Shown here piece by piece: positions 1-64,000 of a DNA stretch of 64,000 bases. Positions within the stretch are counted from its first letter, which is position 1. The number at the start of each line of letters is the position of its first letter. The position numbers and the translations under genes are program-made. Source of the stretch: Frondihabitans sp. PhB188 (GTDB lineage Bacteria > Actinomycetota > Actinomycetes > Actinomycetales > Microbacteriaceae); the NCBI RefSeq assembly GCF_003752365.1, contig NZ_RJUO01000001.1, positions 682,001 to 746,000 of the forward strand, given 5' to 3'. Under the pieces are notes generated by a model. It ran no database searches. It was not told where the DNA came from and saw only the letters and a list, made by a program, of their open reading frames with translations.

Positions 1-66
1 GCAGCCTGCCAGCGCGACGGCGACGACGGGGACGAGGGCGAGGAGGCTGAGGTTTCTGCGGCGCAT
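1..66 (-). CDS. Lipoprotein, N-terminal fragment (runs off window)
   Basis: Only the first 22 codons lie in the window. Read on the minus strand from the ATG at 66, they encode a classic lipoprotein signal peptide: a positively charged start (MRRRN), a hydrophobic core rich in Leu, Val and Ala, and a lipobox LAGC whose Cys is the last complete codon (positions 3-1). The mature protein should be attached to the outer face of the membrane by this Cys. Its function cannot be told. The gene is transcribed in the same direction as the OsmC gene upstream, 94 bp away, so the two could share a transcript. Confidence 0.75.
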   Translation of the reverse strand, partial: MRRRNLSLLALVPVVAVALAGC

Positions 67-160
67 GACGGCTTTCGATCGGGAGCTGACCCGGTCGTCG
101 TGGCCGGCCCTCGGGCAGGGCGCGCTTCCGGGCGCGGAAGCCAGCAGTCTCGCCGACGTA

Positions 161-649
161 TCAGGCGGGAAGCTGAGTGCTCTCCCGGACGACGATCGTC
201 GGCTCGTGCCGCACGGGGAAGTTCATCGACGACGCGATGAAGCACTTCTCCGACGCCTCGCGGTGGGCTGCGCGGGCCCGCTCGACCATCGACTCGTCGG
301 CGACGGTGACAGTCGGGCGGAGGACCACCTCCGTGAAGTGACCGCCGCCGTCTGTCGTCTGCACCATCGTCCCGACGGCGTCGTCGACGTAGCCGGTCAC
401 CACGACGTCGACCGTCGTGCACACCCAGAGGTAGCTCAGCAGGTGGCACTGCGAGAGGGCGCCGAGCAGCATCTCTTCCGGGTTCCAGCGGTCGACGTCG
501 CCGCGGAACGGCTTGTCGGCGGAGCCGAGGATGTCGGGCTTGCCTGCCACTGACAGGGTGTGGTCGCGCCCGTACGAGCGGTAGTCGGCGGTGCCCTGGC
601 CGCGGTCGCCTGTCCAGACGGTCTTCAGCGCGTAGTGGTGGTCGATCAC
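161..649 (-). CDS. OsmC family protein (peroxide-reducing type)
   Basis: A 162-residue protein of the OsmC/Ohr superfamily, whose members reduce organic hydroperoxides or are stress proteins using two Cys residues. The two expected Cys are visible: one in the central helix (LLGALSQCHLLSYLW) and one near the C terminus (SEKCFIASSMNFPV). The RWNPEEMLLGAL segment is typical of the family. I chose the GTG at 649 because AGGAG lies six bases upstream; the open frame continues far beyond but only as a shadow of the opposite strand. It is divergent from the asparaginase gene with 45 bp between them. OsmC, Ohr or YhfA-like subgroup is not resolved. Confidence 0.85.
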   Translation of the reverse strand: MIDHHYALKTVWTGDRGQGTADYRSYGRDHTLSVAGKPDILGSADKPFRGDVDRWNPEEMLLGALSQCHLLSYLWVCTTVDVVVTGYVDDAVGTMVQTTDGGGHFTEVVLRPTVTVADESMVERARAAHREASEKCFIASSMNFPVRHEPTIVVRESTQLPA

Positions 650-681
650 GGGGTGCTCCTGTCGCTGCGGGCCTCCAAAGT

Positions 682-687
682 TACACT
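682..687 (+). promoter_or_regulatory. -10 element of a probable leaderless promoter
   Basis: TACACT fits the actinobacterial -10 pattern TANNNT and ends seven bases before the ATG at 695. Transcription would then begin at or next to the start codon, giving a leaderless mRNA; no Shine-Dalgarno sequence is present. No clear -35 was seen. Confidence 0.45.
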
Positions 688-694
688 CGGTGGC

Positions 695-1714
695 ATGACG
701 CACCAGCACCAGGAACTCGCCGATCTCGCCACCCGCCACCCGCTGGAGGTCGCCGGAAGCGTCGAGCTCGCGGTGCTGACCCGCTCGGGAATGGTCGAGA
801 GCCGTCACATCGGCGCCGCGGCCGTGGTCGATGCCGACGGAACCCTGGTGCGGTCGCTCGGCGACGCCTCGGCCTCGATCTACCCGCGGTCGTGCATGAA
901 GCCGTTTCAGGCGCTCACCGTGCTCCGGTCGGGCGTGTCGCTCGACGGTCCGCAGGCCGTCCTGGCCACGGCGAGCCACGCGGGTACCGAGCGCCACCAG
1001 CGGGTCGTGCTCGACATGCTGGCCCGCATCGACGCGACCGAGGCCGACCTCCTGTGTCCCGTCGACTGGCCGTTCGACCGCGAGACGGCCCGGGCCGCGG
1101 CCGAGCCCCGCCGCCTCACGATGAACTGCAGCGGCAAGCACGCCGGCTTCCTCCTCGCCTGCGCCGACAACGGCTGGGACCCCGCGCGCTACGACGACCT
1201 CGACCACCCGCTGCAGGCCGCCGTGCGGGCGACCGTCGAGGACTCCCTCGGCGAGCACGTCGACCAGATCGGCATCGACGGCTGCGGCGCTCCCGTCTTC
1301 GCGCTCACCCTCGCCGGGCTCGCCGGCGGCATCGGCCGGCTCGTGCACTCGGCGACGACGAACGCCGACCCCGACGCCGGCCACCTCGCGCGAGCTGTCT
1401 TCTCGGACGCGTGGGCCATCGACGGCCCCGGCCGCGCCAACACGGTCACGATCGACGAGCTCGGCGTGTTCGCCAAACTCGGCACCGAGGGCGTCATGGT
1501 CATGGGCACCCGGGCCGGGCTCGGTGTCGCCGTCAAGGTGCTCGACGGCAACCTGCGCGCCGGAACCCTGACGGCCCTGCACCTGCTCGTCGCCGAGGGC
1601 GCCGTCGACGCCGCCGCCGCGCAGCGCGTGCTCGACAGGATCCTCGACCCGGTGCTCGGCGCCGGCCACCCCGTCGGCGCCGTGCTGCCGGGGGCAGGGC
1701 TGCTCGTCGCCTGA
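695..1714 (+). CDS. Asparaginase II family protein
   Basis: A 339-residue protein matching the Asparaginase_II family, a group separate from the classical EcAII-type asparaginases and common in Actinobacteria. Known members hydrolyse L-asparagine; the true substrate here is not shown. Family signatures seen are the N-terminal SGMVESRHIGAAAVV segment, the YPRSCMKPFQAL block, and the MNCSGKHAGFLLAC block near residue 145. Length matches the family. The ATG at 695 fits a leaderless promoter directly upstream; an earlier in-frame ATG at 560 would add residues overlapping the divergent OsmC gene and is rejected. It ends 19 bp before the convergent gene, with a GC-rich 12-bp palindrome at 1722-1733 between them. 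Confidence 0.82.
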   Translation: MTHQHQELADLATRHPLEVAGSVELAVLTRSGMVESRHIGAAAVVDADGTLVRSLGDASASIYPRSCMKPFQALTVLRSGVSLDGPQAVLATASHAGTERHQRVVLDMLARIDATEADLLCPVDWPFDRETARAAAEPRRLTMNCSGKHAGFLLACADNGWDPARYDDLDHPLQAAVRATVEDSLGEHVDQIGIDGCGAPVFALTLAGLAGGIGRLVHSATTNADPDAGHLARAVFSDAWAIDGPGRANTVTIDELGVFAKLGTEGVMVMGTRAGLGVAVKVLDGNLRAGTLTALHLLVAEGAVDAAAAQRVLDRILDPVLGAGHPVGAVLPGAGLLVA

Positions 1715-1733
1715 CCTCTCCGCCGCCGGCGGC

Positions 1734-2282
1734 TCACACCGGCCAGCCCATCGCCGGCTCGAGAGGCACCCACTGGCCGTCGGCCTGACCGGCCTCCCTC
1801 GCGCAGCAGCGACCATCGGGGCTGATCCAGACCTCGGCCACTCCCGGCTGGACCGCCCGACCCGGCGTCGGCCCGGACCGCCGCGCGGTGCTGATCCGCA
1901 CCGGCAGCGGCACGCCGGCGACCGCCACGTCGACGCACCACGGCCCGGCGCCCGGGTGCTGCACGCGGGCCGCTCGCACGGCGTGGCGCCCGTATCTCGA
2001 GGCGATCTGGCGCAGGAACTCCTGCGCCACCGCCTCGGCCAGCCGCCCCGGGGCATGCACCCGCACCTCCGGGGCGCGCGTCGCCATCGGGGCGTCCTCC
2101 ACGTCGGGCGCCCCGACCCCGGGCATCCGCACGCCGACGACGGCGCCCCGGCCCAGCACCACCTCGACACGCGCGGCCCCGACTGGGACTTCGCCGGCGC
2201 GGCGTTCGAGCCGTCGCCGATCGTCGGCGACCGACGGCGCTTCGGCTACCGGACCACGCCGTGGAGCAGTTCGTCTTCTCAT
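1734..2282 (-). CDS. Hypothetical protein
   Basis: An open frame of 182 codons on the minus strand that I do not recognise. The middle and C-terminal part reads like a real protein, with alternating hydrophobic strands (VEVVLGRGAVVGVRMPGV, WCVDVAVAGVPLPVRIS, AEVWISPDGRCC) and third positions rich in G/C; the first 30 residues are Arg-rich and the start may lie further inside. No signal peptide or membrane segment is seen. It lies 199 bp downstream of the zinc-ribbon/FHA gene on the same strand and may be the tail of that locus. It carries one copy of the 12-mer at 2009. Opposite-strand frames at 1888-2433 look like shadows. Confidence 0.5.
   Translation of the reverse strand: MRRRTAPRRGPVAEAPSVADDRRRLERRAGEVPVGAARVEVVLGRGAVVGVRMPGVGAPDVEDAPMATRAPEVRVHAPGRLAEAVAQEFLRQIASRYGRHAVRAARVQHPGAGPWCVDVAVAGVPLPVRISTARRSGPTPGRAVQPGVAEVWISPDGRCCAREAGQADGQWVPLEPAMGWPV
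2009..2020 (+). repeat. 12-mer GGCGCAGGAACT, copy 1
   Basis: Exact copy, followed at once by CTCCTGCGCC, so 2009-2028 is nearly its own reverse complement. It lies in the hypothetical gene, which reads it in reverse as EFLRQ. Confidence 0.6.
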
Positions 2283-2394
2283 GCCATCAGCGAAGCGGAG
2301 TCCAGGGCCAGCCGGTCATCATCCGGCGCGATCTGTGGAGAACTCCGGCCCCGCGAGGCCTGTGGAGAGCTGCGCCCCGCTGTCAGCCGTGTTT

Positions 2395-2452
2395 CTTATG
2401 AGCTGCGCCTCTTATGAGCTGCGCCTCTTGTGAGCTGCGCCTCTTGTGAGCC
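2395..2452. repeat. 16-bp tandem repeat, about 3.6 copies
   Basis: The unit CTTATGAGCTGCGCCT occurs at 2395, 2411 and 2427 (the third with G for A at the fourth position), with a partial fourth copy at 2443. It sits in the 199-bp gap between the zinc-ribbon/FHA gene and the hypothetical protein. Looser relatives (TGTGGAGAGCTGCGCC) are seen just to the left at 2361-2376. The rest of this gap holds nothing else I recognise. Confidence 0.8.
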
Positions 2453-2481
2453 GTGCTGTCGAGAGCCGCGCCGTCGGCGAG

Positions 2482-4500
2482 TCAGTTGACGATGAAGAAC
2501 TGCTCGCCAATCTCGATCCGCGAGCCGCGGGCGACTCGGACGCGCTTGCCCGGCTCGACCCGGCGCACCTCGCTCGTCGGCATGTGCACGACGGTGCCGT
2601 TGCCGCTCCAGCGGTCGGAGATCCAGAGGGCGCCGTCGTCCTGGCCGAACTCGAGGTGGGTCTTCGAGACCGAGCGGCCCGGATCGAAGATGCGCACGAG
2701 CAGGTCGATCGCCTCGCCGGGCTGCGGGGTCGGGGCGCGGCCGACGAGGCCGGTCCCCTGCACCGTGAAGCTCTCACCCGTCGAGAACTGCAGCACGAAG
2801 GGCTCGCCGAGGGGGGCCCGCGCGACGATCCGGGTGTTCTCGGTGTCGTCGGCGGGCGCGCCGAGGTGCACGGCCCACGGGGCTGCCGAGGGCTCCGGCT
2901 GCGGCACCGGCGGCACGTCGGGGATGGCGGCGGGAAGCGGCTGGACCTCTGACGTCGGGGTCGCCCGCACCGGAGGCTCGCTCGGCCCCGAGGCCGGCGC
3001 GGGCACAGAGGACGGCAGCGGCGCGGGAACGGCCTGCGCGGCCACCGGCGGCTCCGACTGCGCCGGCGCCGAGGCCGGTGTCGCCGGGCCGGCCGCAGGC
3101 ATCGGCGGCACCTCGGCGGTCGGCGATGAGGCGCTGGCTCCCGACCAGAGCTGAGGCCCGCGGTCGGCCTGGCGGCGGCCGAACAGGCGCCGGCGCTTCG
3201 CCGCGGGCTCAGGGTCGGCGACGAACGGCGGCAGGGCCGGCGTCGACGCGGACGGCAGCGGCGTCGGGGCGAGCGGTGCCTCGCGCGGGGCGGGGACGTC
3301 GGCGGGTGCGGCGACCGGCGTGCTGACGGGCCCCGAAGCAGACGCGGGCCGATTCGGCGTCGGAGCCGGCGCGGAGGCCGGCGCCGACTGCGCTGACGCG
3401 GGCGGCAGCGACGGGATGGGGCCGGTGAACGCCTGGGCGATGTGCTCGACGACGATGCCGCACTCGCCGCAGAAGATGTCGTCCTCGCCGATGGGCGCGC
3501 CGCAGTTCGTGCAGCGGACCCGTCCCGCCTCCCGGTGGGCACCGGGGGCGACCAAGGGGGCGGCGGCAGGCGCCGCTGAGGCGAGCGGCGGGATGACGTC
3601 GGTGTCGCCCTGCGCGGACGCGTCGCGGGCGGCCTGCGTGGCGGCGGGACGCACGTCGGCCGGAGCCGAGACCGGAGCTGACGCCGGGGCGGGCGCCGCG
3701 GCAGACGAGGGCGCGCCGGCAGACGAGGGCGCGTCGGCAGACGAGGGCGCGGCGGCAGACGAGGGCGGCGTGAGCGGCGATGCGGGACGCACGGCAGCGG
3801 GAGTAGCCGACTCCGACTCCGACGCCTGAGGCGCGGCGGACACCGGCTCTCCATCGGCGGTGATCGGCGTGATCGACGCCGTCCAGAGAGGGACGGAACC
3901 TGGGCGCGACCCGCTCTCCGCCGCACCGGGCGGGCGGAGGGGCGTGGGTGACGACGCGGCGGGCGGAGGGAGCTCGGCAGGAGCGGGCGAGGCCGCCGCA
4001 GGCGGACCGGACGGCGCGGGGGCGGACGGCGCGGCGTGAGCCCCGGCGACCGGAGCCGCCGGCGCGGGTGCGGGCTCGGCGGGGGCGGCCCGGAGTTCCT
4101 GCGCCCCCGGCTCGTCGTCGACGCTCGAGGAGGCGACTGCCGCCGTGTCGTTCAGGAAGGCCGACGACTCGTCGAATGCCGAGGCGGGCTGCGAGAGGGG
4201 AGCCGGCTGCGACGCAGGTGCGGGCGCGGGGACCGGGTCGTCGACCACGTCGGAGTCGTCGTCTTCGTCACGGGGCTCGTCGCCCTCATTCACCCACCAC
4301 GGCGTCCCGGCGGGCACGGACGCGACGGGAGGCTCGCGCAGCGCCCACGGACGCACGCCCTCGGGCCGCTCGTCGACGGGCGGCGTCGCGCCCTCGGAGG
4401 CGCGGAACGCTGCCCAGTCGGAGGTCGTGATCGCGCGGCCGCACTGGCCGCAGAACATGGCTCCGTCCGGCAGTGGACTCGAGCAGGTGGGGCAACGCAT
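2482..4500 (-). CDS. Double zinc-ribbon / FHA domain protein
   Basis: A 672-residue soluble protein. Residues 1-22 form a zinc ribbon (CPTC...CGQC). A second ribbon (CTNC...CGEC) follows near residue 330, between two very long Ala/Pro/Ser-rich linkers. The last 100 residues are an FHA domain (GLVGRAP, then SVSKTHLEF and WISDRWSGNGT), the fold that binds phosphothreonine. It follows the transglutaminase-fold gene by 15 bp and ends the locus that starts with a kinase/phosphatase pair, so it is a natural reader of phosphorylated partners in the cytoplasm. The linkers contain an 18-bp tandem repeat (3701-3772) and one 12-mer copy. The partner is inference; the domains are clear. Confidence 0.85.
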   Translation of the reverse strand: MRCPTCSSPLPDGAMFCGQCGRAITTSDWAAFRASEGATPPVDERPEGVRPWALREPPVASVPAGTPWWVNEGDEPRDEDDDSDVVDDPVPAPAPASQPAPLSQPASAFDESSAFLNDTAAVASSSVDDEPGAQELRAAPAEPAPAPAAPVAGAHAAPSAPAPSGPPAAASPAPAELPPPAASSPTPLRPPGAAESGSRPGSVPLWTASITPITADGEPVSAAPQASESESATPAAVRPASPLTPPSSAAAPSSADAPSSAGAPSSAAAPAPASAPVSAPADVRPAATQAARDASAQGDTDVIPPLASAAPAAAPLVAPGAHREAGRVRCTNCGAPIGEDDIFCGECGIVVEHIAQAFTGPIPSLPPASAQSAPASAPAPTPNRPASASGPVSTPVAAPADVPAPREAPLAPTPLPSASTPALPPFVADPEPAAKRRRLFGRRQADRGPQLWSGASASSPTAEVPPMPAAGPATPASAPAQSEPPVAAQAVPAPLPSSVPAPASGPSEPPVRATPTSEVQPLPAAIPDVPPVPQPEPSAAPWAVHLGAPADDTENTRIVARAPLGEPFVLQFSTGESFTVQGTGLVGRAPTPQPGEAIDLLVRIFDPGRSVSKTHLEFGQDDGALWISDRWSGNGTVVHMPTSEVRRVEPGKRVRVARGSRIEIGEQFFIVN
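3701..3772. repeat. 18-bp tandem repeat in the FHA protein linker
   Basis: Four copies of a unit beginning GCAGACGAGGGCGCG at 3701, 3719, 3737 and 3755. In the minus-strand gene it encodes a repeated six-residue linker (SSADAP, SSAGAP, SSAAAP). Slippage in such a repeat would change linker length without changing frame. Confidence 0.75.
4094..4105 (-). repeat. 12-mer GGCGCAGGAACT, copy 2
   Basis: Exact copy on the minus strand inside the zinc-ribbon/FHA gene, read GCG-CAG-GAA-CTC (AQEL). Confidence 0.6.
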
Positions 4501-4515
4501 GTGAAGAGAGGATCC

Positions 4516-6888
4516 CTAACGCTTCGAAGGCTTCCGGCTATGGTATCCGCGCAGCGACCGGGTCGAGACCGCCGCGGCGAAGCGCTGCCAGCGGGTCAGG
4601 TTGTCGTCGAGGCCGCCGCGCATCTCGCCGACGGCCTTCCAGACGCGATCGGCCTCCGACTTGCCTGCCGGTTCGGGTGCGAACACTGACCGGTCGACGA
4701 CCCGCGCGAGCACGCCCGCGCGCGAGCTGCCGACGGTGGTCGCCACCTCGGAGCGCGTCGCGGTCGGCACCGGCTCGATGCCGTGGTCGACGACGGCGTC
4801 CTGGTACTCCTGCCAGCCGCTCGTCATTCTCTGCGCAGGATCCCGCAGCCGCCGTCGTCTCGCCCGCCGCCGCGCCTTCAGCGCCACGATGGTGAGGAAC
4901 GGCGCCATCACGATGCCGGCCCCGAGCGCGACCCAGCCGGCGATGCGGCCGACGAGAAGCAGGATCGCCACCCAGGCGGGCTGGTCGGCGGGGTTGTCCT
5001 GCTTGCTCTGGGGCTGCGCCTGGTTGTTCTGCGGGTCGGCCTCCTGCTGCGGAGGCTGGATGACCGACTGCGGCCGCGACACCTGGTCGGGGTCGGTCTG
5101 CGTGTCTTTGGGGATCGTGCGCGGTTCGGGGTTCGGGTCGAGCGACACCCAGCCGTACTGCGCGGTGTCGACCTCGATGCGCGCCGTGATGTCGCCGCCC
5201 GTGAACGTCGTCGTGCCGCCGGTCGACTCGGTCGAGGAGAATCCGAGCACGACTCGAGCCGGGAATCCCAGCTGGTCGGCCATCAGCGCGGCGGCGGCCG
5301 CATACTGCTCGGCGTCGCCGAGCATGATCGGGTCGGTGAACAGCTGGGTGAGGCGGTCCGTCCCGTGGCCGGAGCGGCTCACCGGCTCGTCTGCTCCCAC
5401 GCCGTGGCTCACGTAGCCGTCGCTCCTCAGGCCCTTGAGGGCCGCCTGCAGCCGCGCGCCCTGGCCGCTGACGCCGTCGACGTAGGACTGCAGGCGCGTC
5501 TTGAGCGCCTGCGGCACGTTCGTCGGGCTCGGAACCGACGAGCTGCCCGGAGTGAGGCCCTCGAGATCGCCCGTCGACGGCTGCCGCGGGTCGACGGCGG
5601 TCAGCCGGTACGACACCCCCCGCCCGATGTCGCCGACCACGGCCGCCGTGCCGGTCGTGTCGTTGAAGAAGAACGAGTCGCGGAGGGTTCCGGCGTCGCT
5701 GCCCGAGAAGTCGATCGACTCGAGCTTGCCGACCGTCGGGAGCCAGACGCCGGAGTACCCGTCGACCGTGACGTCGATGGACTGCTGGGTGCCGCTCACC
5801 TTCGACTGGTCGAACGACGTCGGCACCCGGGTGAACGTACCCGATGCCGTCGACACCTGGTCGCTGCCGACGGAGTACTCGACCCCGTCGTACGTGTCGA
5901 GAGCGGCGATGCGCAGGAACTGCCCCGACGTCAATCCCGTCACCGTGAGCTGGGGGCGGTCGACCGTCGGCGTCTGCTCGTAGGAGCGGAAGCCGCTGAG
6001 CGGGCTCACGTAGTCGCGGGGATCGAACGGCTTCACCACGGCGTCTCGAGCGACCCAGCGTGCGCCCGCCGGCGCGAGCGTCGTCGTGGCCGCGACGGCC
6101 GCCGCCGAGGCGATCGCCAGCGTGAGTACCGCTCCCCCGATGGCCCGGCGCGCCACAGCGCTGTTTCCGGTGCGCTGCGACGACACGTTCGCGCCCGGCG
6201 TGATCCGCAGCAGGCGCTCGATGGACTGCCGACGGCGCCGCAGCCGCCACCAGACCACCCAGATGATCGACGCGGCCAAGAGCACGAGCCCGGTGACGAG
6301 GGGCAGCAGCGCCTCCGTCGGGCCGAACACGATCCCGGCGATGTAGATGACGACGGGAGGGATCAGAGCCAGCTCGCCGCGACGGCTTCGCAGCGCAGTG
6401 GACAGCCCGACGGTCGTGCCGACCAGCACCAGCACGAGCGCCGGCACGAGCAGCGCCTGGTAGCTGCCCACCGGCAGGGTGATCGTGAGCAGCTGCTTCC
6501 AGCTCGTCGACACGCCGACGACCAGTTCGCGCAGGCCCTCCAGCGACGGGAGCACTCCGTAGATCGCCTGGTTCGGCACGGCCAGGGCGACTCCGAACAG
6601 CGCGAAGGCGATCACGACCAGCACGAGGAGCCAGAAGCTCGAGAGGCGCAGGAACGTGCCCGCCAACGCGATCGCGGCGCCGAGCGCGAACGCGGCCGCC
6701 ACCAGCACGACGAACGCGCCGTCGCGGTACACCGGCCAGAAGGTCGACGACGCCACCGCGACGATGACGAAGAACGCGCCGGTCTGCGCGAGCGCGAAGC
6801 CGACCCGCACCCGCGGAGTCCTCGAACGGGGTCGGAGGCCCTGACGGGCATCGGCGACGGGAAGCGGTCGGCCCGCGATCGCGCTCAT
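4516..6888 (-). CDS. Transglutaminase-fold membrane protein, catalytic residues lost
   Basis: A 790-residue protein with the layout of TgpA-like (DUF3488/transglutaminase) proteins: several membrane helices in residues 25-200, a large outer domain with the transglutaminase-like core around 510-590, one more helix near 660, and a basic cytoplasmic tail. In active families the core reads G-x-C-E-Q-[FY]-A, then HAW, then DP. Here the Cys position is Ala526 (GDAEQYA) and the His position is Thr568 (ITARIEV); only Asp584 (LDPNPEP) is kept. Protease or transferase activity is therefore unlikely, and a binding or structural role is inferred. The ATG at 6888 overlaps the DUF58 stop (ATGA), giving coupled translation with DUF58. 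Confidence 0.85.
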   Translation of the reverse strand: MSAIAGRPLPVADARQGLRPRSRTPRVRVGFALAQTGAFFVIVAVASSTFWPVYRDGAFVVLVAAAFALGAAIALAGTFLRLSSFWLLVLVVIAFALFGVALAVPNQAIYGVLPSLEGLRELVVGVSTSWKQLLTITLPVGSYQALLVPALVLVLVGTTVGLSTALRSRRGELALIPPVVIYIAGIVFGPTEALLPLVTGLVLLAASIIWVVWWRLRRRRQSIERLLRITPGANVSSQRTGNSAVARRAIGGAVLTLAIASAAAVAATTTLAPAGARWVARDAVVKPFDPRDYVSPLSGFRSYEQTPTVDRPQLTVTGLTSGQFLRIAALDTYDGVEYSVGSDQVSTASGTFTRVPTSFDQSKVSGTQQSIDVTVDGYSGVWLPTVGKLESIDFSGSDAGTLRDSFFFNDTTGTAAVVGDIGRGVSYRLTAVDPRQPSTGDLEGLTPGSSSVPSPTNVPQALKTRLQSYVDGVSGQGARLQAALKGLRSDGYVSHGVGADEPVSRSGHGTDRLTQLFTDPIMLGDAEQYAAAAALMADQLGFPARVVLGFSSTESTGGTTTFTGGDITARIEVDTAQYGWVSLDPNPEPRTIPKDTQTDPDQVSRPQSVIQPPQQEADPQNNQAQPQSKQDNPADQPAWVAILLLVGRIAGWVALGAGIVMAPFLTIVALKARRRARRRRLRDPAQRMTSGWQEYQDAVVDHGIEPVPTATRSEVATTVGSSRAGVLARVVDRSVFAPEPAGKSEADRVWKAVGEMRGGLDDNLTRWQRFAAAVSTRSLRGYHSRKPSKR

Positions 6889-8387
6889 CCGGTCACCGTC
6901 TTCGCGAGGGACTGCTGGAGGTCTTCGAGGTAGCCGACCGTCAGGATCGTGAGGTCGGCGACGCGGCGCATGCCGGGCACGGTCTCGGGATCGCACACGA
7001 TGGCCACAGCCTCGACACCGGCGGGGAACGCCGACGCGGCCGCACGGAGCTGCGTGATTCCCGTCGTGGAGCCGACCACGAGGAAGGCCACGGAGATGCC
7101 GGCGACCTGCTCGCCGGTCACCCGCGCGACGTCGGTGATGCCGAGCGCCGACTCGTCGTAGGTGACCAGGGCCAGCTCGTCGAGCAGGCGGACCCGGGTG
7201 AGAGTCGCGAGAGCGCGGACCGCCAGCGTCTTGCGCTTGGCGAACTCGGGGGTGCGCTCGGACACGACGACCGAGACCTCGCGCGCGTCGCGGATGGCGC
7301 GGACGCCCAGGGAGGCGGCCACGCTCACGCCGAGCTCGAACTCCTCCTCCGTGGCGAAGTCGGCGTTGGCCAGGCTCAGCGCGATCACGATGTGGCTGCG
7401 CCGGGTTTCCTCGAACTGGCGGACCATGTACTGGCCCGCGCGGGCGCTCGACTTCCAGTGGATGTGGCGCCGGTCGTCGCCGGGGACGTACTCGCGCAGG
7501 GCGTGGAACGAGATGTCGCTCGCCGACAGGTCGCGGGTCGGGTTGCCCTCGAGGTCGCGGATGAGGCCGGTGCTCGTCGAGGGGATTCCGATCGTCCGCG
7601 GGTGGACGAAGAGCTCGGTGACGCCCGTCCACTCCAGCTCGCGCCGCACGACGCCGATCGGGTCGCCGCGCACGGTGCGGACGGGGCCGACCGGGATCAC
7701 GCCGCGCCGGTACGTCGGCACCTGGAAGGTCTCCTCGACGGAGTCGCCTCCGCGCATGCCGGGGAGCGAGATCTCGGCGAGGCCGGGGCCGATCGGGATC
7801 TCGACGGTGACGCCCAGCACGCGGCGCCTGGTCGGGTTGGTGATCGTCACGCGGCCAGACGCCTCGTCGCCGACCGACACGCGGCTGTGCGGGAGGTCGA
7901 GCGTGACGGTGAAGGCGTTTCGGCCGACCGCGTAGAGGGCGGCGAGACAGAGGAGCACGACCAGCGCGAAGCCGACGGCGACGAGTTCCAGCCACCCCAG
8001 GGTGTAGCCGACGATCAGGGCGATCGGGGTCAGCGCGAGGATCACCCAGCCGAGCGGGGTCACCACTCCCGACGCGACAGCCCCCCAGCGGCGGAGCACG
8101 GCGGTGATCCGGCGCCAGATGCGGACGAGGAGGATGACGACGTCGGCCGACACGCCCTGGCGGTCGCCGACGATCCGCGTGCGTGCGTTGGTGAGCCCCT
8201 GTGTTCCGGTGCCGTAGTGGGCGTCGGTCGCGGACTGACGCGATCGGTCGCGCGTGCTGGAGTGGACCGTCGAACGCGCTTTCGCCGCGGCCGACGGCTG
8301 ACGCGTGTTCGCGAGCCGGGGTGCGTCGGAGGGCTGACGCGCGTCCGAGCCGTGCGGCCGCGTTCGCTCCGGGGGCTGGACCGTCAC
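6885..8387 (-). CDS. DUF58 domain protein, membrane-anchored
   Basis: A 500-residue member of the DUF58 family, whose genes almost always sit next to a MoxR ATPase. The first 95 residues are polar and of low complexity. Two adjacent membrane helices follow (about 107-150), then a beta-rich part, and the DUF58 signature around 290-330 (FHALREYVPGDDRRHIHWK) leading into a von Willebrand A-like fold. Such proteins are thought to act as substrates or adaptors of MoxR in assembling surface or metal-containing complexes. It lies 31 bp after moxR and overlaps the transglutaminase-fold gene by 4 bp. A shorter start within the low-complexity part is possible. Confidence 0.85.
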   Translation of the reverse strand: MTVQPPERTRPHGSDARQPSDAPRLANTRQPSAAAKARSTVHSSTRDRSRQSATDAHYGTGTQGLTNARTRIVGDRQGVSADVVILLVRIWRRITAVLRRWGAVASGVVTPLGWVILALTPIALIVGYTLGWLELVAVGFALVVLLCLAALYAVGRNAFTVTLDLPHSRVSVGDEASGRVTITNPTRRRVLGVTVEIPIGPGLAEISLPGMRGGDSVEETFQVPTYRRGVIPVGPVRTVRGDPIGVVRRELEWTGVTELFVHPRTIGIPSTSTGLIRDLEGNPTRDLSASDISFHALREYVPGDDRRHIHWKSSARAGQYMVRQFEETRRSHIVIALSLANADFATEEEFELGVSVAASLGVRAIRDAREVSVVVSERTPEFAKRKTLAVRALATLTRVRLLDELALVTYDESALGITDVARVTGEQVAGISVAFLVVGSTTGITQLRAAASAFPAGVEAVAIVCDPETVPGMRRVADLTILTVGYLEDLQQSLAKTVTG

Positions 8388-8418
8388 TCGGCCTCCCCGT
8401 CGGTCGTCCGGCTCGTCG

Positions 8419-9390
8419 TCACGCAGAGACCCGTTCGGCCGGGGGCGCGATCTCGATGAGGAGCTGGCTGATGATGCTGGAGGGCGTGACGCCGTCGAAC
8501 TCGGCCTCGGGGTCGAGGACGATCCGGTGCGCGAGGACCGGCTCCGCCAGCAGCTTCACGTCGTCCGGGGTCACGTAGTGGCGCCCGGTCGAGGCCGCGT
8601 ACGTCTTCGCGACGCGGACGAGCGCGAGCGCACCGCGGACGCTGACGCCGAGGCGCACCTCGGGTGCGGTCCGGGTGCCCTCCACGATGCGCGCCACGTA
8701 GTCGGCGATCACGGGGTCGACGTGCACGGTGCGGGCGAGGCGCGCCATCTCGCTGATGACGCCGGCCTCGACGACCGGCGGCAGCTTGACCTCGTGGACG
8801 CGCGTCGCGCTGCCCTCGAGGATCCGGAGCGTCGCGGCGTGGTCGGGGTAGCCGATCGAGGTCTTGAGGAGGAAGCGGTCGAGCTGCGCTTCGGGCAGAC
8901 GGTAGGTGCCGGCCTGCTCGATGGGGTTCTGAGTCGCGATGACCATGAACGGCGCGCCGACCTCGTGCGAGACGCCGTCGACGGTCACTCGCGACTCCTC
9001 CATGACCTCGAGGAGCGCTGACTGCGTCTTCGGGCTGGCGCGGTTGATCTCGTCGGCCAGGACAATGTTCGCGAAGATCGGGCCCGCGTGGAACTCGAAC
9101 TCGCCGGTCTTCTGGTCGTAGATGCTCACGCCGGTGATGTCGCCGGGAAGCAGGTCGGGCGTGAACTGGATGCGGCTCGACGACGACTGGACAGTCTGCG
9201 CGACAGCGCGCGCGAGCGAGGTCTTGCCCGTGCCCGGGAAGTCCTCGAGCAGCAGGTGGCCCTCGCTGAGGAGCGCGGTGAACGAGAGCTTGATCACGAA
9301 GGACTTGCCGAGGAGCACCTTGTCGACGTTGGACACCAGGCGCGCGAAGATGTCGGCGAACCAGGTGGCCTGCTCAGGCGTCATGCTCAT
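8419..9390 (-). CDS. MoxR family AAA+ ATPase
   Basis: A 323-residue AAA+ ATPase of the MoxR family. Walker A is seen as DFPGTGKTSLARA near residue 50, Walker B as VLADEINRASPKTQSALLEVMEE near 110, and the sensor region as ATQNPIEQAGTYRLPEAQLDRFL. MoxR proteins act as chaperone-like ATPases that mature or activate other complexes, usually with VWA/DUF58 partners, and the DUF58 gene follows directly. I chose the ATG at 9390 (MSMTPEQ); the frame extends upstream only as a shadow of the giant gene, and a second ATG at 9384 is possible. It begins 40 bp after the giant surface-protein gene. Confidence 0.9.
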   Translation of the reverse strand: MSMTPEQATWFADIFARLVSNVDKVLLGKSFVIKLSFTALLSEGHLLLEDFPGTGKTSLARAVAQTVQSSSSRIQFTPDLLPGDITGVSIYDQKTGEFEFHAGPIFANIVLADEINRASPKTQSALLEVMEESRVTVDGVSHEVGAPFMVIATQNPIEQAGTYRLPEAQLDRFLLKTSIGYPDHAATLRILEGSATRVHEVKLPPVVEAGVISEMARLARTVHVDPVIADYVARIVEGTRTAPEVRLGVSVRGALALVRVAKTYAASTGRHYVTPDDVKLLAEPVLAHRIVLDPEAEFDGVTPSSIISQLLIEIAPPAERVSA

Positions 9391-9430
9391 TGTCTGATGG
9401 TCCCATTCGTTGGATCGGGTGCGCGGGCGG

Positions 9431-12400
9431 TCACGGCGTGTCGCTCGTCCGGTAAGTCTTCTCGTAAGTCTGGCCGCCGTTGGCAGTGACACGGATGTCC
9501 AGGGTCGGCAGCAGCAGATCGACGCCCGTGATCTGGCACGAGTTGACCCCGTCGACCGCCGCCGTCCACGTTCCGCCCGAGCACTGGTACTCGAACTGCT
9601 CGTAGTCCGGGTTCGACACGACGCTGAAGTTGAACGACCAGGTGCCTTGCGTGCCGTCCGGGTTCTGGTAGTCGAGCCCGGAGACGTTGGTGCTGACCGG
9701 CGTGATCGACACCGCATCGGAGGCGGGCCCGCAGAACGAGGTCGTGGCGTCTCGGCAGCCGCGGAACGTGTACGACTGCGCCGTTCCGTAGACCGAGGAG
9801 TCGGCGGCGCTCGTGAGCGTGTCGTTCACCGCGACCGAGGTCCAGACGCCGCCTCGCTTGAGCTGGTAGTAGGGCGACGTCCCGCTGGCGACGCCCAGGG
9901 AGTCGACGTGCACGTCGAAGTTGCCGTTGCTGCTGTTGCTCAGGCTGAGAGTCGCCGTCGCCTGCCCGGGCGCCGTCAGGCTCTGCACCCCGTCGATGCG
10001 GGCCGACGAGCAGAAGTAGCCGTTGTCGGCGTAGACGTAGTAGACGTACGAGCGGCCGTCGACGGCGGTCGCGTCGCGGTAGGTCGTGGCCGACTGCGCT
10101 CCCCCGATCGCACCCGGCTTCGAGGACGTCGAGCACGCCGGGGTGCCGGCGGGCGTGTTCGCATCGGCTCGGCCGACGGTGTAGCTAATACCCGAGCCGC
10201 CGTTCGAGCCGACTCCCGCCCATGCAAGGGCGATGACGCCTGACTTGTCGCTGGACGCGGTGATGCCGGTCACGCTCGACGGGGTGCCGGCCGGCGAGCC
10301 GGTCGCCGTGGCGCTCCGCGCCCAGTCGGCGGTGCTCGACACCTGCGCGGAGTTCTTCGCGTACACCTGCACGCTGTACTGCGCACCCGGCGACAGCCCG
10401 GTGATGGTGGTCGACGTGCTGCCGCCCGCGACGTCGACCGAGCCGGGGGCTCCGGATCCTGCGATCTCGACCGTGTAACCCGTGACCGACGTGCCCTTGG
10501 CCGGCTTCGGCACGGTGTTCCACGAGACCACGACGGCGCCTGGGGTGACGGTGGAGGGAGAGACCGAGACGCCGGTGGGGGCGGCCGGCACGAAGTCGGC
10601 GCTGTACTGGATGCTCTGGGGGCTCGACGCGGAGGCCCCGATGCTGTTGATGGCCTGCACGCTGAAGCGGTAGAGCGCCCCGGGGTCGAGGTCGGTCAGG
10701 GTGCAGACGGTCGACGTGCCGCAGTCTTTCGTGTATGACCCGGCCGACGACGTGCCCGTCAGGCGGTACGAGGTGATCGCCGAGTTGTTGGACACCGGGG
10801 CCTGATACGTCAGAGTCAGCTGGCCGCCGATGAACGTGCCCGAGCGGATCGGCGCGGCGGGGGCGTCGGGGACGTCCTGGACCGAGATCGTGATGTCGCC
10901 GAAGACGTCCCGGTCGGGATCGCCCGTGACGTCGGCGATCTCGTACTGGAGGTGGGCGTTGACCGGCTTCGCCGACTTCGCCACCGTCACGGTCAGCTTG
11001 CTGTTGTCGGCGGACGGCTTGACCGCGACGCCGGCCGGGAGCGACGCGCCCTCGAGGCCGCGGATCGCGATCACGCGGAGGGGCTGGCCCGGGAAGGGGT
11101 TCGTGGCCTGGTCGTTGGCGAGCACGTCGACAACGGTCGTCGAGCCGCGCCTGGCGACGGCCTCGTCGGACGCCGCTATCGCCAGCGGACGCGTCGAACC
11201 CACGACGGTCAGGCCGATGGTGCCCGATTGCGGAGCCGAGGTGGTGTCGCGCACGGTGAGGCCGATCCTAGCCGTGGTGCCCTTGGTCGCCGACGAGCTC
11301 GCCGTGACCGTGAGCTGGGTGCCCGAGAGCCGGACGCTGAACCCCGGCACCGACGTAGTCGTGACGGCATACCTCAGCTCGCCGATGTCGTTCGGGTAGT
11401 TGTAGGTCGTCAGGCGCGTGAGATCGAGGGTGCGCGACTCGTTCGGCTCGAGGTCGAGAGCGGACGCCTCGAGCACCGGCGGCTGGTTCTGCCGCGCCGT
11501 GACCGTGATGGGGAGCACCAGCGTCGCGGTGTGGCCGTCGGGATCGGCCGCGGAAGAGCCGTCGGTCACCTGGAACGAGATCGACGCCTGGCCGAAGAAC
11601 CCCTTCTCGGAGGTGAAGACGAGGGTCGTCGCGTTCTGAACGAGGTCGGCACCGTCGGCGTGCGTCGCGCGGACCGTCGAGCTGTCGGTGAGACGGACGC
11701 CGTTGCTGCCGGTCGAGATCACGTAGCGGTTGAGGTCGATCGTGAGCGCCTTCTCGCTGACCACGGACAGCGCGGGGGCGGTCTCGTTGATCTGCGGGAG
11801 AGCGTCGTCGAAGCCGGGCACTCGGATGAAGGCGTAGGCCTTGATGGACGGGTCGTCGGGGTGCGACACCCAGAACGGGATGATCTGGCTGGTGTCGGTG
11901 ATCGTGACGCGGATCCGGTGGTTCGCCGTCACCTGGGCCGTGTCGCCGTAGCCCGGCACGAGGCCGAGGCCGAGGGTCGAGACGTTGCCGTCGGCGAAGA
12001 AGACGTTCGCGAGCACGTTCACGTCGACGGTCTTGCGGTTGAGCACGTCGGTGAGCGACAGGACGCTGTCTTGAGCCTCGGGGTAGTTGAGCTCGGAGTT
12101 CGGGTCGACCTTGACCGAGATGAAGGTCGAGCTGGTTCCGCCGGAGTCGTTGGCGACCGTGTAGACGAGCCCGTAGGTCTTGGCCGCACGAGGCGGCGTG
12201 ACCCGGACCACGCCGCCGGCGAGGATCGTCGCCGTCACGTCGGCGTCGTTGGGCTTCACGCCGGTGACGCGGAGGGAGCCGCCGTCGGGGTCGGAGTCGT
12301 TCGCGAGGACCCTCACCAGGATGCTGCCGCCGGGGCGCATCGTGACGGAGTCGGCGACGGCGATCGGGTTGCTCGACCCCTGCGCCTTGGGAGCGATGCC

Positions 12401-15274
12401 GATCCGGATCGTGCCGGTCGCGCGAGCACCGAGCCCGTCGACGACCGTGTAGGTGAAGGTGTCGGTGCCGGCCGAGTAGCTGCCCGCGTCGTAGTCGATG
12501 TAGTCGGAGCCGACCGACGCGACATTGCCCTTCTCGGGGTTCGTGTCGACGCCGAGCAGCTGCACGCTGTCGCCGTCGGGGTCGATGTCGTCGAGCGGCA
12601 CCTGGACCCGGACGCTCTGTCCCGCGACGACCCGGCCGGTCAGGGTCTCGGGCACGGGGGCCGTGTTGGTCGACGCGTCGGACTCGCGGACCGCGATGCT
12701 CACCTGAGCGGTCGCCCGCTGACCGTCGGGTCCTTCGATTGCGTACTCGGCGGTGAAGTTGCCTGGCGTCTTGGGCGCCAGGTAGCGGAGCTTGGTGCCC
12801 GACACGAACAGCAGCCCGCCGCCGGAGGTGACGTTCTTCACCAGCTTCGGCTCGAGGGCGATGTCCTCGCCGTCGGGTTGCTCGTCGTTCGCCAGCACGT
12901 CGATGTCGACCGCCGCTCCGACTCGCGCCGTGACCTGGTCGTTCGTCGCGATCGGGGGCTGGAGGCGGTCGGGCTTCGGGATCTGCACGACGGTCACCGA
13001 GCCGGGTGCCGACGCCAGGCCGTTCGAGACCGTGTACGTGAAGGTGACGGGAGCCTCGAGCACCCTGGTCAGGGTGATCCGGAGGTCGCGCTGCTCGAGC
13101 GTCTGCACCTGCACCCCGGAGTCGATCGACGGAGTCGCGGTCTTCGTGACCATGAGGACGTTGCCCGCCGGGTCGAAGTCGCTCGCCGTGATATCGACGG
13201 TCTGCGTGCTCAGAGTCTGGACGAAGACCGTCTTCGGGATCGTGATCGGCGCGGTGTTCGGCTCGGGCGGATCGACGACGTCGACGCGGATGGTGCCTGT
13301 GGCGGTCTTGTCGCCGTCCGTCACCGTGTACTCGAGCAGGTGCGGCCCGCCGACGGACGACGTGAAGGTGAACGTGCCTGCCGAGTAGCTCGGCGTGATC
13401 GTCGCGCCCGACTTGGCCGGGACGCTGTTCAGCTTGAGTGAACCGGTGCCGCCCGACGCGTACGGCATCGGGTTGATGGTCGTGACCTTGTCTTTGTCGG
13501 TCTCGACCGAGAACGAGCTCGCCGTGAGGGGGACGTCGCCGCCCGCCGAGACCTTGATCGACAGAGTGCCGCGGCCGACCGCCGTGCCGTCGGACATCGA
13601 CAGCACGATCTCCTGCGTGGACGGGCCCTCGCCCGAGTCCTGGTAGACGACCTCGCCGGTGGGCTTGAACGTGACCGTGCCCCCGGAGGCACCCGACGCT
13701 CCGGTCAGGTAGAACGGATCGCCGTCCGGATCGACCCACGATCCCAGCGTGTTCAGGGTGACGCGTCCGGACGACGAGACGTCGGCGCTCTCGACCCGCA
13801 CCTGCTGCGGAGGGCTGTTCGTGCCGAGCTGGTGGACCCCCACGGTGACGTGAGCGGAGTCGGAGCCGCCGCGGCCGTCCGAGATCGAGTAGTCGAAGGT
13901 GACCGACCCGGCGGCGGTCGCCGGGAGCGTCAGGAGGATCTGCTGCCGGTTCGCGACGATCTCGACCTTGGCCGAGCTCGGCGACGGCGTCGACACGTCC
14001 GTGATGACGATCGGGTCGCCGTTCGGGTCGTAGTCGTTCAGCAGCACCGGCAGGAGAGTCGCCCGTGAGGGCCGGGCGCCGAGCAGGTCGTCTTTGGCGA
14101 CCGGCGGCTTCTGCTGGACCTCGAGCTTGTCGGGGTCGTCGCTCGGCTTCTGATTCGGATCGGTCGTGTCGGTCTCGTCGTTGATGAGGTCGGACCAGTT
14201 GTCGATCAGCTGGCCGCCCCGCTGAACCGCCCACGAGTCGCCGCTGGCCTCGTCGTTGAGCACGACCTTCGATCCGTTGACCGCGAAGGCCAGAGACGCC
14301 GACGCCGCCATCGACCTGAGCACGGTGTCGGACCCCGCCGCCGAGGAGCAGTCGTTCCAGCCGGTTCCGTCGGCCCAGGCCGCGTACGTGCAGCCGCCCG
14401 CGACGACCGGGCGAGCGGGATCGCCGGCGCGGCCGGTGACGACCTTCGACACGCTGCCGCCGAACGAGACGTCGAGGAGGCCCTCCTCCGACGCCACGGT
14501 CACCCCCGATCCGATGTCGGACGACTCCTGCAGCGCCACCGTGCCGGTGACCTCCGGCGACAGGTCGACCGGGTCGCCGTCGATGACCAGCCTGTTCGTG
14601 TCGGTGTCGAGCACGGCCCAGTGCGACCCGATCGTGGCTACCTGGTAGGCGTCGCGCTTCGGCAGCCGGAGCTTGGCATGGCTCGACACCCCGAATTCGC
14701 TGAGGCTGTCGATGCGCGAGACCTCGGCGCTGTCGGGCGAGTAGGCGATCATCGTGCCCGAGGGCGTCATGCCGGTGACGACCGACGACCCGAGGCTGAG
14801 ATCGGCCTGCGCCGAGGCGTCGAATGCCCCGAGCGCCGACACGGGCGTCGACCAGAACTCGCCCGTCTCGCCCGAGACGATCACCGCCGTCCCACCGGCC
14901 AGCAGCACTGCCGGCTTGTCGGGTGGCAACGGCACGGTCTGCGACACCTCCGCCGTGGCGGGGTCGACCGCGCCGACCGTCGCGTTGCTGCGGTCGACCA
15001 GCAGCACGTGCGAGGCGTCCTGCACGACGGAGACATCCGTCCCGCTGCTGCGCACGGCCGAGTTCAGCTCGAGCACGGCGGGGTTCGCGCGGCCGATCGC
15101 CGACTTCGACTGATTCGCCACCCAGACGGTGCCGTCGTTCAGGTCGAGTCGCTGAGCCTGGTACCCGGGACTCGTGAGCCCGATCGTCGCGGCCACCGCC
15201 GCGATGGCGATGGTCGCGACCGCGGTCGCCGTGAACGAGCGACGCGAGCGCAGGAACTGCACGAGCCTCTTCAC
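9431..15274 (-). CDS. Giant membrane-anchored surface protein (propeller-like, Ig/cadherin-like and FN3 repeats)
   Basis: A 1947-residue protein. Residues 13-33 form a signal anchor after a basic start. Residues 40-360 contain repeated short beta motifs (DGTVWVANQ, VGAVDPATAEV) that suggest a beta-propeller. From about 390 to 1460 there are many Ig/cadherin-like modules with acidic loops such as NDYDPNGDP, VDPDGDP, NDSDPDGG and DDIDPDGD, which in related modules can bind calcium. From about 1468 to the end there are FN3-like domains (PDAPAAP..., SYRLTG, PGALYRFSVQAIN). No sortase signal or second membrane helix is seen. The GTG start at 15274 overlaps the kinase stop (GTGA). Most of it should lie outside the cell; a structural or adhesive role is inferred. 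Confidence 0.85.
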   Translation of the reverse strand: MKRLVQFLRSRRSFTATAVATIAIAAVAATIGLTSPGYQAQRLDLNDGTVWVANQSKSAIGRANPAVLELNSAVRSSGTDVSVVQDASHVLLVDRSNATVGAVDPATAEVSQTVPLPPDKPAVLLAGGTAVIVSGETGEFWSTPVSALGAFDASAQADLSLGSSVVTGMTPSGTMIAYSPDSAEVSRIDSLSEFGVSSHAKLRLPKRDAYQVATIGSHWAVLDTDTNRLVIDGDPVDLSPEVTGTVALQESSDIGSGVTVASEEGLLDVSFGGSVSKVVTGRAGDPARPVVAGGCTYAAWADGTGWNDCSSAAGSDTVLRSMAASASLAFAVNGSKVVLNDEASGDSWAVQRGGQLIDNWSDLINDETDTTDPNQKPSDDPDKLEVQQKPPVAKDDLLGARPSRATLLPVLLNDYDPNGDPIVITDVSTPSPSSAKVEIVANRQQILLTLPATAAGSVTFDYSISDGRGGSDSAHVTVGVHQLGTNSPPQQVRVESADVSSSGRVTLNTLGSWVDPDGDPFYLTGASGASGGTVTFKPTGEVVYQDSGEGPSTQEIVLSMSDGTAVGRGTLSIKVSAGGDVPLTASSFSVETDKDKVTTINPMPYASGGTGSLKLNSVPAKSGATITPSYSAGTFTFTSSVGGPHLLEYTVTDGDKTATGTIRVDVVDPPEPNTAPITIPKTVFVQTLSTQTVDITASDFDPAGNVLMVTKTATPSIDSGVQVQTLEQRDLRITLTRVLEAPVTFTYTVSNGLASAPGSVTVVQIPKPDRLQPPIATNDQVTARVGAAVDIDVLANDEQPDGEDIALEPKLVKNVTSGGGLLFVSGTKLRYLAPKTPGNFTAEYAIEGPDGQRATAQVSIAVRESDASTNTAPVPETLTGRVVAGQSVRVQVPLDDIDPDGDSVQLLGVDTNPEKGNVASVGSDYIDYDAGSYSAGTDTFTYTVVDGLGARATGTIRIGIAPKAQGSSNPIAVADSVTMRPGGSILVRVLANDSDPDGGSLRVTGVKPNDADVTATILAGGVVRVTPPRAAKTYGLVYTVANDSGGTSSTFISVKVDPNSELNYPEAQDSVLSLTDVLNRKTVDVNVLANVFFADGNVSTLGLGLVPGYGDTAQVTANHRIRVTITDTSQIIPFWVSHPDDPSIKAYAFIRVPGFDDALPQINETAPALSVVSEKALTIDLNRYVISTGSNGVRLTDSSTVRATHADGADLVQNATTLVFTSEKGFFGQASISFQVTDGSSAADPDGHTATLVLPITVTARQNQPPVLEASALDLEPNESRTLDLTRLTTYNYPNDIGELRYAVTTTSVPGFSVRLSGTQLTVTASSSATKGTTARIGLTVRDTTSAPQSGTIGLTVVGSTRPLAIAASDEAVARRGSTTVVDVLANDQATNPFPGQPLRVIAIRGLEGASLPAGVAVKPSADNSKLTVTVAKSAKPVNAHLQYEIADVTGDPDRDVFGDITISVQDVPDAPAAPIRSGTFIGGQLTLTYQAPVSNNSAITSYRLTGTSSAGSYTKDCGTSTVCTLTDLDPGALYRFSVQAINSIGASASSPQSIQYSADFVPAAPTGVSVSPSTVTPGAVVVSWNTVPKPAKGTSVTGYTVEIAGSGAPGSVDVAGGSTSTTITGLSPGAQYSVQVYAKNSAQVSSTADWARSATATGSPAGTPSSVTGITASSDKSGVIALAWAGVGSNGGSGISYTVGRADANTPAGTPACSTSSKPGAIGGAQSATTYRDATAVDGRSYVYYVYADNGYFCSSARIDGVQSLTAPGQATATLSLSNSSNGNFDVHVDSLGVASGTSPYYQLKRGGVWTSVAVNDTLTSAADSSVYGTAQSYTFRGCRDATTSFCGPASDAVSITPVSTNVSGLDYQNPDGTQGTWSFNFSVVSNPDYEQFEYQCSGGTWTAAVDGVNSCQITGVDLLLPTLDIRVTANGGQTYEKTYRTSDTP

Positions 15275-16707
15275 TGCCCCACTCCCGGGGCGGCGCACTT
15301 CTGGGCGCTCACCGGCCCTGCCTTGCCGGCGCGCGTGACGGTCACCGTGATGCACACCTGCTGACCGCTCGTGCCGGTGGCCGTGAACGTCGTCGCCGTC
15401 TGCGTGCTGCTGTCGGTGCCGGTCGTGACGACGTAGGTGTCTCCGCTGCGGAGGCCGGGGTCGGCCCACTGGAACTCGACGGAGCTGCCGGTCGTCGTCG
15501 CGGAGATGTCGCTCACCCGCGGGATGTCGCTCGACGTCGACCGCACCAGGAACAGCACTGCGATGCCGCCGAGCACGATGACGACGACCGACGCCGCTAT
15601 CAGCGCCCACGCCAGGTACTGGACCTTCTTCGGAGCTCTGGCCGGACGCGTCCCGGTCGATCGAGGGATCGCGTTCGAGTTGCGGACCGCGGGGTCGAGC
15701 GTCGCGACGATGCTCGTCGAGGTCGTCGCGGCCGACCGACGGCGGCGACGGCGGTTCGGGACGCCGACGGCGGAGCCGTCGGAGCCGCGGAGGCGGGTGC
15801 GCTCCTCGAGATCCGCGACCGTGGCCAGCGCCCAGTCGTCGACAGCCACCTCGATCGGCGTCTGCGCGACGCCGATCTCGGACTCGACCTGCTGGAACTC
15901 GCGGATCAGCTCGAGGATGCTCTCGTGCCGGTTCTCGGGCTTGTGCGACATGGCGCGCGTGAGCGTCGCCTCGAGACCCGCCGGGATGTCGGTGCGCCCG
16001 ATCGGCTGCAGCTTGCCCTTCTCGATGCGGGCCATGAGGTCGCTCGACGAGTTCGAGCCGCCGAGCACCTCGAACGGGCTGCGGCCGGCGAGCAGGGAGT
16101 AGACGGTCGCGCCGAGCGACCAGACCTCGGAGGCGATGGTGCCGGAGGTGTCATCGCGGAGCACCTCCGGGGCCGACCACGGGATCGACAGACCCACGAC
16201 CTCGTTCGGCTCGCTCTCGCCCAGCGACGACGCGATGCCGAAGTCGGACAGCACGGGGTGCCCGTACGCCGTCATGAGGATGTTCGACGGCTTGATGTCG
16301 CGGTGCAGGACGCCCTGGCGGTGCGCCGTCTCGATGGCGCTGCCGATCTTGACGGCGATGCGGAGGACGTCGGCGACCGGGATCCGCTCGCGGCGGTAGC
16401 GCTCGCTCAGCGAGGCGGAGCACAGCTCCATGACGAGGTAGGGGCGGCCGTCGGCCGACACGCTCGCCTGGTAGACGGTGAGGATCGACGGGTGGGCGCT
16501 GAGCTGCGCCATCAGGTTGGCCTCGGCCTGGAACATCTGCCGCACCTGGTCGTTCACGACCTCGCTGAGCATGACCTTGACGGCCACCTGGCGTCGGGGC
16601 ATGTTCTGCTCGTACAGGAAGACGTCGGCGAAGCCGCCCGAGCCGAGCACGTGGAGGTGCGAGAAGCCCGGCAGCACAGGGGGCTGCGAAGGAAGGCGCC
16701 TGGCCAT
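15271..16707 (-). CDS. Membrane Ser/Thr protein kinase with FN3-like exodomain
   Basis: A 478-residue Hanks-type kinase. The catalytic domain fills residues 14-270: glycine-rich loop GSGGFADVF, ATP-binding Lys44 (VAVKVM), catalytic Asp137 in HRDIKPSN, then DFGIA and the APEVL motif. A juxtamembrane linker precedes one membrane helix near 363-387. The outer part (about 390-478) is a single FN3-like domain rather than the PASTA repeats of PknB. The next gene, translationally coupled by a GTGA overlap, encodes the giant protein with FN3 domains. A PP2C phosphatase and an FHA protein lie upstream. The kinase probably reports on surface state; its substrates are not known but the two FHA proteins are candidate readers. 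Confidence 0.9.
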   Translation of the reverse strand: MARRLPSQPPVLPGFSHLHVLGSGGFADVFLYEQNMPRRQVAVKVMLSEVVNDQVRQMFQAEANLMAQLSAHPSILTVYQASVSADGRPYLVMELCSASLSERYRRERIPVADVLRIAVKIGSAIETAHRQGVLHRDIKPSNILMTAYGHPVLSDFGIASSLGESEPNEVVGLSIPWSAPEVLRDDTSGTIASEVWSLGATVYSLLAGRSPFEVLGGSNSSSDLMARIEKGKLQPIGRTDIPAGLEATLTRAMSHKPENRHESILELIREFQQVESEIGVAQTPIEVAVDDWALATVADLEERTRLRGSDGSAVGVPNRRRRRRSAATTSTSIVATLDPAVRNSNAIPRSTGTRPARAPKKVQYLAWALIAASVVVIVLGGIAVLFLVRSTSSDIPRVSDISATTTGSSVEFQWADPGLRSGDTYVVTTGTDSSTQTATTFTATGTSGQQVCITVTVTRAGKAGPVSAQKCAAPGVGQ

Positions 16708-16774
16708 TTCGCCCCCTTAGAAGCTTGCATGGGAAACGCTTTCGGAGCGCCCCGTCGATTTGCCGATCTTCGCA

Positions 16775-16780
16775 ATTGTA
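16775..16780 (-). promoter_or_regulatory. Candidate -10 for the kinase operon
   Basis: On the minus strand the hexamer is TACAAT, about 70 bp before the kinase ATG, in the 187-bp gap after the phosphatase gene. No good -35 is visible. The gap also holds a hairpin (CCCCAC/GTGGGG, about 16840-16858) without a T-run. Confidence 0.3.
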
Positions 16781-16894
16781 AATGGCCCCCTCGCGCCGAC
16801 GAGGCGGGGCACGGCGCATCTGTGGATAGTCTCGGCCCCACTTCGGGGGTGGGGAAAATCGACCTCCGCCGTCGTGGGGCGACGGTCCAGCAGC

Positions 16895-17725
16895 CTAGAG
16901 GCGCGGGACCTGGTCGGTCGGAAGAGTCGCGTCGGCCTCGTGAGCGCGCCGCGCGCCGCGCACGTCGACGACCACAGCGGTGACGTTATCGCGGCCGCCC
17001 GCGGCCACGGCTGCTGTCACGAGCGCCTGCGCCGCCGCCTCGGAGGACGCGTTCGCACCGAGGAGCGTCGCGATCGCGCGGGGATTGAGCTCCTTCGTGA
17101 GGCCGTCTGAGCAGATGAGCAGTCGGAGGCCCGGTCGTGCCGGAACCCGCCAGTAGTCCGGGCTGGGCTCGGCGCCGAAGCCGATGGCCTTGGTGATGAC
17201 GTTGCTGTCGGGGTGGCTCTCGGCGTCGTCGGGGTGGAGCATGCCCGCCTGGACCATCTCCTGGACGACCGAGTGGTCGACGGTGACCTGGCGCAGCACG
17301 TCGGAGTCCAGCATGTAGACACGCGAGTCGCCGACGTTGAAGATCGTGAAGTACGGGGCGTCACCGTCTTTCGTCAGGATCGCCCCGGTCACCGTCGTGC
17401 CGACGCCGAGCTCGGTGCCGACGGCCGCCACCTCGATGTCGTCCGTCGCCAGTCGCAGAGCCTTCTCGAGCGAGTCGGTGTCGAAGAAGTCGCCGGATGC
17501 CGCGGCGTCGAGGCGCGTCACGACGGCATCGCTCGCCACGTCGCCGGCGCTGTGGCCGCCCATGCCGTCCGCGACCACGAACAGCGGCGACTTCGCGATG
17601 AAGCTGTCCTCGTTGTGGGCGCGGCGCTTGCCGACATCGGTGACGCCGGCCCAGTCGAGGAGGACGGAGCCCTCGTCGCCGAGTCGGACGGTGTGTGCGG
17701 TCGTCGGACGACCAATCTCTGTCAC
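16895..17725 (-). CDS. PP2C-type Ser/Thr protein phosphatase
   Basis: A 276-residue phosphatase of the PPM/PP2C family, which removes phosphate from Ser/Thr using two metal ions. The metal-binding motifs are visible: RAHNEDSF near residue 35, VVADGMGGHSAGD near 50, GDSRVYML in the middle, SDGLTKEL, and GGRDNVTAVVVD near the end. No membrane helix is present, so it acts in the cytoplasm. The GTG start at 17725 overlaps the stop of the small FHA gene (GTGA). Position next to the membrane kinase suggests it reverses that kinase's phosphorylations, like PstP with PknB. Confidence 0.92.
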   Translation of the reverse strand: MTEIGRPTTAHTVRLGDEGSVLLDWAGVTDVGKRRAHNEDSFIAKSPLFVVADGMGGHSAGDVASDAVVTRLDAAASGDFFDTDSLEKALRLATDDIEVAAVGTELGVGTTVTGAILTKDGDAPYFTIFNVGDSRVYMLDSDVLRQVTVDHSVVQEMVQAGMLHPDDAESHPDSNVITKAIGFGAEPSPDYWRVPARPGLRLLICSDGLTKELNPRAIATLLGANASSEAAAQALVTAAVAAGGRDNVTAVVVDVRGARRAHEADATLPTDQVPRL

Positions 17726-18114
17726 GGGATGGATTCTTCCTGGGGAATGGAGCGTGTAGTGGGCAGGACCTCGAGTCGGTTCCCGTCGCCGATGTCCACT
17801 ATGGTGCCCACGAGCACGACGATCGACTCGCCTTGCCGGAGTGCCACGGGAAGCCGGCCCGGAATCGTGACCCTCGTGCCATTCGTCGACTTCAGGTCGG
17901 TCACGACGACGGCCGTGCCCTCCTGACGGATCTCGACGTGCGTCGCCGACACCTCGTTGCGCGGGGACCGGACCGTGACCAGGCGAGGATCGCCCCGTCG
18001 CTCGATGCGGTGGGAGGAGGGGCGGCGTCCGATGATGAGCGCGGCGTCCAGCGTCTCGGTCGACGAGCCGACCAGGATCCGGTGGTAGCGGTTCGACGGA
18101 TCGGTCGTGGTCAC
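17722..18114 (-). CDS. Small FHA domain protein
   Basis: A 130-residue cytoplasmic protein made almost wholly of one FHA domain: RLVTVRSPRNEVSATHVEI in the middle, then VVTDLKSTNGTRV, which are the phosphothreonine-binding and structural signatures. The GTG at 18114 is preferred because GAGGAGG lies a few bases upstream; a longer frame from 18165 lacks a good ribosome site. It is the first gene of the phospho-signalling locus, is translationally coupled to the phosphatase, and stands back to back with ogt. It probably recruits phosphorylated proteins to the phosphatase or kinase. Confidence 0.85.
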   Translation of the reverse strand: MTTTDPSNRYHRILVGSSTETLDAALIIGRRPSSHRIERRGDPRLVTVRSPRNEVSATHVEIRQEGTAVVVTDLKSTNGTRVTIPGRLPVALRQGESIVVLVGTIVDIGDGNRLEVLPTTRSIPQEESIP

Positions 18115-18268
18115 GCCGCCTCCTCGCTCGATCTCCGGCCGTGCCCTGTCGCCCGGTGGGAACACGCTACCAACAGGTCACCCCGTGGTCCTGCGCAGAT
18201 GCCTCCTCCACAGACCCCGGGTTCTCCACAGGCGAGGGGCATCCTCGTTCGGCCGGTCACCGCGCTCC

Positions 18269-18274
18269 TACGGT
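18269..18274 (+). promoter_or_regulatory. -10 element of a probable leaderless promoter (ogt)
   Basis: TACGGT fits TANNNT and ends seven bases before the ogt ATG at 18282; no ribosome binding site precedes that ATG. Confidence 0.45.
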
Positions 18275-18281
18275 CGACGCC

Positions 18282-18812
18282 ATGACCACGACATTCCTCA
18301 CCTCGTCCCTCGTCCACCACGACTCCCCCGTCGGCCGACTGGCCATCCATGTCGCGGCCGATCGCATCACCCGGGTCGACATCCAGACGGCCGCGCTCAT
18401 CGTGGCGGCCACTGAGACGGCGCTCGGCGACACCGCGCTCGACTGCACGCCCACCCCTCTCCACGATGAGGCCCGGCGGCAGTTCGACGACTACTTCGCC
18501 AATCGCCGTGACCGCTTCGACCTTCCCCTGGAGTACTGGGGCACGCCCTTCCAGGAGACCGTGTGGGAGCTCCTCGACGAGGTCCCGTTCGGCACGACGA
18601 CGACCTACGGCGACCTCGCGGAGCTGTCGGGGCGGCCGACCGGCGCCCGTGCCGTCGGCGGCGCGATCCGGGCCAATCGGCTCGCGATCCTGGTGCCGTG
18701 CCACCGGGTCCTCGGTGCGGGGCGGAGAGTCACGGGCTATAGCCCCGGCGACGGGGTGGCGACGAAGAAGTGGCTTCTCGAGCACGAGGGCATCGACTTC
18801 GCAGGGAGCTGA
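18282..18812 (+). CDS. ogt: Methylated-DNA-protein cysteine methyltransferase
   Basis: A 176-residue suicide DNA-repair protein that takes the methyl group from O6-methylguanine onto its own Cys. The acceptor motif is VPCHRVLG near residue 146, preceded by the DNA-binding block (FGTTTTYGDLAELSGRPTGARAVGGAIRAN) in its usual order, and the WLLEHEG tail follows. The N-terminal domain is the short Ogt/MGMT type with no Ada activator domain. The ATG at 18282 is supported by a leaderless promoter; the upstream in-frame extension overlaps the divergent FHA promoter region. It stands alone, converging with yaaA. Confidence 0.9.
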   Translation: MTTTFLTSSLVHHDSPVGRLAIHVAADRITRVDIQTAALIVAATETALGDTALDCTPTPLHDEARRQFDDYFANRRDRFDLPLEYWGTPFQETVWELLDEVPFGTTTTYGDLAELSGRPTGARAVGGAIRANRLAILVPCHRVLGAGRRVTGYSPGDGVATKKWLLEHEGIDFAGS

Positions 18813-18874
18813 GAGCGAGCAGTGTCGACGCCTCGGCGCCGGCGTGACCGGCACGACTGCAGGAACTCGACAGC

Positions 18875-19639
18875 TCAGCTTCGGAGCACGCTCTCCGCCA
18901 CGACGACGAGCTCCCCGCCGTGGGGCTCGACGACCATCCCCTCGCCTCGTGCCCATCCCACGAAGTCCTCCACGGTCGCCAGGTCGGGCCGCGCGGCCAG
19001 CAGGCGGGCGATCAGCGTGCCCTTCGTCTTCTTGTTGAAGTGGTTGAGCGCGCGTCGGCGGCCTCCCTCGTCGGACACCACGCGCACGTAGGCGCTCCCC
19101 AGAGGCGCCGGCCCCAGCTCGGAGTACCCCTCGCTGCGCAGATCGATGACGGTCTGGCCGCTGGAGGCCAGCGCCCGGGCGACCGGACCCGCCCAGAGCG
19201 ACTTGAGCGACTTCTCGGGCAGCCTCGTGTCATGCGAGAGCCGGTAGGCCGGGATCGGATCCGCGGCGCGGACGAGGCCGAAGAGGGCCGAGTGCACGGC
19301 GACGTGCTCCCTCGCCCAGTCGCGAGCCTCGACCGCGAGCGACGGCGCGTCGATCGGATCGAAGGCCACGCCGGTGTAGCGCTCGAGAGCCGGCATCGTG
19401 GGCGAGATCTTCAGCGTGCGGTTGCGGGCGACCTCGGTGACGGCCAGCGCCGGGCTGATCTTGAGCAGCCGGGCCGCCTCGTCGGCGTCTCGGCTGAGGC
19501 GCACCACCGTCGCCGCGACACTGCGCCGGACTCGCCCCAGCGTCGGGAACGACAGCGCGTCGAAATCGAGCGTCGACTCGGGCTCACCACCCGACCGCTT
19601 GGTCTCGGACGGAGGCATGACGAAGAGCAGGGATGTCAT
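18875..19639 (-). CDS. yaaA: Peroxide stress protein YaaA
   Basis: A 254-residue member of the YaaA/DUF328 family, which in Escherichia coli lowers intracellular free iron and limits oxidative DNA damage under peroxide. Family features seen: an N-terminal MPPSETK motif, the YTGVAFDPID block near residue 90, LFGLVRAADPIPAYRLS, and the C-terminal HFNKKTKG segment. Length is usual. It lies 90 bp beyond the end of the ATP synthase operon on the same strand, separated by a strong terminator hairpin, so it should be expressed separately. Confidence 0.88.
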   Translation of the reverse strand: MTSLLFVMPPSETKRSGGEPESTLDFDALSFPTLGRVRRSVAATVVRLSRDADEAARLLKISPALAVTEVARNRTLKISPTMPALERYTGVAFDPIDAPSLAVEARDWAREHVAVHSALFGLVRAADPIPAYRLSHDTRLPEKSLKSLWAGPVARALASSGQTVIDLRSEGYSELGPAPLGSAYVRVVSDEGGRRRALNHFNKKTKGTLIARLLAARPDLATVEDFVGWARGEGMVVEPHGGELVVVAESVLRS

Positions 19640-19681
19640 CGACTGATTGAGCTCATTGAGGAGGAGGGCGTTAACGGAAGA

Positions 19682-19722
19682 GGCCCGGGTGGACGGCGCT
19701 CGAAGCGCCTTCCACCCGGGCC
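19682..19722 (-). terminator. Terminator hairpin of the ATP synthase operon
   Basis: A long inverted repeat: 12-bp outer arms (GGCCCGGGTGGA / TCCACCCGGGCC), one C-T mismatch, 6-bp inner arms (GGCGCT / AGCGCC) and a 3-base loop. It lies 8 bp after the atpC stop. On the minus strand it is followed by TCTTCCGTT, only moderately T-rich. Confidence 0.8.
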
Positions 19723-19729
19723 GGAGAGA

Positions 19730-19990
19730 TCAGACCAGTGCCGCGTTACGGGCGACGATGGTGACCGTGTCGTTCTCGACCGACAGGAACCCGTCTTCGG
19801 CCGTGGCCTCGACGACGGCACCGCCAGCCTGACGAACGCGGACCTGCCCGGAGGCGAGAACCGCCAGCAGGGGCTCATGCCCCGGCAGGATTCCGATCTC
19901 GCCCTCGACGGTGCGAGCCGTGACCTGCGCCGCCTCGCCCGACCAGACCTGCTGGTCGGCCGACACGACGTTCACAGTGAGAGCAGCCAC
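19730..19990 (-). CDS. atpC: F1Fo ATP synthase subunit epsilon
   Basis: An 86-residue epsilon subunit, part of the rotor stalk, in the short actinobacterial form with only the N-terminal beta-sandwich. The family segment GEIGILPGHEPLLAVLASGQVRV is plain, and the C-terminal two-helix inhibitory arm of the enterobacterial protein is absent. The GTG at 19990 lies two bases after the atpD stop, with AAGGAGAA a short way upstream inside atpD. It is the last gene of the operon and is followed by the terminator hairpin. Confidence 0.93.
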   Translation of the reverse strand: MAALTVNVVSADQQVWSGEAAQVTARTVEGEIGILPGHEPLLAVLASGQVRVRQAGGAVVEATAEDGFLSVENDTVTIVARNAALV

Positions 19991-19992
19991 GA

Positions 19993-21480
<1,488 letters not shown>

Positions 21481-22386
21481 TCAGTGCTTCTTGGCCGAGC
21501 TGAGGGCGTCTGCGCCGCCAACGATCTCGGAAATCTGCTGGGTGATCTCACTCTGGCGCGCGTTGTTGGCAAGGCGCGTGTAGTCGCGGATCAGGGTGTC
21601 GGCGTTGTCGCTCGCCGCCTTCATGGCCTTCTGACGGGCGGCGTGCTCGGAAGCGGCCGACTGCAGCATGGCGTTGAACAGGCGGCTCTCGATGTAGACG
21701 GGGAGCAGCGCGTCGAGGACGTTCTCAGGGTCGGGCTCGAACTCGTAGAGAGGCAGGATCGCGTTCTCCTCGGGCTGCTCGATGCCTTCGACGACCTCCA
21801 GCGGCAGGAGACGCACGACCTCGGGGGTCTGCGTGACCATGCTGATGAAGCGGTTGTAGACGACGTGGATCTCGTCGACTCCGCCCTCGGCCGAATCGGT
21901 CAGGAACTTCGATACGACCGCATCGCCGATCTCTTTCGCCGTGGCGAACTCGGGCTGGTCGGTGTTGCCCGTCCAGCTCTGCTCGGAACCCCGTTGACGA
22001 AAGGTGAAGTAGGCGGCGGCCTTGCGACCGACGAGGTAGTAGACCACCTCCTTGCCCTGGCTGCGCAGAAGCGTCGCCAGCTCTTCGCCCGCCTTCAGCA
22101 CGTTCGACGAGAAGGCGCCGTTGAGGCCCCGGTCGGACGTGAAGAGGACGATCGCCGCGCGATCGATCGACTCGGGCTCCGTCGTCAGCACGTGGTCGAC
22201 GTTCGAGAACGTCGCCACGGCCGAGACGGCCCGCGTCACAGCGCGCGAGTACGGACCGGACGCGGCCATGCGCGCCTGGGCCTTCTGGATCCGAGAAGCC
22301 GAGATGAGCTCCATGGCCCGGGTGACCTTCTTGGTCGTCTGGGCAGAGCGAATGCGCTGTCGGTAGACCCGAAGTTGCGCTCCCAT
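21481..22386 (-). CDS. atpG: F1Fo ATP synthase subunit gamma
   Basis: A 301-residue central rotor subunit. Hallmarks are the N-terminal helix ([25 protein letters not shown]), the [13 protein letters not shown] segment near residue 90, and the C-terminal helix with [17 protein letters not shown]. It starts with ATG 42 bp after the atpA stop and precedes atpD by 27 bp, the standard order atpA-G-D-C. Confidence 0.96.
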
Positions 22387-22428
22387 GTGTCTCCTGTTGG
22401 TATCGGTGCGGGCGAAGGTCGGCAGTCG

Positions 22429-24063
<1,635 letters not shown>

Positions 24064-24167
24064 TGGGATTCCTTTGTCGTTGTGTCTGTGACGATAACCG
24101 TGCGAGGCGTATGCCCCGCGTGGTCGGGTGAGCCCGCGTCAGCGAGCCTTGGTGCGTGTGGGTGCGA

Positions 24168-24962
24168 TCAGCCGGCGAGCTGAAGGCGCAGATCGGTGAG
24201 TCTCGTCGACACCGTGCCGTCGATGACCTCGTCGCCCACCTGGACCCGGAGCCCGCCCAGGATCGACGGATCGATCACCAGGTTCACTCGCAGGCTACGA
24301 CCGAACTGCTTCGCGAGGCCGCGCTCGAGACGCGTCACCTGCTCGGCGGCGATCGGCGCGGCGGTCGTGACCACTGCGACGAGCTCGTCGGACTGGTCGG
24401 CGACGATGGCGGCGGCATTCCGCAGGAGCTCGCCGATTCGGCGGCCACGGGGCTGCTGCACGAGCTGCGAGACGATGGAGATCGTCTGCTGCGACGCCTT
24501 GCCGGCGAGGAGCTTCTCGACGAGGCCGGCTTTCGCTGGCCCGTCGCTGAGCTTCGTGCCGACCGCCAGCTCGAGCGAGGCGTCGGAGGAGACGACCTCG
24601 CCGAACGAGAACAGCTCGCCCTCGATCGACAGATCGGCCGGAGCCGACTTCGCGATCGTGCGGATGCCGATCTCTTCCACACCCGCGAGGAGGTCGCTGT
24701 GAGACGACCAGCGGCTGCCGACCACGGAGGTCAGCAGGGCACGAGCGGACTCGGTGAATGAGGCGAAGACGCGGTCGATGAACGCCTTCTTGCCGGTGAC
24801 GTCTTCGGCAGGGTCGGCCAGGTAGGCCAGCAGCTTCGACGACGATCCGATGACTCGACCCGCGTTGAGGAGCTGTTCTCCCGTGGCCAGGTCAGCCGCG
24901 TCGCCGAGATCGGCGAGCACGCCCCGCGCGGACGCGAGTGCTTCTCTGGTCATGGATCCCAT
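24168..24962 (-). CDS. atpH: F1Fo ATP synthase subunit delta
   Basis: A 264-residue delta (OSCP-like) stator subunit that joins F1 to the b subunit. It is longer than E. coli delta (about 177) because of the actinobacterial N-terminal extension; the conserved C-terminal part (NLVIDPSILGGLRVQVGDEVIDGTV) is clear. Two starts are close together: ATG at 24962, just after the atpF stop, and ATG at 24953. I prefer the first because AGGCAAG lies upstream at usual spacing. Confidence 0.92.
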   Translation of the reverse strand: MGSMTREALASARGVLADLGDAADLATGEQLLNAGRVIGSSSKLLAYLADPAEDVTGKKAFIDRVFASFTESARALLTSVVGSRWSSHSDLLAGVEEIGIRTIAKSAPADLSIEGELFSFGEVVSSDASLELAVGTKLSDGPAKAGLVEKLLAGKASQQTISIVSQLVQQPRGRRIGELLRNAAAIVADQSDELVAVVTTAAPIAAEQVTRLERGLAKQFGRSLRVNLVIDPSILGGLRVQVGDEVIDGTVSTRLTDLRLQLAG

Positions 24963-24964
24963 GG

Positions 24965-25525
<561 letters not shown>

Positions 25526-25535
25526 TCAGCCTCTC

Positions 25536-25817
<282 letters not shown>

Positions 25818-26615
25818 TTAGTGTTCGTCGTTCAGCGCGAGCTGAGCGTAAACAGCAGTGAGCAGCGAGAAGACGTAAGCCTGGAGGACAGCCACCAGAA
25901 TCTCGAACAGGGTGAACACGAAGCCGAAGGCGATCGTGCCGATTCCGAACAGGGCGAAGAGGTTGCCCGACTCGAAGAGGAAGAACGAGGTCGCCGTGAA
26001 GAACAGCACCAGCAGGAGGTGCCCGACGATCATGTTCATGAGGAGTCGCAGGGTCAGCGTGACCGGTCGGAGCACGAACGTCGAGACGAGCTCGATCGGC
26101 GTCACGATGATGTACAGCGGCCATGGCACGCCCGGAGGCACGAGGGCGTTCTTGAAGAACGCGCCCGGGTGCTTCCGGATGCCGGCGTAGATGAACACGA
26201 CGTAGGCGACGGCGGCCAGGATCAACGGGATGCCGATCAGCGAGGTGCCGGCGATGTTGAAGCCCGGGATGATGCCGGTCAGGTTCATGAAGAGGACCAT
26301 GAAGAAGACGGTCGTCAGGATCGGCAGGAAGCGCTTGCCGTCTTTCTTGCCGAGCAGGTCTTCGGCGATGTTGACGCGGACGAGGTCCAGGCCCATCTCG
26401 ACGATGCTCTGGAAGCGACCGGGGACGAGCTTCATCTTGCGGGTACCGAGCCAGAAGACCAGGAAGAGCACGATGACGGCGAAGAAGCGCGCCAGCATGA
26501 TTCGGTTGATCTCGAAGGGGGTGCCGTCGAAGAGGAGGACCGACGGGAAGAACTCGTCGATCGATGGGCCCTGGAAACCGCCGGTGCTGTCGCTCGCTGC
26601 GGCGAGAGGATGCAC
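25818..26615 (-). CDS. atpB: F1Fo ATP synthase subunit a
   Basis: A 265-residue stator channel subunit with five or six membrane helices. The essential Arg lies in LLMNMIVGH...RPVTLTLRLLMN near residue 195 and the C-terminal helices follow in the usual pattern. The start is unclear. The GTG at 26615 is the first ATG/GTG/TTG of the frame but has no ribosome site. AGGAG at 26646-26650 stands six bases before an in-frame CTG at 26639, which would add eight hydrophobic residues. The 26640-26853 region upstream separates it from the AtpI-like gene and may hold the operon promoter; none was clear. Confidence 0.93.
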   Translation of the reverse strand: MHPLAAASDSTGGFQGPSIDEFFPSVLLFDGTPFEINRIMLARFFAVIVLFLVFWLGTRKMKLVPGRFQSIVEMGLDLVRVNIAEDLLGKKDGKRFLPILTTVFFMVLFMNLTGIIPGFNIAGTSLIGIPLILAAVAYVVFIYAGIRKHPGAFFKNALVPPGVPWPLYIIVTPIELVSTFVLRPVTLTLRLLMNMIVGHLLLVLFFTATSFFLFESGNLFALFGIGTIAFGFVFTLFEILVAVLQAYVFSLLTAVYAQLALNDEH

Positions 26616-26853
26616 CAGGGTGATGGCGTTAGCTAACAGCGCTATCTCCTGATTCGGGACGCAGCTCTCAGTGATGAAGCCGGGAAGACCAACTGCAACA
26701 CGTGCGGTTTTTCTAGCCTGGTTTCACCTCCGCGAGATGCGGCGATGATCTGTGGGGAAGCGACCCTTCGGCAGTGAACAGGCCGGGGACACGAACGAGT
26801 TCAGCCTATCAACAGATTGGCCCGGAGACGAACCAATCGGGCCGGTGGCGGGC

Positions 26854-27324
26854 CTATTGGTCTGATATTGCGCCGTCTGCACCCGATGCAGCCGAGTCGA
26901 GCACGGACGAGTCGACGTAGGGCACGCGCGAGCGCATCACGACGACGACGTCGACCACGAGCGACCCGAGCACCCCGGCGACGATGCAGACGAACAGGAC
27001 GACCGTGTTGACCCACGTCTGGTCTTTGAGCAGGACCACCAGCACCAGGAAGATGATGAACTTGAGCAGCCAGCCGCCGAGCACGATGCCGAAGAAGGCG
27101 CCGCTGATGAGGCTGCCGCCCGATGCCCTGAGACCGAGCAGGATGCTCACCGCCGTCAGGCCCGTGAAGACGAGCGCGAGGGCCGTGCCGATGAGGGCGC
27201 CGGCCACGCCGTGACTGCCCGCGGCGATGCCGCCGATGACCGAGCCGACGACGGCGATGACGAGGGCGAGCAGGGCTCCGTACCGGACGATGGTGACGTA
27301 GAGGCGATTGCCGGCGGGGTTCAT
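26854..27324 (-). CDS. AtpI-like four-helix membrane protein
   Basis: A 156-residue membrane protein with four hydrophobic segments (about 15-35, 40-63, 75-97 and 103-128) and a polar tail. It takes the position of atpI, directly upstream of atpB on the same strand. AtpI-like proteins assist assembly of the c ring or carry Mg2+, though sequence conservation is low. The ATG at 27324 overlaps the stop of the WecA-like gene (ATGA), so it is translated with that gene. The function is inferred mainly from place and topology. Confidence 0.7.
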   Translation of the reverse strand: MNPAGNRLYVTIVRYGALLALVIAVVGSVIGGIAAGSHGVAGALIGTALALVFTGLTAVSILLGLRASGGSLISGAFFGIVLGGWLLKFIIFLVLVVLLKDQTWVNTVVLFVCIVAGVLGSLVVDVVVVMRSRVPYVDSSVLDSAASGADGAISDQ

Positions 27325-28757
27325 GCGGATCTTCCTGATTCGGAGCGTGCGGTGGTCGAGCCGGTGGTGCCGGGGCGGCCGGGTTCGGGACGTGACGAGG
27401 GAGCCGGACGGCCGGGCTCGGGCCGCGCGGTCGCGGACTCGGCCGCCGACGGGAGCTGCGGGGCAGGGCCCGTGGTGCCGCGGAGGGCCGTGACCGCGAC
27501 GCGCTCGTCGTCGGCCGTGGGCTTCGGAGTTCCTGCGCCAGGAACGCTCTTGGCACGAGCGGCACCGGCCTGGTCGAGCGCGTCGAACCGGTCGGCCCCG
27601 GTCTCGGCGGCCGCGGTCGGCCGTGCGCTCTGCACGGCGATCTCGACGCGCTTGCGGCGGCTCAGCGGCGCGAGGGTGATGGCCGCGCAGACGACCAGGC
27701 CGGCGGCGAGGAACATCACCACCCAGTGCACGGGCAGGAAGAAGAACAGGAGACAGCCGACCGAGACCAGGGCGGTCCAGCCGTAGAAGATCAGGACGGC
27801 GTGGAAGTGAGAGTGGCCCATGTCGAGCAGCCGGTGGTGGAGGTGCTTGCGGTCGGCGCTGAAGGGCGACTTGCCGGCACTGACGCGGCGCAGCACTGCG
27901 AGGCCGAAGTCGAGCAACGGCACGATCAGGACTGCGAAGGGCAGCAGGATCGGGATGAAGACCGGCAGCAGCGTCGTCTTGTCGACCGAGCCCGGGTTGA
28001 GGTTGCCGGTGACCGAGACCGCGCTGGTCGCCATGAGGAGGCCGGTCAGCAGCGCGCCCGCGTCGCCCATGAACATGCGCGCCGGGTGCCAGTTGAGGGG
28101 CAGGAAGCCGACCGCCGCGCCGATCAGCACGGCGGTGAGCAGGGCGGCGAGGTTGAAGTACTCGACGCCCTGGTTCGCGTTCGTCAGGATGAAGCTGTAG
28201 ATGAAGAACACGCCGTTCGCGATTATCGTCACGCCGGCGACAAGGCCGTCGAGGCCGTCGATGAAGTTGACCGCGTTCATCACGAGCACCACGACGAGCA
28301 CCGTCAGGATCAGCGACATGTAGCTCGACCCGATGGTGAGGCCGCCGATCGGCAGCGACAGCAGCTGCACGCCCTGCCAGGCCAGCACGCCGGCCGCGAT
28401 GATCTGCGCGGCGAGCTTGGTCATCCAGTCGAGGTCGTAGAGGTCGTCGATCACGCCCACCGCGACGATGATCAGCGCGGCGGCGAGGATCGCCAGGATG
28501 TGGCCGGGCTCGGCGAAGACCAGGCGGAAGTAGTCGGCCTTCGATATCAGCGGAAAGACGAACCACGCCGACAGCAGGGCGACGACGATGCCGCCGAACA
28601 TGGCGATTCCGCCGAGCCGCGGCGTCGGGTTGACGTGGACGTCGCGCTCGCGGATCTTCGGGGCGATGCGGTACTTCGTGCCGAGCCGCCAGGCCAGGAC
28701 CGAGAGGGCGAAGCTGACGATCGCCGAGATCGCCGCCGCGAGGAGGTAGTACCTCAC
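27321..28757 (-). CDS. WecA/TagO-type undecaprenyl-phosphate sugar-1-phosphate transferase
   Basis: A 478-residue polyprenyl-phosphate glycosyl-1-phosphate transferase (MraY/WecA superfamily), with about eleven membrane helices in the first 365 residues. Diagnostic parts are the VHVNPTPRLGGIAMFGG loop near residue 45, IDDLYDLDWMTKL near 105, NAVNFIDGLDGLVAG near 160 and the HHRLLDMGHSH motif near 307. It should start a cell-wall polymer by moving GlcNAc-1-P or a like sugar to the lipid carrier. The last 110 residues are a Pro/Ala/Arg-rich cytoplasmic tail without known fold, carrying one 12-mer copy. It is coupled to the AtpI-like gene. Confidence 0.9.
   Translation of the reverse strand: MRYYLLAAAISAIVSFALSVLAWRLGTKYRIAPKIRERDVHVNPTPRLGGIAMFGGIVVALLSAWFVFPLISKADYFRLVFAEPGHILAILAAALIIVAVGVIDDLYDLDWMTKLAAQIIAAGVLAWQGVQLLSLPIGGLTIGSSYMSLILTVLVVVLVMNAVNFIDGLDGLVAGVTIIANGVFFIYSFILTNANQGVEYFNLAALLTAVLIGAAVGFLPLNWHPARMFMGDAGALLTGLLMATSAVSVTGNLNPGSVDKTTLLPVFIPILLPFAVLIVPLLDFGLAVLRRVSAGKSPFSADRKHLHHRLLDMGHSHFHAVLIFYGWTALVSVGCLLFFFLPVHWVVMFLAAGLVVCAAITLAPLSRRKRVEIAVQSARPTAAAETGADRFDALDQAGAARAKSVPGAGTPKPTADDERVAVTALRGTTGPAPQLPSAAESATARPEPGRPAPSSRPEPGRPGTTGSTTARSESGRSA
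27528..27539 (-). repeat. 12-mer GGCGCAGGAACT, copy 3
   Basis: Exact copy on the minus strand in the tail of the WecA-like gene, read GGC-GCA-GGA-ACT (GAGT). On the plus strand GTTCCTG-CGC-CAGGAAC forms a 7-bp inverted repeat here. Confidence 0.6.
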
Positions 28758-28795
28758 CTCGCGGCCCTCACGACTCGGCCCTCATCGCGTCGGCC

Positions 28796-29473
28796 TCATA
28801 CGACGACGTCGCTGCCCGCCACCCGGCGGATGTCGTCGTCGCTGATGACGCCGTGGCGCACGATGCGCAGCACGCCGTCGGCAGCGCCCGTCGCGTCGAC
28901 GATCGTGGAGCCGGAGTTGGCGCCGGGGCGCTGCTCGTAGCCGGTGCCTGCCTGGCCGCCGTCGAGGTAGATCTCGACGTCGTCGCCGAGCATCGCCATC
29001 GCCTCGTGCGCGGTGAGCGCGGCTGGCTTGCCGGTGAGGTTGGCGCTCGACACGGCCAGAGGGCCGGTCTCTTCGAGGAGCTCCAGCAGGAGCTTGTTGT
29101 CTGGCTGACGCAGGGCGACGGTGCCCCGGGTCTCGCCGAGGTCCCAGGCAAGCGACGGCTGCGCCGTGAGGATCACGGTCAGCCCACCCGGCCAGAACTC
29201 GTCGAGCAGCGGCTGGATCAGCGACGGCACCGACTCGGCCAGAGCGGCGAGGGTGTCCTGCCCCTTGACCAGCACGGGCGGCGGCGACTGGCGGGTACGC
29301 CCCTTGGCCGCGAGAAGCCGCTCGACGGCCTCCGGGTCGAAGGCGTCGGCGGCGATGCCGTAGACGGTGTCGGTAGGGACGACGACGAGTTCGCCGCGCC
29401 CGATGGCGGCACGCGCGAGGCGCATGCCGGTGAGGAGTTCTGCGTCGACCGCGCAGTCGTAGAGGGAGGCCAT
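28796..29473 (-). CDS. L-threonylcarbamoyladenylate synthase (Sua5/YrdC/YwlC family)
   Basis: A 225-residue enzyme of the YrdC fold that makes threonylcarbamoyl-AMP from threonine, bicarbonate and ATP for the tRNA modification t6A. Family motifs are VVPTDTVYGIAADAF near residue 32, KGRTRQSPPPVLVKG near 56, FWPGGLTVIL near 95, and SSANLTGKPA near 143. It is short of the extra Sua5 C-terminal domain, so the YwlC/YrdC type fits. The ATG at 29473 is supported by a -10 hexamer just upstream; an in-frame start at 29524 would overlap that promoter. Confidence 0.9.
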   Translation of the reverse strand: MASLYDCAVDAELLTGMRLARAAIGRGELVVVPTDTVYGIAADAFDPEAVERLLAAKGRTRQSPPPVLVKGQDTLAALAESVPSLIQPLLDEFWPGGLTVILTAQPSLAWDLGETRGTVALRQPDNKLLLELLEETGPLAVSSANLTGKPAALTAHEAMAMLGDDVEIYLDGGQAGTGYEQRPGANSGSTIVDATGAADGVLRIVRHGVISDDDIRRVAGSDVVV

Positions 29474-29482
29474 GACTCGACG

Positions 29483-29488
29483 ATTGTA
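29483..29488 (-). promoter_or_regulatory. -10 element, near-leaderless promoter
   Basis: On the minus strand the hexamer is TACAAT, nine bases before the ATG at 29473. It would give the threonylcarbamoyl-AMP synthase and the WecA-like gene their own promoter within the larger gene run. Confidence 0.45.
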
Positions 29489-29546
29489 GTGCGCTGATCC
29501 TGACGTCCCGCCCACGGCTCGCATGAGAGGGCAGGAACTGCCGCCC

Positions 29547-30404
29547 TCAGCGCACCGCCGTGGTCGCCCGATCGCGCCGCGTCAGGTCTTCGTGGGTGGC
29601 CGCGCCGCGCCATCCGTCGCGAGACAGCAGCTCGCGGATCGCGGGGCCCTGCTCTTCGCCGTGCTCGATGACGAGCGTCCCTCCGGGCACCAGGAGCGCG
29701 AGCGCGCGCTGCGAGAGCGCGCGGACGAGGTCGAGGCCGTCCACTCCCCCGTACAGCGCCAGCTCGGGGTCGAACAGCCGCACCTCGGGGTCGCGCGGCA
29801 CCATCCCGAGCGGGATGTACGGCGGGTTCGAGACGACCACCTGCACGGCTCCGTCGAGTTCGGGCAGGGCCGACGCCATGTCGCCCTCGACGAGGGTGAC
29901 GTCGGCCCCGGTCGACGCGATGTTGCGGCGCGTCCACACGGCGGCCGCGGGCGACAGCTCGACGGCGTACACGCGGGCGCGGGAAACCTCGGTGGCCATC
30001 GCCAGCGCGAGGGCGCCGCTCCCGGTGCCGAGGTCGACGGCCACGGGCTGCGGCTCAGCACGCGCCGAGAGCGCGTCGATGGCGATCTGCGCGACCCCCT
30101 CGGTCTCGGGGCGCGGGACGAAGACGCCGGGCCCGACATGGAGCACGAGGTGGCGGAACGGTGCCAGACCGGTGATGTGCTGGAGCGGCTCTCGAGTCGC
30201 TCGACGGGCGAGGACGGACTCGAAGGCGAGTTCCTGCGCCTCGGTCAGGACCGTGCCGACGATCGCCTTGACCGCAATCTCACCCCGGCCCACCTCGAGG
30301 ACGTGCGCGAGGAGCAGCTCGGCATCCGCGCCCGCGGACGGGATGCCGACCTGATCGAGGGCGGCGCGCCCCTGCTGGAGCGCGTCGCCGACGCCGAGGG
30401 TCAC
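29547..30404 (-). CDS. prmC: Peptide chain release factor N5-glutamine methyltransferase
   Basis: A 285-residue SAM-dependent methyltransferase that methylates the GGQ glutamine of release factors. The SAM site [14 protein letters not shown] lies near residue 120 and the catalytic SNPPYIPLG near 190. The N-terminal helical domain that grips the release factor is present. The GTG at 30404 overlaps the prfA stop by 4 bp (GTGA), the classical prfA-prmC pairing, so enzyme and substrate are made together. It carries one 12-mer copy. Confidence 0.93.
30229..30240 (-). repeat. 12-mer GGCGCAGGAACT, copy 4
   Basis: Exact copy on the minus strand in prmC, read GCG-CAG-GAA-CTC (AQEL). Confidence 0.6.
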
Positions 30405-31483
30405 TCGCCCTGGTCGCCGATGTCGGCCAGACGCGCCTCTTCGTCGGCCTGGATGCACGACTCGATGACCGGCTCGAGCGCGCCGTCCATGACGGCGTCG
30501 AGGTTGTAGGCCTTGTAGCCGGTGCGGTGGTCGGCGATGCGGTTCTCGGGGAAGTTGTAGGTGCGGATGCGCTCGGAGCGGTCCATCCCCCGGATCTGGC
30601 TCTTGCGGGCGATGGAGTCGACAGCCGCCTGCTCCTCCGCCTGACGGGCGAGGATGCGGGCACGGAGCACGCGCATTCCGGCCTCGCGGTTCTGCAGCTG
30701 CGACTTCTCGTTCTGCATGGCCACGACGATGCCGGTCGGGAGGTGCGTGATCCGCACAGCGGAGTCGGTCGTGTTGACCGACTGGCCGCCGGGGCCTGAC
30801 GACCGGTACACGTCGATCTTGAGGTCGTTCTGGTTGATCTCGACCTCTTCGGGCTCGTCGACCTCGGGGAACACCAGCACGCCGGTGGTCGACGTGTGGA
30901 TGCGCCCCTGCGACTCGGTCGCCGGCACGCGCTGGACGCGGTGCACGCCGCCCTCGTACTTGAGGTGGGCCCAGACGCCCTGCGCGGGATCCGACGAGTT
31001 CGACTTGATGGCCACCTGGACGTTCTTGTAGCCGCCCAGGTCGGACTCGTCGCGCTCGAGGAGCTCGGTCTTCCAGCCCTTGGACTCGGCGTAGTGCGAG
31101 TACATGCGGAGGAGGTCGGCTGCGAACAGCGCGCTCTCGGCACCGCCCTCGCCGCCCTTGATCTCCATGATGACGTCGCGGCCGTCGTCGGGGTCGCGCG
31201 GGATCAGGAGTCGCCGGAGCTTCTCCTGCGTCTCGGCCAGGGTGTCCTCCATCGCGGGCACCTCGGCCGCGAAGGCCTCGTCTTCGCGCGCGAGCTCGCG
31301 CGCGGCGTCGAGGTCTTCGCCAGCCTGCAGCCACGCCGTGTGCGCAGCGACGATGCGGCTGAGCTCGGCGTACCGGCGGTTGATCTTCTTGGCTCTGGCC
31401 GCATCCGCGTGAACGGCGGGGTCTGACAGCTGGTGCTGGAGATCCTCATGCTCGGCCAGCAGCACTGCTACCGACTCGAACAC
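30401..31483 (-). CDS. prfA: Peptide chain release factor 1
   Basis: A 360-residue RF1 that ends translation at UAA and UAG. The peptidyl-tRNA hydrolysis motif [15 protein letters not shown] lies near residue 230. The tripeptide that reads the stop codon appears as PATESQG, the PxT form of RF1. The GTG at 31483 has AGAGGA upstream inside the end of rho and follows the rho stop by two bases, so the gene is coupled to rho. A longer in-frame extension to 31636 is rho in another frame. Confidence 0.95.
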
Positions 31484-31485
31484 GC

Positions 31486-33843
31486 TCAGTCCTCTTTGTG
31501 GCCGGCCGCCGCCGGGACCGACTTCTGCACCTGGACCAGGAACTCGACGTTCGACTGAGTCTCTTTTAGGTTGCGGAGGACGATCTCGAGCGCCTGCTGC
31601 TGGTCGAGGCCGGCGAGAGCGCGGCGCAGGCGCCACGTGATCGTGACCTCGTCGGGGCTGAGGAGCATCTCTTCGCGGCGGGTTCCCGACGCGTTGACGT
31701 CGACGGCCGGGAAGATGCGCTTGTCGGCCAGGTGGCGCGACAGGCGGAGCTCCATGTTGCCGGTGCCCTTGAACTCCTCGAAGATCACTTCGTCCATCTT
31801 CGAGCCGGTCTCGACGAGCGCGGTGGCGAGGATGGTCAGCGAGCCGCCGTTCTCGATGTTGCGCGCGGCGCCGAAGAAGCGCTTCGGCGGGTAGAGAGCC
31901 GACGAGTCGACGCCGCCGGAGAGGATGCGGCCCGAGGCCGGGGTCGAGAGGTTGTAGGCGCGGCCCAGGCGGGTGATCGAGTCGAGCAGCACGACGACGT
32001 CGTGGCCCAGCTCGACGAGGCGCTTGGCGCGCTCGATGGCCAGCTCGGCGACCGTGGTGTGGTCTTCGGCGGGACGGTCGAAGGTCGAGGCGATGACCTC
32101 GCCCTTCACCGTGCGCTGCATGTCGGTGACCTCTTCGGGACGCTCGTCGACCAGGACGACCATGAGGTGGACCTCGGGGTTGTTCTTGGCGATCGAGTTC
32201 GCGATGGCCTGCAGCACGAGGGTCTTGCCGGCCTTGGGCGGCGAGACGATCAGGCCGCGCTGGCCCTTGCCGATCGGCGACACGAGGTCGATGATGCGCG
32301 TCGACAGCTTGCCGGGCTCGGTCTCGAGGCGGAGGCGCTCCTGCGGGTAGAGGGGCGTCAGCTTCGAGAACTCGACGCGCTTGGCGGCGTCGTCGATGTT
32401 CTGGCCATTGATCGAGTCGATGCGCACGATCGCGTTGTACTTCTGGCGGCCCTGCTGGTTGTCGCCCTCGCGCGGCTGACGGATCGCGCCGACGACGGCG
32501 TCGCCCTTGCGGAGGTGGTACTTCTTCACCTGGCCGAGCGACACGTACACGTCGCTGGCGCCGGGGAGGTAGCCGGTGGTACGGACGAACGCGTAGTTGT
32601 CGAGCACGTCGAGGATGCCCGCGACGGGGATGAGCACGTCGTCTTCGGTGATCTCGGGCTCGAAGTCGTCGTTCTGGTTGGAGCGGCCGCGCTTGCGGTC
32701 GCGCTGACGGTTGCGGCTGCGGCCGCCCTCGTTCTCGTCGTCGACGGGCCCGTTCTGGCCGCCCTGCTGGTTCTGCTGGCCGTTCTGGGCCGAGCGCTGG
32801 TCGTTCTGACCGCCCTGGTTGCCGACGGTCGGAGCGGACTGCGGGGCCTGGCCGTTCTGGCGGTCGTTGTTCTGGCGGTCGTTGTTCTGACGGTCGACAT
32901 TCTGGTTGCCGCCGTTCTGGCGGTCGCCACCCTGGTTGCCGCCGTTCTGACGGTCGCCGTTCTGGTTGTTCTGGCGGTCGCCGCGGTTGCGGTTGCGGCT
33001 GCGACGGCCGCCTCCCTGCTGCGGCTGCTGGTCGGAGTTCGAGTCGGACTTGCCGCCCTGATCAGACGACGCCTGGTCGGCGGCGGGGGCCTGCTGAGAA
33101 GCGCCGCCCTGCTCGGCCGTCGAGGTGTCGGCCTCGACCCCGTTCGAGCCGCCCTCGGCAGCGGCCTCGGCTTCGCGCTGCTCGCGCAGGCGGGCCTGCT
33201 CGGCACGGGTGCGGTCGGCGCGCGACTGGCGGGGCGGGAGGTCGAGGACGATGTCGTCGGTGGTCTTGGGCTCGGCGGTGGCGGGCGCCTCGGCCGTCTG
33301 GCCGGAGTCGCCGGCACGGCGCGAACCGCGACGACGGCGGTTGCCGCCCTCACGAGGCTCGGCCGGAGCCGCCTCGTCAGCGGTCGCGTCGACGACGGGC
33401 GCGACGGCGGCCGCGGGCGCCTCGACGGCGACGGGCGTCTCGGTGGGGATCTCGAGAACGCCCGACTCGCCCTGGTTGGCGTGCTCGACGGCCGACTTGG
33501 GAGCCGTCGCGGTGGCGGTGGTGGCGCGGCGCGGGGCGCGCTTGGCCTTGGCCGGCGCGGCGGGAGCCTCGACGGCGGTCTCGGCCGCGGAAGCCTCGAC
33601 GGCGGCTTCGGCTGCGGGAGCCTCGACCTCGGCCGGCGCCTCGAACGTCAGCTCGGGCTGGGCGTCGGCCGACACCGCGGCGGCGGGGGCGACAGCGCCC
33701 GCACCGGCCTGAGCGGCCTCGATCGCCGCGATGAGATCGCCCTTGCGGAGCTTGGAGATGCCGGAGATGCCGAGCGACGAGGCGAGAGCCTGGAGCGCCG
33801 GCAGACGCTGAGCTGTGAGTTCAGCGGTGGTCGTGTCAGTCAC
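31486..33843 (-). CDS. rho: Transcription termination factor Rho, with long N-terminal insert
   Basis: A 785-residue hexameric RNA helicase. Residues 1-45 are the Rho N-terminal helical domain ([25 protein letters not shown]). Then comes an insert of some 330 residues: Ala/Glu/Pro-rich first, later rich in Asn, Gln, Arg and Gly ([18 protein letters not shown]). The RNA-binding cold-shock-like fold starts near 405 ([21 protein letters not shown]) and the ATPase follows with [12 protein letters not shown] and [15 protein letters not shown]. Long inserts are known in actinobacterial Rho and alter RNA binding; this one is strongly repetitive. GTG start at 33843 after AAAGGAAA. A 198-bp leader separates it from thrB. 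Confidence 0.95.
32851..32985. repeat. Degenerate tandem repeats in the Rho insert
   Basis: Units built on TTCTGGCGGTCGTTG (15 bp) and longer mixes with GTTGCCGCCG repeat across this stretch and encode RQN, DRQNN and GGNQ runs in the minus-strand gene. They are a likely site of length variation between strains. Confidence 0.65.
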
Positions 33844-34041
33844 GGAGATGGTTTCCTTTCGCTCCCCGGCACAGATAGGCGGGGGTGAGCTTGCCGTGCC
33901 TTGGGCAACGGCCGCGCAGACGACTCACCCGAACGTGTACGGATGCACAGTTCGAGAGATCAGCGCAATGGGTGTGCGGCGCAGGAACACGGGATTTCGT
34001 TGTGTTCTGCCCCGGGATTCGCGGCCGCTCAAGAGATGGAA

Positions 34042-35004
34042 CTAGTGAACGGCGCTTTCTACCGGGTGCGGCACCACTGTAGCACCCTTGAGATCGACGG
34101 CCAGCATGAGCGCGCGCCATGTCGAGATGGAGTGCTCGTCGACCAGCCGGGCGGCGAAGAGGCGCTGGGCCGGGTCACTTCCGAGCACGAGGAGCGATGG
34201 CCCTGCGCCCGAGACGACGGCGGCGAGGCCGGCGTCGCGCAGCATGCGGATGAGAGTGTCCGTCTCGGGCATGGCGCTCGCGCGGTAGCTCTGGTGCAGG
34301 CGGTCCTCCGTCGCTGCGAGCAGCAGCTCGGGGCTCTGGATGAGAGCGGCGACCAGCAGGGCCGAACGCGACACGTTGAACGTGGCGTCCTCGTGGGGCA
34401 CGGACGCCGGCTGCAGGCTGCGCGCCAGCTTCGTCGAGAGCGTGGTCTCGGGCACGAACACGACCGGCGAGACGCCGCGGTGCACGAGCAGCCGCTTGTG
34501 CGACGGACCCTCGGAGGTGGTCCACGCGATGGTCAGGCCGCCGAACAGCGCCGGCGCGACGTTGTCGGGGTGCCCCTCGAGCTCGGTGGCGAGAGCCAGC
34601 AGGGTGGTGGAGTCGACCTCGACGATCCCCTCGAGGAGGCCCTTCGCGGCCATGATCCCGGAGACGATGGCGGCAGCGCTCGAGCCGAGGCCGCGACCGT
34701 GGGGGATCGCGTTGACGGCGTGCAGCTCGAGGCCGGGGAGTTCCTGCCCCAGTGCTCTGAAGGCGTGTGCGATGGACCGCACGACGAGATTCGTGTCGTC
34801 GACGGGGACCTCGCCCTCCCCCACCCCGGTCACGTGGACCGAGACGCCGGGCGTCGCGGTGGCCGTGACGACGAGCTCGTCGTACAGCGACAGCGCGATG
34901 CCCAGCGTGTCGAAGCCGGGGCCGAGATTCGCCGAGGTGGCGGGCACTCGCACGAGCACCGATCGGCCGACCGGGCTAGTCGCCCCGACGGGAGCGTGGG
35001 TCAC
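34042..35004 (-). CDS. thrB: Homoserine kinase
   Basis: A 320-residue GHMP kinase that phosphorylates homoserine, the step before threonine synthase. The first motif [16 protein letters not shown] lies near residue 20, the ATP loop [17 protein letters not shown] near 95, and the third motif [13 protein letters not shown] near the end. The GTG start at 35004 overlaps the thrC stop by 4 bp. It ends the hom-thrC-thrB operon; a 198-bp gap then leads into rho. Confidence 0.95.
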
Positions 35005-36083
35005 GCCGACGCTCGCACCAGGCCGAGCACGTCGGCGACCTCGGCGGTGTCGACGGACACGACGGTGGGCGTCACTTCGCCGCCATCGGCCGTCTTCAGA
35101 GCCCACTGCGGGTCTTTGAGGCCGTGGCCGGTCACCGTGAGGACGATCGTCGCACCCGCAGGAACGTGCCCGGCCTCGGCGCGCTCGAGCAGGCCGGCGA
35201 CGCTGATCGCCGAGGCGGGCTCGACGAAGACGCCGACCTCTTGCGACAGGATGCGCTGCGCCTCGAGGATCTTGTCGTCGGTGATCGCGCCGAAGTAGCC
35301 GTCGGTGAGCTCGCGCGCCTCGAGGGCGAACTGCCACGACGCCGGATTGCCGATGCGGATGGCGCTGGCGATCGTCTCGGGGTGCTTGACGACCGAGCCG
35401 CCCACGATCGGGGCGGAGCCGGCGGCCTGGAAGCCGAACATGCGGGGCATCTTCGTCGTGCGGTTCGCAGCGAGGTCTTCGCGGTAGCCGCGGGTGTACG
35501 CCGTGTAGTTGCCCGCGTTGCCGACCGGGAGGTAGTGGAAGTCGGGCGCGTCGCCGAGCACGTCGACGACTTCGAACGCGGCGGTCTTCTGGCCCTCGAT
35601 GCGGTCGTTGTTGACGGAGTTGACCAGGTGCACGGGGTAGTTCGCAGCGAGGTCGCGAGCGATGTCGAGGCAGTCGTCGAAGTTGCCCTGGATTTGCAGC
35701 AGCTGGCCGTTGTGCGCCACGGCCTGGCTGAGCTTGCCCATGGCGATCTTGCCCTCGGGCACGAGCACCGCGGCGGTGATGCCGGCGTGCGCCGCGTAGG
35801 CGGCCGCCGAGGCCGACGTGTTGCCGGTCGAGGCGCAGATGACGGCCTTGGCGCCGTGCTCGACGGCCTTCGAGATGGCCATCGTCATGCCGCGGTCTTT
35901 GAACGAGCCGGTCGGGTTGATGCCCTCGTACTTGACGTAGACCTTCGCGCCGGTGCGCTCGCTGAGGGCGCGCGCCGGGATGAGCGGAGTGCCGCCCTCG
36001 CCCAGCGTGACGATGGGGGTCGCCTCCGTGACGTCGAGACGGTCGGCGTATTCGCGCAGGACACCCTGCCACTGGTGGGCCAT
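35001..36083 (-). CDS. thrC: Threonine synthase
   Basis: A 360-residue PLP enzyme that makes threonine from O-phosphohomoserine. The PLP lysine lies in [14 protein letters not shown] near residue 60 and the phosphate-binding glycine loop in [10 protein letters not shown] near 185. It is the compact fold typical of Actinobacteria, without the long insert of E. coli ThrC. The ATG overlaps the hom stop by one base and the gene overlaps thrB by 4 bp, so the three threonine genes form one tightly coupled unit. Confidence 0.95.
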
Positions 36084-37411
36084 CAGGCTCCTTCAACTCG
36101 AAGCACGCTCGTGACGGAGTTCACGACGGGTGCGGTGGTGAGGTCGGCGACCGTGGCCGCGAGCGAGGCTTCGCGCGCGCGGTGCGTTCCGATGATCAGC
36201 GTAGCGGTGGCCGGGGCCTCGCCCGGCCCCGTGACGCTCTGCGACCCCGAGGTCTGCTGGACCGTCTCGACACTGACGCCGTGGTGCGACAGGATGCCGG
36301 CCACCGTCGCGAGGACGCCCGGCTGATCGGTCACGTCGAGCGTGATCTGATAGCGGGTCGTGACGGTGCCGATGGGCAGGATCCGCAGGTCGGCGTGGTT
36401 CGACTCGGCGAGGCCCGGGCCGCCGATGACGTGGCGTCGCGCCGCCGACACGAGGTCGCCGAGCACGGCCGAGGCCGTCTCGACGCCGCCCGCGCCCGCG
36501 CCGTAGAACATCAGGTCGCCGGCGGCCTGCGCCTCGACGAAGACGGCGTTCTTGGCGCCGTGGACGGCGGCCAGGGGGTGGCCCAGCGGAACCAGTGAGG
36601 GATGCACGCGCGCCGAGACGCCCGCCACGCCCTCGTCGTCGACGAGGCGCTCGCAGATCGCGAGGAGCTTGACGACGTAGCCGGCCTTGCGCGCCGCGAC
36701 GACCTGCTCGTGTGTGACGCCGGTGATGCCCTCGCGGTGGACGGCGACGAGCGGGACGCTCGTGTGGAAGGCCAGGCTCGCGAGGATGGTGGCCTTCTGC
36801 GCCGCGTCGTAGCCCTCGATGTCGGCTGTGGGGTCGGCCTCGGCGTAGCCCAGCTCGGTGGCGTAGGCGAGGGCGTCGTCGAGCGACTCTCCCAGGGTGT
36901 CCATGCGGTCGAGGATGAAGTTCGTCGTGCCGTTGACGATGCCCATGACGCGCTCGACGGTGTCGCCGGCGAGGCTCTCGCGCAGGGGGCGGATGATCGG
37001 GATCGCACCGGCGACGGCGGCCTCGTAGTACAGCTGAGCGCCGACCTGCTCCGCGGCTCGGAACAGCTCGGGGCCGTGGCTGGCCAGGAGCGCCTTGTTG
37101 CCCGTGATGACGTCGGCACCCGAGTTGAGGGCCTTGAGCACGAGGCTGCGCGCGGGCTCGATGCCCCCGATCAGCTCGACGACGATGTCGGCTCCCAGGA
37201 TCAGCGACTCGGCGTCGGTGGTGAGCAGCTCGCGCGGCAGGTCGACGTCGCGCGTGGCGTCGAGGTCGCGGACGGCGATGCCCGTGAGCTCGAGGCCCGC
37301 GCCGGCACGGCCCGCGAGCTCGTCGGACTGCTCGAGCAGGAGCCGCGCGACCTGGCTTCCGACGGAGCCGGCGCCGAGGAGGGCGACCCGGACGTTGCGG
37401 TATTCGATCAT
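36083..37411 (-). CDS. hom: Homoserine dehydrogenase
   Basis: A 442-residue NAD(P)-dependent dehydrogenase reducing aspartate semialdehyde to homoserine. The Rossmann motif is [14 protein letters not shown] near residue 10; the catalytic block [21 protein letters not shown] lies near 165; and a C-terminal ACT domain ([25 protein letters not shown]) near 360 suggests feedback inhibition by threonine, as in Corynebacterium. It starts with ATG 14 bp after lysA, so lysine and threonine branches share a transcript. Confidence 0.95.
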
Positions 37412-37425
37412 GTGGTGCTTTCCGT

Positions 37426-38871
37426 TCAGAGTGCGGATCGTGAAGAGGCTGCGGGTCGCGCGACGATGTCGTCGAGCTCGAGGTCGCGCGCCAGCAGGTG
37501 GGCCTCGGTCTCCCCGCGGACGATGATGCGGGCGCTGCCGTCCGAGACGGCGACGACCGGGGGTCGCCCCACGTGGTTGTAGTTGCTCGCGAGGCTCCAG
37601 CAGTAGGCTCCGGTCACAGGAACTGCCACGAGGTCGTCGGGGGCGACGTCGCCGGGCAGGTAGTCGGCAAGCACCACCAGGTCGCCCGACTCGCAGTGCT
37701 TGCCCGCGATGCGGACGAGCGCGGGCGCGGCCGACGAGGTGCGGCTGGCGATGCGCACCGAGTAGTCGGCGCGGTAGAGCGCGGTGCGGGCGTTGTCGCT
37801 CATGCCTCCGTCGACGCTGACGTAGCGGCGGACGGCGGTGCCGTCGTCGACCTCCGTGCCTGAGACCTCGACGTCTTTGATGGTGCCCACGGTGTACAGC
37901 GTCGTGCCCGCTGGTCCGGCGATCACGCGCCCGGGCTCGACGGCGATCACCGGCACGGGGATTCCGAGCCGCGCGCACTCGGCCGCGACGACCTCGGCGA
38001 TGCCTCGCGCGAGGTCGGCGATCGGAGCCGCGTCGTCGACGCGCGTGTAGTTGACGCCGAATCCGCCGCCGAGGTTGAGTTCGGGCAGGTCGCCGTCGGC
38101 GAGGAGCGCGGCGTGCACCTCGAGAAGGCGGCGTGCGGCCTCGCCGAAGCCGTCGGTGCCGAAGATCTGCGAGCCGATGTGCGAGTGCAGGCCCAGGAAC
38201 CGCAGCGACGCGTGCGAGCGGATGGCGGCGACGGTGGCCGGGGTGTCGGCGAGGGTGATGCCGAACTTCTGGTCTTCGCGGGCCGTCGCGAGGTACTCGT
38301 GCGTGGACGCGTGGACCCCGCTGTTCACGCGCAGCCGCACCGGCTGCACGACGCCGTGGCGCTCGGCCGTAGCCGCGATGCGCTCGATCTCGATCAGGCT
38401 GTCGATGACGATGGCGCCGACGCCGGCGGAGACGGCGCGGTCGATCTCGACGGGAGACTTGTTGTTGCCGTGGAACCCGATGCGGGCGGGATCGGCCCCG
38501 GCCGCCATCGCGACTGCGAGCTCGCCGCCGGTGCAGACGTCGATGGCGAGGCCGGCCTCGGTGACCCAGCGGACCACGGCGCCCGACAGGAACGCCTTGG
38601 CGGCGTAGTAGACCTTCGCCGTCGACCCGATTCGGCCGATCTCGGCGTCGAAGACCTGCTTCGCCTCGGATGCCCGAGCACGGAAGTCGGCCTCGTCGAC
38701 CACGTACAACGGCGTGCCGAAGGTCTCCGCGAGCTCGGTCGCCGTCACTCCCCCGAGCGACAGCACGCCGTCGTCTCCGCGCACCGCGGACGTCGACCAG
38801 ACGCCGGCGGCGAGGTCGTTCGGGTCGGCGGGCTCGAGGAGCCAGTCGGGGGCGAGGGGGTTCGCGGTCAC
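37426..38871 (-). CDS. lysA: Diaminopimelate decarboxylase
   Basis: A 481-residue PLP enzyme giving L-lysine from meso-diaminopimelate. The PLP lysine is in VYYAAKAFLSGAVVRWV near residue 80, HSHIGSQIF near 220, GGGFGVNYT near 255 and the C-terminal GAYCWSLASNYNHVGRP near 420. The GTG start at 38871 overlaps the stop of the DUF2993 gene (GTGA). Length is slightly above average because of a 40-residue N-terminal extension. Confidence 0.95.
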   Translation of the reverse strand: MTANPLAPDWLLEPADPNDLAAGVWSTSAVRGDDGVLSLGGVTATELAETFGTPLYVVDEADFRARASEAKQVFDAEIGRIGSTAKVYYAAKAFLSGAVVRWVTEAGLAIDVCTGGELAVAMAAGADPARIGFHGNNKSPVEIDRAVSAGVGAIVIDSLIEIERIAATAERHGVVQPVRLRVNSGVHASTHEYLATAREDQKFGITLADTPATVAAIRSHASLRFLGLHSHIGSQIFGTDGFGEAARRLLEVHAALLADGDLPELNLGGGFGVNYTRVDDAAPIADLARGIAEVVAAECARLGIPVPVIAVEPGRVIAGPAGTTLYTVGTIKDVEVSGTEVDDGTAVRRYVSVDGGMSDNARTALYRADYSVRIASRTSSAAPALVRIAGKHCESGDLVVLADYLPGDVAPDDLVAVPVTGAYCWSLASNYNHVGRPPVVAVSDGSARIIVRGETEAHLLARDLELDDIVARPAASSRSAL

Positions 38872-39671
38872 GAGCAGCTCCCGGTCGTCTCGAAGGTGGA
38901 GTCGGTCAGCGCCAGCGAGTCGGTGTGCACCGAGATCCTCGCCGTCTTCGGCGCGACGACGATCTTCGAGACCGTCGCCCCCTTCGGCAGGTACTGGGCC
39001 GCGCAGACGCTCAGGTCGAGCGTCTTGGCGTACTGCAGGATCGCCGACGGCGACAGCTGGATCAGTCCGGACTTCAGGTCGGTCTCGGTCGGCGTGAACG
39101 CCACCTTCGTGCCGGAGCCGGAGGGCGCAACCGAGCCGGTGATCGTGTCGGACACCTTCAGGCCGAGCACGGTCAGCGTCTTGTCGAGCGACACCCGGTC
39201 GTCGCCGAGGCGCAGGGTGCCGAGGCGCTTCACGGCGTCGAGGTCGTTGATGGCCGACTGGTCGACGGTGATCGTCGCGTCGACGTCTCCGGTCGTGCCG
39301 CCCTCGCTCAGAGGGACGTCGGCGATGCGAGCGGTCGCCGAGAGCGGGGTGCCGCCCACGACGAGGTCGTGCGACCGGAGGTCGAGCTCGTCGAACCGAC
39401 CCTTCGCGAGCTGCGCGATCGCGGAGAATCCCCCGATGGTGGCGTCGACCGAGCCCGTCGAGCCGGCCGGGAGCGACGACTGAATCTGCTTCGATACCTG
39501 GCCCTCGGCGTACGAGCGCACGACGAAGTCCGCGGCCACGACGAGAGCGGCGAGAAGGACGACGACGATGACGAGGACGACGAGGGGATGCCCACGTCGC
39601 CGCCCTATCGCCGAGGTCGAGCTCTTCGGCGACGAGGTCGAGCCGTTCGGCGCTGGGGTCTGCGAGCTCAT
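38868..39671 (-). CDS. DUF2993 (LmeA-like) membrane-anchored protein
   Basis: A 267-residue protein with a polar start, one membrane helix near 28-50 (HPLVVLVIVVVLLAALVVAADF) and an extracellular domain of the DUF2993 family (RSYAEGQVSKQIQSSL, FDELDLRSHDLVVGGTPL). In Mycobacterium a member, LmeA, takes part in lipomannan elongation in the periplasmic space; whether this one does so is not shown. It is inserted between argS and lysA with a 3-bp gap to one and a 4-bp overlap with the other, so it is made as part of that operon. Confidence 0.85.
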   Translation of the reverse strand: MSSQTPAPNGSTSSPKSSTSAIGRRRGHPLVVLVIVVVLLAALVVAADFVVRSYAEGQVSKQIQSSLPAGSTGSVDATIGGFSAIAQLAKGRFDELDLRSHDLVVGGTPLSATARIADVPLSEGGTTGDVDATITVDQSAINDLDAVKRLGTLRLGDDRVSLDKTLTVLGLKVSDTITGSVAPSGSGTKVAFTPTETDLKSGLIQLSPSAILQYAKTLDLSVCAAQYLPKGATVSKIVVAPKTARISVHTDSLALTDSTFETTGSCS

Positions 39672-39674
39672 GAG

Positions 39675-41351
39675 CTACATCCTGTCAGGAGCCGACACGC
39701 CCAGGAGGCCGAGGCCGTTGCGAATCACCTGCCCCGCGGCGTCGTTGAGCCACAGTCGCGTGCGGTGGAGGTCGGTGACCCCTTCGTCGCCGAGCGGCGT
39801 GACGCGGCAGGCGTCGTACCAGCGGTGATAGGTGCCGGCCACCTCTTCGATGTAGCGGGCGATGCGGTGCGGCTCGCGAAGCTCGGCGGCCTGCTGCACC
39901 ACGCGGGGAAGCTCGGACAGCGCACCGAGCAGCGACGCCTCCGTCGGGTCGGTGAGCAGCGAGGCGTCGAACACGCTGCGGTCGACGCCGGACGCCGCCG
40001 CGTTGCGGCCGACGGCCTGCGTGCGAGCGTGGGCGTACTGCACGTAGAAGACCGGGTTGTCGTTGCTGCGCTTGGTCAGCAGATCGAGGTCGATGTCGAT
40101 CATCGAGTCGGCCGAGAACCGCACGAGCGAATAGCGGCCGGCGTCGACGCCGACGGCCTCGACGAGGTCTTCCATCGAGACGACCGTGCCGTTGCGCTTC
40201 GACATGCGCATCGGCTCGCCGTCGCGGACGAGGTTGACCAGCTGGCCGATCAGGATCTCGAGGTTGACGCCGGGAGTGTCGCCGAAGGCGGCGCACATGG
40301 CCATCATGCGGCCGATGTAGCCGTGGTGGTCGGCGCCGAGCATGATGATGTTGCGCTCGAAGCCGCGCTCGCGCTTGTCGAGGTAGTAGGCGAGGTCGCC
40401 CGCGATGTACGCGGCCTCCCCGTCGCTCTTGATGATGACGCGGTCGCGATCGTCGCCGAAGTCGGTCGTGCGCAGCCAGGTCGCCCCGTCGGCCTCGTAG
40501 ACGTGGCCGAGCTCGCGCAGGCGCTCGATGGCGCGCTCGACGGCGTGCGACTCGTGCAGCGAGTTCTCGTGGAAGTACACGTCGAAGTCGACGCCGAAGT
40601 CGTGCAGAGATTCTTTGATGTCGCCGAACATGAACTCGACGCCCACGGCGCGGAAGAGCTCCTGGGCCTCGTCGCGCGGGATCTGAGTCACGTCGCCGTC
40701 GTACGTCTCGATGACGCGGGCGGCGATCTCGCTGATGTAGACCCCGCCGTACCCGTCGTCGGGCGTGGGCTCGCTCAGCGCGCTCGCGAGTAGGCTGCGC
40801 GCGAAGCGGTCGATCTGAGCCCCGTGGTCGTTGAAGTAGTACTCGCGAGTGACGATGCCGCCGACCGCCTGGAAAATGCGGGCGAGGCTGTCGCCCACCG
40901 CCGCCCAGCGGACGCCGCCGATGTGGATCGGCCCCGTCGGGTTGGCCGAGACGAACTCGAGGTTGATCGTCACGCCGTCGTAGTAGGTGCCGCGGCCGAA
41001 GGCCTCGCCCTGCTCGACGATGGTCTTCGCGAGAGCGCCAGCGGCGGCCGCCTCGAGAGTGATGTTGATGAAGCCGGGGCCTGCCACGTCGACGCCCGCG
41101 ACACCGTCGGTCTCGGCGAGCTCGCCGGCGATGGCCGTGGCCAGCTCGCGCGGGTTCGTGCCGAGGCGCTTCGCGAACCTCATGGCGACGTTGGACGCCC
41201 AGTCGCCGTGATCGCGATTCTTCGGCCGCTCGAGAACGGTGTCGGCCACGGTCGCCTGGAGGGCCTCCAGCGACGGGTCGGACTCGCGTCGGCGCTCGGC
41301 GATTCCCTGGACGACGGCGAGCAGGGTGGCGGAGAGTTCGGCTGGAGTCAC
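39675..41351 (-). CDS. argS: Arginyl-tRNA synthetase
   Basis: A 558-residue class I aminoacyl-tRNA synthetase. The HIGH signature is [12 protein letters not shown] near residue 125 and the KMSKS-like loop is MRMSKRNG near 383; the Arg-specific N-terminal tRNA-binding domain and the C-terminal anticodon domain (DALR type) are complete. Two starts compete: TTG at 41360 and GTG at 41351. I chose the GTG because a TANNNT -10 element overlaps the TTG and lies eight bases upstream of the GTG, the leaderless spacing seen elsewhere here. It leads the argS-DUF2993-lysA-hom-thrC-thrB run. Confidence 0.95.
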
Positions 41352-41359
41352 GGTCGTCA

Positions 41360-41365
41360 ATCCTA
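41360..41365 (-). promoter_or_regulatory. -10 element of a probable leaderless promoter (argS)
   Basis: TAGGAT on the minus strand, eight bases before the argS GTG at 41351. No ribosome binding site stands at usual distance. Confidence 0.45.
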
Positions 41366-41424
41366 CCGGTCACGATGGTGCGGCGATCTCGTTCTCCACA
41401 GGGTCGATCCGCCAAGATTGAGGC

Positions 41425-42069
41425 ATGCCCACGGCTTGTCGAACCCGAACCGTCCGTGCCCTCTCGCTCGCTCTCACCGCGGCGGCCGCGAGCGTGGTGC
41501 TCGCCGCCTGCACCTCGGGCGGCACCGGTGCGGGCCCGACGGCGTCGTCCGCCGCGGGGGTCGGCCAGGGCGGCGCGACGTCCCGGTCCTCCGACCCGGC
41601 CACGCCCTCGCCGAGCCCGACCGGCGGCGCAGGAGCCCTCACGGCGACGCCCCTGTCGGTGGCCTGCGACACGCTAGCGCCCGACGCCGCGGTCACCGCC
41701 GCCTACGCCGGCATGGCGCCCGTGACCGAGCCGGACGTTCCGGCGAAGACCGACGCTGCCGTCATCGGCGCCTACCAGGGCACGGTCTGCCAGTGGAAGA
41801 GCGACACCGCCGTCATGACGCTCGCCGTGGGCCGGTTCGACGACGACAGCCTCACGCGTCTCAAGAACAGCCTCATCCGCACCAGCAACGCGGTGCCCAC
41901 CTACGACGGCGAGGGCTACTTCGACCTCGTCGGCACCACGGGCACCGCCGAGGCGTTCACCGGGTCGTACTGGGTCGTCGCCGTGTCGGACGACCCCGTG
42001 TTCGGCGAGCCAGGGGGCGCCGAGCCCCTCGTCGATGCCGCCATCACAGCGCTCCAGGCCGGCGGCTGA
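41425..42069 (+). CDS. Secreted lipoprotein of unknown function
   Basis: A 214-residue protein with a lipoprotein signal (basic start, hydrophobic core, lipobox LAAC near residue 29) and a Gly/Ser/Thr-rich spacer to about residue 75. The mature part starts with CDTLAPDAAVTAAYAG and has a second Cys in GTVCQWKSD, a pattern like the DUF3558-type lipoproteins of Actinobacteria, though I am not certain of the family. It stands alone, divergent from argS with about 70 bp between and converging on the hydrolase gene. Confidence 0.75.
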   Translation: MPTACRTRTVRALSLALTAAAASVVLAACTSGGTGAGPTASSAAGVGQGGATSRSSDPATPSPSPTGGAGALTATPLSVACDTLAPDAAVTAAYAGMAPVTEPDVPAKTDAAVIGAYQGTVCQWKSDTAVMTLAVGRFDDDSLTRLKNSLIRTSNAVPTYDGEGYFDLVGTTGTAEAFTGSYWVVAVSDDPVFGEPGGAEPLVDAAITALQAGG

Positions 42070-42100
42070 GGCGAGGCTGCCTGCTGAGGCGACCGCCTCG

Positions 42101-42112
42101 AGTTCCTGCGCC
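42101..42112 (-). repeat. 12-mer GGCGCAGGAACT, copy 5 (intergenic)
   Basis: Exact copy on the minus strand, the only exact copy outside a gene. It lies between the convergent lipoprotein and hydrolase genes. Confidence 0.6.
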
Positions 42113-42135
42113 CCTCGCCACGGACTCCCGCGGAC

Positions 42136-42873
42136 TCAGGCGGCGAGGGCGACCTGCCCGGCCAGCCCGTCGAGCAGCGACAGCAGCTGCGCCGGCTCGG
42201 CCTTCCGGTCTTCGGGGTGCCACTGCACTCCGGTGATCGGGGCGAGGTCGTGCTCCACGGCCTCGATGACGCCGTCTTCGGCCCGCGCCACGACCCGCAG
42301 GCCGCTCGCGACCCGGCCGATCGCCTGGTGGTGGGCGCTCTGCACGGACGCGTGGCCGCCTAGGATCGCGGCCAGACGGCTGCCTTCGCTGACGTCGACG
42401 GCGTGCCGCTGCATCAGGGCGTCGATCGATGCACCGGCGTTGAGGTGCACCGTGTCGCCCTCGAGGTGCTGGATCAGCCCTCCGCCGAGCGCGACGTTGA
42501 TCAGCTGGTGGCCGCGGCAGACGCCGAGCAGCGGGGTTCCCCGGTCGAGCGCACGGTGGAGCACGGCGATCTGCGCCGCGTCGGCCTCCTCGTAGTGCCG
42601 GCCCTCTCGGGTGTAGCCGGACTCGCCGCCGTACCACTCCGGCGCCAGGTCTTCGCCGCCCATCAGGACGACGGCGTCGGCGGCGTCCGTCAGCTGAAGC
42701 AGCGCGGCCTCGCCCAGATCGGCGGCGCCGTAGCGGCTCGCCTCCCAGCCGGTGGCCTCGGCCATGCCCTGCACGCGGCCGTTCAACGTGTCGACGTAGG
42801 CGTGGTACTCAGCGGCGTGCGGGCGGAAACGGGTCACCTCGATCACGGCGAGGCTGCGGCGGGTGCGGGACAT
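42136..42873 (-). CDS. Gamma-glutamyl-gamma-aminobutyrate hydrolase family protein (PuuD-like)
   Basis: A 245-residue class I glutamine amidotransferase-like hydrolase. The nucleophile elbow LLGVCRGHQLINVALGG lies near residue 118, and the His-Glu pair of the triad in GVQWHPEDRK near 222. DAVVLMGGEDLAPEWYG near 68 is the oxyanion segment of the PuuD type. Known relatives split gamma-glutamyl bonds in polyamine or GABA metabolism; no puu-like neighbours are present, so the substrate is open. It precedes pdxH on the same strand by about 70 bp. Confidence 0.85.
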   Translation of the reverse strand: MSRTRRSLAVIEVTRFRPHAAEYHAYVDTLNGRVQGMAEATGWEASRYGAADLGEAALLQLTDAADAVVLMGGEDLAPEWYGGESGYTREGRHYEEADAAQIAVLHRALDRGTPLLGVCRGHQLINVALGGGLIQHLEGDTVHLNAGASIDALMQRHAVDVSEGSRLAAILGGHASVQSAHHQAIGRVASGLRVVARAEDGVIEAVEHDLAPITGVQWHPEDRKAEPAQLLSLLDGLAGQVALAA

Positions 42874-42944
42874 GCCCCCACTGTGCCTCGCCGCGCGCGC
42901 CCCTGTCGCGAAGGTGTCGCCCTGTTACGCCCGCCCGGACCTCG

Positions 42945-43601
42945 TTACGGCCAGAGGACCGATTTCGCCCAGGAACTCGGGTCGGTCCGGTCGTACCGCA
43001 GCCGCACCTGGTCGCGCCCGGTGGTGGCTTGCCAGAACTCGACCTGCATCGGGGCAACCCGGAAGGCGGTCCAGTCATCCGGCGCGAACTCGTCGTCGTC
43101 GGCGATCCGCGTCTTCGCCGCGTCGAGTGCGGCGTCGGCCGCGGCCGGGTCGTCGACGGGGCTGCTCTGCGGCATCGCGATCGCCACGGCCCGCGAGTCA
43201 GGGTGCCGCGCCGTGAAGTCGGCGGTCGAGACGTCGCGGGGCCCGGGGCTCGCCTCGCCGCAGATGCGGATCTGGCGCCCCTGCTCGCGCCAGAAGAGGG
43301 TCAGCGCGACCCGCGGGTTCTCGCGGAGCTGCCGGCCCTTGGGACTGAGCGAGGAGGTCGCGAACCAGAAGGCGTCGTCGACGTCTTTGAGGAGGAGCGT
43401 GCGGGCGGTCACCGCGCCGGCTCGGTCGGATGTCGACAGGGTCATGGCGTGGGGCTGGCCCACTCCGCCGTCGATCGCGGCGGTCAGCCACTCGACGAAG
43501 AGGGTCATCGGCTCGTCGGGAGCGGCGTCGGTGTCGAAGTCGGGAAGGTCGGGGTGGAAGACTTTGGCGCTGCGCAGCAGCTGTCGGATCTCGGAGGTCA
43601 C
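42945..43601 (-). CDS. pdxH: Pyridoxamine 5'-phosphate oxidase family protein
   Basis: A 218-residue FMN flavoprotein of the PNPOx fold, near PdxH, which makes pyridoxal 5'-phosphate. Seen are the substrate/FMN segments AMTLSTSDRAGAVTARTLLLKDVD and FWFATSSLSPKGRQLRENPRVALTLFW, and the C-terminal VEFWQATTGRDQVRLRY. The last residues are KSVLWP instead of the usual R-L-x-P ending, so either PdxH proper or a PdxH-like enzyme is possible. The GTG at 43601 follows GGTGG; a longer frame to 43727 runs into the tRNA region and is rejected. Confidence 0.8.
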   Translation of the reverse strand: MTSEIRQLLRSAKVFHPDLPDFDTDAAPDEPMTLFVEWLTAAIDGGVGQPHAMTLSTSDRAGAVTARTLLLKDVDDAFWFATSSLSPKGRQLRENPRVALTLFWREQGRQIRICGEASPGPRDVSTADFTARHPDSRAVAIAMPQSSPVDDPAAADAALDAAKTRIADDDEFAPDDWTAFRVAPMQVEFWQATTGRDQVRLRYDRTDPSSWAKSVLWP

Positions 43602-43743
43602 TCCACCACCTTGCACCGGTCCCCCGCATCGCGCCCGTCGCCGTGCGCCCCGCGCGAGGCGGAACGACTCGCGAGCACAGACACGCACCAAATGGGCCGC
43701 GGGAAGCCTGGCGAAGCCGACGAACACGCAGAGCCCTAGTCGG

Positions 43744-43815
43744 TGCCCCCAGTAGGATTCGAACCTACGCCCCTGCCTCCGGAGGGCAGTGCTCTATCCC
43801 CTGAGCTATGGGGGC
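43744..43815 (-). tRNA. tRNA-Arg (CCG anticodon)
   Basis: A full cloverleaf: 7-bp acceptor stem GCCCCCA/TGGGGGC, D arm GCTC...GAGC, anticodon stem CTGCC/GGCAG with loop CTCCGGA (anticodon CCG, codon CGG), T arm GTAGG-TTCGAAT-CCTAC, discriminator A. The three bases after are CCG, so the CCA end must be added after transcription. Confidence 0.95.
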
Positions 43816-43890
43816 CAGGAGCGGTATCCACGTTAGCAGTCCAGCGGGGCCGCCATGGACACCTCGCTCGCCTCGTGTCACACTCTCGGC

Positions 43891-44211
43891 ATGGAGACCA
43901 TCGACGGCGTGAAGCCCATGCGCCCGGTGCGCGTCGAGGACGTCCCCGTCGAGAAGGGCCGAACGCTTCGGGAGTTCGTCCAGCAGGCCGTGCCCGGTGC
44001 CACGTTCGTCGTCGTGTACCAGTCGCTCGCCGATTCGCTCGGCTTCCTGTGGTCGACGGCCATCGCGCTGGCATCCGCGATCGTCGTCGCCGTCCTCTTC
44101 CGCTTCGCCCGCCGCCGGTTCGACCGCTGGCGCGCGGCCCGCACCGCAGCCGACGTCACCGTCCAGGCGAGCGCTGCGAACCCGGCCTACACCGACCGCC
44201 CCGCCGACTAG
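43891..44211 (+). CDS. Small membrane protein of unknown function
   Basis: A protein of 106 residues from the ATG at 43891 (118 if the ATG at 43855 is used). One membrane helix is clear (about 50-70, FLWSTAIALASAIVVAVLF), followed by a basic stretch (RFARRRFDRWRAAR) that should face the cytoplasm. The N-terminal 45 residues are polar. The inner ATG is preferred since CACACT six bases before it resembles the leaderless -10 pattern of nearby genes. It converges with DUF1990, 9 bp apart. No family recognised. Confidence 0.6.
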   Translation: METIDGVKPMRPVRVEDVPVEKGRTLREFVQQAVPGATFVVVYQSLADSLGFLWSTAIALASAIVVAVLFRFARRRFDRWRAARTAADVTVQASAANPAYTDRPAD

Positions 44212-44220
44212 TCCCTCCCG

Positions 44221-44781
44221 CTAGGGCGTCGACAGAGCGCGCAGGTACCGCCGCCGAGCCACCACCTGCGCCACCCGCAGCACGGGGAACAGCGCCCGCC
44301 ACGGCTGCGTCCCCGAGGGCCGCGTCAGCGACCGGATCGTCAGCCGCACGACGGCGCCGGACCGGTGCACGACGAACGCCTCCTCACCGTCGACCGGGTG
44401 CCCGGCAAGCGTCCGGTAGCTGAAGCCGACCCGGTCGCCGGTCTGCACGACATCGACCACCTCCACCGGCTCGATCACGGTCACTCCCAGCACGCGCGCC
44501 GTCACCGTCATCCGCCGACCCGGCACCACGACGGAGTCGTCGTCGACCCGAAAGCCGCTCCGGGTCTTCACCACCCAGCGCAGCACCTCGTCGGCCGCTT
44601 GCTCGAATGCGCCATCGCCCGATCCGATCACGGCCGAGATCTCCGAGCGCAGGAACTCCGCACCCGTCGCCGGCCACACCCCCGCCGCGGGAGCCGTCCC
44701 GCCACGGCGAAACCCTCCCGTCCGGCCCGAGCCGTCGTCCGAGGACGAGGGTTCTGGCCGAAAGGGAGGGTTCAACACCAC
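44221..44781 (-). CDS. DUF1990 family protein
   Basis: About 186 residues, matching the DUF1990 family of small proteins of unknown function common in Actinobacteria: the conserved parts are AADEVLRWVVKTRSGFRV, VIEPVEVVDVVQTGDRVGFSYRTLAGHPVDGEEAFVV and LRVAQVVARRRYLRAL at the end. The start is uncertain: GTG at 44781 is used here, 20 bp after the pgi stop, but no ribosome site is seen and a longer frame exists. It may be cotranscribed with pgi. Confidence 0.75.
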   Translation of the reverse strand: MVLNPPFRPEPSSSDDGSGRTGGFRRGGTAPAAGVWPATGAEFLRSEISAVIGSGDGAFEQAADEVLRWVVKTRSGFRVDDDSVVVPGRRMTVTARVLGVTVIEPVEVVDVVQTGDRVGFSYRTLAGHPVDGEEAFVVHRSGAVVRLTIRSLTRPSGTQPWRALFPVLRVAQVVARRRYLRALSTP

Positions 44782-44801
44782 GGTGCTATTCGACGACGCT
44801 G

Positions 44802-46529
44802 CTAGTCGCGCAGCTCGAGGTACTTCTGGATGAGCGACTTGGTCGACGCGTCCTGCGCGTCGAGCGCCTCGGCGTCGCCGCCGACGGCGGGCGTCACCTG
44901 GAGGGCGAGCTGCTTGCCGAGCTCCACGCCCCACTGGTCGAACGAGTCGATGCCCCAGATGGTGCCCTCGACGAACACGATGTGCTCGTACAGGGCGATC
45001 AGCTGGCCGACGACGCTCGGCGTGAGGGCCGGGGCGAGGATCGACGTGGTCGGGCGGTTGCCGCTGAAGACGCGGGCCGGGACGACCGACTCCTTCGTGC
45101 CCTCGGCGCGGACCTCGTCGGCGGTCTTGCCGAACGCGAGCGCCTTCGTCTGGGCGAAGTAGTTCGCCATGAAGAGGGTGTGCACGTCGGTGCCGGGGGC
45201 CACGCCGGCTCCGTCTCCGGTGGCGTCCTTCAGCGGGTGGCCCGGGTTGGCGACGGCGATGAAGTCGGCGGGGATGATGCGCGTGCCCTGGTGGATCAGC
45301 TGGTAGAACGCGTGCTGGCCGTTGGTGCCGGGCTCGCCCCAGAAGACCTCGCCGGTGTCGACGGTGACGGGCGTGCCGTCCCAGCGGACGCTCTTGCCGT
45401 TCGACTCCATGGTGAGCTGCTGGAGGTAGGCGGCGAAGCGGTGGAGGTACTGCGCGTAGGGCAGCACGGCGTGGCTCTGCGCGCCGAGGAAGTTCGAGTA
45501 CCAGACGTTCAGCAGGCCCATCAGCACGGGCACGTTCTGCTCGAGCGGGGTGGTGCGCATGTGCTCGTCGACGGCGTGGAAGCCGGCGAGGAACTCGCGC
45601 CAGTTGTCGGGGCCGATCGCGATGACGACCGAGGTGCCGATCGCGGAGTCGACGGAGTAGCGGCCGCCCACCCAGTCCCAGAAGCCGAAGGCGTTCTCGG
45701 GGTCGATGCCGAAGGCGGCGACCTTGTCGAGGGCGGTCGACACGGCGACGAAGTGCTTGGCCACGGCGCCGGTGCGGGCCTCGTCAGAGGCGTCGATGGC
45801 TCCGGCGGCGGTCAGCGAGTCCCAGAGCCACTCGCGGGCGAGGCGGGCGTTGGTCAGGGTCTCGAGCGTGCCGAAGGTCTTCGAGGCGACGATGAAGAGG
45901 GTCGTCTCGGGGTCGAGACCGGCGGTCTTCTCGTAGACGTCGTTAGGGTCGATGTTCGAGACGAAGCGCGCCTCGATGCCCTCCTGCACGTAGGGCTTGA
46001 GAGCCTCGTAGACCATTACGGGGCCGAGGTCCGAGCCGCCGATGCCGATGTTGACCACGGTCTCGATGCGCTTGCCGGTGACGCCGGTCCACTCGCCCGA
46101 GCGGACCTTCTCCGCGAACGCGTAGACCTTGTCGAGGGTGGCGTGGACGTCGGCGTCGACGTCCTGGCCGTCGACCGTGAAGCCGGCCGGGGGCACGAGG
46201 CCCTCGCCGTTCTTCGGGCGGCGGAGCGCGGTATGGAGCACGGCGCGGTCTTCGGTGACGTTGATGTGCTCACCCGAGATCATGGCCTGGTAGCGGCCGG
46301 CGACGTCGGCGCTCTTCGCGACCTCGAGGAGGGCGGCGAGGATGTCGTCGGTCAGCAGGTTCTTCGACAGGTCGACGGTGAGGTCGGCGGCCTGGAACGT
46401 GTACTTGTCGGCACGGCCGGGTTCGGCGTCGAACCAACCGCGAAGGTCGGGCGTGAAGCCGTCGGCGATGCCGGCGAGGGTCTGCCAGCCAGTCGTCGAA
46501 GTGGGGTCTACGGGAGCGGAATCGGTCAA
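44802..46529 (-). CDS. pgi: Glucose-6-phosphate isomerase
   Basis: A 575-residue glycolytic isomerase. Signatures are [23 protein letters not shown] near residue 170, [23 protein letters not shown] near 220 and the second PGI pattern [22 protein letters not shown] near 405. The catalytic Glu and His are in these blocks. I chose the TTG at 46529 because GGAGGA precedes it by four bases; the longer frame to 46601 has no such site. Slightly longer than E. coli Pgi. Confidence 0.93.
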
Positions 46530-46749
46530 GGGGTCCTCCAGAACGCCTGAACAGTGCGAGGCCCGCGACTCACGCAGCGTTGCCTGGCGGACCGCGTCCA
46601 ACTCTATTGCCGTCGGCCCGTTCGCGTGTCACCCGTCGCCCGCTGTTCATCCTCTTGCGCCTACCGCGAGAGCTCCCCGCAGTCCTGCCATGGCCCGACA
46701 GCGGATACCATCGGCTGACGCGCACGAGGCGCGACGCAGGGGGGACAGC

Positions 46750-47151
46750 GTGACGGACGTCGACAGCGGCGAGAGGCAGTCGAGCTTCCCGTTCTCGAGC
46801 CTCATCGCTCTCCTGCTCGGAGTCTGGAGCGCCGTGCTGATCGCGGCCGGGAGCATCGGCCTCGCGAACGACGGCGAGGTTCTCGCTCACGCAGGCCTGA
46901 TCGGCTCGGGGCTCTGCGTGGCGCTCTTCGACTTCCTCTTCGTGCACCTGGACGACGAGAACGCGACCATGCCGGGCGACGGCGTCGTCATGACGGCCCT
47001 GGCGACGGGCATGTTCGTCGGCGTCGACTACTTCGTCCTGCGCGTGTGGCACGAGCGCAGCATCGGCGACGCGCTCTCCTCCGTCGCCTTCTTCGTCGTG
47101 CTCGGCGCCCTGCGCGCCCTGCTCATCCGCCTCCGCCGCAGAGCCGACTGA
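46750..47151 (+). CDS. Small multi-helix membrane protein, unknown function
   Basis: A 133-residue protein with four hydrophobic segments (about 15-38, 45-65, 76-96 and 105-125) and short polar ends. The GTG at 46750 is taken as the start because AGGGGGGAC stands just upstream; longer frames to 46342 are shadows of pgi. The 220-bp gap to pgi holds the divergent promoters, but I could not place them. No family recognised. Confidence 0.65.
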   Translation: MTDVDSGERQSSFPFSSLIALLLGVWSAVLIAAGSIGLANDGEVLAHAGLIGSGLCVALFDFLFVHLDDENATMPGDGVVMTALATGMFVGVDYFVLRVWHERSIGDALSSVAFFVVLGALRALLIRLRRRAD

Positions 47152-47326
47152 CCCCGGCCGACCACGAGAGACCCTTGACGGGCGACGATCGACGGTGCTT
47201 TCATTCACCCGTCTTCGATAGCGCGCCACCCCTCAGTTCCTCCCTCTCACCGATCGCGACACCGACATGGTCCTGATGACACCGACGTCGGAGCAGGAGC
47301 CCGAACCCGAGGGCCAGCCGACTCGG

Positions 47327-47338
47327 GGCGCAGGAACT
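47327..47338 (+). repeat. 12-mer GGCGCAGGAACT, copy 6
   Basis: Exact copy in the patatin-like gene, read GGC-GCA-GGA-ACT (GAGT). Confidence 0.6.
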
Positions 47339-48918
47339 CCCCCTCCCGTCGACGAGCTCCGCCTCGCCCTGGTCTGCGACGGCGGCGTCTCCCTCGCCAT
47401 CTACGAGCACGGCATCGCCCGCGAGCTCGACAACGTCGTCATCGCGTCGCGGGGCTTCGATCTCGTCCAGACGAGCGACGACCCCGGTGGCCCGCACGCC
47501 GAGCTGGTCGCGAGCCTGACCCCGGTGCAGGCCGCCTACCTCGACGCCCTGCGGCATCCCCGCGACGCCGGCGCCCTGCGCACCGTCGTGGTCGACGTCG
47601 TCGCCGGGTCGTCGGCGGGCGGGATCAACGGGGTGTTCCTCGCCAAGGCGCTCAGCGGCAATCACGCCACCGACGCGCTCACGTCGCTGTGGCTCGACAA
47701 GGCGAGCATCCTGAGGCTGCTGCTGCCCTCGGGCCCCGCGCGGCGGCGGGGACGCGCCGATGCGGCACGCGCGCCGAAGCCGGCGTGGTCGCCGTTCAAC
47801 GGCGATGCCATGGGGCGCTGGGTGCTGGAGGCCCTGGAGGCGATGGACGCGACGACAGGGCTGGCGACGCCCGGCTCCGCGGATCCTGCGTCCCTTCTGC
47901 GCACCGGGCAGGAGCTCGACCTGTTCGTCACCGCGACGGACCTCCACGGCTACTTCAGACGGGTGCCGTCGCACGACGGCGGCAAGGGAGACGTCGACCG
48001 GCAGAACCGCACGGTGTTCCACTTCGCGCCGACGTCGCGCGACTCCGGCTTCGGACCCCGCGCGAACGGCGGGCTCGCGTTCGCCGCCCGTGCGACGTCG
48101 TGCTTCCCGGGCGCCTTCGCCCCGGTGAGCGTCGCCCATTTCGAGGAGGCGGTGCGGCGGGTTCCGGCGGCGGTGCCGCTCGTGAGGGCCGACTTCGAGA
48201 GGGAGCACCTCGCCCAGTACGGGCTCATCGGCGCCGACGGCGGCACGCGCCTGTTCGTCGACGGCGGCGTGCTCGACAACCGGCCGTTCGACGTCATGAT
48301 CGGCGCCATCGCGTCGAAGAGCGCGCAGACCCGGGTCGACCGCCGGATCGTGCACATCGACCCGGATCCGGCGACCTGGGAGGAGCCGTCGGCACCATTG
48401 CCGACATACGGTTCGTCTCGGCGCTGCAGTCGGCGCTCGGCCTGATGAAGTCGCGGTCGACCCTCGGCGACCTCGCCGACGTCCAAACCATGAACGCCGA
48501 GATCGATCGGGTGGGCGCCCTGACCGCGCAGCTCCACGACACGGCCGATGCGTCCCTGGCGGCGTTCGCCGCTCCGAGCGGCCCCGACTACTGGCGCGCC
48601 GCGACCGCGTGGGCGCCGCACGTGTACGACAGCGCCTCGGCCGACGGCTGGAACCGCGACACCTACCAGCGCCTCAAGGTCGACGCCATCGGCGCGATGA
48701 TGAGCTCGGATCTCGCGACGGCACTCGGCTACCCGGCCGGCACGCAGCACCTGGTCTGCGTCGAGCACCTGCTCAGCACGTGGTCGTCTGGCGCGTTCTC
48801 ATCCGAGGGCGACGACCCGACGCCGTTCCTGCGCCGGGCCGACCTGCCGTTCCAGGAGCGCCGCCTGCGGTTCCTGATCTCCCGGGTCAACGATCTGTAC
48901 GCGACCGCGACCAGCAGC

Positions 48919-48984
48919 GACGACCGCCGGCTGCTCGACGACCGCAGGCACCTCGACGACCGCGGGCACCTCGACGACCTGAAG
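48919..48984. repeat. 18-bp tandem repeat in the patatin-like gene
   Basis: Three and two-thirds copies of GACGACCGCNGGCACCTC at 48919, 48937, 48955 and 48973, encoding repeated DDR-x-H/L-L residues in the second frame. Confidence 0.75.
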
Positions 48985-49559
48985 GGCGCGCTCTGGGCGG
49001 CGCAGGTCGACCTGGTCCGCGCTCGCGCCGACGTGGCGGAGCGACTCGTCGCGTCGTCGGCGGCGTTCCTCGCGACACCGTCGCTCACGCCCGACGACGT
49101 CGCGATGCCGCGGGCGTTCGCCAGCGCGCACGACGCCGACCTGACGACCCTGATCGCCGACTACTCCGACGCGCTCTGGGAGCACTGGGACGGCCTCGCG
49201 CACCTTACAGAGTTCTTCGAGCACCGCGAGCCGAACGCGCTGTTCGAGGGCATCATCCGCGACTTCCTCTGGTTTCCGGTGTGGGACGCCGCCGTCTTCC
49301 CGACCATCGCCCTCGCCAAGCTGCCGCAGCTGACGCCGATCGGGCTCAGCCGATTCAGCCCGGTCGACGCCGCCCTGCTGGCGCCGATGCCGGGACGCGC
49401 GAAGCTGCAGGGCACGGCGGTGCGGAACTTCGGCGGCTTCCTGTCGCGGGCGCGACGCGAGAACGACTACGTGTGGGGGCGGTTCGACGGAGTGGAGCTG
49501 ATCCTGCGCCTTCTGGGCTCGTCGACCCTCGACGACGTCGCGCCCGCCTTCAGGGCTCT

Positions 49560-49571
49560 GGCGCAGGAACT
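49560..49571 (+). repeat. 12-mer GGCGCAGGAACT, copy 7
   Basis: Exact copy in the second part of the patatin-like gene, read GCG-CAG-GAA-CTC (AQEL). Confidence 0.6.
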
Positions 49572-49695
49572 CGCCGCGACGCCGACGAACCCCGACTCCT
49601 CGCGGCCGCTGCTCCGGACCAGGGCCGCCCGCCGCCTGCTCGCCCACGTGCGGAGTCAGCTCCCGGTCGACGTCGGTCCCCCGCACCCACGCAAA

Positions 49696-49723
49696 ACGGC
49701 CTGACACTCGCGTGCCAGGCCGT
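49696..49723. terminator. Hairpin between convergent genes
   Basis: ACGGCCTG and CAGGCCGT form an 8-bp stem around a 12-base loop. It overlaps the patatin stop. On the minus strand it is followed by TTTT, so it best serves the small gene at 49747-49962, and perhaps both directions. Confidence 0.65.
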
Positions 49724-49746
49724 GGGCGAAGCCCGGTGGTGATCTT

Positions 49747-49962
49747 TCAGCTGTAGGTCAGAGCGATCACGGCGACGTCGAGCGAGCCGTAGGCACCCTC
49801 GGCGCGTGTCGCACTGCGAACGCGGCCTCGGAGGACCTCGAATCGGCCCTCGTTCTCGCGGATGAATCCGATCACGCCCGCCGTGGGCGTCGAGACCCGG
49901 CTGTAGCCGTCTCCCAGGGGCACGATCTCCGCTCGGGACGTGCGCTCCAATACTGCTCCCAT
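49747..49962 (-). CDS. Small protein of unknown function
   Basis: A 71-residue soluble protein that I do not recognise. It has alternating hydrophobic residues suggesting a beta fold (AEIVPLGDGYSRVSTP, GVIGFIRENEGRFEVLRG, SLDVAVIALTYS), no Cys and no membrane helix. The ATG at 49962 is chosen because GGAGAAGAC precedes it; an earlier ATG at 49980 is also in frame. It ends before a terminator hairpin, and its upstream region carries an 18-bp palindrome (50024-50041). The terminator of the EamA gene lies 100 bp upstream, so it should have its own promoter. Confidence 0.65.
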   Translation of the reverse strand: MGAVLERTSRAEIVPLGDGYSRVSTPTAGVIGFIRENEGRFEVLRGRVRSATRAEGAYGSLDVAVIALTYS

Positions 49963-50023
49963 TGTCTTCTCCGTCAACATCGTTGTCGCCCCGGGACAAT
50001 CCGAGGTGGTCTATGTCGAAGAG

Positions 50024-50041
50024 TACCCCGACACCGGGGTA
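50024..50041. promoter_or_regulatory. Inverted repeat, possible operator
   Basis: TACCCCG-ACAC-CGGGGTA, perfect 7-bp arms. It lies about 60 bp upstream of the small gene at 49962 (minus). TACTCT overlapping its edge on the minus strand could be a -10. GC arms flanked by TA/TA resemble operators of CsoR-like repressors, but nothing around is metal-related. Confidence 0.4.
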
Positions 50042-50062
50042 CAAAGCACTGGGTCCGCGCGC

Positions 50063-50095
50063 AAAAACCCCCGTCGTGCCCCGTATTTCCGGGGG
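50063..50095 (-). terminator. Intrinsic terminator of the EamA gene
   Basis: On the minus strand CCCCCG and CGGGGG can pair and are followed directly by TTTTT; an inner CCCCG/CGGGG hairpin is also possible. It lies 30 bp after the stop of the transporter gene. Confidence 0.75.
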
Positions 50096-50125
50096 ACGCT
50101 CAGGTGAGCGCTCACGACAACGTGG

Positions 50126-51019
50126 TCATCCGGCAACGGGGTGGGGTGCCGGCGGCTCTCGACCGCTTCCGAGTGTCACGCCGACGCTCGCCGCTGTCAC
50201 GAGAGCGAGCGCGACGATCTCCCGGACATCGAGGGCCTGGCCGACGACGAGGAAGCCGGCGAGGGCGGCGACGCCCGGGCCCAGACTCGAGAGCACGCCG
50301 AAGACGCGGGTGCTGAGCCGCCGGAGGGCGACCATCTCGAGGGCGTACGGCAGCGCCGAGGTCAGGACCGCCACGACGACGAAGACGAGCACGAGGGACG
50401 GCTCGCCGACGATGGCGTCGGCGGCCTGCCCGGCTCCGAAGGGGGCAACGACGACAGCGGCGACCGTCGCCGCCACCGCCAGGCCGTCGATCCCCTCGAT
50501 GGCCCTGCCGGCCCGCGAGTTCGCGATGATGTACGTCGCCCAGAACGCCGCGGCGCCGAATGCGAGCAGGACTCCCGCGAGAGCGACCTGCCCGGTCGAT
50601 CCGACGCCGAGCAGCACGACGCCGGCGAAGGCCAGCGCCGCCCAGAGCGCGTCGCGGATTCGCCGCGTCTGCACCAGAGCGAGCACGAGCGGGCCGGTGA
50701 ACTCGAGCGTCACGGCCACGCCGAGCGGAATGCGGGCGAGCGCGAGGTAGATGAGCGAGTTCATGCCGGCGAGAGCGAGGCCGAGCACGACGGCCGCAAG
50801 CCACTGCTGCCGCTTCCACGAGCGCACCTTCGGCCGGACGACGGCCAGCAGGATGACCGCCGCGAACACCAGCCGCAGGGTCGCCGCACCCGTCGGGCCC
50901 ACGGCATCGAAGTGCGTGCGGGCCCAGGCACTGCCGAACTGGACCGAGAGGATCGCCGCCACGGCGAGGAGCGGGGCGGGGATGCGGAGCACCTGCCAAT
51001 TAACCCACACCCGCGACAC
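50126..51019 (-). CDS. EamA family transporter (RhtA-like)
   Basis: A 297-residue membrane protein with ten hydrophobic segments in two EamA halves; the second half ends in a glycine-rich motif (SSLGPGVAALAGFLVVGQAL). SAWARTHFDAVGPTGAATLRL near residue 30 and LEFTGPLVLAL near 125 are like RhtA, an exporter of threonine and homoserine in E. coli; the substrate here is open. The GTG at 51019 is used; another in-frame GTG lies 27 bp later. Followed by an intrinsic terminator and divergent from the TPM-domain gene. Confidence 0.85.
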   Translation of the reverse strand: MSRVWVNWQVLRIPAPLLAVAAILSVQFGSAWARTHFDAVGPTGAATLRLVFAAVILLAVVRPKVRSWKRQQWLAAVVLGLALAGMNSLIYLALARIPLGVAVTLEFTGPLVLALVQTRRIRDALWAALAFAGVVLLGVGSTGQVALAGVLLAFGAAAFWATYIIANSRAGRAIEGIDGLAVAATVAAVVVAPFGAGQAADAIVGEPSLVLVFVVVAVLTSALPYALEMVALRRLSTRVFGVLSSLGPGVAALAGFLVVGQALDVREIVALALVTAASVGVTLGSGREPPAPHPVAG

Positions 51020-51100
51020 CCCGCGTGGCTAGAATCCGGGGCAAGGGCGGGATCCGGCGGCGACGTCGGCCCGCCGAGCTGTTCGAATCTGGGGAGACAC

Positions 51101-53101
51101 GTGATCGGCAAGGCGCTTCGAGACGACCGGGCGCCTCGCGTCACGACCCGGCTGGCGGTCCTCGCCGCACTGGTCGGCGCGGCCCTCGCCGCGATCGTGC
51201 TGCCCGCGTCGGCGGCGCACGCCACCGCTCCGGTCGACTTCCAGGGCGCGTACGTCGTCGACTCCGCCAATGCGCTGAGCGCCTCTGACGAGGCGTCGCT
51301 GACCGCGGCGATCAAGAAGACGCAGACCGACACCGGCATCACGGTGCTCGTGGCGTTCGTGCCGACCTTCACGGATCCGAGCGACCGCGCGGCGTGGGGA
51401 GCCGAGACCGCGAGCGTCAACTCGCTCGGTCAGGAGGACATCCTCCTTTCGGTCGCGGTTCAGAGCAAGCTCTACGACGTCTCGAAGGACTCCGGCGCCT
51501 CCCTGTCGGACTCCCAGCTCGCCTCGATCGAGAAGGACGACCTCGTTCCCCAGCTCCAGGCCGGAGACTGGGCGGCCGCCGCCACGGCCTTCACCAGCGG
51601 AATCGACGACGCGAAGGGTCCGGCCGACCTCAGCTGGGTCCCGATCGTCCTCCTGGTCGTCGTCATCGTGGTCGCGTTGATCGTCGTGCTGGTCGTCGTC
51701 AGGCGGAGCCGCTCCCGGAGGGCCGCGGCCGCCTCGGCAGCGGAGTCGCAGCAGGGCCTCGACCGCAGGGCCGGCGAGCTGCTCGTCGGCATCGACGACC
51801 AGATCACCCAGGCCTCCCAGGAGGTCGGCTTCGCCTCCGCCCAGTTCGGAGACGCCGCCGCGGCTCCGTTCGCCGCGGCCGTCGAGGCGGCTAAGGCAAA
51901 GGCGAGGGAGGCCTTCGAGCTTCGCCAGAAGCTCGACGACTCCGTCCCCGAGACGCCGCAGCAGAAGCGGGAGTGGACCGAGCGCATCATCGCGCTCTGC
52001 GAGGGGGCGCACGCCGACATCGCCGCCCAGTCCGAGGCCTACGACAAGCTCCGGGCGTCCGAGGCAACGGTCGAGAAGGATGCGGCCGCGCTCCGCACCG
52101 ACACCGCCGCCCTCCGGCAGCGCGCCGCGGACGCCGACACCGCCGTCGCCTCCCTGACCAGCACGTACTCCGCGAAGGCGGTCAGCAGCATCGCCGGCAA
52201 TCCCGACCAGGCCGACCGTCTGCTCGACTTCGCCGACCAGGCCGCGGCGCAGGCGGACGGCCAGATCAGCGCGGACAAGCGGGGCGAGGCCGTCGGCTCT
52301 GTCGCTCAGGGCCGTCAGGCCCTGACTCAGGTCGAGCAGCTTCTCGGCGCCGTCGACACGGCCGGCGAGTCGCTGCGCACGGCACAGAGCACGATCAGCG
52401 CGGCGGTCGCCGACCTGCAGTCCGACCTCCAGACCGCCGGATCGGCTCCGCAGTCAGCCACCGCCGGGACCGACCTGCCGGGAGCCGTCTCGGTCGTCCG
52501 CGCCGCTCTCGCATTCGCCGAAGCGACGCCCGACGATCCGCTGACCGTGCTCGACCGCCTGACCACCGCCAACACGAAGATCGACGCCGCGATGACGAAG
52601 GTCCGCGACGCCCAGGTCTCGCAGAAGCGCGCGCAGCAGGCACTCGACCAGGCGCTCCTCGCGGCGCGCGGGCAGATCAGCCAGGCGCGCGACTTCATCG
52701 AGACGCGCCGCGGCGCGATCAGCGCAGGGCCCCGGACCCGCCTGTCGGAGGCCGAGCGCCACCTCGGCGCGGCCGTCAGCCTCGCGACGACCGATCCGCA
52801 GACGGCGGTCGCCGAGGCCCAGCAGGCCGCGGCCATGGCCGATGCCGCCCTGCGCGACGCCGACTCCGAGGTGGGCAGCTATCAGCAGCAGGGCATGTTC
52901 GGCGGAGGCGGTGGGCTCCTCGGCGGCGGCGCGGGCCGCGGAACAGGCGGAGCGAACCTGGGCGGCATCCTGACGGGCGTCATCATCGGCGGGCTCCTCA
53001 ACGGAGGCGGCGGGGGCGGCGGCTTCGGCGGAGGGGGCGGCTTCGGCGGGGGCGGCGGGGGCGGCGGCGGCGGCCGCAGTTCCAGCGGTGGACGCTTCTG
53101 A
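51101..53101 (+). CDS. TPM-domain membrane protein with long coiled coil and Gly-rich tail
   Basis: A 666-residue protein. A signal peptide (about 18-42, ending ASAAHA) leads to a TPM domain (residues 43-165; FQGAYVVDSANALSASDEASL), which in YgcG-like proteins faces the outside. One membrane helix follows near 182-205 (VPIVLLVVVIVVALIVVLVVV), then about 390 residues of Ala/Gln/Asp-rich coiled coil in the cytoplasm and a tail of some 60 residues that is nearly all Gly. The GTG start has GGGGAG upstream, and TAGAAT at 51030-51035 may be the -10. The pspA gene follows by 48 bp. A role in membrane stress with PspA is inferred. Confidence 0.85.
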   Translation: MIGKALRDDRAPRVTTRLAVLAALVGAALAAIVLPASAAHATAPVDFQGAYVVDSANALSASDEASLTAAIKKTQTDTGITVLVAFVPTFTDPSDRAAWGAETASVNSLGQEDILLSVAVQSKLYDVSKDSGASLSDSQLASIEKDDLVPQLQAGDWAAAATAFTSGIDDAKGPADLSWVPIVLLVVVIVVALIVVLVVVRRSRSRRAAAASAAESQQGLDRRAGELLVGIDDQITQASQEVGFASAQFGDAAAAPFAAAVEAAKAKAREAFELRQKLDDSVPETPQQKREWTERIIALCEGAHADIAAQSEAYDKLRASEATVEKDAAALRTDTAALRQRAADADTAVASLTSTYSAKAVSSIAGNPDQADRLLDFADQAAAQADGQISADKRGEAVGSVAQGRQALTQVEQLLGAVDTAGESLRTAQSTISAAVADLQSDLQTAGSAPQSATAGTDLPGAVSVVRAALAFAEATPDDPLTVLDRLTTANTKIDAAMTKVRDAQVSQKRAQQALDQALLAARGQISQARDFIETRRGAISAGPRTRLSEAERHLGAAVSLATTDPQTAVAEAQQAAAMADAALRDADSEVGSYQQQGMFGGGGGLLGGGAGRGTGGANLGGILTGVIIGGLLNGGGGGGGFGGGGGFGGGGGGGGGGRSSSGGRF

Positions 53102-53149
53102 CCCGAGATTCACCTACAGATAACCGGACACAGACGAAAGGGAACACCG

Positions 53150-53908
53150 ATGGCAAAGCAGTCGATCTTCGGGCGCATCGCGCAGCTCACGAAGGCCAAC
53201 ATCAACAACCTGATCGATCAGGCGGAAGACCCCCAGCTCATGCTCGACCAGCTGGTCCGCGACTACACGAACAACATCGCCGACGCCAAGAGCGCCGTCG
53301 CCGAGACGATCGGCAACCTCCGCCTGCTCGAGCAGGACCACAAGGAGGATGTCGACGCCGCGGCCGACTGGGGCACCAAGGCCCTGGCCGCCAGCAAGAA
53401 GGCCGACGAGCTCCGCACCGGCGGCCAGGCTGCGGAGGCCGACAAGTTCGACGCGCTCGCCAAGGTCGCGATCGGCCGCCAGATGTCGTCCGAGAAGGAG
53501 GCGAAGGACGCCGAGCCGACCATCGCCCAGCAGAATCAGGTCGTCGACAAGCTCAAGGCCGGCCTGACGAACATGGAGCAGAAGCTCACCGAGCTCAGCA
53601 GCAAGCGCAACGAGCTCGTCGCCCGCTCCAAGATGGCCGACGCCCAGTCGAAGGTGAACGACGCCATCGGCAGCATCAACGTGATGGACCCCACGAGCGA
53701 CCTGGGCCGCTTCGAGGACAAGATCCGACGCGAGGAGGCGAAGGTCATGGGCCAGCAGGAGCTCCAGTCGTCGAGCCTCGACGCGCAGTTCGAGAGCCTC
53801 GAGAACCTCGACGCGCAGACCGAGGTCGAGGCGCGGCTGGCTCAGCTAAAACTGGGCGGCGGCGCCGCACCCGTCGAGCACTGGGACTCGAAGCCGCTCG
53901 GCTCGTAG
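53150..53908 (+). CDS. PspA/IM30 family protein
   Basis: A 252-residue helical protein of the phage-shock protein A family (ESCRT-III related), which coats and stabilises the inner face of the membrane under stress. The N-terminal amphipathic helix (MAKQSIFGRIAQLTKANINNL) and EDPQLMLDQLVRDY are typical, followed by coiled coil. AAGGGAAC before the ATG is a good ribosome site. It comes 48 bp after the TPM-domain gene on the same strand and probably shares its transcript. No PspC or ClgR-like regulator is seen nearby. Confidence 0.9.
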   Translation: MAKQSIFGRIAQLTKANINNLIDQAEDPQLMLDQLVRDYTNNIADAKSAVAETIGNLRLLEQDHKEDVDAAADWGTKALAASKKADELRTGGQAAEADKFDALAKVAIGRQMSSEKEAKDAEPTIAQQNQVVDKLKAGLTNMEQKLTELSSKRNELVARSKMADAQSKVNDAIGSINVMDPTSDLGRFEDKIRREEAKVMGQQELQSSSLDAQFESLENLDAQTEVEARLAQLKLGGGAAPVEHWDSKPLGS

Positions 53909-53951
53909 AGCCTCTGCCACCGCGGCGCTCCGGCGTGCCAGACTGTCGATC

Positions 53952-54779
53952 GTGAGGTTCGTCGCAGTTCCGCAGTGGCAGGGGTCGCCCTCGCCGCGTG
54001 CCATGAGGCTGTCCGACGGCGCGGGTGCCATCTTCGGCGACCTTCCGTCGAAGGCCAGCGCGATGGTCGAGGTGCCCGTCGGTGCCGGGGACGCCCTCGG
54101 CACCACGATCCATCGCCTCTCGGCGGTGGCGTCCGTGGCACATGCTCTCACCGACGAGCTTCAGCGATCGCCCGAGACCGCTTTGGTGGTCGGCGGCGAC
54201 TGCGGTGTCGAGTTCGCGGCGGTACGCCACGCGCTCCGCGACGACACCTGCGTCGTGTGGTTCGACGCGCACCCCGACCTGCACTCCCCCGACTCGAGCG
54301 AGAGCGGGGCGTTCAGCGGCATGGTGGTCGGCGCGCTGCTCGGGCGCGCCGACGCCGAGCTCAGCTCGGGCGGCTTCGAGCCGGCGGCGGTTCCCCTCGC
54401 ACCAGGACGCGTCGTGCTCGCCGGCACCCGCAGCTACGACGATGCCGAGGACACCTGGGCCGACGAGCAGGGAATCCGCAGCGTCAGCGCCTTCGAGCTC
54501 GACCCGGCCGACGTCGTCGACGCCGTCGCCGCGAGCGGCGCCACGTCGGTCTACATCCATATCGATCTCGACGTGCTCGATCCCAGCTCCTTCGGCGGCT
54601 TGCTCGACCCGCAGCCGTTCGGGCTGGAGCCGGCGACTCTCGTCGCGACCATCGGAGCCCTGCGCGAGCGCTTCGAGCTCGTGGGGGCCGGCATCTGCTC
54701 GTTCGCGCCGGCCACGGCCGAGTCTGCGGCGGACGACCTCGGGACCATCCTGCGGGTCATCGGCGCCCTGGCCCGCTAG
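53952..54779 (+). CDS. Arginase/agmatinase/formiminoglutamase family protein
   Basis: A 275-residue member of the ureohydrolase fold, which binds two Mn2+ ions. Metal-binding motifs are GGDCGVE near residue 80 (the GGDHS site has Cys for His, as in some family members), VWFDAHPDLHSP near 100 and HIDLDVLDPSSFGG near 198. The substrate could be arginine, agmatine, a guanidino acid or formiminoglutamate; with no pathway neighbours this stays open. GTG start at 53952; CAGACT seven bases upstream may be a weak leaderless -10. Confidence 0.82.
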   Translation: MRFVAVPQWQGSPSPRAMRLSDGAGAIFGDLPSKASAMVEVPVGAGDALGTTIHRLSAVASVAHALTDELQRSPETALVVGGDCGVEFAAVRHALRDDTCVVWFDAHPDLHSPDSSESGAFSGMVVGALLGRADAELSSGGFEPAAVPLAPGRVVLAGTRSYDDAEDTWADEQGIRSVSAFELDPADVVDAVAASGATSVYIHIDLDVLDPSSFGGLLDPQPFGLEPATLVATIGALRERFELVGAGICSFAPATAESAADDLGTILRVIGALAR

Positions 54780-54878
54780 GCGCATCTCGTCCTGGCTCGC
54801 GTGGCGATCTCGCCCGTCTTCGCCCCGCGGATCCCTGCTCGGGCTGGTTCGGCCCGAGTCCTGCGCGCCGAGCGGCCG

Positions 54879-54884
54879 TAGCAT
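54879..54884 (+). promoter_or_regulatory. -10 element of a probable leaderless promoter
   Basis: TAGCAT fits TANNNT and ends six bases before the ATG at 54891; no ribosome site is seen. Confidence 0.45.
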
Positions 54885-54890
54885 CGACCC

Positions 54891-55745
54891 ATGAGCCCCG
54901 CCCCGCCTCCCGGCGCCCACGCGCCCCGCACCAAGTCCCAGCTCGCCGCGCTCGACGACGACCGTCCCCGCGTGACCGTCGAGGTCGACGGCCACGTCCT
55001 GCTGATCGGACTCGACCGCGAGGAGAAACGCAACGCGGCCGACCTCCGGATGCTGCACGAGCTCGCGCTCGCCTACGGTCGCCTCGAGTCCGACCCCGAC
55101 CTGTGGTGCGGACTTGTGTCTGCGCGGGGCGAGCACTTCACCGCCGGCCTCGACCTCGGCAATGTCGCGGCAGCGATCACCCCCGAGGGCCTCGACGCGG
55201 TGCCCGAGGGCGGCATCAACCCGTGGCAGGTCGACGGGGTGCAGCTCACGAAGCCCGTCGTCCTCGCGGTGCAGGGCACCTGCCTCACCCTCGGTGTCGA
55301 GCTCGCGCTGGTCAGCGACATCGTGGTCGCCGGCAAGAACGCGAGGTTCGGCCAGATGGAGGTGCGGCGCGGGATCCTGCCCTTCGGCGGAGCCACCACG
55401 CGCTTCCCGGCCCGAGTCGGCTGGGGCAACGCCATGCGGTGGATGCTCACCGGAGACCTCTTCGACGCGCGCGAGGCACTGCGGATCGGCCTCGTGCAGG
55501 AGGTCGTGCTGAACGATCAGATCTACAACCGCGCCTACGACATCGCCCATCGGATCGCCAGGATGGCCGCGCCGCTGGCCGTCCAGGCCGTGCTCGCGAA
55601 CGCGCATCTCGCCGAGTCGTCGGGCGAGGCGGCGGCGCACGCGATCCTGCAGTCGGAGCTCGTTCGCCTGCTCGCCACGGAGGACGCCGCCATCGGCATG
55701 AAGTCGTTCCAGGCTCGCGGCGACGCGACCTTCATCGGGCGCTGA
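54891..55745 (+). CDS. Enoyl-CoA hydratase/isomerase family protein
   Basis: A 284-residue crotonase-fold protein. Seen are the oxyanion-hole segments GEHFTAGLDLG near residue 85 and GTCLTLGVELALVSDIVVAG near 130, FGQMEVRRGILPFGGATTRFP near 160 and the helical C-terminal part. Residues 1-25 are an extra Pro/Ala-rich lead. Of the usual hydratase pair, the second acid position (around MEVRRGILP) is not plainly conserved, so the reaction (hydratase, isomerase or other) is uncertain. It stands alone, with a terminator hairpin right after it. Confidence 0.82.
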   Translation: MSPAPPPGAHAPRTKSQLAALDDDRPRVTVEVDGHVLLIGLDREEKRNAADLRMLHELALAYGRLESDPDLWCGLVSARGEHFTAGLDLGNVAAAITPEGLDAVPEGGINPWQVDGVQLTKPVVLAVQGTCLTLGVELALVSDIVVAGKNARFGQMEVRRGILPFGGATTRFPARVGWGNAMRWMLTGDLFDAREALRIGLVQEVVLNDQIYNRAYDIAHRIARMAAPLAVQAVLANAHLAESSGEAAAHAILQSELVRLLATEDAAIGMKSFQARGDATFIGR

Positions 55746-55750
55746 CACGG

Positions 55751-55781
55751 CGAAGCCCGCCCCAGGACGGGACGGGCTTCG
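55751..55781. terminator. Bidirectional terminator hairpin
   Basis: CGAAGCCCG and CGGGCTTCG form the outer stem and CCC/GGG the inner part around AGGAC, with one mismatch each side. It lies between the convergent enoyl-CoA hydratase and CsbD genes, just after the first stop. No T-run follows. Confidence 0.65.
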
Positions 55782-55802
55782 CGGTAGTGCAGTGCGGACG
55801 AA

Positions 55803-55976
55803 TCAGGACTTGAATGCGTCCTTGACGTCTTCGCCGGCCTGCTTGACGGATGACTTGGCCTGGTCGGAGTGTCCCTCGGCCTCGAGGTCGGGGTTGTCCG
55901 TGGCCTTGCCGACGGCCTCTTTGGCCTTGCCGGCGACGTCCTGGGCTGCGTTCTGGATCTTGTCTCCGAGTGCCAT
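55803..55976 (-). CDS. CsbD family stress protein
   Basis: A 57-residue hydrophilic, Ala/Lys/Asp-rich helical protein of the CsbD family: ALGDKIQNAAQDVAGKAKEA, then GKATDNPDLEAEGHSDQAK. Such proteins are general-stress proteins in many bacteria, with unknown biochemical role. The ATG at 55976 has GGAGG five bases upstream, so the earlier in-frame start at 55988 is rejected. It converges with the enoyl-CoA hydratase gene and is divergent from the Lpd-like gene. Confidence 0.9.
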   Translation of the reverse strand: MALGDKIQNAAQDVAGKAKEAVGKATDNPDLEAEGHSDQAKSSVKQAGEDVKDAFKS

Positions 55977-56091
55977 GCGATCCTCCAATTGCGCTGCGGG
56001 TGATGACGGTCGTCATCGATGCCGTGGACGTTACCCCGGAGTGTCCCCCTCGCTCTCAGGATTTGGCAGGGCGCCGCAATCACGCGGGCGA

Positions 56092-56097
56092 TACGGT
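56092..56097 (+). promoter_or_regulatory. -10 element of a probable leaderless promoter
   Basis: TACGGT fits TANNNT and ends six bases before the ATG at 56104. The same hexamer precedes ogt. Confidence 0.45.
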
Positions 56098-56103
56098 CAC
56101 TAC

Positions 56104-57510
56104 ATGACGACTACCTATGACCTGATCGTGATCGGCGCCGGCGCCGTCGGAGAGAACGTGGCCGACTACGCCACCCGCAGCGGCCTCAAGGTCGCCCTCG
56201 TCGAGGCGGAGCTGGTCGGCGGCGAGTGCTCCTACTGGGCCTGCATGCCCTCGAAGGCGCTCCTGATGAGCAGCACCGCGCTCGACGCGGCCAAGGCCGT
56301 GGGCGGCGCACGCGAGGCCGTCACCGGCGAGCTCGACGTGCAGGCGGTCCTGAACCGCCGCGACTCGTTCACCAGCAACTGGGACGACTCGTCGCAGGCC
56401 GACTGGGTCTCGAGCGCCGGCATCGACCTCATCCGCGGCCACGCGGTCATCACCGGGGTCAAGGAGGTCACCATCGACGGCACCGTCTACACGGCGACCC
56501 ACGCTGTCGCGGCCGTCACCGGCTCCGCTGCGCTCCTCCCCGACATCCCCGGGCTGCTCGACGCGAAGCCGTGGACCAGCCGCGAGGCCACGAGCGTCAA
56601 GGTCGTCCCCTCGAGCATCCTCATCGTCGGCGGCGGCGTCGTCGCGGCCGAGATGGCGACGGCCTACCAGCAGCTCGGCGCCAAGGTCACGCTCGTCGCC
56701 CGCAGCGGCCTGCTCGGCGGGCAGGAGCCCTTCGCCGGCGAGCTCGTCGGCGAGTCGCTCGGCGAGCTCGGCGTCGACCTCCGCCTCGGCCAGTCGCCGA
56801 CCTCCGTGCTCCGCACCGAGCACGGGCTCGTCGAGACGACGCTCGACGACGGCTCCGTGGTCGTCACCGACGAGATCCTCGTCGCGACCGGCCGAGTGCC
56901 CCGCACGGGCGACCTCGGCGTGGAGAACGTCGGCCTCACTCCGGGAGAGTGGCTCGAGGTCGACGACACCCTGCTCGTGCACGGCACCGACTGGCTTTAC
57001 GCCGTCGGCGACGTCAACCACCGCGCCCTCCTGACCCATCAGGGCAAGTACCAGGCGCGCGCCGCCGGCGAGGTCATCGCCGCGAGGGCCCTCGGCAAGC
57101 CCGTCCAGGCCGAGCCGTGGGGCGCCCATGTGGCGACCGCCGACCACGCCGCCGTGCCCCAGGTCACCTTCACCAGCCCCGAGGTCGCGAGCATCGGGCT
57201 CACCGCCGACGCCGCCGCTAAGCAGGGCATCGACCTCAAGGTCGTCGACTACGACCTCGCCGCGTTGGCCGGGTCGTCGCTGAAGTCCGACACGTACAAG
57301 GGCCAGGCGCGCATCGTCGTCGACGAGTCGCGCAAGGTCCTCGTCGGAGCGACGTTCGTCGGCCCCGAGGTGTCCGATCTGCTGCACGCCGCCACCGTCG
57401 CCGTCGTCGCCGAAGTCCCGATCGACCGCCTCTGGCACGCTGTTCCCTCGTACCCGACCGTCAGCGAGATCTGGCTCCGCCTGCTCGACGCCTACGGCCG
57501 TCCGGAGTGA
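56104..57510 (+). CDS. Lpd-like pyridine nucleotide-disulfide oxidoreductase
   Basis: A 468-residue flavoprotein of the lipoamide dehydrogenase/mercuric reductase group. FAD motif VIGAGAVGENVA at residue 9; redox Cys42 and Cys47 in GGECSYWACMPSK; NAD motif VGGGVVAAEMA near 180; second FAD site VGDVNHRALLTHQGKYQAR near 300. In classical members the C-terminal motif HPTxxE provides the proton-relay His; here it is SYPTVSE with Tyr450, and a Trp stands between the Cys pair. It is thus not expected to be a normal lipoamide dehydrogenase; quinone or other reductase activity, as in mycobacterial LpdA (Rv3303c), is possible. It heads a three-gene operon. Confidence 0.88.
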   Translation: MTTTYDLIVIGAGAVGENVADYATRSGLKVALVEAELVGGECSYWACMPSKALLMSSTALDAAKAVGGAREAVTGELDVQAVLNRRDSFTSNWDDSSQADWVSSAGIDLIRGHAVITGVKEVTIDGTVYTATHAVAAVTGSAALLPDIPGLLDAKPWTSREATSVKVVPSSILIVGGGVVAAEMATAYQQLGAKVTLVARSGLLGGQEPFAGELVGESLGELGVDLRLGQSPTSVLRTEHGLVETTLDDGSVVVTDEILVATGRVPRTGDLGVENVGLTPGEWLEVDDTLLVHGTDWLYAVGDVNHRALLTHQGKYQARAAGEVIAARALGKPVQAEPWGAHVATADHAAVPQVTFTSPEVASIGLTADAAAKQGIDLKVVDYDLAALAGSSLKSDTYKGQARIVVDESRKVLVGATFVGPEVSDLLHAATVAVVAEVPIDRLWHAVPSYPTVSEIWLRLLDAYGRPE

Positions 57511-57863
57511 AGAACCCCCTCCTCGACTCCCCGGTCTCCCGGGCGGGCTGCGCCATCGCCACGGTCATCGGCCTGGCGATCGGCGTGCCCCTGAGCACCG
57601 GCCGTGTGCGCTTCGTCGGCGACCTCATCGTCTGCAGCGGCCTGCCGAGGGGGGTGTTCCGGCGCGGCGGCACCTGCGTCGGCCGCGTCTACCTGACTCG
57701 AAGCAACTTCGGGCCGGAAGTCCTCGAGCACGAGGCCGTGCACGTGCGCCAGTGGCAGCGCTACGGCCTGCTCATGCCTCTGCTCTACGGCATCGCCGGC
57801 CAGGACCCTCTGAACAATCGCTTTGAGATCGAGGCAGGCCTCGAGAAGGGCGGCTACCGATGA
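57507..57863 (+). CDS. Small HEAVH-motif protein, unknown function
   Basis: A 118-residue protein. A hydrophobic segment lies near residues 13-31, then a beta-rich middle with Cys43 and Cys57, and a helix holding HEAVH at 75-79, followed by RFEIEAG with Glu107 and Glu109. HExxH plus a later Glu is the zinc-protease pattern, but the protein is far shorter than known peptidases, so it may only bind metal or share an ancestor. GTG at 57507 overlaps the Lpd-like stop (GTGA), and its end overlaps the SDR start (ATGA), so all three are translated together. I am not sure of the family. Confidence 0.75.
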   Translation: MKNPLLDSPVSRAGCAIATVIGLAIGVPLSTGRVRFVGDLIVCSGLPRGVFRRGGTCVGRVYLTRSNFGPEVLEHEAVHVRQWQRYGLLMPLLYGIAGQDPLNNRFEIEAGLEKGGYR

Positions 57864-58687
57864 CCGCACCCCGCACCATCGTCGTGACCGGAGCCTCGAG
57901 CGGCATCGGCCGCAAGGCTGCGATCGCCCTCGCCGAAGGCGGTGCCGAGCTCGTCGTGGTCGGCCGCGACCGGCAGCGCACCGAGCAGGTGGCCCGCGAC
58001 GTGGGCGGCGAGGCGCACGTGTGCGACTTCGACCGGCTCGACGATGTGAGGTCGCTGGCGCAGGAACTCCTGGCGGCCCACCCCCGCATCGACGTGCTCG
58101 CCAACAACGCGGGCGGCCTCGTGAGCCAGCGCTCGACGACGGCGGACGGCTTCGAGCGGACACTCCAGTCGAACCACCTCGCGCCGTTCCTGCTCACCCG
58201 TCTGCTTCTCGACCGGATCGTCGAATCGGGCGGGCGCGTCGTGTCGACCTCGAGCACGGCGAACTTCTTCGGCCAGGTGCGGCTCGACGACCTGAACTGG
58301 GCCAAGCGCCCCTGGCTCGGCGGCTGGGGTGCGTACGGCACCAGCAAGCTGCTCACGAACATGTTCATCTCGCAGCTGGCGCGCCGCTCCCCCGTCAAGG
58401 CGTTCGCGTTTCACCCCGGGTTCGTGTCGACGGGGTTCGGTCGCGATTCGCGGTCGATGCGCATGGTCAACCTCCTGACGAACGGCAACTACGGCATCTC
58501 GGCCGACGCCGGAGCCGTGCCGCTGATCCAGCTGGCCGGACCCACCACGATCGGCGTCGCGAGCGGCACCTACTTCGATCAGCTCAAGCCCGGGGGCCTT
58601 CAGTCGCCGCAGGCGCGCAACGTCGAGCTCGCCGAGGTCGTCTGGAACAAGTCGTCCGAGCTGGTGGGGCTGCCGGCGGCCGTCTGA
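57860..58687 (+). CDS. Short-chain dehydrogenase/reductase
   Basis: A 275-residue SDR of the classical fold with NAD(P) binding at TGASSGIGRKAA (residues 10-21), NNAGG near 90, catalytic Ser in STSSTANF near 130 and the YGTSK Tyr/Lys pair near 160. An inserted segment between Ser and Tyr (GQVRLDDLNWAKRPWLGGWG) is like retinol-dehydrogenase or WW-domain oxidoreductase type SDRs. GRD at residue 35 suggests NADP preference. It is the last gene of the Lpd-like operon and carries one 12-mer copy. The substrate is not known. Confidence 0.9.
   Translation: MTAPRTIVVTGASSGIGRKAAIALAEGGAELVVVGRDRQRTEQVARDVGGEAHVCDFDRLDDVRSLAQELLAAHPRIDVLANNAGGLVSQRSTTADGFERTLQSNHLAPFLLTRLLLDRIVESGGRVVSTSSTANFFGQVRLDDLNWAKRPWLGGWGAYGTSKLLTNMFISQLARRSPVKAFAFHPGFVSTGFGRDSRSMRMVNLLTNGNYGISADAGAVPLIQLAGPTTIGVASGTYFDQLKPGGLQSPQARNVELAEVVWNKSSELVGLPAAV
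58057..58068 (+). repeat. 12-mer GGCGCAGGAACT, copy 8
   Basis: Exact copy in the SDR gene, read GCG-CAG-GAA-CTC (AQEL), followed by CCTGG so that CAGGA-AC-TCCTG is an inverted repeat. Confidence 0.6.
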
Positions 58688-58868
58688 CCTGAGCTTGGCG
58701 CCGCTGGAACGGCTCACCCCCTCCGCTCCGGTACGGCGCCCTGCCGAATCGGCACGCGCCCGCCTGCGCGACGGCGGGGACAAGCCGCTTCGGCGGGGCG
58801 AGCGGCGACGCGGCCGAGCGCGACACCCTCCGAAGAGCCTCCACATCGAGAGACCCGGGTCGAGGCGG

Positions 58869-58907
58869 TTAGGTAAGGCATGCCATAGTTAGGGTGTGCT
58901 AACTTCC
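58869..58907 (+). promoter_or_regulatory. Two adjacent DtxR/IdeR-like iron boxes
   Basis: TTAGGTAAGGCATGCCATA (58869-58887) and TTAGGGTGTGCTAACTTCC (58889-58907) each agree with the DtxR/IdeR consensus TTAGGTTAGGCTAACCTAA at 13 of 19 positions by eye. The second box covers the GTG start at 58896, and CATAGT at 58884-58889 is a possible -10 with leaderless spacing. Repression by an iron-loaded DtxR/IdeR protein is the simplest reading. Confidence 0.6.
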
Positions 58908-59813
58908 ACCCCGACCCGTCCGGCGCACCGCGCCTTCCGAGTCTCGGTCAAGCGAGTCCAGCGACTCAGCCCGAGCTTCGTCCGCATCACCTTCCACGGA
59001 GACGACCTCGTCGACTTCGGCGACGAGGGCCTGGATCAACGCATCAAGATCGTCCTGCCCACCGAGGCGACCGGGTACGACTCGTTCCCGACGAGCGACG
59101 ACTGGTACGGCGAATGGCGCCAGCTGCCCGACCACGAGCGCAACTCGTTCCGCACCTACACGGCCCGCCGTATCCGCCGGGCCGAGCGCGAGGTCGACGT
59201 CGACTTCGTCTCGCACGGCGACACCGGGCCCGCCTCGGCCTGGGCGAACCACGCCGGGGTCGGCGACGACATGATGCTGATCGGGCCCGACGGCACGAGC
59301 GGGTGGACGGGCAGCGGCATCGAGTGGAAGCCGGCGGGCGCCGCGACGACGCTGCTGGCCGGAGACGAGACAGCAGTTCCTGCGATCTCGGCGATTCTCG
59401 AGCAGCTGCCGGACGACGCCCGGGGCTGCGCGTTCCTGGAGGTCCCGACGGCGGCCGACATCCTCGACCTGACGAAGCCGGCGGGTGTCGACGTGCACTG
59501 GCTGGCTCGCGACGAGGCGTCGTACGGAGCTCCCCTCATCGACGCCGTCCGCGACTGGACGAGCCGGTACCTGACGGCGACGCACCACGGCAAGCCGATC
59601 GACTCCGCCACATTGGCCGACGTCGACGTCGACCACGACATCCTGTGGGAGGTGCCCCAGGGCCGCGACCTGACCGGGGAGTTCTACGCCTGGCTGGCCG
59701 GCGAGGCGCAGGCGATCAAGACGCTGCGGCGATTCCTGGTCTCCGAGGTCGGCATCGACCGCTCGCAGGTGGCCTTCATGGGCTACTGGCGCGTCGGAAA
59801 GGCGGAGATGTGA
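58896..59813 (+). CDS. Siderophore-interacting protein (FAD ferric-siderophore reductase)
   Basis: A 305-residue SIP/ViuB family flavoprotein that releases iron from siderophores by reduction in the cytoplasm. The FAD motif is FRTYTARRIRR near residue 88, the loop GPDGTSGWTG follows, and the NAD(P)H domain has LLAGDETAVPAISAILEQL near 152. The C-terminal VAFMGYWRVG matches the family. Start GTG at 58896, inside an iron box. The next gene overlaps it by 4 bp (GTGA), so reductase and uptake proteins form one operon. Confidence 0.92.
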   Translation: MLTSTPTRPAHRAFRVSVKRVQRLSPSFVRITFHGDDLVDFGDEGLDQRIKIVLPTEATGYDSFPTSDDWYGEWRQLPDHERNSFRTYTARRIRRAEREVDVDFVSHGDTGPASAWANHAGVGDDMMLIGPDGTSGWTGSGIEWKPAGAATTLLAGDETAVPAISAILEQLPDDARGCAFLEVPTAADILDLTKPAGVDVHWLARDEASYGAPLIDAVRDWTSRYLTATHHGKPIDSATLADVDVDHDILWEVPQGRDLTGEFYAWLAGEAQAIKTLRRFLVSEVGIDRSQVAFMGYWRVGKAEM

Positions 59814-59845
59814 GGACGAGCACGGATGTGAGGACGAGCACGGAT
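59810..59845 (+). repeat. 18-bp duplication carrying the start codon
   Basis: GTGAGGACGAGCACGGAT is present twice in tandem (59810, 59828), followed by GTGAAGAAG at 59846. This gives three in-frame GTG codons 18 bp apart at the start of the binding-lipoprotein gene. Confidence 0.85.
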
Positions 59846-60850
59846 GTGAAGAAGGGCGCGCTCGTCGCAGGCATCGCGCTGCTGGCCGCCGCCCTGACGG
59901 GCTGCGCCCCCGACGACACCACAGAGGGCGCAGGAACTGCCTGCGGCAGCTTCCCCGTCACCATCGAGTCGTCGTTGGGCGACGCCGTCATCCCGGAGAA
60001 GCCGAAGCGTGTCGTCACGCTCGGCCAGGGTTCCGCCGACACGGTCTTCGCCCTCGGAACGACACCCGTCGGCGTCGAGATCGACACCTGGGGAGGCGAC
60101 TCCGACGGCTACCAGCCCTGGTTCCGCACCGCCGTCGAGAAAGCCGGCGACGACCTGCCCGAGCTGATCACGTCGACGCCCGAGATCGACGTCGAGTCGA
60201 TCGTCGAGCTCGACCCCGACGTGATCCTCGCACCGCAGTCGGGCCTGTCGCAGAAGCAGTTCGACACCCTGAGCGCCCTCGCGCCGACCGTGGCGTACCC
60301 GGGCGACGCCTGGAGCACCGCGTGGGACGACCAGATCGAGATCATCGGCCAGGCGCTCGGCCAGAGCGACGACGCCGACGACCTCGTCGACGACATCGAC
60401 GCACGGCTGGCGGCGGTCGCGACCGAGAATCCCGAGTTCGCCGATCACAGCTTCGCGTACCTCTACACGGGCGAGGTCGGAGCGCTCGGCGTCTTCCAGG
60501 AGAACGAGCCGCGCGCGGCGATCCTGTCGAAGATGGGCCTGCGAATCGATCCCGTCGTCGCCGAGCAGCCGGTCACCGAGGGCACGGCCTCGTCCGTGCT
60601 GGGCCTCGAGAAGGCCGACCTGTTCGACGACACCGACCTCATCTTCACGTTCTACAGCGACGCGGCGTCGAAGAAGCAGATCGAGGCGCAGCCGCTATAC
60701 GGGGCGATCCCGGCCGTCGAGCGCGGCTCGCTGGTCTCGACGAGCGACCAGTCGTTCGTGACGGCGTCGAGCCTGATCACCCCGCTGACCGTTCCGTACG
60801 TCGTCGACGACTACGTCGGCATGATCCACCGCGCCATCGACGCGCTCTGA
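59810..60850 (+). CDS. Iron-siderophore ABC transporter, substrate-binding lipoprotein 1
   Basis: A 346-residue (or 334 from the third GTG) FecB/FhuD-type binding protein. The signal VKKGALVAGIALLAAALTGC ends in the lipobox LTGC; the mature domain has KRVVTLGQGSADTVFALGTTPVGVE and EIDVESIVELDPDVILAPQSGL, typical of periplasmic-binding family 2 for ferric siderophores. Three GTG starts are possible because of an 18-bp repeat; the third alone gives a normal signal peptide. It overlaps the SIP gene and is followed by a paralogue. One 12-mer copy lies just after the lipobox. Confidence 0.92.
   Translation: MRTSTDVRTSTDVKKGALVAGIALLAAALTGCAPDDTTEGAGTACGSFPVTIESSLGDAVIPEKPKRVVTLGQGSADTVFALGTTPVGVEIDTWGGDSDGYQPWFRTAVEKAGDDLPELITSTPEIDVESIVELDPDVILAPQSGLSQKQFDTLSALAPTVAYPGDAWSTAWDDQIEIIGQALGQSDDADDLVDDIDARLAAVATENPEFADHSFAYLYTGEVGALGVFQENEPRAAILSKMGLRIDPVVAEQPVTEGTASSVLGLEKADLFDDTDLIFTFYSDAASKKQIEAQPLYGAIPAVERGSLVSTSDQSFVTASSLITPLTVPYVVDDYVGMIHRAIDAL
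59927..59938 (+). repeat. 12-mer GGCGCAGGAACT, copy 9
   Basis: Exact copy in the first binding-lipoprotein gene, read GGC-GCA-GGA-ACT (GAGT). Confidence 0.6.
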
Positions 60851-60885
60851 TTCCCGACCTGCTCCCCACCACCCGAGAGAACAGC

Positions 60886-61935
60886 ATGCACACCTCCCTC
60901 CCCCGCCGCCTCGCCGCCGCGGTCGCCGTCGCCGCAGGGCTCGCCCTGGCCCTGGCCGGCTGCAGCACGTCCGCGTCGCCGTCCTCCACCGAGAGCAGCT
61001 CGAGCGCCGGGGCCGAGGCCGGAGCCTTCCCGGTCACGCTCGACTCGACTCTCGGCAGCACGACCATCGAGTCCGCACCGAAGCGCGTCGTCACGATCGG
61101 CTGGGGCTCGGCCGACACGGTCGTCTCGCTCGGGGTCGTCCCCGTCGGCATCGAGAAGGTGACCTACGGGCAGGACTCCAACGACGACTACCCCTGGGTC
61201 TCGAAGGCGATCACGAAGATGGGCGGCACGCAGCCCGAGACCTTCGACGTCTACCCCGACATCGACATGACGAAGCTGGCCGAGCTGAACCCCGGCCTCA
61301 TCATCGCCGTGCAGTCGGGCATCACCGACAAGCAGTACAAGACGCTCAGCGCCCTCGCGCCGACCGTCGCGTACCCGGGCAAGGCCTGGCTCACCCCGTG
61401 GGACACCCAGATCGAGACCATCGGCAAGGCGCTCGGCAAGCCGAAGCTCGCCGCCGAGAAGGTCGACGAGATAACGACCCGCCTGGCCGCCGTCAAGGCC
61501 GACCACCCCGACTTCTCGAAGCTGACCTTCACGTACGCGTCGATGGGCGAGCCCGGCCGTCTGGCCGTCTATCTCGACGGCGACCCCCGCGTGGCCCTGA
61601 TCAAGGCGATGGGACTCACCGAGAGCAGCGTGATGAAGTCGGCGAAGGCCGACTCGGGATCGGGCTCCTATCTCGCGACGCTGGGCCTGGAGAAGTCCGA
61701 CCTGCTCGACTCGACCGACATCGTCTTCACCTGGTACTACGACAAGGCGAACAAGGCCGAGATCGACGAGCAGCCGCTCATCGCGTCGATCCCCGCGATC
61801 AAGCGCGGCTCGGTCGTGTCGTCGACGGACCCGCAGTTCGTCATGGGCACCACCTTCATCACCCCGCTCAGCGTGCCGTATGCGATCGACGAGTACGTGC
61901 CGCTGATCACCGAGGCGGCCTCGAAGGTTGGCTGA
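60886..61935 (+). CDS. Iron-siderophore ABC transporter, substrate-binding lipoprotein 2
   Basis: A 349-residue FecB/FhuD-type binding protein, a paralogue of the gene before it (compare KRVVTIGWGSADTVVSLGVVPVGIE). The signal has MHTSLPRRLAAA, a hydrophobic core and the lipobox LAGC near residue 26, followed by a Ser-rich linker. The ATG at 60886 has GAGAGAAC upstream. The permease gene starts within its last codons. Two binding proteins with one permease pair suggest two siderophores handled by one transporter. Confidence 0.93.
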   Translation: MHTSLPRRLAAAVAVAAGLALALAGCSTSASPSSTESSSSAGAEAGAFPVTLDSTLGSTTIESAPKRVVTIGWGSADTVVSLGVVPVGIEKVTYGQDSNDDYPWVSKAITKMGGTQPETFDVYPDIDMTKLAELNPGLIIAVQSGITDKQYKTLSALAPTVAYPGKAWLTPWDTQIETIGKALGKPKLAAEKVDEITTRLAAVKADHPDFSKLTFTYASMGEPGRLAVYLDGDPRVALIKAMGLTESSVMKSAKADSGSGSYLATLGLEKSDLLDSTDIVFTWYYDKANKAEIDEQPLIASIPAIKRGSVVSSTDPQFVMGTTFITPLSVPYAIDEYVPLITEAASKVG

Positions 61936-62989
61936 CACCCTCTCGACGACCACCCCGAGGGCCCGGCGCACGTCGCCGGGCCCTCGCCGGGCGTCGGGGC
62001 CCGCCGCCCGCACGCTCGTCCCGGCCCTGTTCCTGGCGGCCGGCGTGCTCGCCCTCGCGACGCTTCTCAGCGTCGCGGTCGGCACGCACTACGTGCCCCT
62101 GCCGACGGTGTGGAACGCCCTGCTCCACCCCGGCACGACCTACGACGACACCGTCGTTCAGAGCCGCATCCCCCGCACGGTACTCGGCCTGCTGGTCGGC
62201 GCGGCCCTCGCCGTCTCCGGGGTGATCGTGCAGGGTCTCACCCGCAACCCGCTCGGCGACCCCGGTCTGCTGGGCGTCAACGTCGGCGCCGCCGCGGCCA
62301 TCGTCACCGGCCTCGCGTTCTTCGGCATCGGCAACGGGTCGACGCGCATCCTTCTCGCCCTGCCGGGCGCTCTCGTCGCGGTCGTCGCCGTGTACGCCCT
62401 GGGCTCCAGCCGCCGCGGGGCGACGCCCGTGAAGCTCGTGCTGGCCGGCGCCGTGATCAGCGCCGTACTCTCCGCCTACATCCAGGCGGTCACCCTCACC
62501 CACCCGGCGGCGTTCAACAGCTACCGCTTCTGGGTCCTCGGCTCGCTCGCCGGGCGCGACCCCGGTGTGATCCTCGAGGTGCTCCCCTACCTCGTGGCGG
62601 GGTTCCTGCTGACGCTGACCCTGCCCGGCTCCCTGAACGCGCTCGCCCTCGGCGACGACACGGCCACGGCCCTCGGCGCCAAGATCGGCCGCACCCGCAT
62701 CATCGGCGGGCTCGCCGCCGCACTGCTCTGCGCCGGCTCGACGGCCGCCGTCGGACCCATCGCGTTCATCGGGCTCGCCGTCCCGCACATCATCCGCAGC
62801 TTCGCCGGCGGCGACCACCGCTGGCTGCTGCCGTTCAGCGCTCTGCTCGGGCCGGCGCTGCTGCTGCTCGCCGACGTGATCGGCCGCGTCGTGGCGAGCC
62901 CGCAAGAGCTGGAGGTGGGGGTGGTGACGGCCTTCCTCGGCGCGCCCGTGCTGCTCTGGGCCGTGCGGCGGATGCGGGGGCGCGAATGA
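61928..62989 (+). CDS. Iron-siderophore ABC transporter permease 1 (FecCD family)
   Basis: A 353-residue integral membrane protein of the BtuC/FecCD family with some nine to ten helices. Family signatures: SRIPRTVLGLLVGAALAVSG, GLTRNPLGDPGLLGVNVGAA near residue 100, and VGPIAFIGLAVPHIIRSFAG near 275, which docks the ATPase. A TTG start at 61928 is inferred; it overlaps the binding-protein gene by 8 bp. It overlaps the second permease by 4 bp, and the two form the channel as a heterodimer. Confidence 0.92.
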   Translation: MADTLSTTTPRARRTSPGPRRASGPAARTLVPALFLAAGVLALATLLSVAVGTHYVPLPTVWNALLHPGTTYDDTVVQSRIPRTVLGLLVGAALAVSGVIVQGLTRNPLGDPGLLGVNVGAAAAIVTGLAFFGIGNGSTRILLALPGALVAVVAVYALGSSRRGATPVKLVLAGAVISAVLSAYIQAVTLTHPAAFNSYRFWVLGSLAGRDPGVILEVLPYLVAGFLLTLTLPGSLNALALGDDTATALGAKIGRTRIIGGLAAALLCAGSTAAVGPIAFIGLAVPHIIRSFAGGDHRWLLPFSALLGPALLLLADVIGRVVASPQELEVGVVTAFLGAPVLLWAVRRMRGRE

Positions 62990-64000
62990 GCGCGCCGAGC
63001 TCGCGCTGCACGGGGTCGGGCCAGTTCCTGCGCCAGGGCCCCGTCTCACCGCGACCCGTGCTGCGCATGGGAACGTGGCTCAGCCTGCCGGTGCGCCGCC
63101 GCTCGGTGGTCGTCGGTGCGATCCTCGCGCTCGGGCTGCTGGTGCTGACGCTCCTGACGCTGACTCTCGGCACCCTCGGCGTGCCGCTCGCCGAGCTGCC
63201 CCGCGCGATCGTCGACCCGGCCCCGGGACGCACCGAGTTCGTGCTGAACGTGCTGCGCGGGCCTCGACTGATCACCGCCATCGCGACGGGTGCCGCCCTC
63301 GGAGTCGCCGGCGCCCTGTTCCAGACGGTGACGCGCAACCCGCTCGGCTCCCCCGACGTGATCGGGCTCGGCGCGGGCGCGAGTGCGGGGGCGGCCTGCT
63401 TCGGGCTTCTGATCCCCGGACTGATCCCGGTACCGGCCGGCGCGCTCGTCGGCGCGCTCGCCGCCATGGGCCTGGTCTGGCTCGGCACCGGACGCGGGTT
63501 CTCGTCGCCCGGGCGGATGATCCTCGTCGGCATCGGGGTGTCGGCGATGGCCGTCGCGTTCGTGCAGTTCGTGCTGACGCGCGCCGGCCAGCAGGAGGCG
63601 ACGACGCTCGCCACCTACATCAGCGGCACGTTCGCCGACCGGCAGTGGAGCGACGTCGCGATCTCGGGCCTCACGGTCGCGGTGCTGGTGCCGTGCGCGC
63701 TGCTGCTGAGCCGCCGCCTCGACCTGGTCGAGATGGGCGACGAGCTGGCCGATTCCCTCGGCGGCCGCACCACGCTCACCCGGTCGCTCGTCGTGCTCGT
63801 CGCGATCGGCCTGGCCACGGGCGCCGTCTCGGCCACCGGGCCGATCGCGTTCGTCGCGCTGACCGCCCCGCAGGTCGCTCGCCGTCTCGCCAAGGCTCCC
63901 GGCGCCGGGATCCTCCTCTCAGGCCTCATGGGCGCCGTCATCATGACGGCCGCCGACCTCCTCGTGCAGCAGTCGCCGTTCGGCGTGCAGCTGCCGGTCG
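62986..64000 (+). CDS. Iron-siderophore ABC transporter permease 2 (FecCD family), partial
   Basis: The first 338 codons of a second BtuC/FecCD permease, cut by the window end. From the ATG at 62986, which overlaps the previous stop (ATGA), the protein has a polar start of some 40 residues, then hydrophobic helices; GPRLITAIATGAALGVAGALF, TRNPLGSPDVIGLGAGASAG and ATGPIAFVALTAPQVAR are family motifs. Only a short C-terminal part seems to be missing. An ATP-binding subunit would be expected next, outside the window. Confidence 0.92.
   Translation, partial: MSAPSSRCTGSGQFLRQGPVSPRPVLRMGTWLSLPVRRRSVVVGAILALGLLVLTLLTLTLGTLGVPLAELPRAIVDPAPGRTEFVLNVLRGPRLITAIATGAALGVAGALFQTVTRNPLGSPDVIGLGAGASAGAACFGLLIPGLIPVPAGALVGALAAMGLVWLGTGRGFSSPGRMILVGIGVSAMAVAFVQFVLTRAGQQEATTLATYISGTFADRQWSDVAISGLTVAVLVPCALLLSRRLDLVEMGDELADSLGGRTTLTRSLVVLVAIGLATGAVSATGPIAFVALTAPQVARRLAKAPGAGILLSGLMGAVIMTAADLLVQQSPFGVQLPV
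63023..63034 (-). repeat. 12-mer GGCGCAGGAACT, copy 10
   Basis: Exact copy on the minus strand, in the polar start of the second permease gene, which reads it as QFLRQ. Confidence 0.6.

What the first reader, a model, noticed from the sequence alone, without database searches (positions are those of the whole stretch)
2009..63034. A strongly over-represented 12-mer, GGCGCAGGAACT, spread through the window
Ten exact copies were found by reading: plus strand at 2009, 47327, 49560, 58057 and 59927; minus strand at 4094, 27528, 30229, 42101 and 63023. At about 70% G+C, roughly 0.015 copies would be expected on both strands. Near copies (one mismatch) occur at about 5910, 6645, 15247, 33978, 44646 and 48824. 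Protein constraint does not explain it: copies are read as AQEL (four), GAGT (three) and FLR (two, in reverse), and one is intergenic. The codons are unusual for this genome (GAA rather than GAG in every AQEL; GCA-GGA-ACT in every GAGT). Some copies carry a nearby partial inverted copy (2009, 27528, 58057). This suggests selection on the DNA, for example a recombination hotspot, DNA-uptake, chromosome-organisation or nucleoid-protein site. Seven of nine genic copies run with the gene.
Basis: partly seen in the sequence, partly recalled or inferred. Interest (0 to 1): 0.75.

Follow-up and report, generated by a model that had tools for sequence, protein, structure and literature searches.

The report
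Species-specific DNA watermark in Frondihabitans
An actinobacterium of the genus Frondihabitans carries about 400 exact copies of a 12-letter DNA word scattered over its genome, and its sister species carry different versions of the same word; this looks like the self-recognition tags that a few other bacteria use to take up DNA of their own kind, though no experiment has shown that here.

Summary
All ten exact and seven one-mismatch copies are in the window. The 3.79 Mb genome has 391, and 0 of the reversed control; none of 397 other family genomes searched exceeds 11. A codon-preserving null gives 3.3 in called genes against 50 observed.

The 12-mer is one dialect. All seven held genomes of the genus (Frondihabitans, Microbacteriaceae) have enriched words built on GCAGGA with different 3' ends. 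This genome also keeps a fossil of its sisters' dialect, mostly inside genes. Copies lie on both strands without local polarity, are absent from the sampled plasmid-like contigs, and carry a one-sided C-rich tract downstream.

Best reading: a DNA uptake sequence-like system, described so far for Neisseriaceae and Pasteurellaceae. A type IV pilus locus and comEA-comEC are present. The receptor is unknown: minor-pilin divergence does not track dialect, and GGAT-centred words abound in genera where PilM and PilC were not found. No uptake was tested.

The parts
2009..2020 (+). exact copy of GGCGCAGGAACT
   Evidence: no gene called over it by the simple caller
4094..4105 (-). exact copy
   Evidence: no gene called over it
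5910..5921 (+). one-mismatch copy (TGCGCAGGAACT)
6645..6656 (+). one-mismatch copy (GGCGCAGGAACG); GCAGGAAC is present here in four of six relatives too, so it may be protein-constrained
15247..15258 (+). one-mismatch copy (AGCGCAGGAACT)
27528..27539 (-). exact copy, sense in called gene 27321-28757
29531..29539 (+). core copy GCAGGAACT; relative G004 has GCAGGATC, its own dialect, at the aligned place
30229..30240 (-). exact copy, sense in called gene 29547-30404
33978..33989 (+). one-mismatch copy (GGCGCAGGAACA)
42101..42112 (-). exact copy, no gene called over it; in the gapped alignment G004 has GCAGGATC here, but the stricter ungapped test counts it as not aligned
44646..44657 (+). one-mismatch copy (AGCGCAGGAACT)
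47327..47338 (+). exact copy, sense in called gene 47267-48445
48824..48835 (-). one-mismatch copy (GGCGCAGGAACG)
49560..49571 (+). exact copy, sense in called gene 48445-49704
58057..58068 (+). exact copy, sense in called gene 57860-58687
59927..59938 (+). exact copy, sense in called gene 59846-60850
63023..63034 (-). exact copy, no gene called over it
10455..10462 (-). GCAGGATC (sister-species dialect word); same word in G006 and G005 at the aligned place
21753..21760 (+). GCAGGATC (sister-species dialect word), same in five of six relatives (may be protein-constrained)
27944..27951 (+). GCAGGATC (sister-species dialect word); same word in G006 and G001 at the aligned place

Best explanation
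The word is the core of a DNA uptake-signal-like element of this Frondihabitans species: roughly GGGCGCAGGAACTCS followed by a C-rich tract from about 16 to 37 bases after the core's first G. A DNA receptor on the cell surface would bind it, so that fragments of the species' own chromosome are preferentially taken up and recombined. Each recombination favours alleles that carry the word, so it accumulates at permissive sites on both strands. When receptor specificity shifts, a new word accumulates and the old one decays, which gives dialects. SHOWN: enrichment, dialects, fossil dialect, strand symmetry, downstream tract, absence from sampled plasmid-like contigs, a complete-looking type IV pilus locus, comEA and comEC. 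INFERRED: that the bacterium takes up DNA, that the word is recognised during uptake, that drive by recombination caused the accumulation, and that some receptor changed specificity.
For: Genome-wide excess restricted to this species, beyond Markov and codon-preserving nulls. All seven held genus genomes have GCAGGA-based dialect words. Dialect distance follows RpoB distance (Spearman 0.71, exhaustive Mantel p 0.012, one of seven proteins tried, uncorrected), as DUS dialects follow core-genome phylogeny (abstract and passages of PMC3630211). Of the 16 words GCGCAGGANN in this genome only AAC (121 vs 13.0 in genes) and the sister dialect ATC (46 vs 8.1) are clearly enriched. New words are 59 of 180 intergenic, old words 5 of 51 (Fisher p 0.0012). 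Strands balanced. C-rich downstream tract in this genome (z about 14; three control words -0.4 to 0.5) and significant for at least one word in five of six sister species, present in sense, antisense and intergenic copies. No site in 40 kb of contig C6 (11.3 expected) or 20 kb of C7 (5.7 expected); C6 has a TrwC relaxase, both have ArdC. Pilus locus PilB-PilT-PilC-PilA-minor pilins-PilD-PilM-PilN-PilO; paired T2SSE genes in all seven; ComEA and ComEC.
Against: No transformation, uptake or binding was tested. Minor-pilin distance does not correlate with dialect distance (Spearman -0.10 to -0.13, Mantel p 0.63-0.69), so the obvious receptor candidates get no support. GGAT-centred words (CGGATGCC, CGGATCCG) are strongly enriched in genera in which neither PilM nor PilC was found (G085, G107, G133, G062), and no clear word was seen at the PilB locus of pilus-bearing Frigoribacterium and Curtobacterium: across the family the pilus is neither needed for a word nor enough for one. 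Decayed one-off copies of the core are not in excess (77 observed vs 81.5 or 57.4 expected), whereas known uptake signals usually show some (recalled). The tract is not significant in G006, nor for G004 GCAGGATC or G002 GCAGGATGC, and is absent for CGGATGCC-type words. Absence from plasmids is expected for any slowly accumulated chromosomal word.
Confidence: 0.55

Rival explanations
1. A highly iterated word like cyanobacterial HIP1, kept by or co-evolving with a DNA methyltransferase or a repair process, without any role in uptake.
For: HIP1 is likewise very frequent, varies between lineages and is linked to methyltransferases (passages of PMC4390886). CGGATGCC reaches 4041 copies in a 3.9 Mb genome in which PilM and PilC were not found (G085), and G062 has a palindromic form, CGGATCCG, 112 vs 13.7.
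Against: The Frondihabitans words are not palindromic and carry a one-sided downstream tract. Turnover of hundreds of sites between sister species is easier by drive than by functional need (inference). Methyltransferases were not searched.
Confidence: 0.15
2. A Chi-like recombination signal read by a RecBCD/AddAB/AdnAB-type nuclease; its spread by biased gene conversion could also give dialects.
For: Over-represented, dispersed and non-palindromic; drive by recombination of incoming linear DNA would work the same way (inference).
Against: No local strand polarity in ten genomes (own genome recounted by distinct sites: 125 vs 97, chi-square 12.8 on 31 df). Ten or more bases plus a tract is longer than known Chi sites of 5-8 bp (recalled). 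The nuclease genes were not examined and the replication origin was not mapped.
Confidence: 0.14
3. A binding site of a nucleoid or chromosome-organising protein.
For: Chromosome-wide, on both strands, absent from the sampled plasmid-like contigs.
Against: Near-random spacing (CV 0.91). In the aligned regions the sites sit mostly at places not conserved in relatives. A required site would not be expected to change sequence between sister species (inference).
Confidence: 0.1
4. A transcription-related signal such as a Rho-loading or terminator element (C-rich, G-poor downstream tract; densest between convergent genes).
For: Density 1.31 per kb between convergent genes, 0.80 tandem, 0.65 divergent, 0.28 overall; C-rich tract.
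Against: Copies inside called genes are as often sense as antisense (75 vs 74), where termination would be harmful; DUS also gather in permissive intergenic and terminator regions (passage of PMC3630211).
Confidence: 0.06

Closest known systems
DNA uptake sequence (DUS) of Neisseriaceae, receptor ComP
   Same: Short non-palindromic core in hundreds of chromosomal copies, dialects sharing a fixed inner core (CTG there, GCAGGA here), dialects following genome phylogeny, copies in permissive regions, type IV pilus with minor pilins (for DUS).
   Different: Unrelated sequence, Gram-positive actinobacterium, extra C-rich downstream tract, about one extended core per 3.5 kb; receptor and uptake not shown; minor pilins do not track dialect.
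Uptake signal sequence (USS) of Pasteurellaceae
   Same: Core plus a one-sided, less conserved downstream compositional tract; dialects with a fixed inner core (passages of PMC12616744).
   Different: USS tracts are AT-rich and two in number; here C-rich, and a two-patch shape seen in this genome did not replicate in sister species.
HIP1 of cyanobacteria
   Same: Highly iterated word with lineage variants (passages of PMC4390886).
   Different: Palindromic and linked to methyltransferases; the Frondihabitans words are not palindromic.
Chi and KOPS-type sites
   Same: Short over-represented chromosomal words.
   Different: Polar with respect to replication (recalled); no local polarity seen here.

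Membership tests
DNA uptake sequence / uptake signal sequence | short non-palindromic word in large excess, dispersed on both strands | tested here: met
   391 copies, 204 vs 187 by strand; codon-aware null; strand tests
DNA uptake sequence / uptake signal sequence | dialects between related species with a constant inner core | tested here: met
   seven of seven held genus genomes have GCAGGA-based words
DNA uptake sequence / uptake signal sequence | scarce in plasmids or recent foreign DNA | tested here: met
   0 sites in 60 kb of contigs C6 and C7 against 17.0 expected; plasmid nature inferred from relaxase, ArdC and IS genes; only 60 of 263 kb of these contigs was read
DNA uptake sequence / uptake signal sequence | uptake machinery: pilus, ComEA, ComEC | tested here: met
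   DprA not looked for; expression not testable
DNA uptake sequence / uptake signal sequence | natural transformation occurs and depends on the word | not testable with these tools
   needs a transformation and uptake assay
DNA uptake sequence / uptake signal sequence | receptor whose sequence follows the dialect | tested here: inconclusive
   minor pilins of this species are only 34-57% identical to its sisters' (mis-assigned G005 rows left out), but distances do not correlate with dialect
DNA uptake sequence / uptake signal sequence | excess of single-mismatch decayed copies | tested here: not met
   77 inner one-off copies vs 81.5 (order 5) or 57.4 (order 3) expected; usual in known systems but not defining (recalled)
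KOPS / Chi polar sites | strand bias along a replichore | tested here: not met
   no locus-level bias in ten genomes, own genome recounted; origin not mapped, so the test is on local bias only
HIP1-like palindrome | palindromic word | tested here: not met
   Frondihabitans words are not palindromic; the G062 word of another genus is
HIP1-like palindrome | cognate orphan methyltransferase | not tested
   methyltransferase genes and methylation were not examined
Dispersed transposable or repeat element | flanks alike between copies | tested here: not met
   flanks show only composition bias, no shared sequence

The most novel reading that the evidence does not exclude
A self-DNA recognition system with uptake-sequence dialects has arisen in Actinomycetota, independently of Neisseriaceae and Pasteurellaceae. 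The GGAT/GGAA-centred words in many Microbacteriaceae genera (CGGATGCC, CGGATCCG, GCAGGATC, GCAGGAACT) would be dialects of one old family-wide system that different species run on different pili (type IV pili or, as in Micrococcus luteus, Flp pili), and this genome was caught soon after a dialect switch.
Probability: 0.35. Interest if true: 0.92.

Novelty: new variant of a known kind. Interest (0 to 1): 0.8.

Why it matters
Uptake sequences are described for two proteobacterial families, and how they arise and change is an open question. A third, unrelated case in Gram-positive actinobacteria, with seven species showing different dialects and one genome holding both its new and its old word, would let dialect switching be studied directly and would suggest that self-selective DNA uptake limits gene flow between these bacteria. 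Even if uptake is wrong, a species-specific word at hundreds of sites with a one-sided tract needs a new explanation.

Tried and rejected
Protein or codon constraint: rejected by the within-gene synonymous permutation and by intergenic copies. Mobile or repeat element: flanks differ. KOPS/Chi polarity: no local strand bias. General inverted-pair element: only 8 neighbouring core pairs within 60 bp, 6 inverted, among 336 core sites. Pilus as a necessary partner across the family: PilM-positive genomes have more CGGATGCC per Mb (median 281, n = 61, vs 123, n = 59; p 6e-5), but among genomes above 2.4 Mb only p 0.018, and 19 of 59 PilM-negative genomes have a ratio to the reversed control above 5 (38 of 61 positives); PilC was not found in any of the 23 PilM-negative genomes searched with it, and was found in both positives. 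Minor pilins as dialect determinant: no correlation. ComEC presence: not informative, 118 of 120. Two-patch shape of the tract: seen in this genome, not replicated in sisters (profile correlation 0.19; 7 of 49 circular shifts as good). In-place dialect swap: 4 of 22 aligned GCAGGAAC sites have GCAGGATC in a relative, but control words do so too (GCAGGACC 6 of 9 sites, GCAGGAGC 0 of 13), so it is weak evidence. Words at the PilB locus of named genera: 38 of 80 loci scored for seven chosen words and 48 of 80 pooled by genus; nothing clear for Frigoribacterium, Curtobacterium or Leifsonia, CGGATGCC in the Cryobacterium/Mycetocola/Microterricola/Micrococcales pool. Papers: no paper in the library holds 'uptake sequence' with Microbacteriaceae, 'DNA uptake sequence' with Actinomycetota, or the four terms; one search gave one unrelated paper and one review (listings only); the word or its 11-mer occurs in 20 papers, none on this subject by title (listing only). 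The library lacks preprints and most subscription papers, so this is no proof of novelty.
Full report
OBSERVATION. The ten exact and seven one-mismatch copies are where stated. Over the assembly (3,793,925 bases, 10 contigs; window = contig C1, 682001-746000) there are 391 exact copies, 204 forward and 187 reverse, and none of the reversed control word. In 59 other genomes of genus, family and order the count is 0-8; the other six genomes held for the genus have 2-5; among 397 other family genomes the highest is 11. In an 833,178-base sample of this genome 93 copies stand against 1.98 expected from a fifth-order Markov model. With synonymous codons permuted inside each gene, 40 repeats, called genes should hold 3.3 (at most 7) and hold 50; for the 8-mer GCAGGAAC 244 against 50. 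My simple gene caller covers 81% of the sample, so some 'intergenic' copies (42 of 97 12-mers, with 5 at gene edges) may lie in missed genes.

ANATOMY. Substituting each base shows an almost invariant inner CGCAGGAAC with looser ends, about GGGCGCAGGAACTCS. On the 3' side the flank is C-rich and G-poor: skew 0.18 with z about 14 (n = 183 and 177 for the two 10-mers), against z between -0.4 and 0.5 for three control words; on the 5' side there is a much weaker opposite skew (-0.03 and -0.06, z -2.4 and -4.1), partly the GG of the motif itself. The tract spans roughly +16 to +37 and is seen in intergenic (73), sense (75) and antisense (74) sites alike. In sister species the tract has z of 6.4 and 4.7 (G001), 5.9 (G004 with CAGGATCC; 1.5 with GCAGGATC), 5.0 (G003), 3.6 (G002; 0.4 with GCAGGATGC), 3.1 (G005) and 1.1 (G006). 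For CGGATGCC-type words of seven other genomes it lies between -2.3 and 1.9. The fine two-patch shape did not replicate. Ten genomes show no local strand bias; recounted by distinct sites this genome has 125 on one strand and 97 on the other of the sampled contigs, chi-square 12.8 on 31 df for local bias. There are 222 distinct extended-core sites in 784 kb, one per 3.5 kb, with near-random spacing. Density is 1.31 per kb between convergent genes, 0.80 tandem, 0.65 divergent and 0.28 overall.

DIALECTS. The genus is Frondihabitans: contig lengths of G005 and G004 equal those of F. sucicola NBRC 108728 and Frondihabitans sp. Leaf304, and the tool places the window's genome in the same genus; lineage. 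With 100-160 kb from each sister, every one has enriched words on the same GCAGGA core: GCAGGATCC in G004 (16 vs 2.5), GCAGGATCG in G005 (19 vs 2.6) and G006 (23 vs 2.7), GCAGGATCC and GCAGGATGC in G002 (23 vs 1.7, 21 vs 4.3), GCAGGATGC and GCAGGAGCC in G003 (21 vs 2.4, 22 vs 4.0), GCAGGATCG and GCAGGAGCC in G001 (28 vs 4.5, 21 vs 3.6), against a codon-preserving null. Dialect distance follows RpoB distance (Spearman 0.71, p 0.012; one of seven proteins tried) and not minor-pilin distance.

FOSSIL DIALECT. In the window's genome, of all sixteen words GCGCAGGANN, only AAC (121 vs 13.0 in genes, 59 intergenic) and ATC (46 vs 8.1, 5 intergenic) are clearly enriched. The second is the word of the sisters. 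The new word is 33% intergenic, the old 10% (Fisher p 0.0012), as expected if old copies linger where sequence changes slowly and new ones appear first where it changes fast. The old word's downstream tract is weak here (z 2.5). Aligned sites show some direct T-to-A replacements (4 of 22 aligned sites), but controls make this weak. Most aligned sites are not conserved in relatives.

MOBILE DNA. Every chromosomal 20 kb locus of the sample has at least 2 sites. There are none in 40 kb of contig C6 (11.3 expected), 20 kb of C7 (5.7), 9 kb of C8 and C9 (2.6) and the first 20 kb of C2 (5.7). C6 carries a TrwC relaxase and ArdC, C7 ArdC and IS21-type transposition genes, so I take these two for plasmids; the nature of C8, C9 and the C2 end was not established. 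These stretches are lower in G+C, but six chromosomal loci of 0.655-0.684 G+C have 3-5 sites.

MACHINERY. Between rpoC and rpsL of this genome (gene names recalled from sequence) lie PilB, PilT, PilC, PilA, two proteins with a prepilin-like N-terminus, a PilX-like protein, PilD, PilM, a PilN candidate and PilO (Pfam support for PilT, PilC, PilA, one minor pilin, PilD, PilM and PilO; PilB by PF00437; PilN, PilX and the other minor pilin by position and N-terminus only). The T2SSE pair is in all seven genus genomes. ComEA (SLBB and helix-hairpin-helix) and ComEC lie side by side. The three minor pilins of this species are 41-45%, 34-50% and 49-57% identical to those of its sisters (G005 left out of the last two), while PilB is 92-95%. 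This is suggestive, but it does not track dialect.

WIDER FAMILY. CGGATGCC occurs 1000-4000 times in many other Microbacteriaceae (for example G085 4041, G129 3681, G091 3032) against about 100-200 of the reversed control, and codon-preserving nulls confirm GGAT-centred words in G011, G026, G108, G112, G091, G030, G107, G133 and G062, but not in G019, G022 or G029. PilM is found over the cut-off in 61 of 120 family genomes. High-count genomes without PilM exist, and PilC was not found in the 23 PilM-negative genomes searched. Either those genera use another machine - Flp pili serve transformation in Micrococcus luteus (passages of PMC4322843; Tad genes were not searched here) - or their words have another cause. 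The lack of the C-tract there allows the second.

JUDGEMENT. The pattern matches what is printed for DUS and USS: constant inner core, dialects, permissive sites, congruence with genome phylogeny (PMC3630211, abstract and passages; PMC12616744, passages). It fails or leaves open three points: no decayed copies in excess, no receptor link, no uptake data. I hold the uptake reading at 0.55. It works like an uptake sequence on paper; membership is not claimed.

Noticed in passing
family genomes G085, G129, G091, G030, G034, G107, G133: The octamer CGGATGCC occurs about 2800-4000 times per genome; in G107 it extends to GGATGCCTC (29 vs 1.2). PilM and PilC were not found in G085, G107 and G133.
   Followed up: partly
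G062, L153-L157: Palindromic CGGATCCG 112 vs 13.7 expected in 86 kb of called genes; PilM and PilC not found in this genome.
   Followed up: partly
G006: L069 1571-1966 and L102 7082-7477: Clusters of a repeat with consensus near GTACATATGGACGGAGAT in both orientations; among the top words only in this species.
   Followed up: no
G005 (F. sucicola): L104 6030-15113, L105 11221-11286: Seven copies of a word around GAAATCGAAGGGGAT, mostly in inverted pairs.
   Followed up: no
G002: L115 12490-17728: Seven copies of CATGTTGGCGCG, mostly 285 bases apart: an internally repeated gene that mimics an over-represented word.
   Followed up: no
L029 57-119 (start of C2) and L036 (C9): Long poly-G runs at contig ends, probably assembly artefacts; they top the raw word list.
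   Followed up: no
G005 pilus locus, L104-L105: Several pilus genes (PilC, a minor pilin, PilM) are called short or in pieces, suggesting frameshifts in that assembly or real breaks.
   Followed up: no
G019 L138-L142; G022 L143-L147: Other enriched words without GGAT: palindrome CACCGGTG (34 vs 7.9) and CCACAAGCG (10 vs 0.3).
   Followed up: no
G004 L100-L101, G006 L102-L103, G003 L108-L109, G001 L110-L111: Two or three tandem major-pilin (PilA-like) genes in these sister species, one in the window's species.
   Followed up: no
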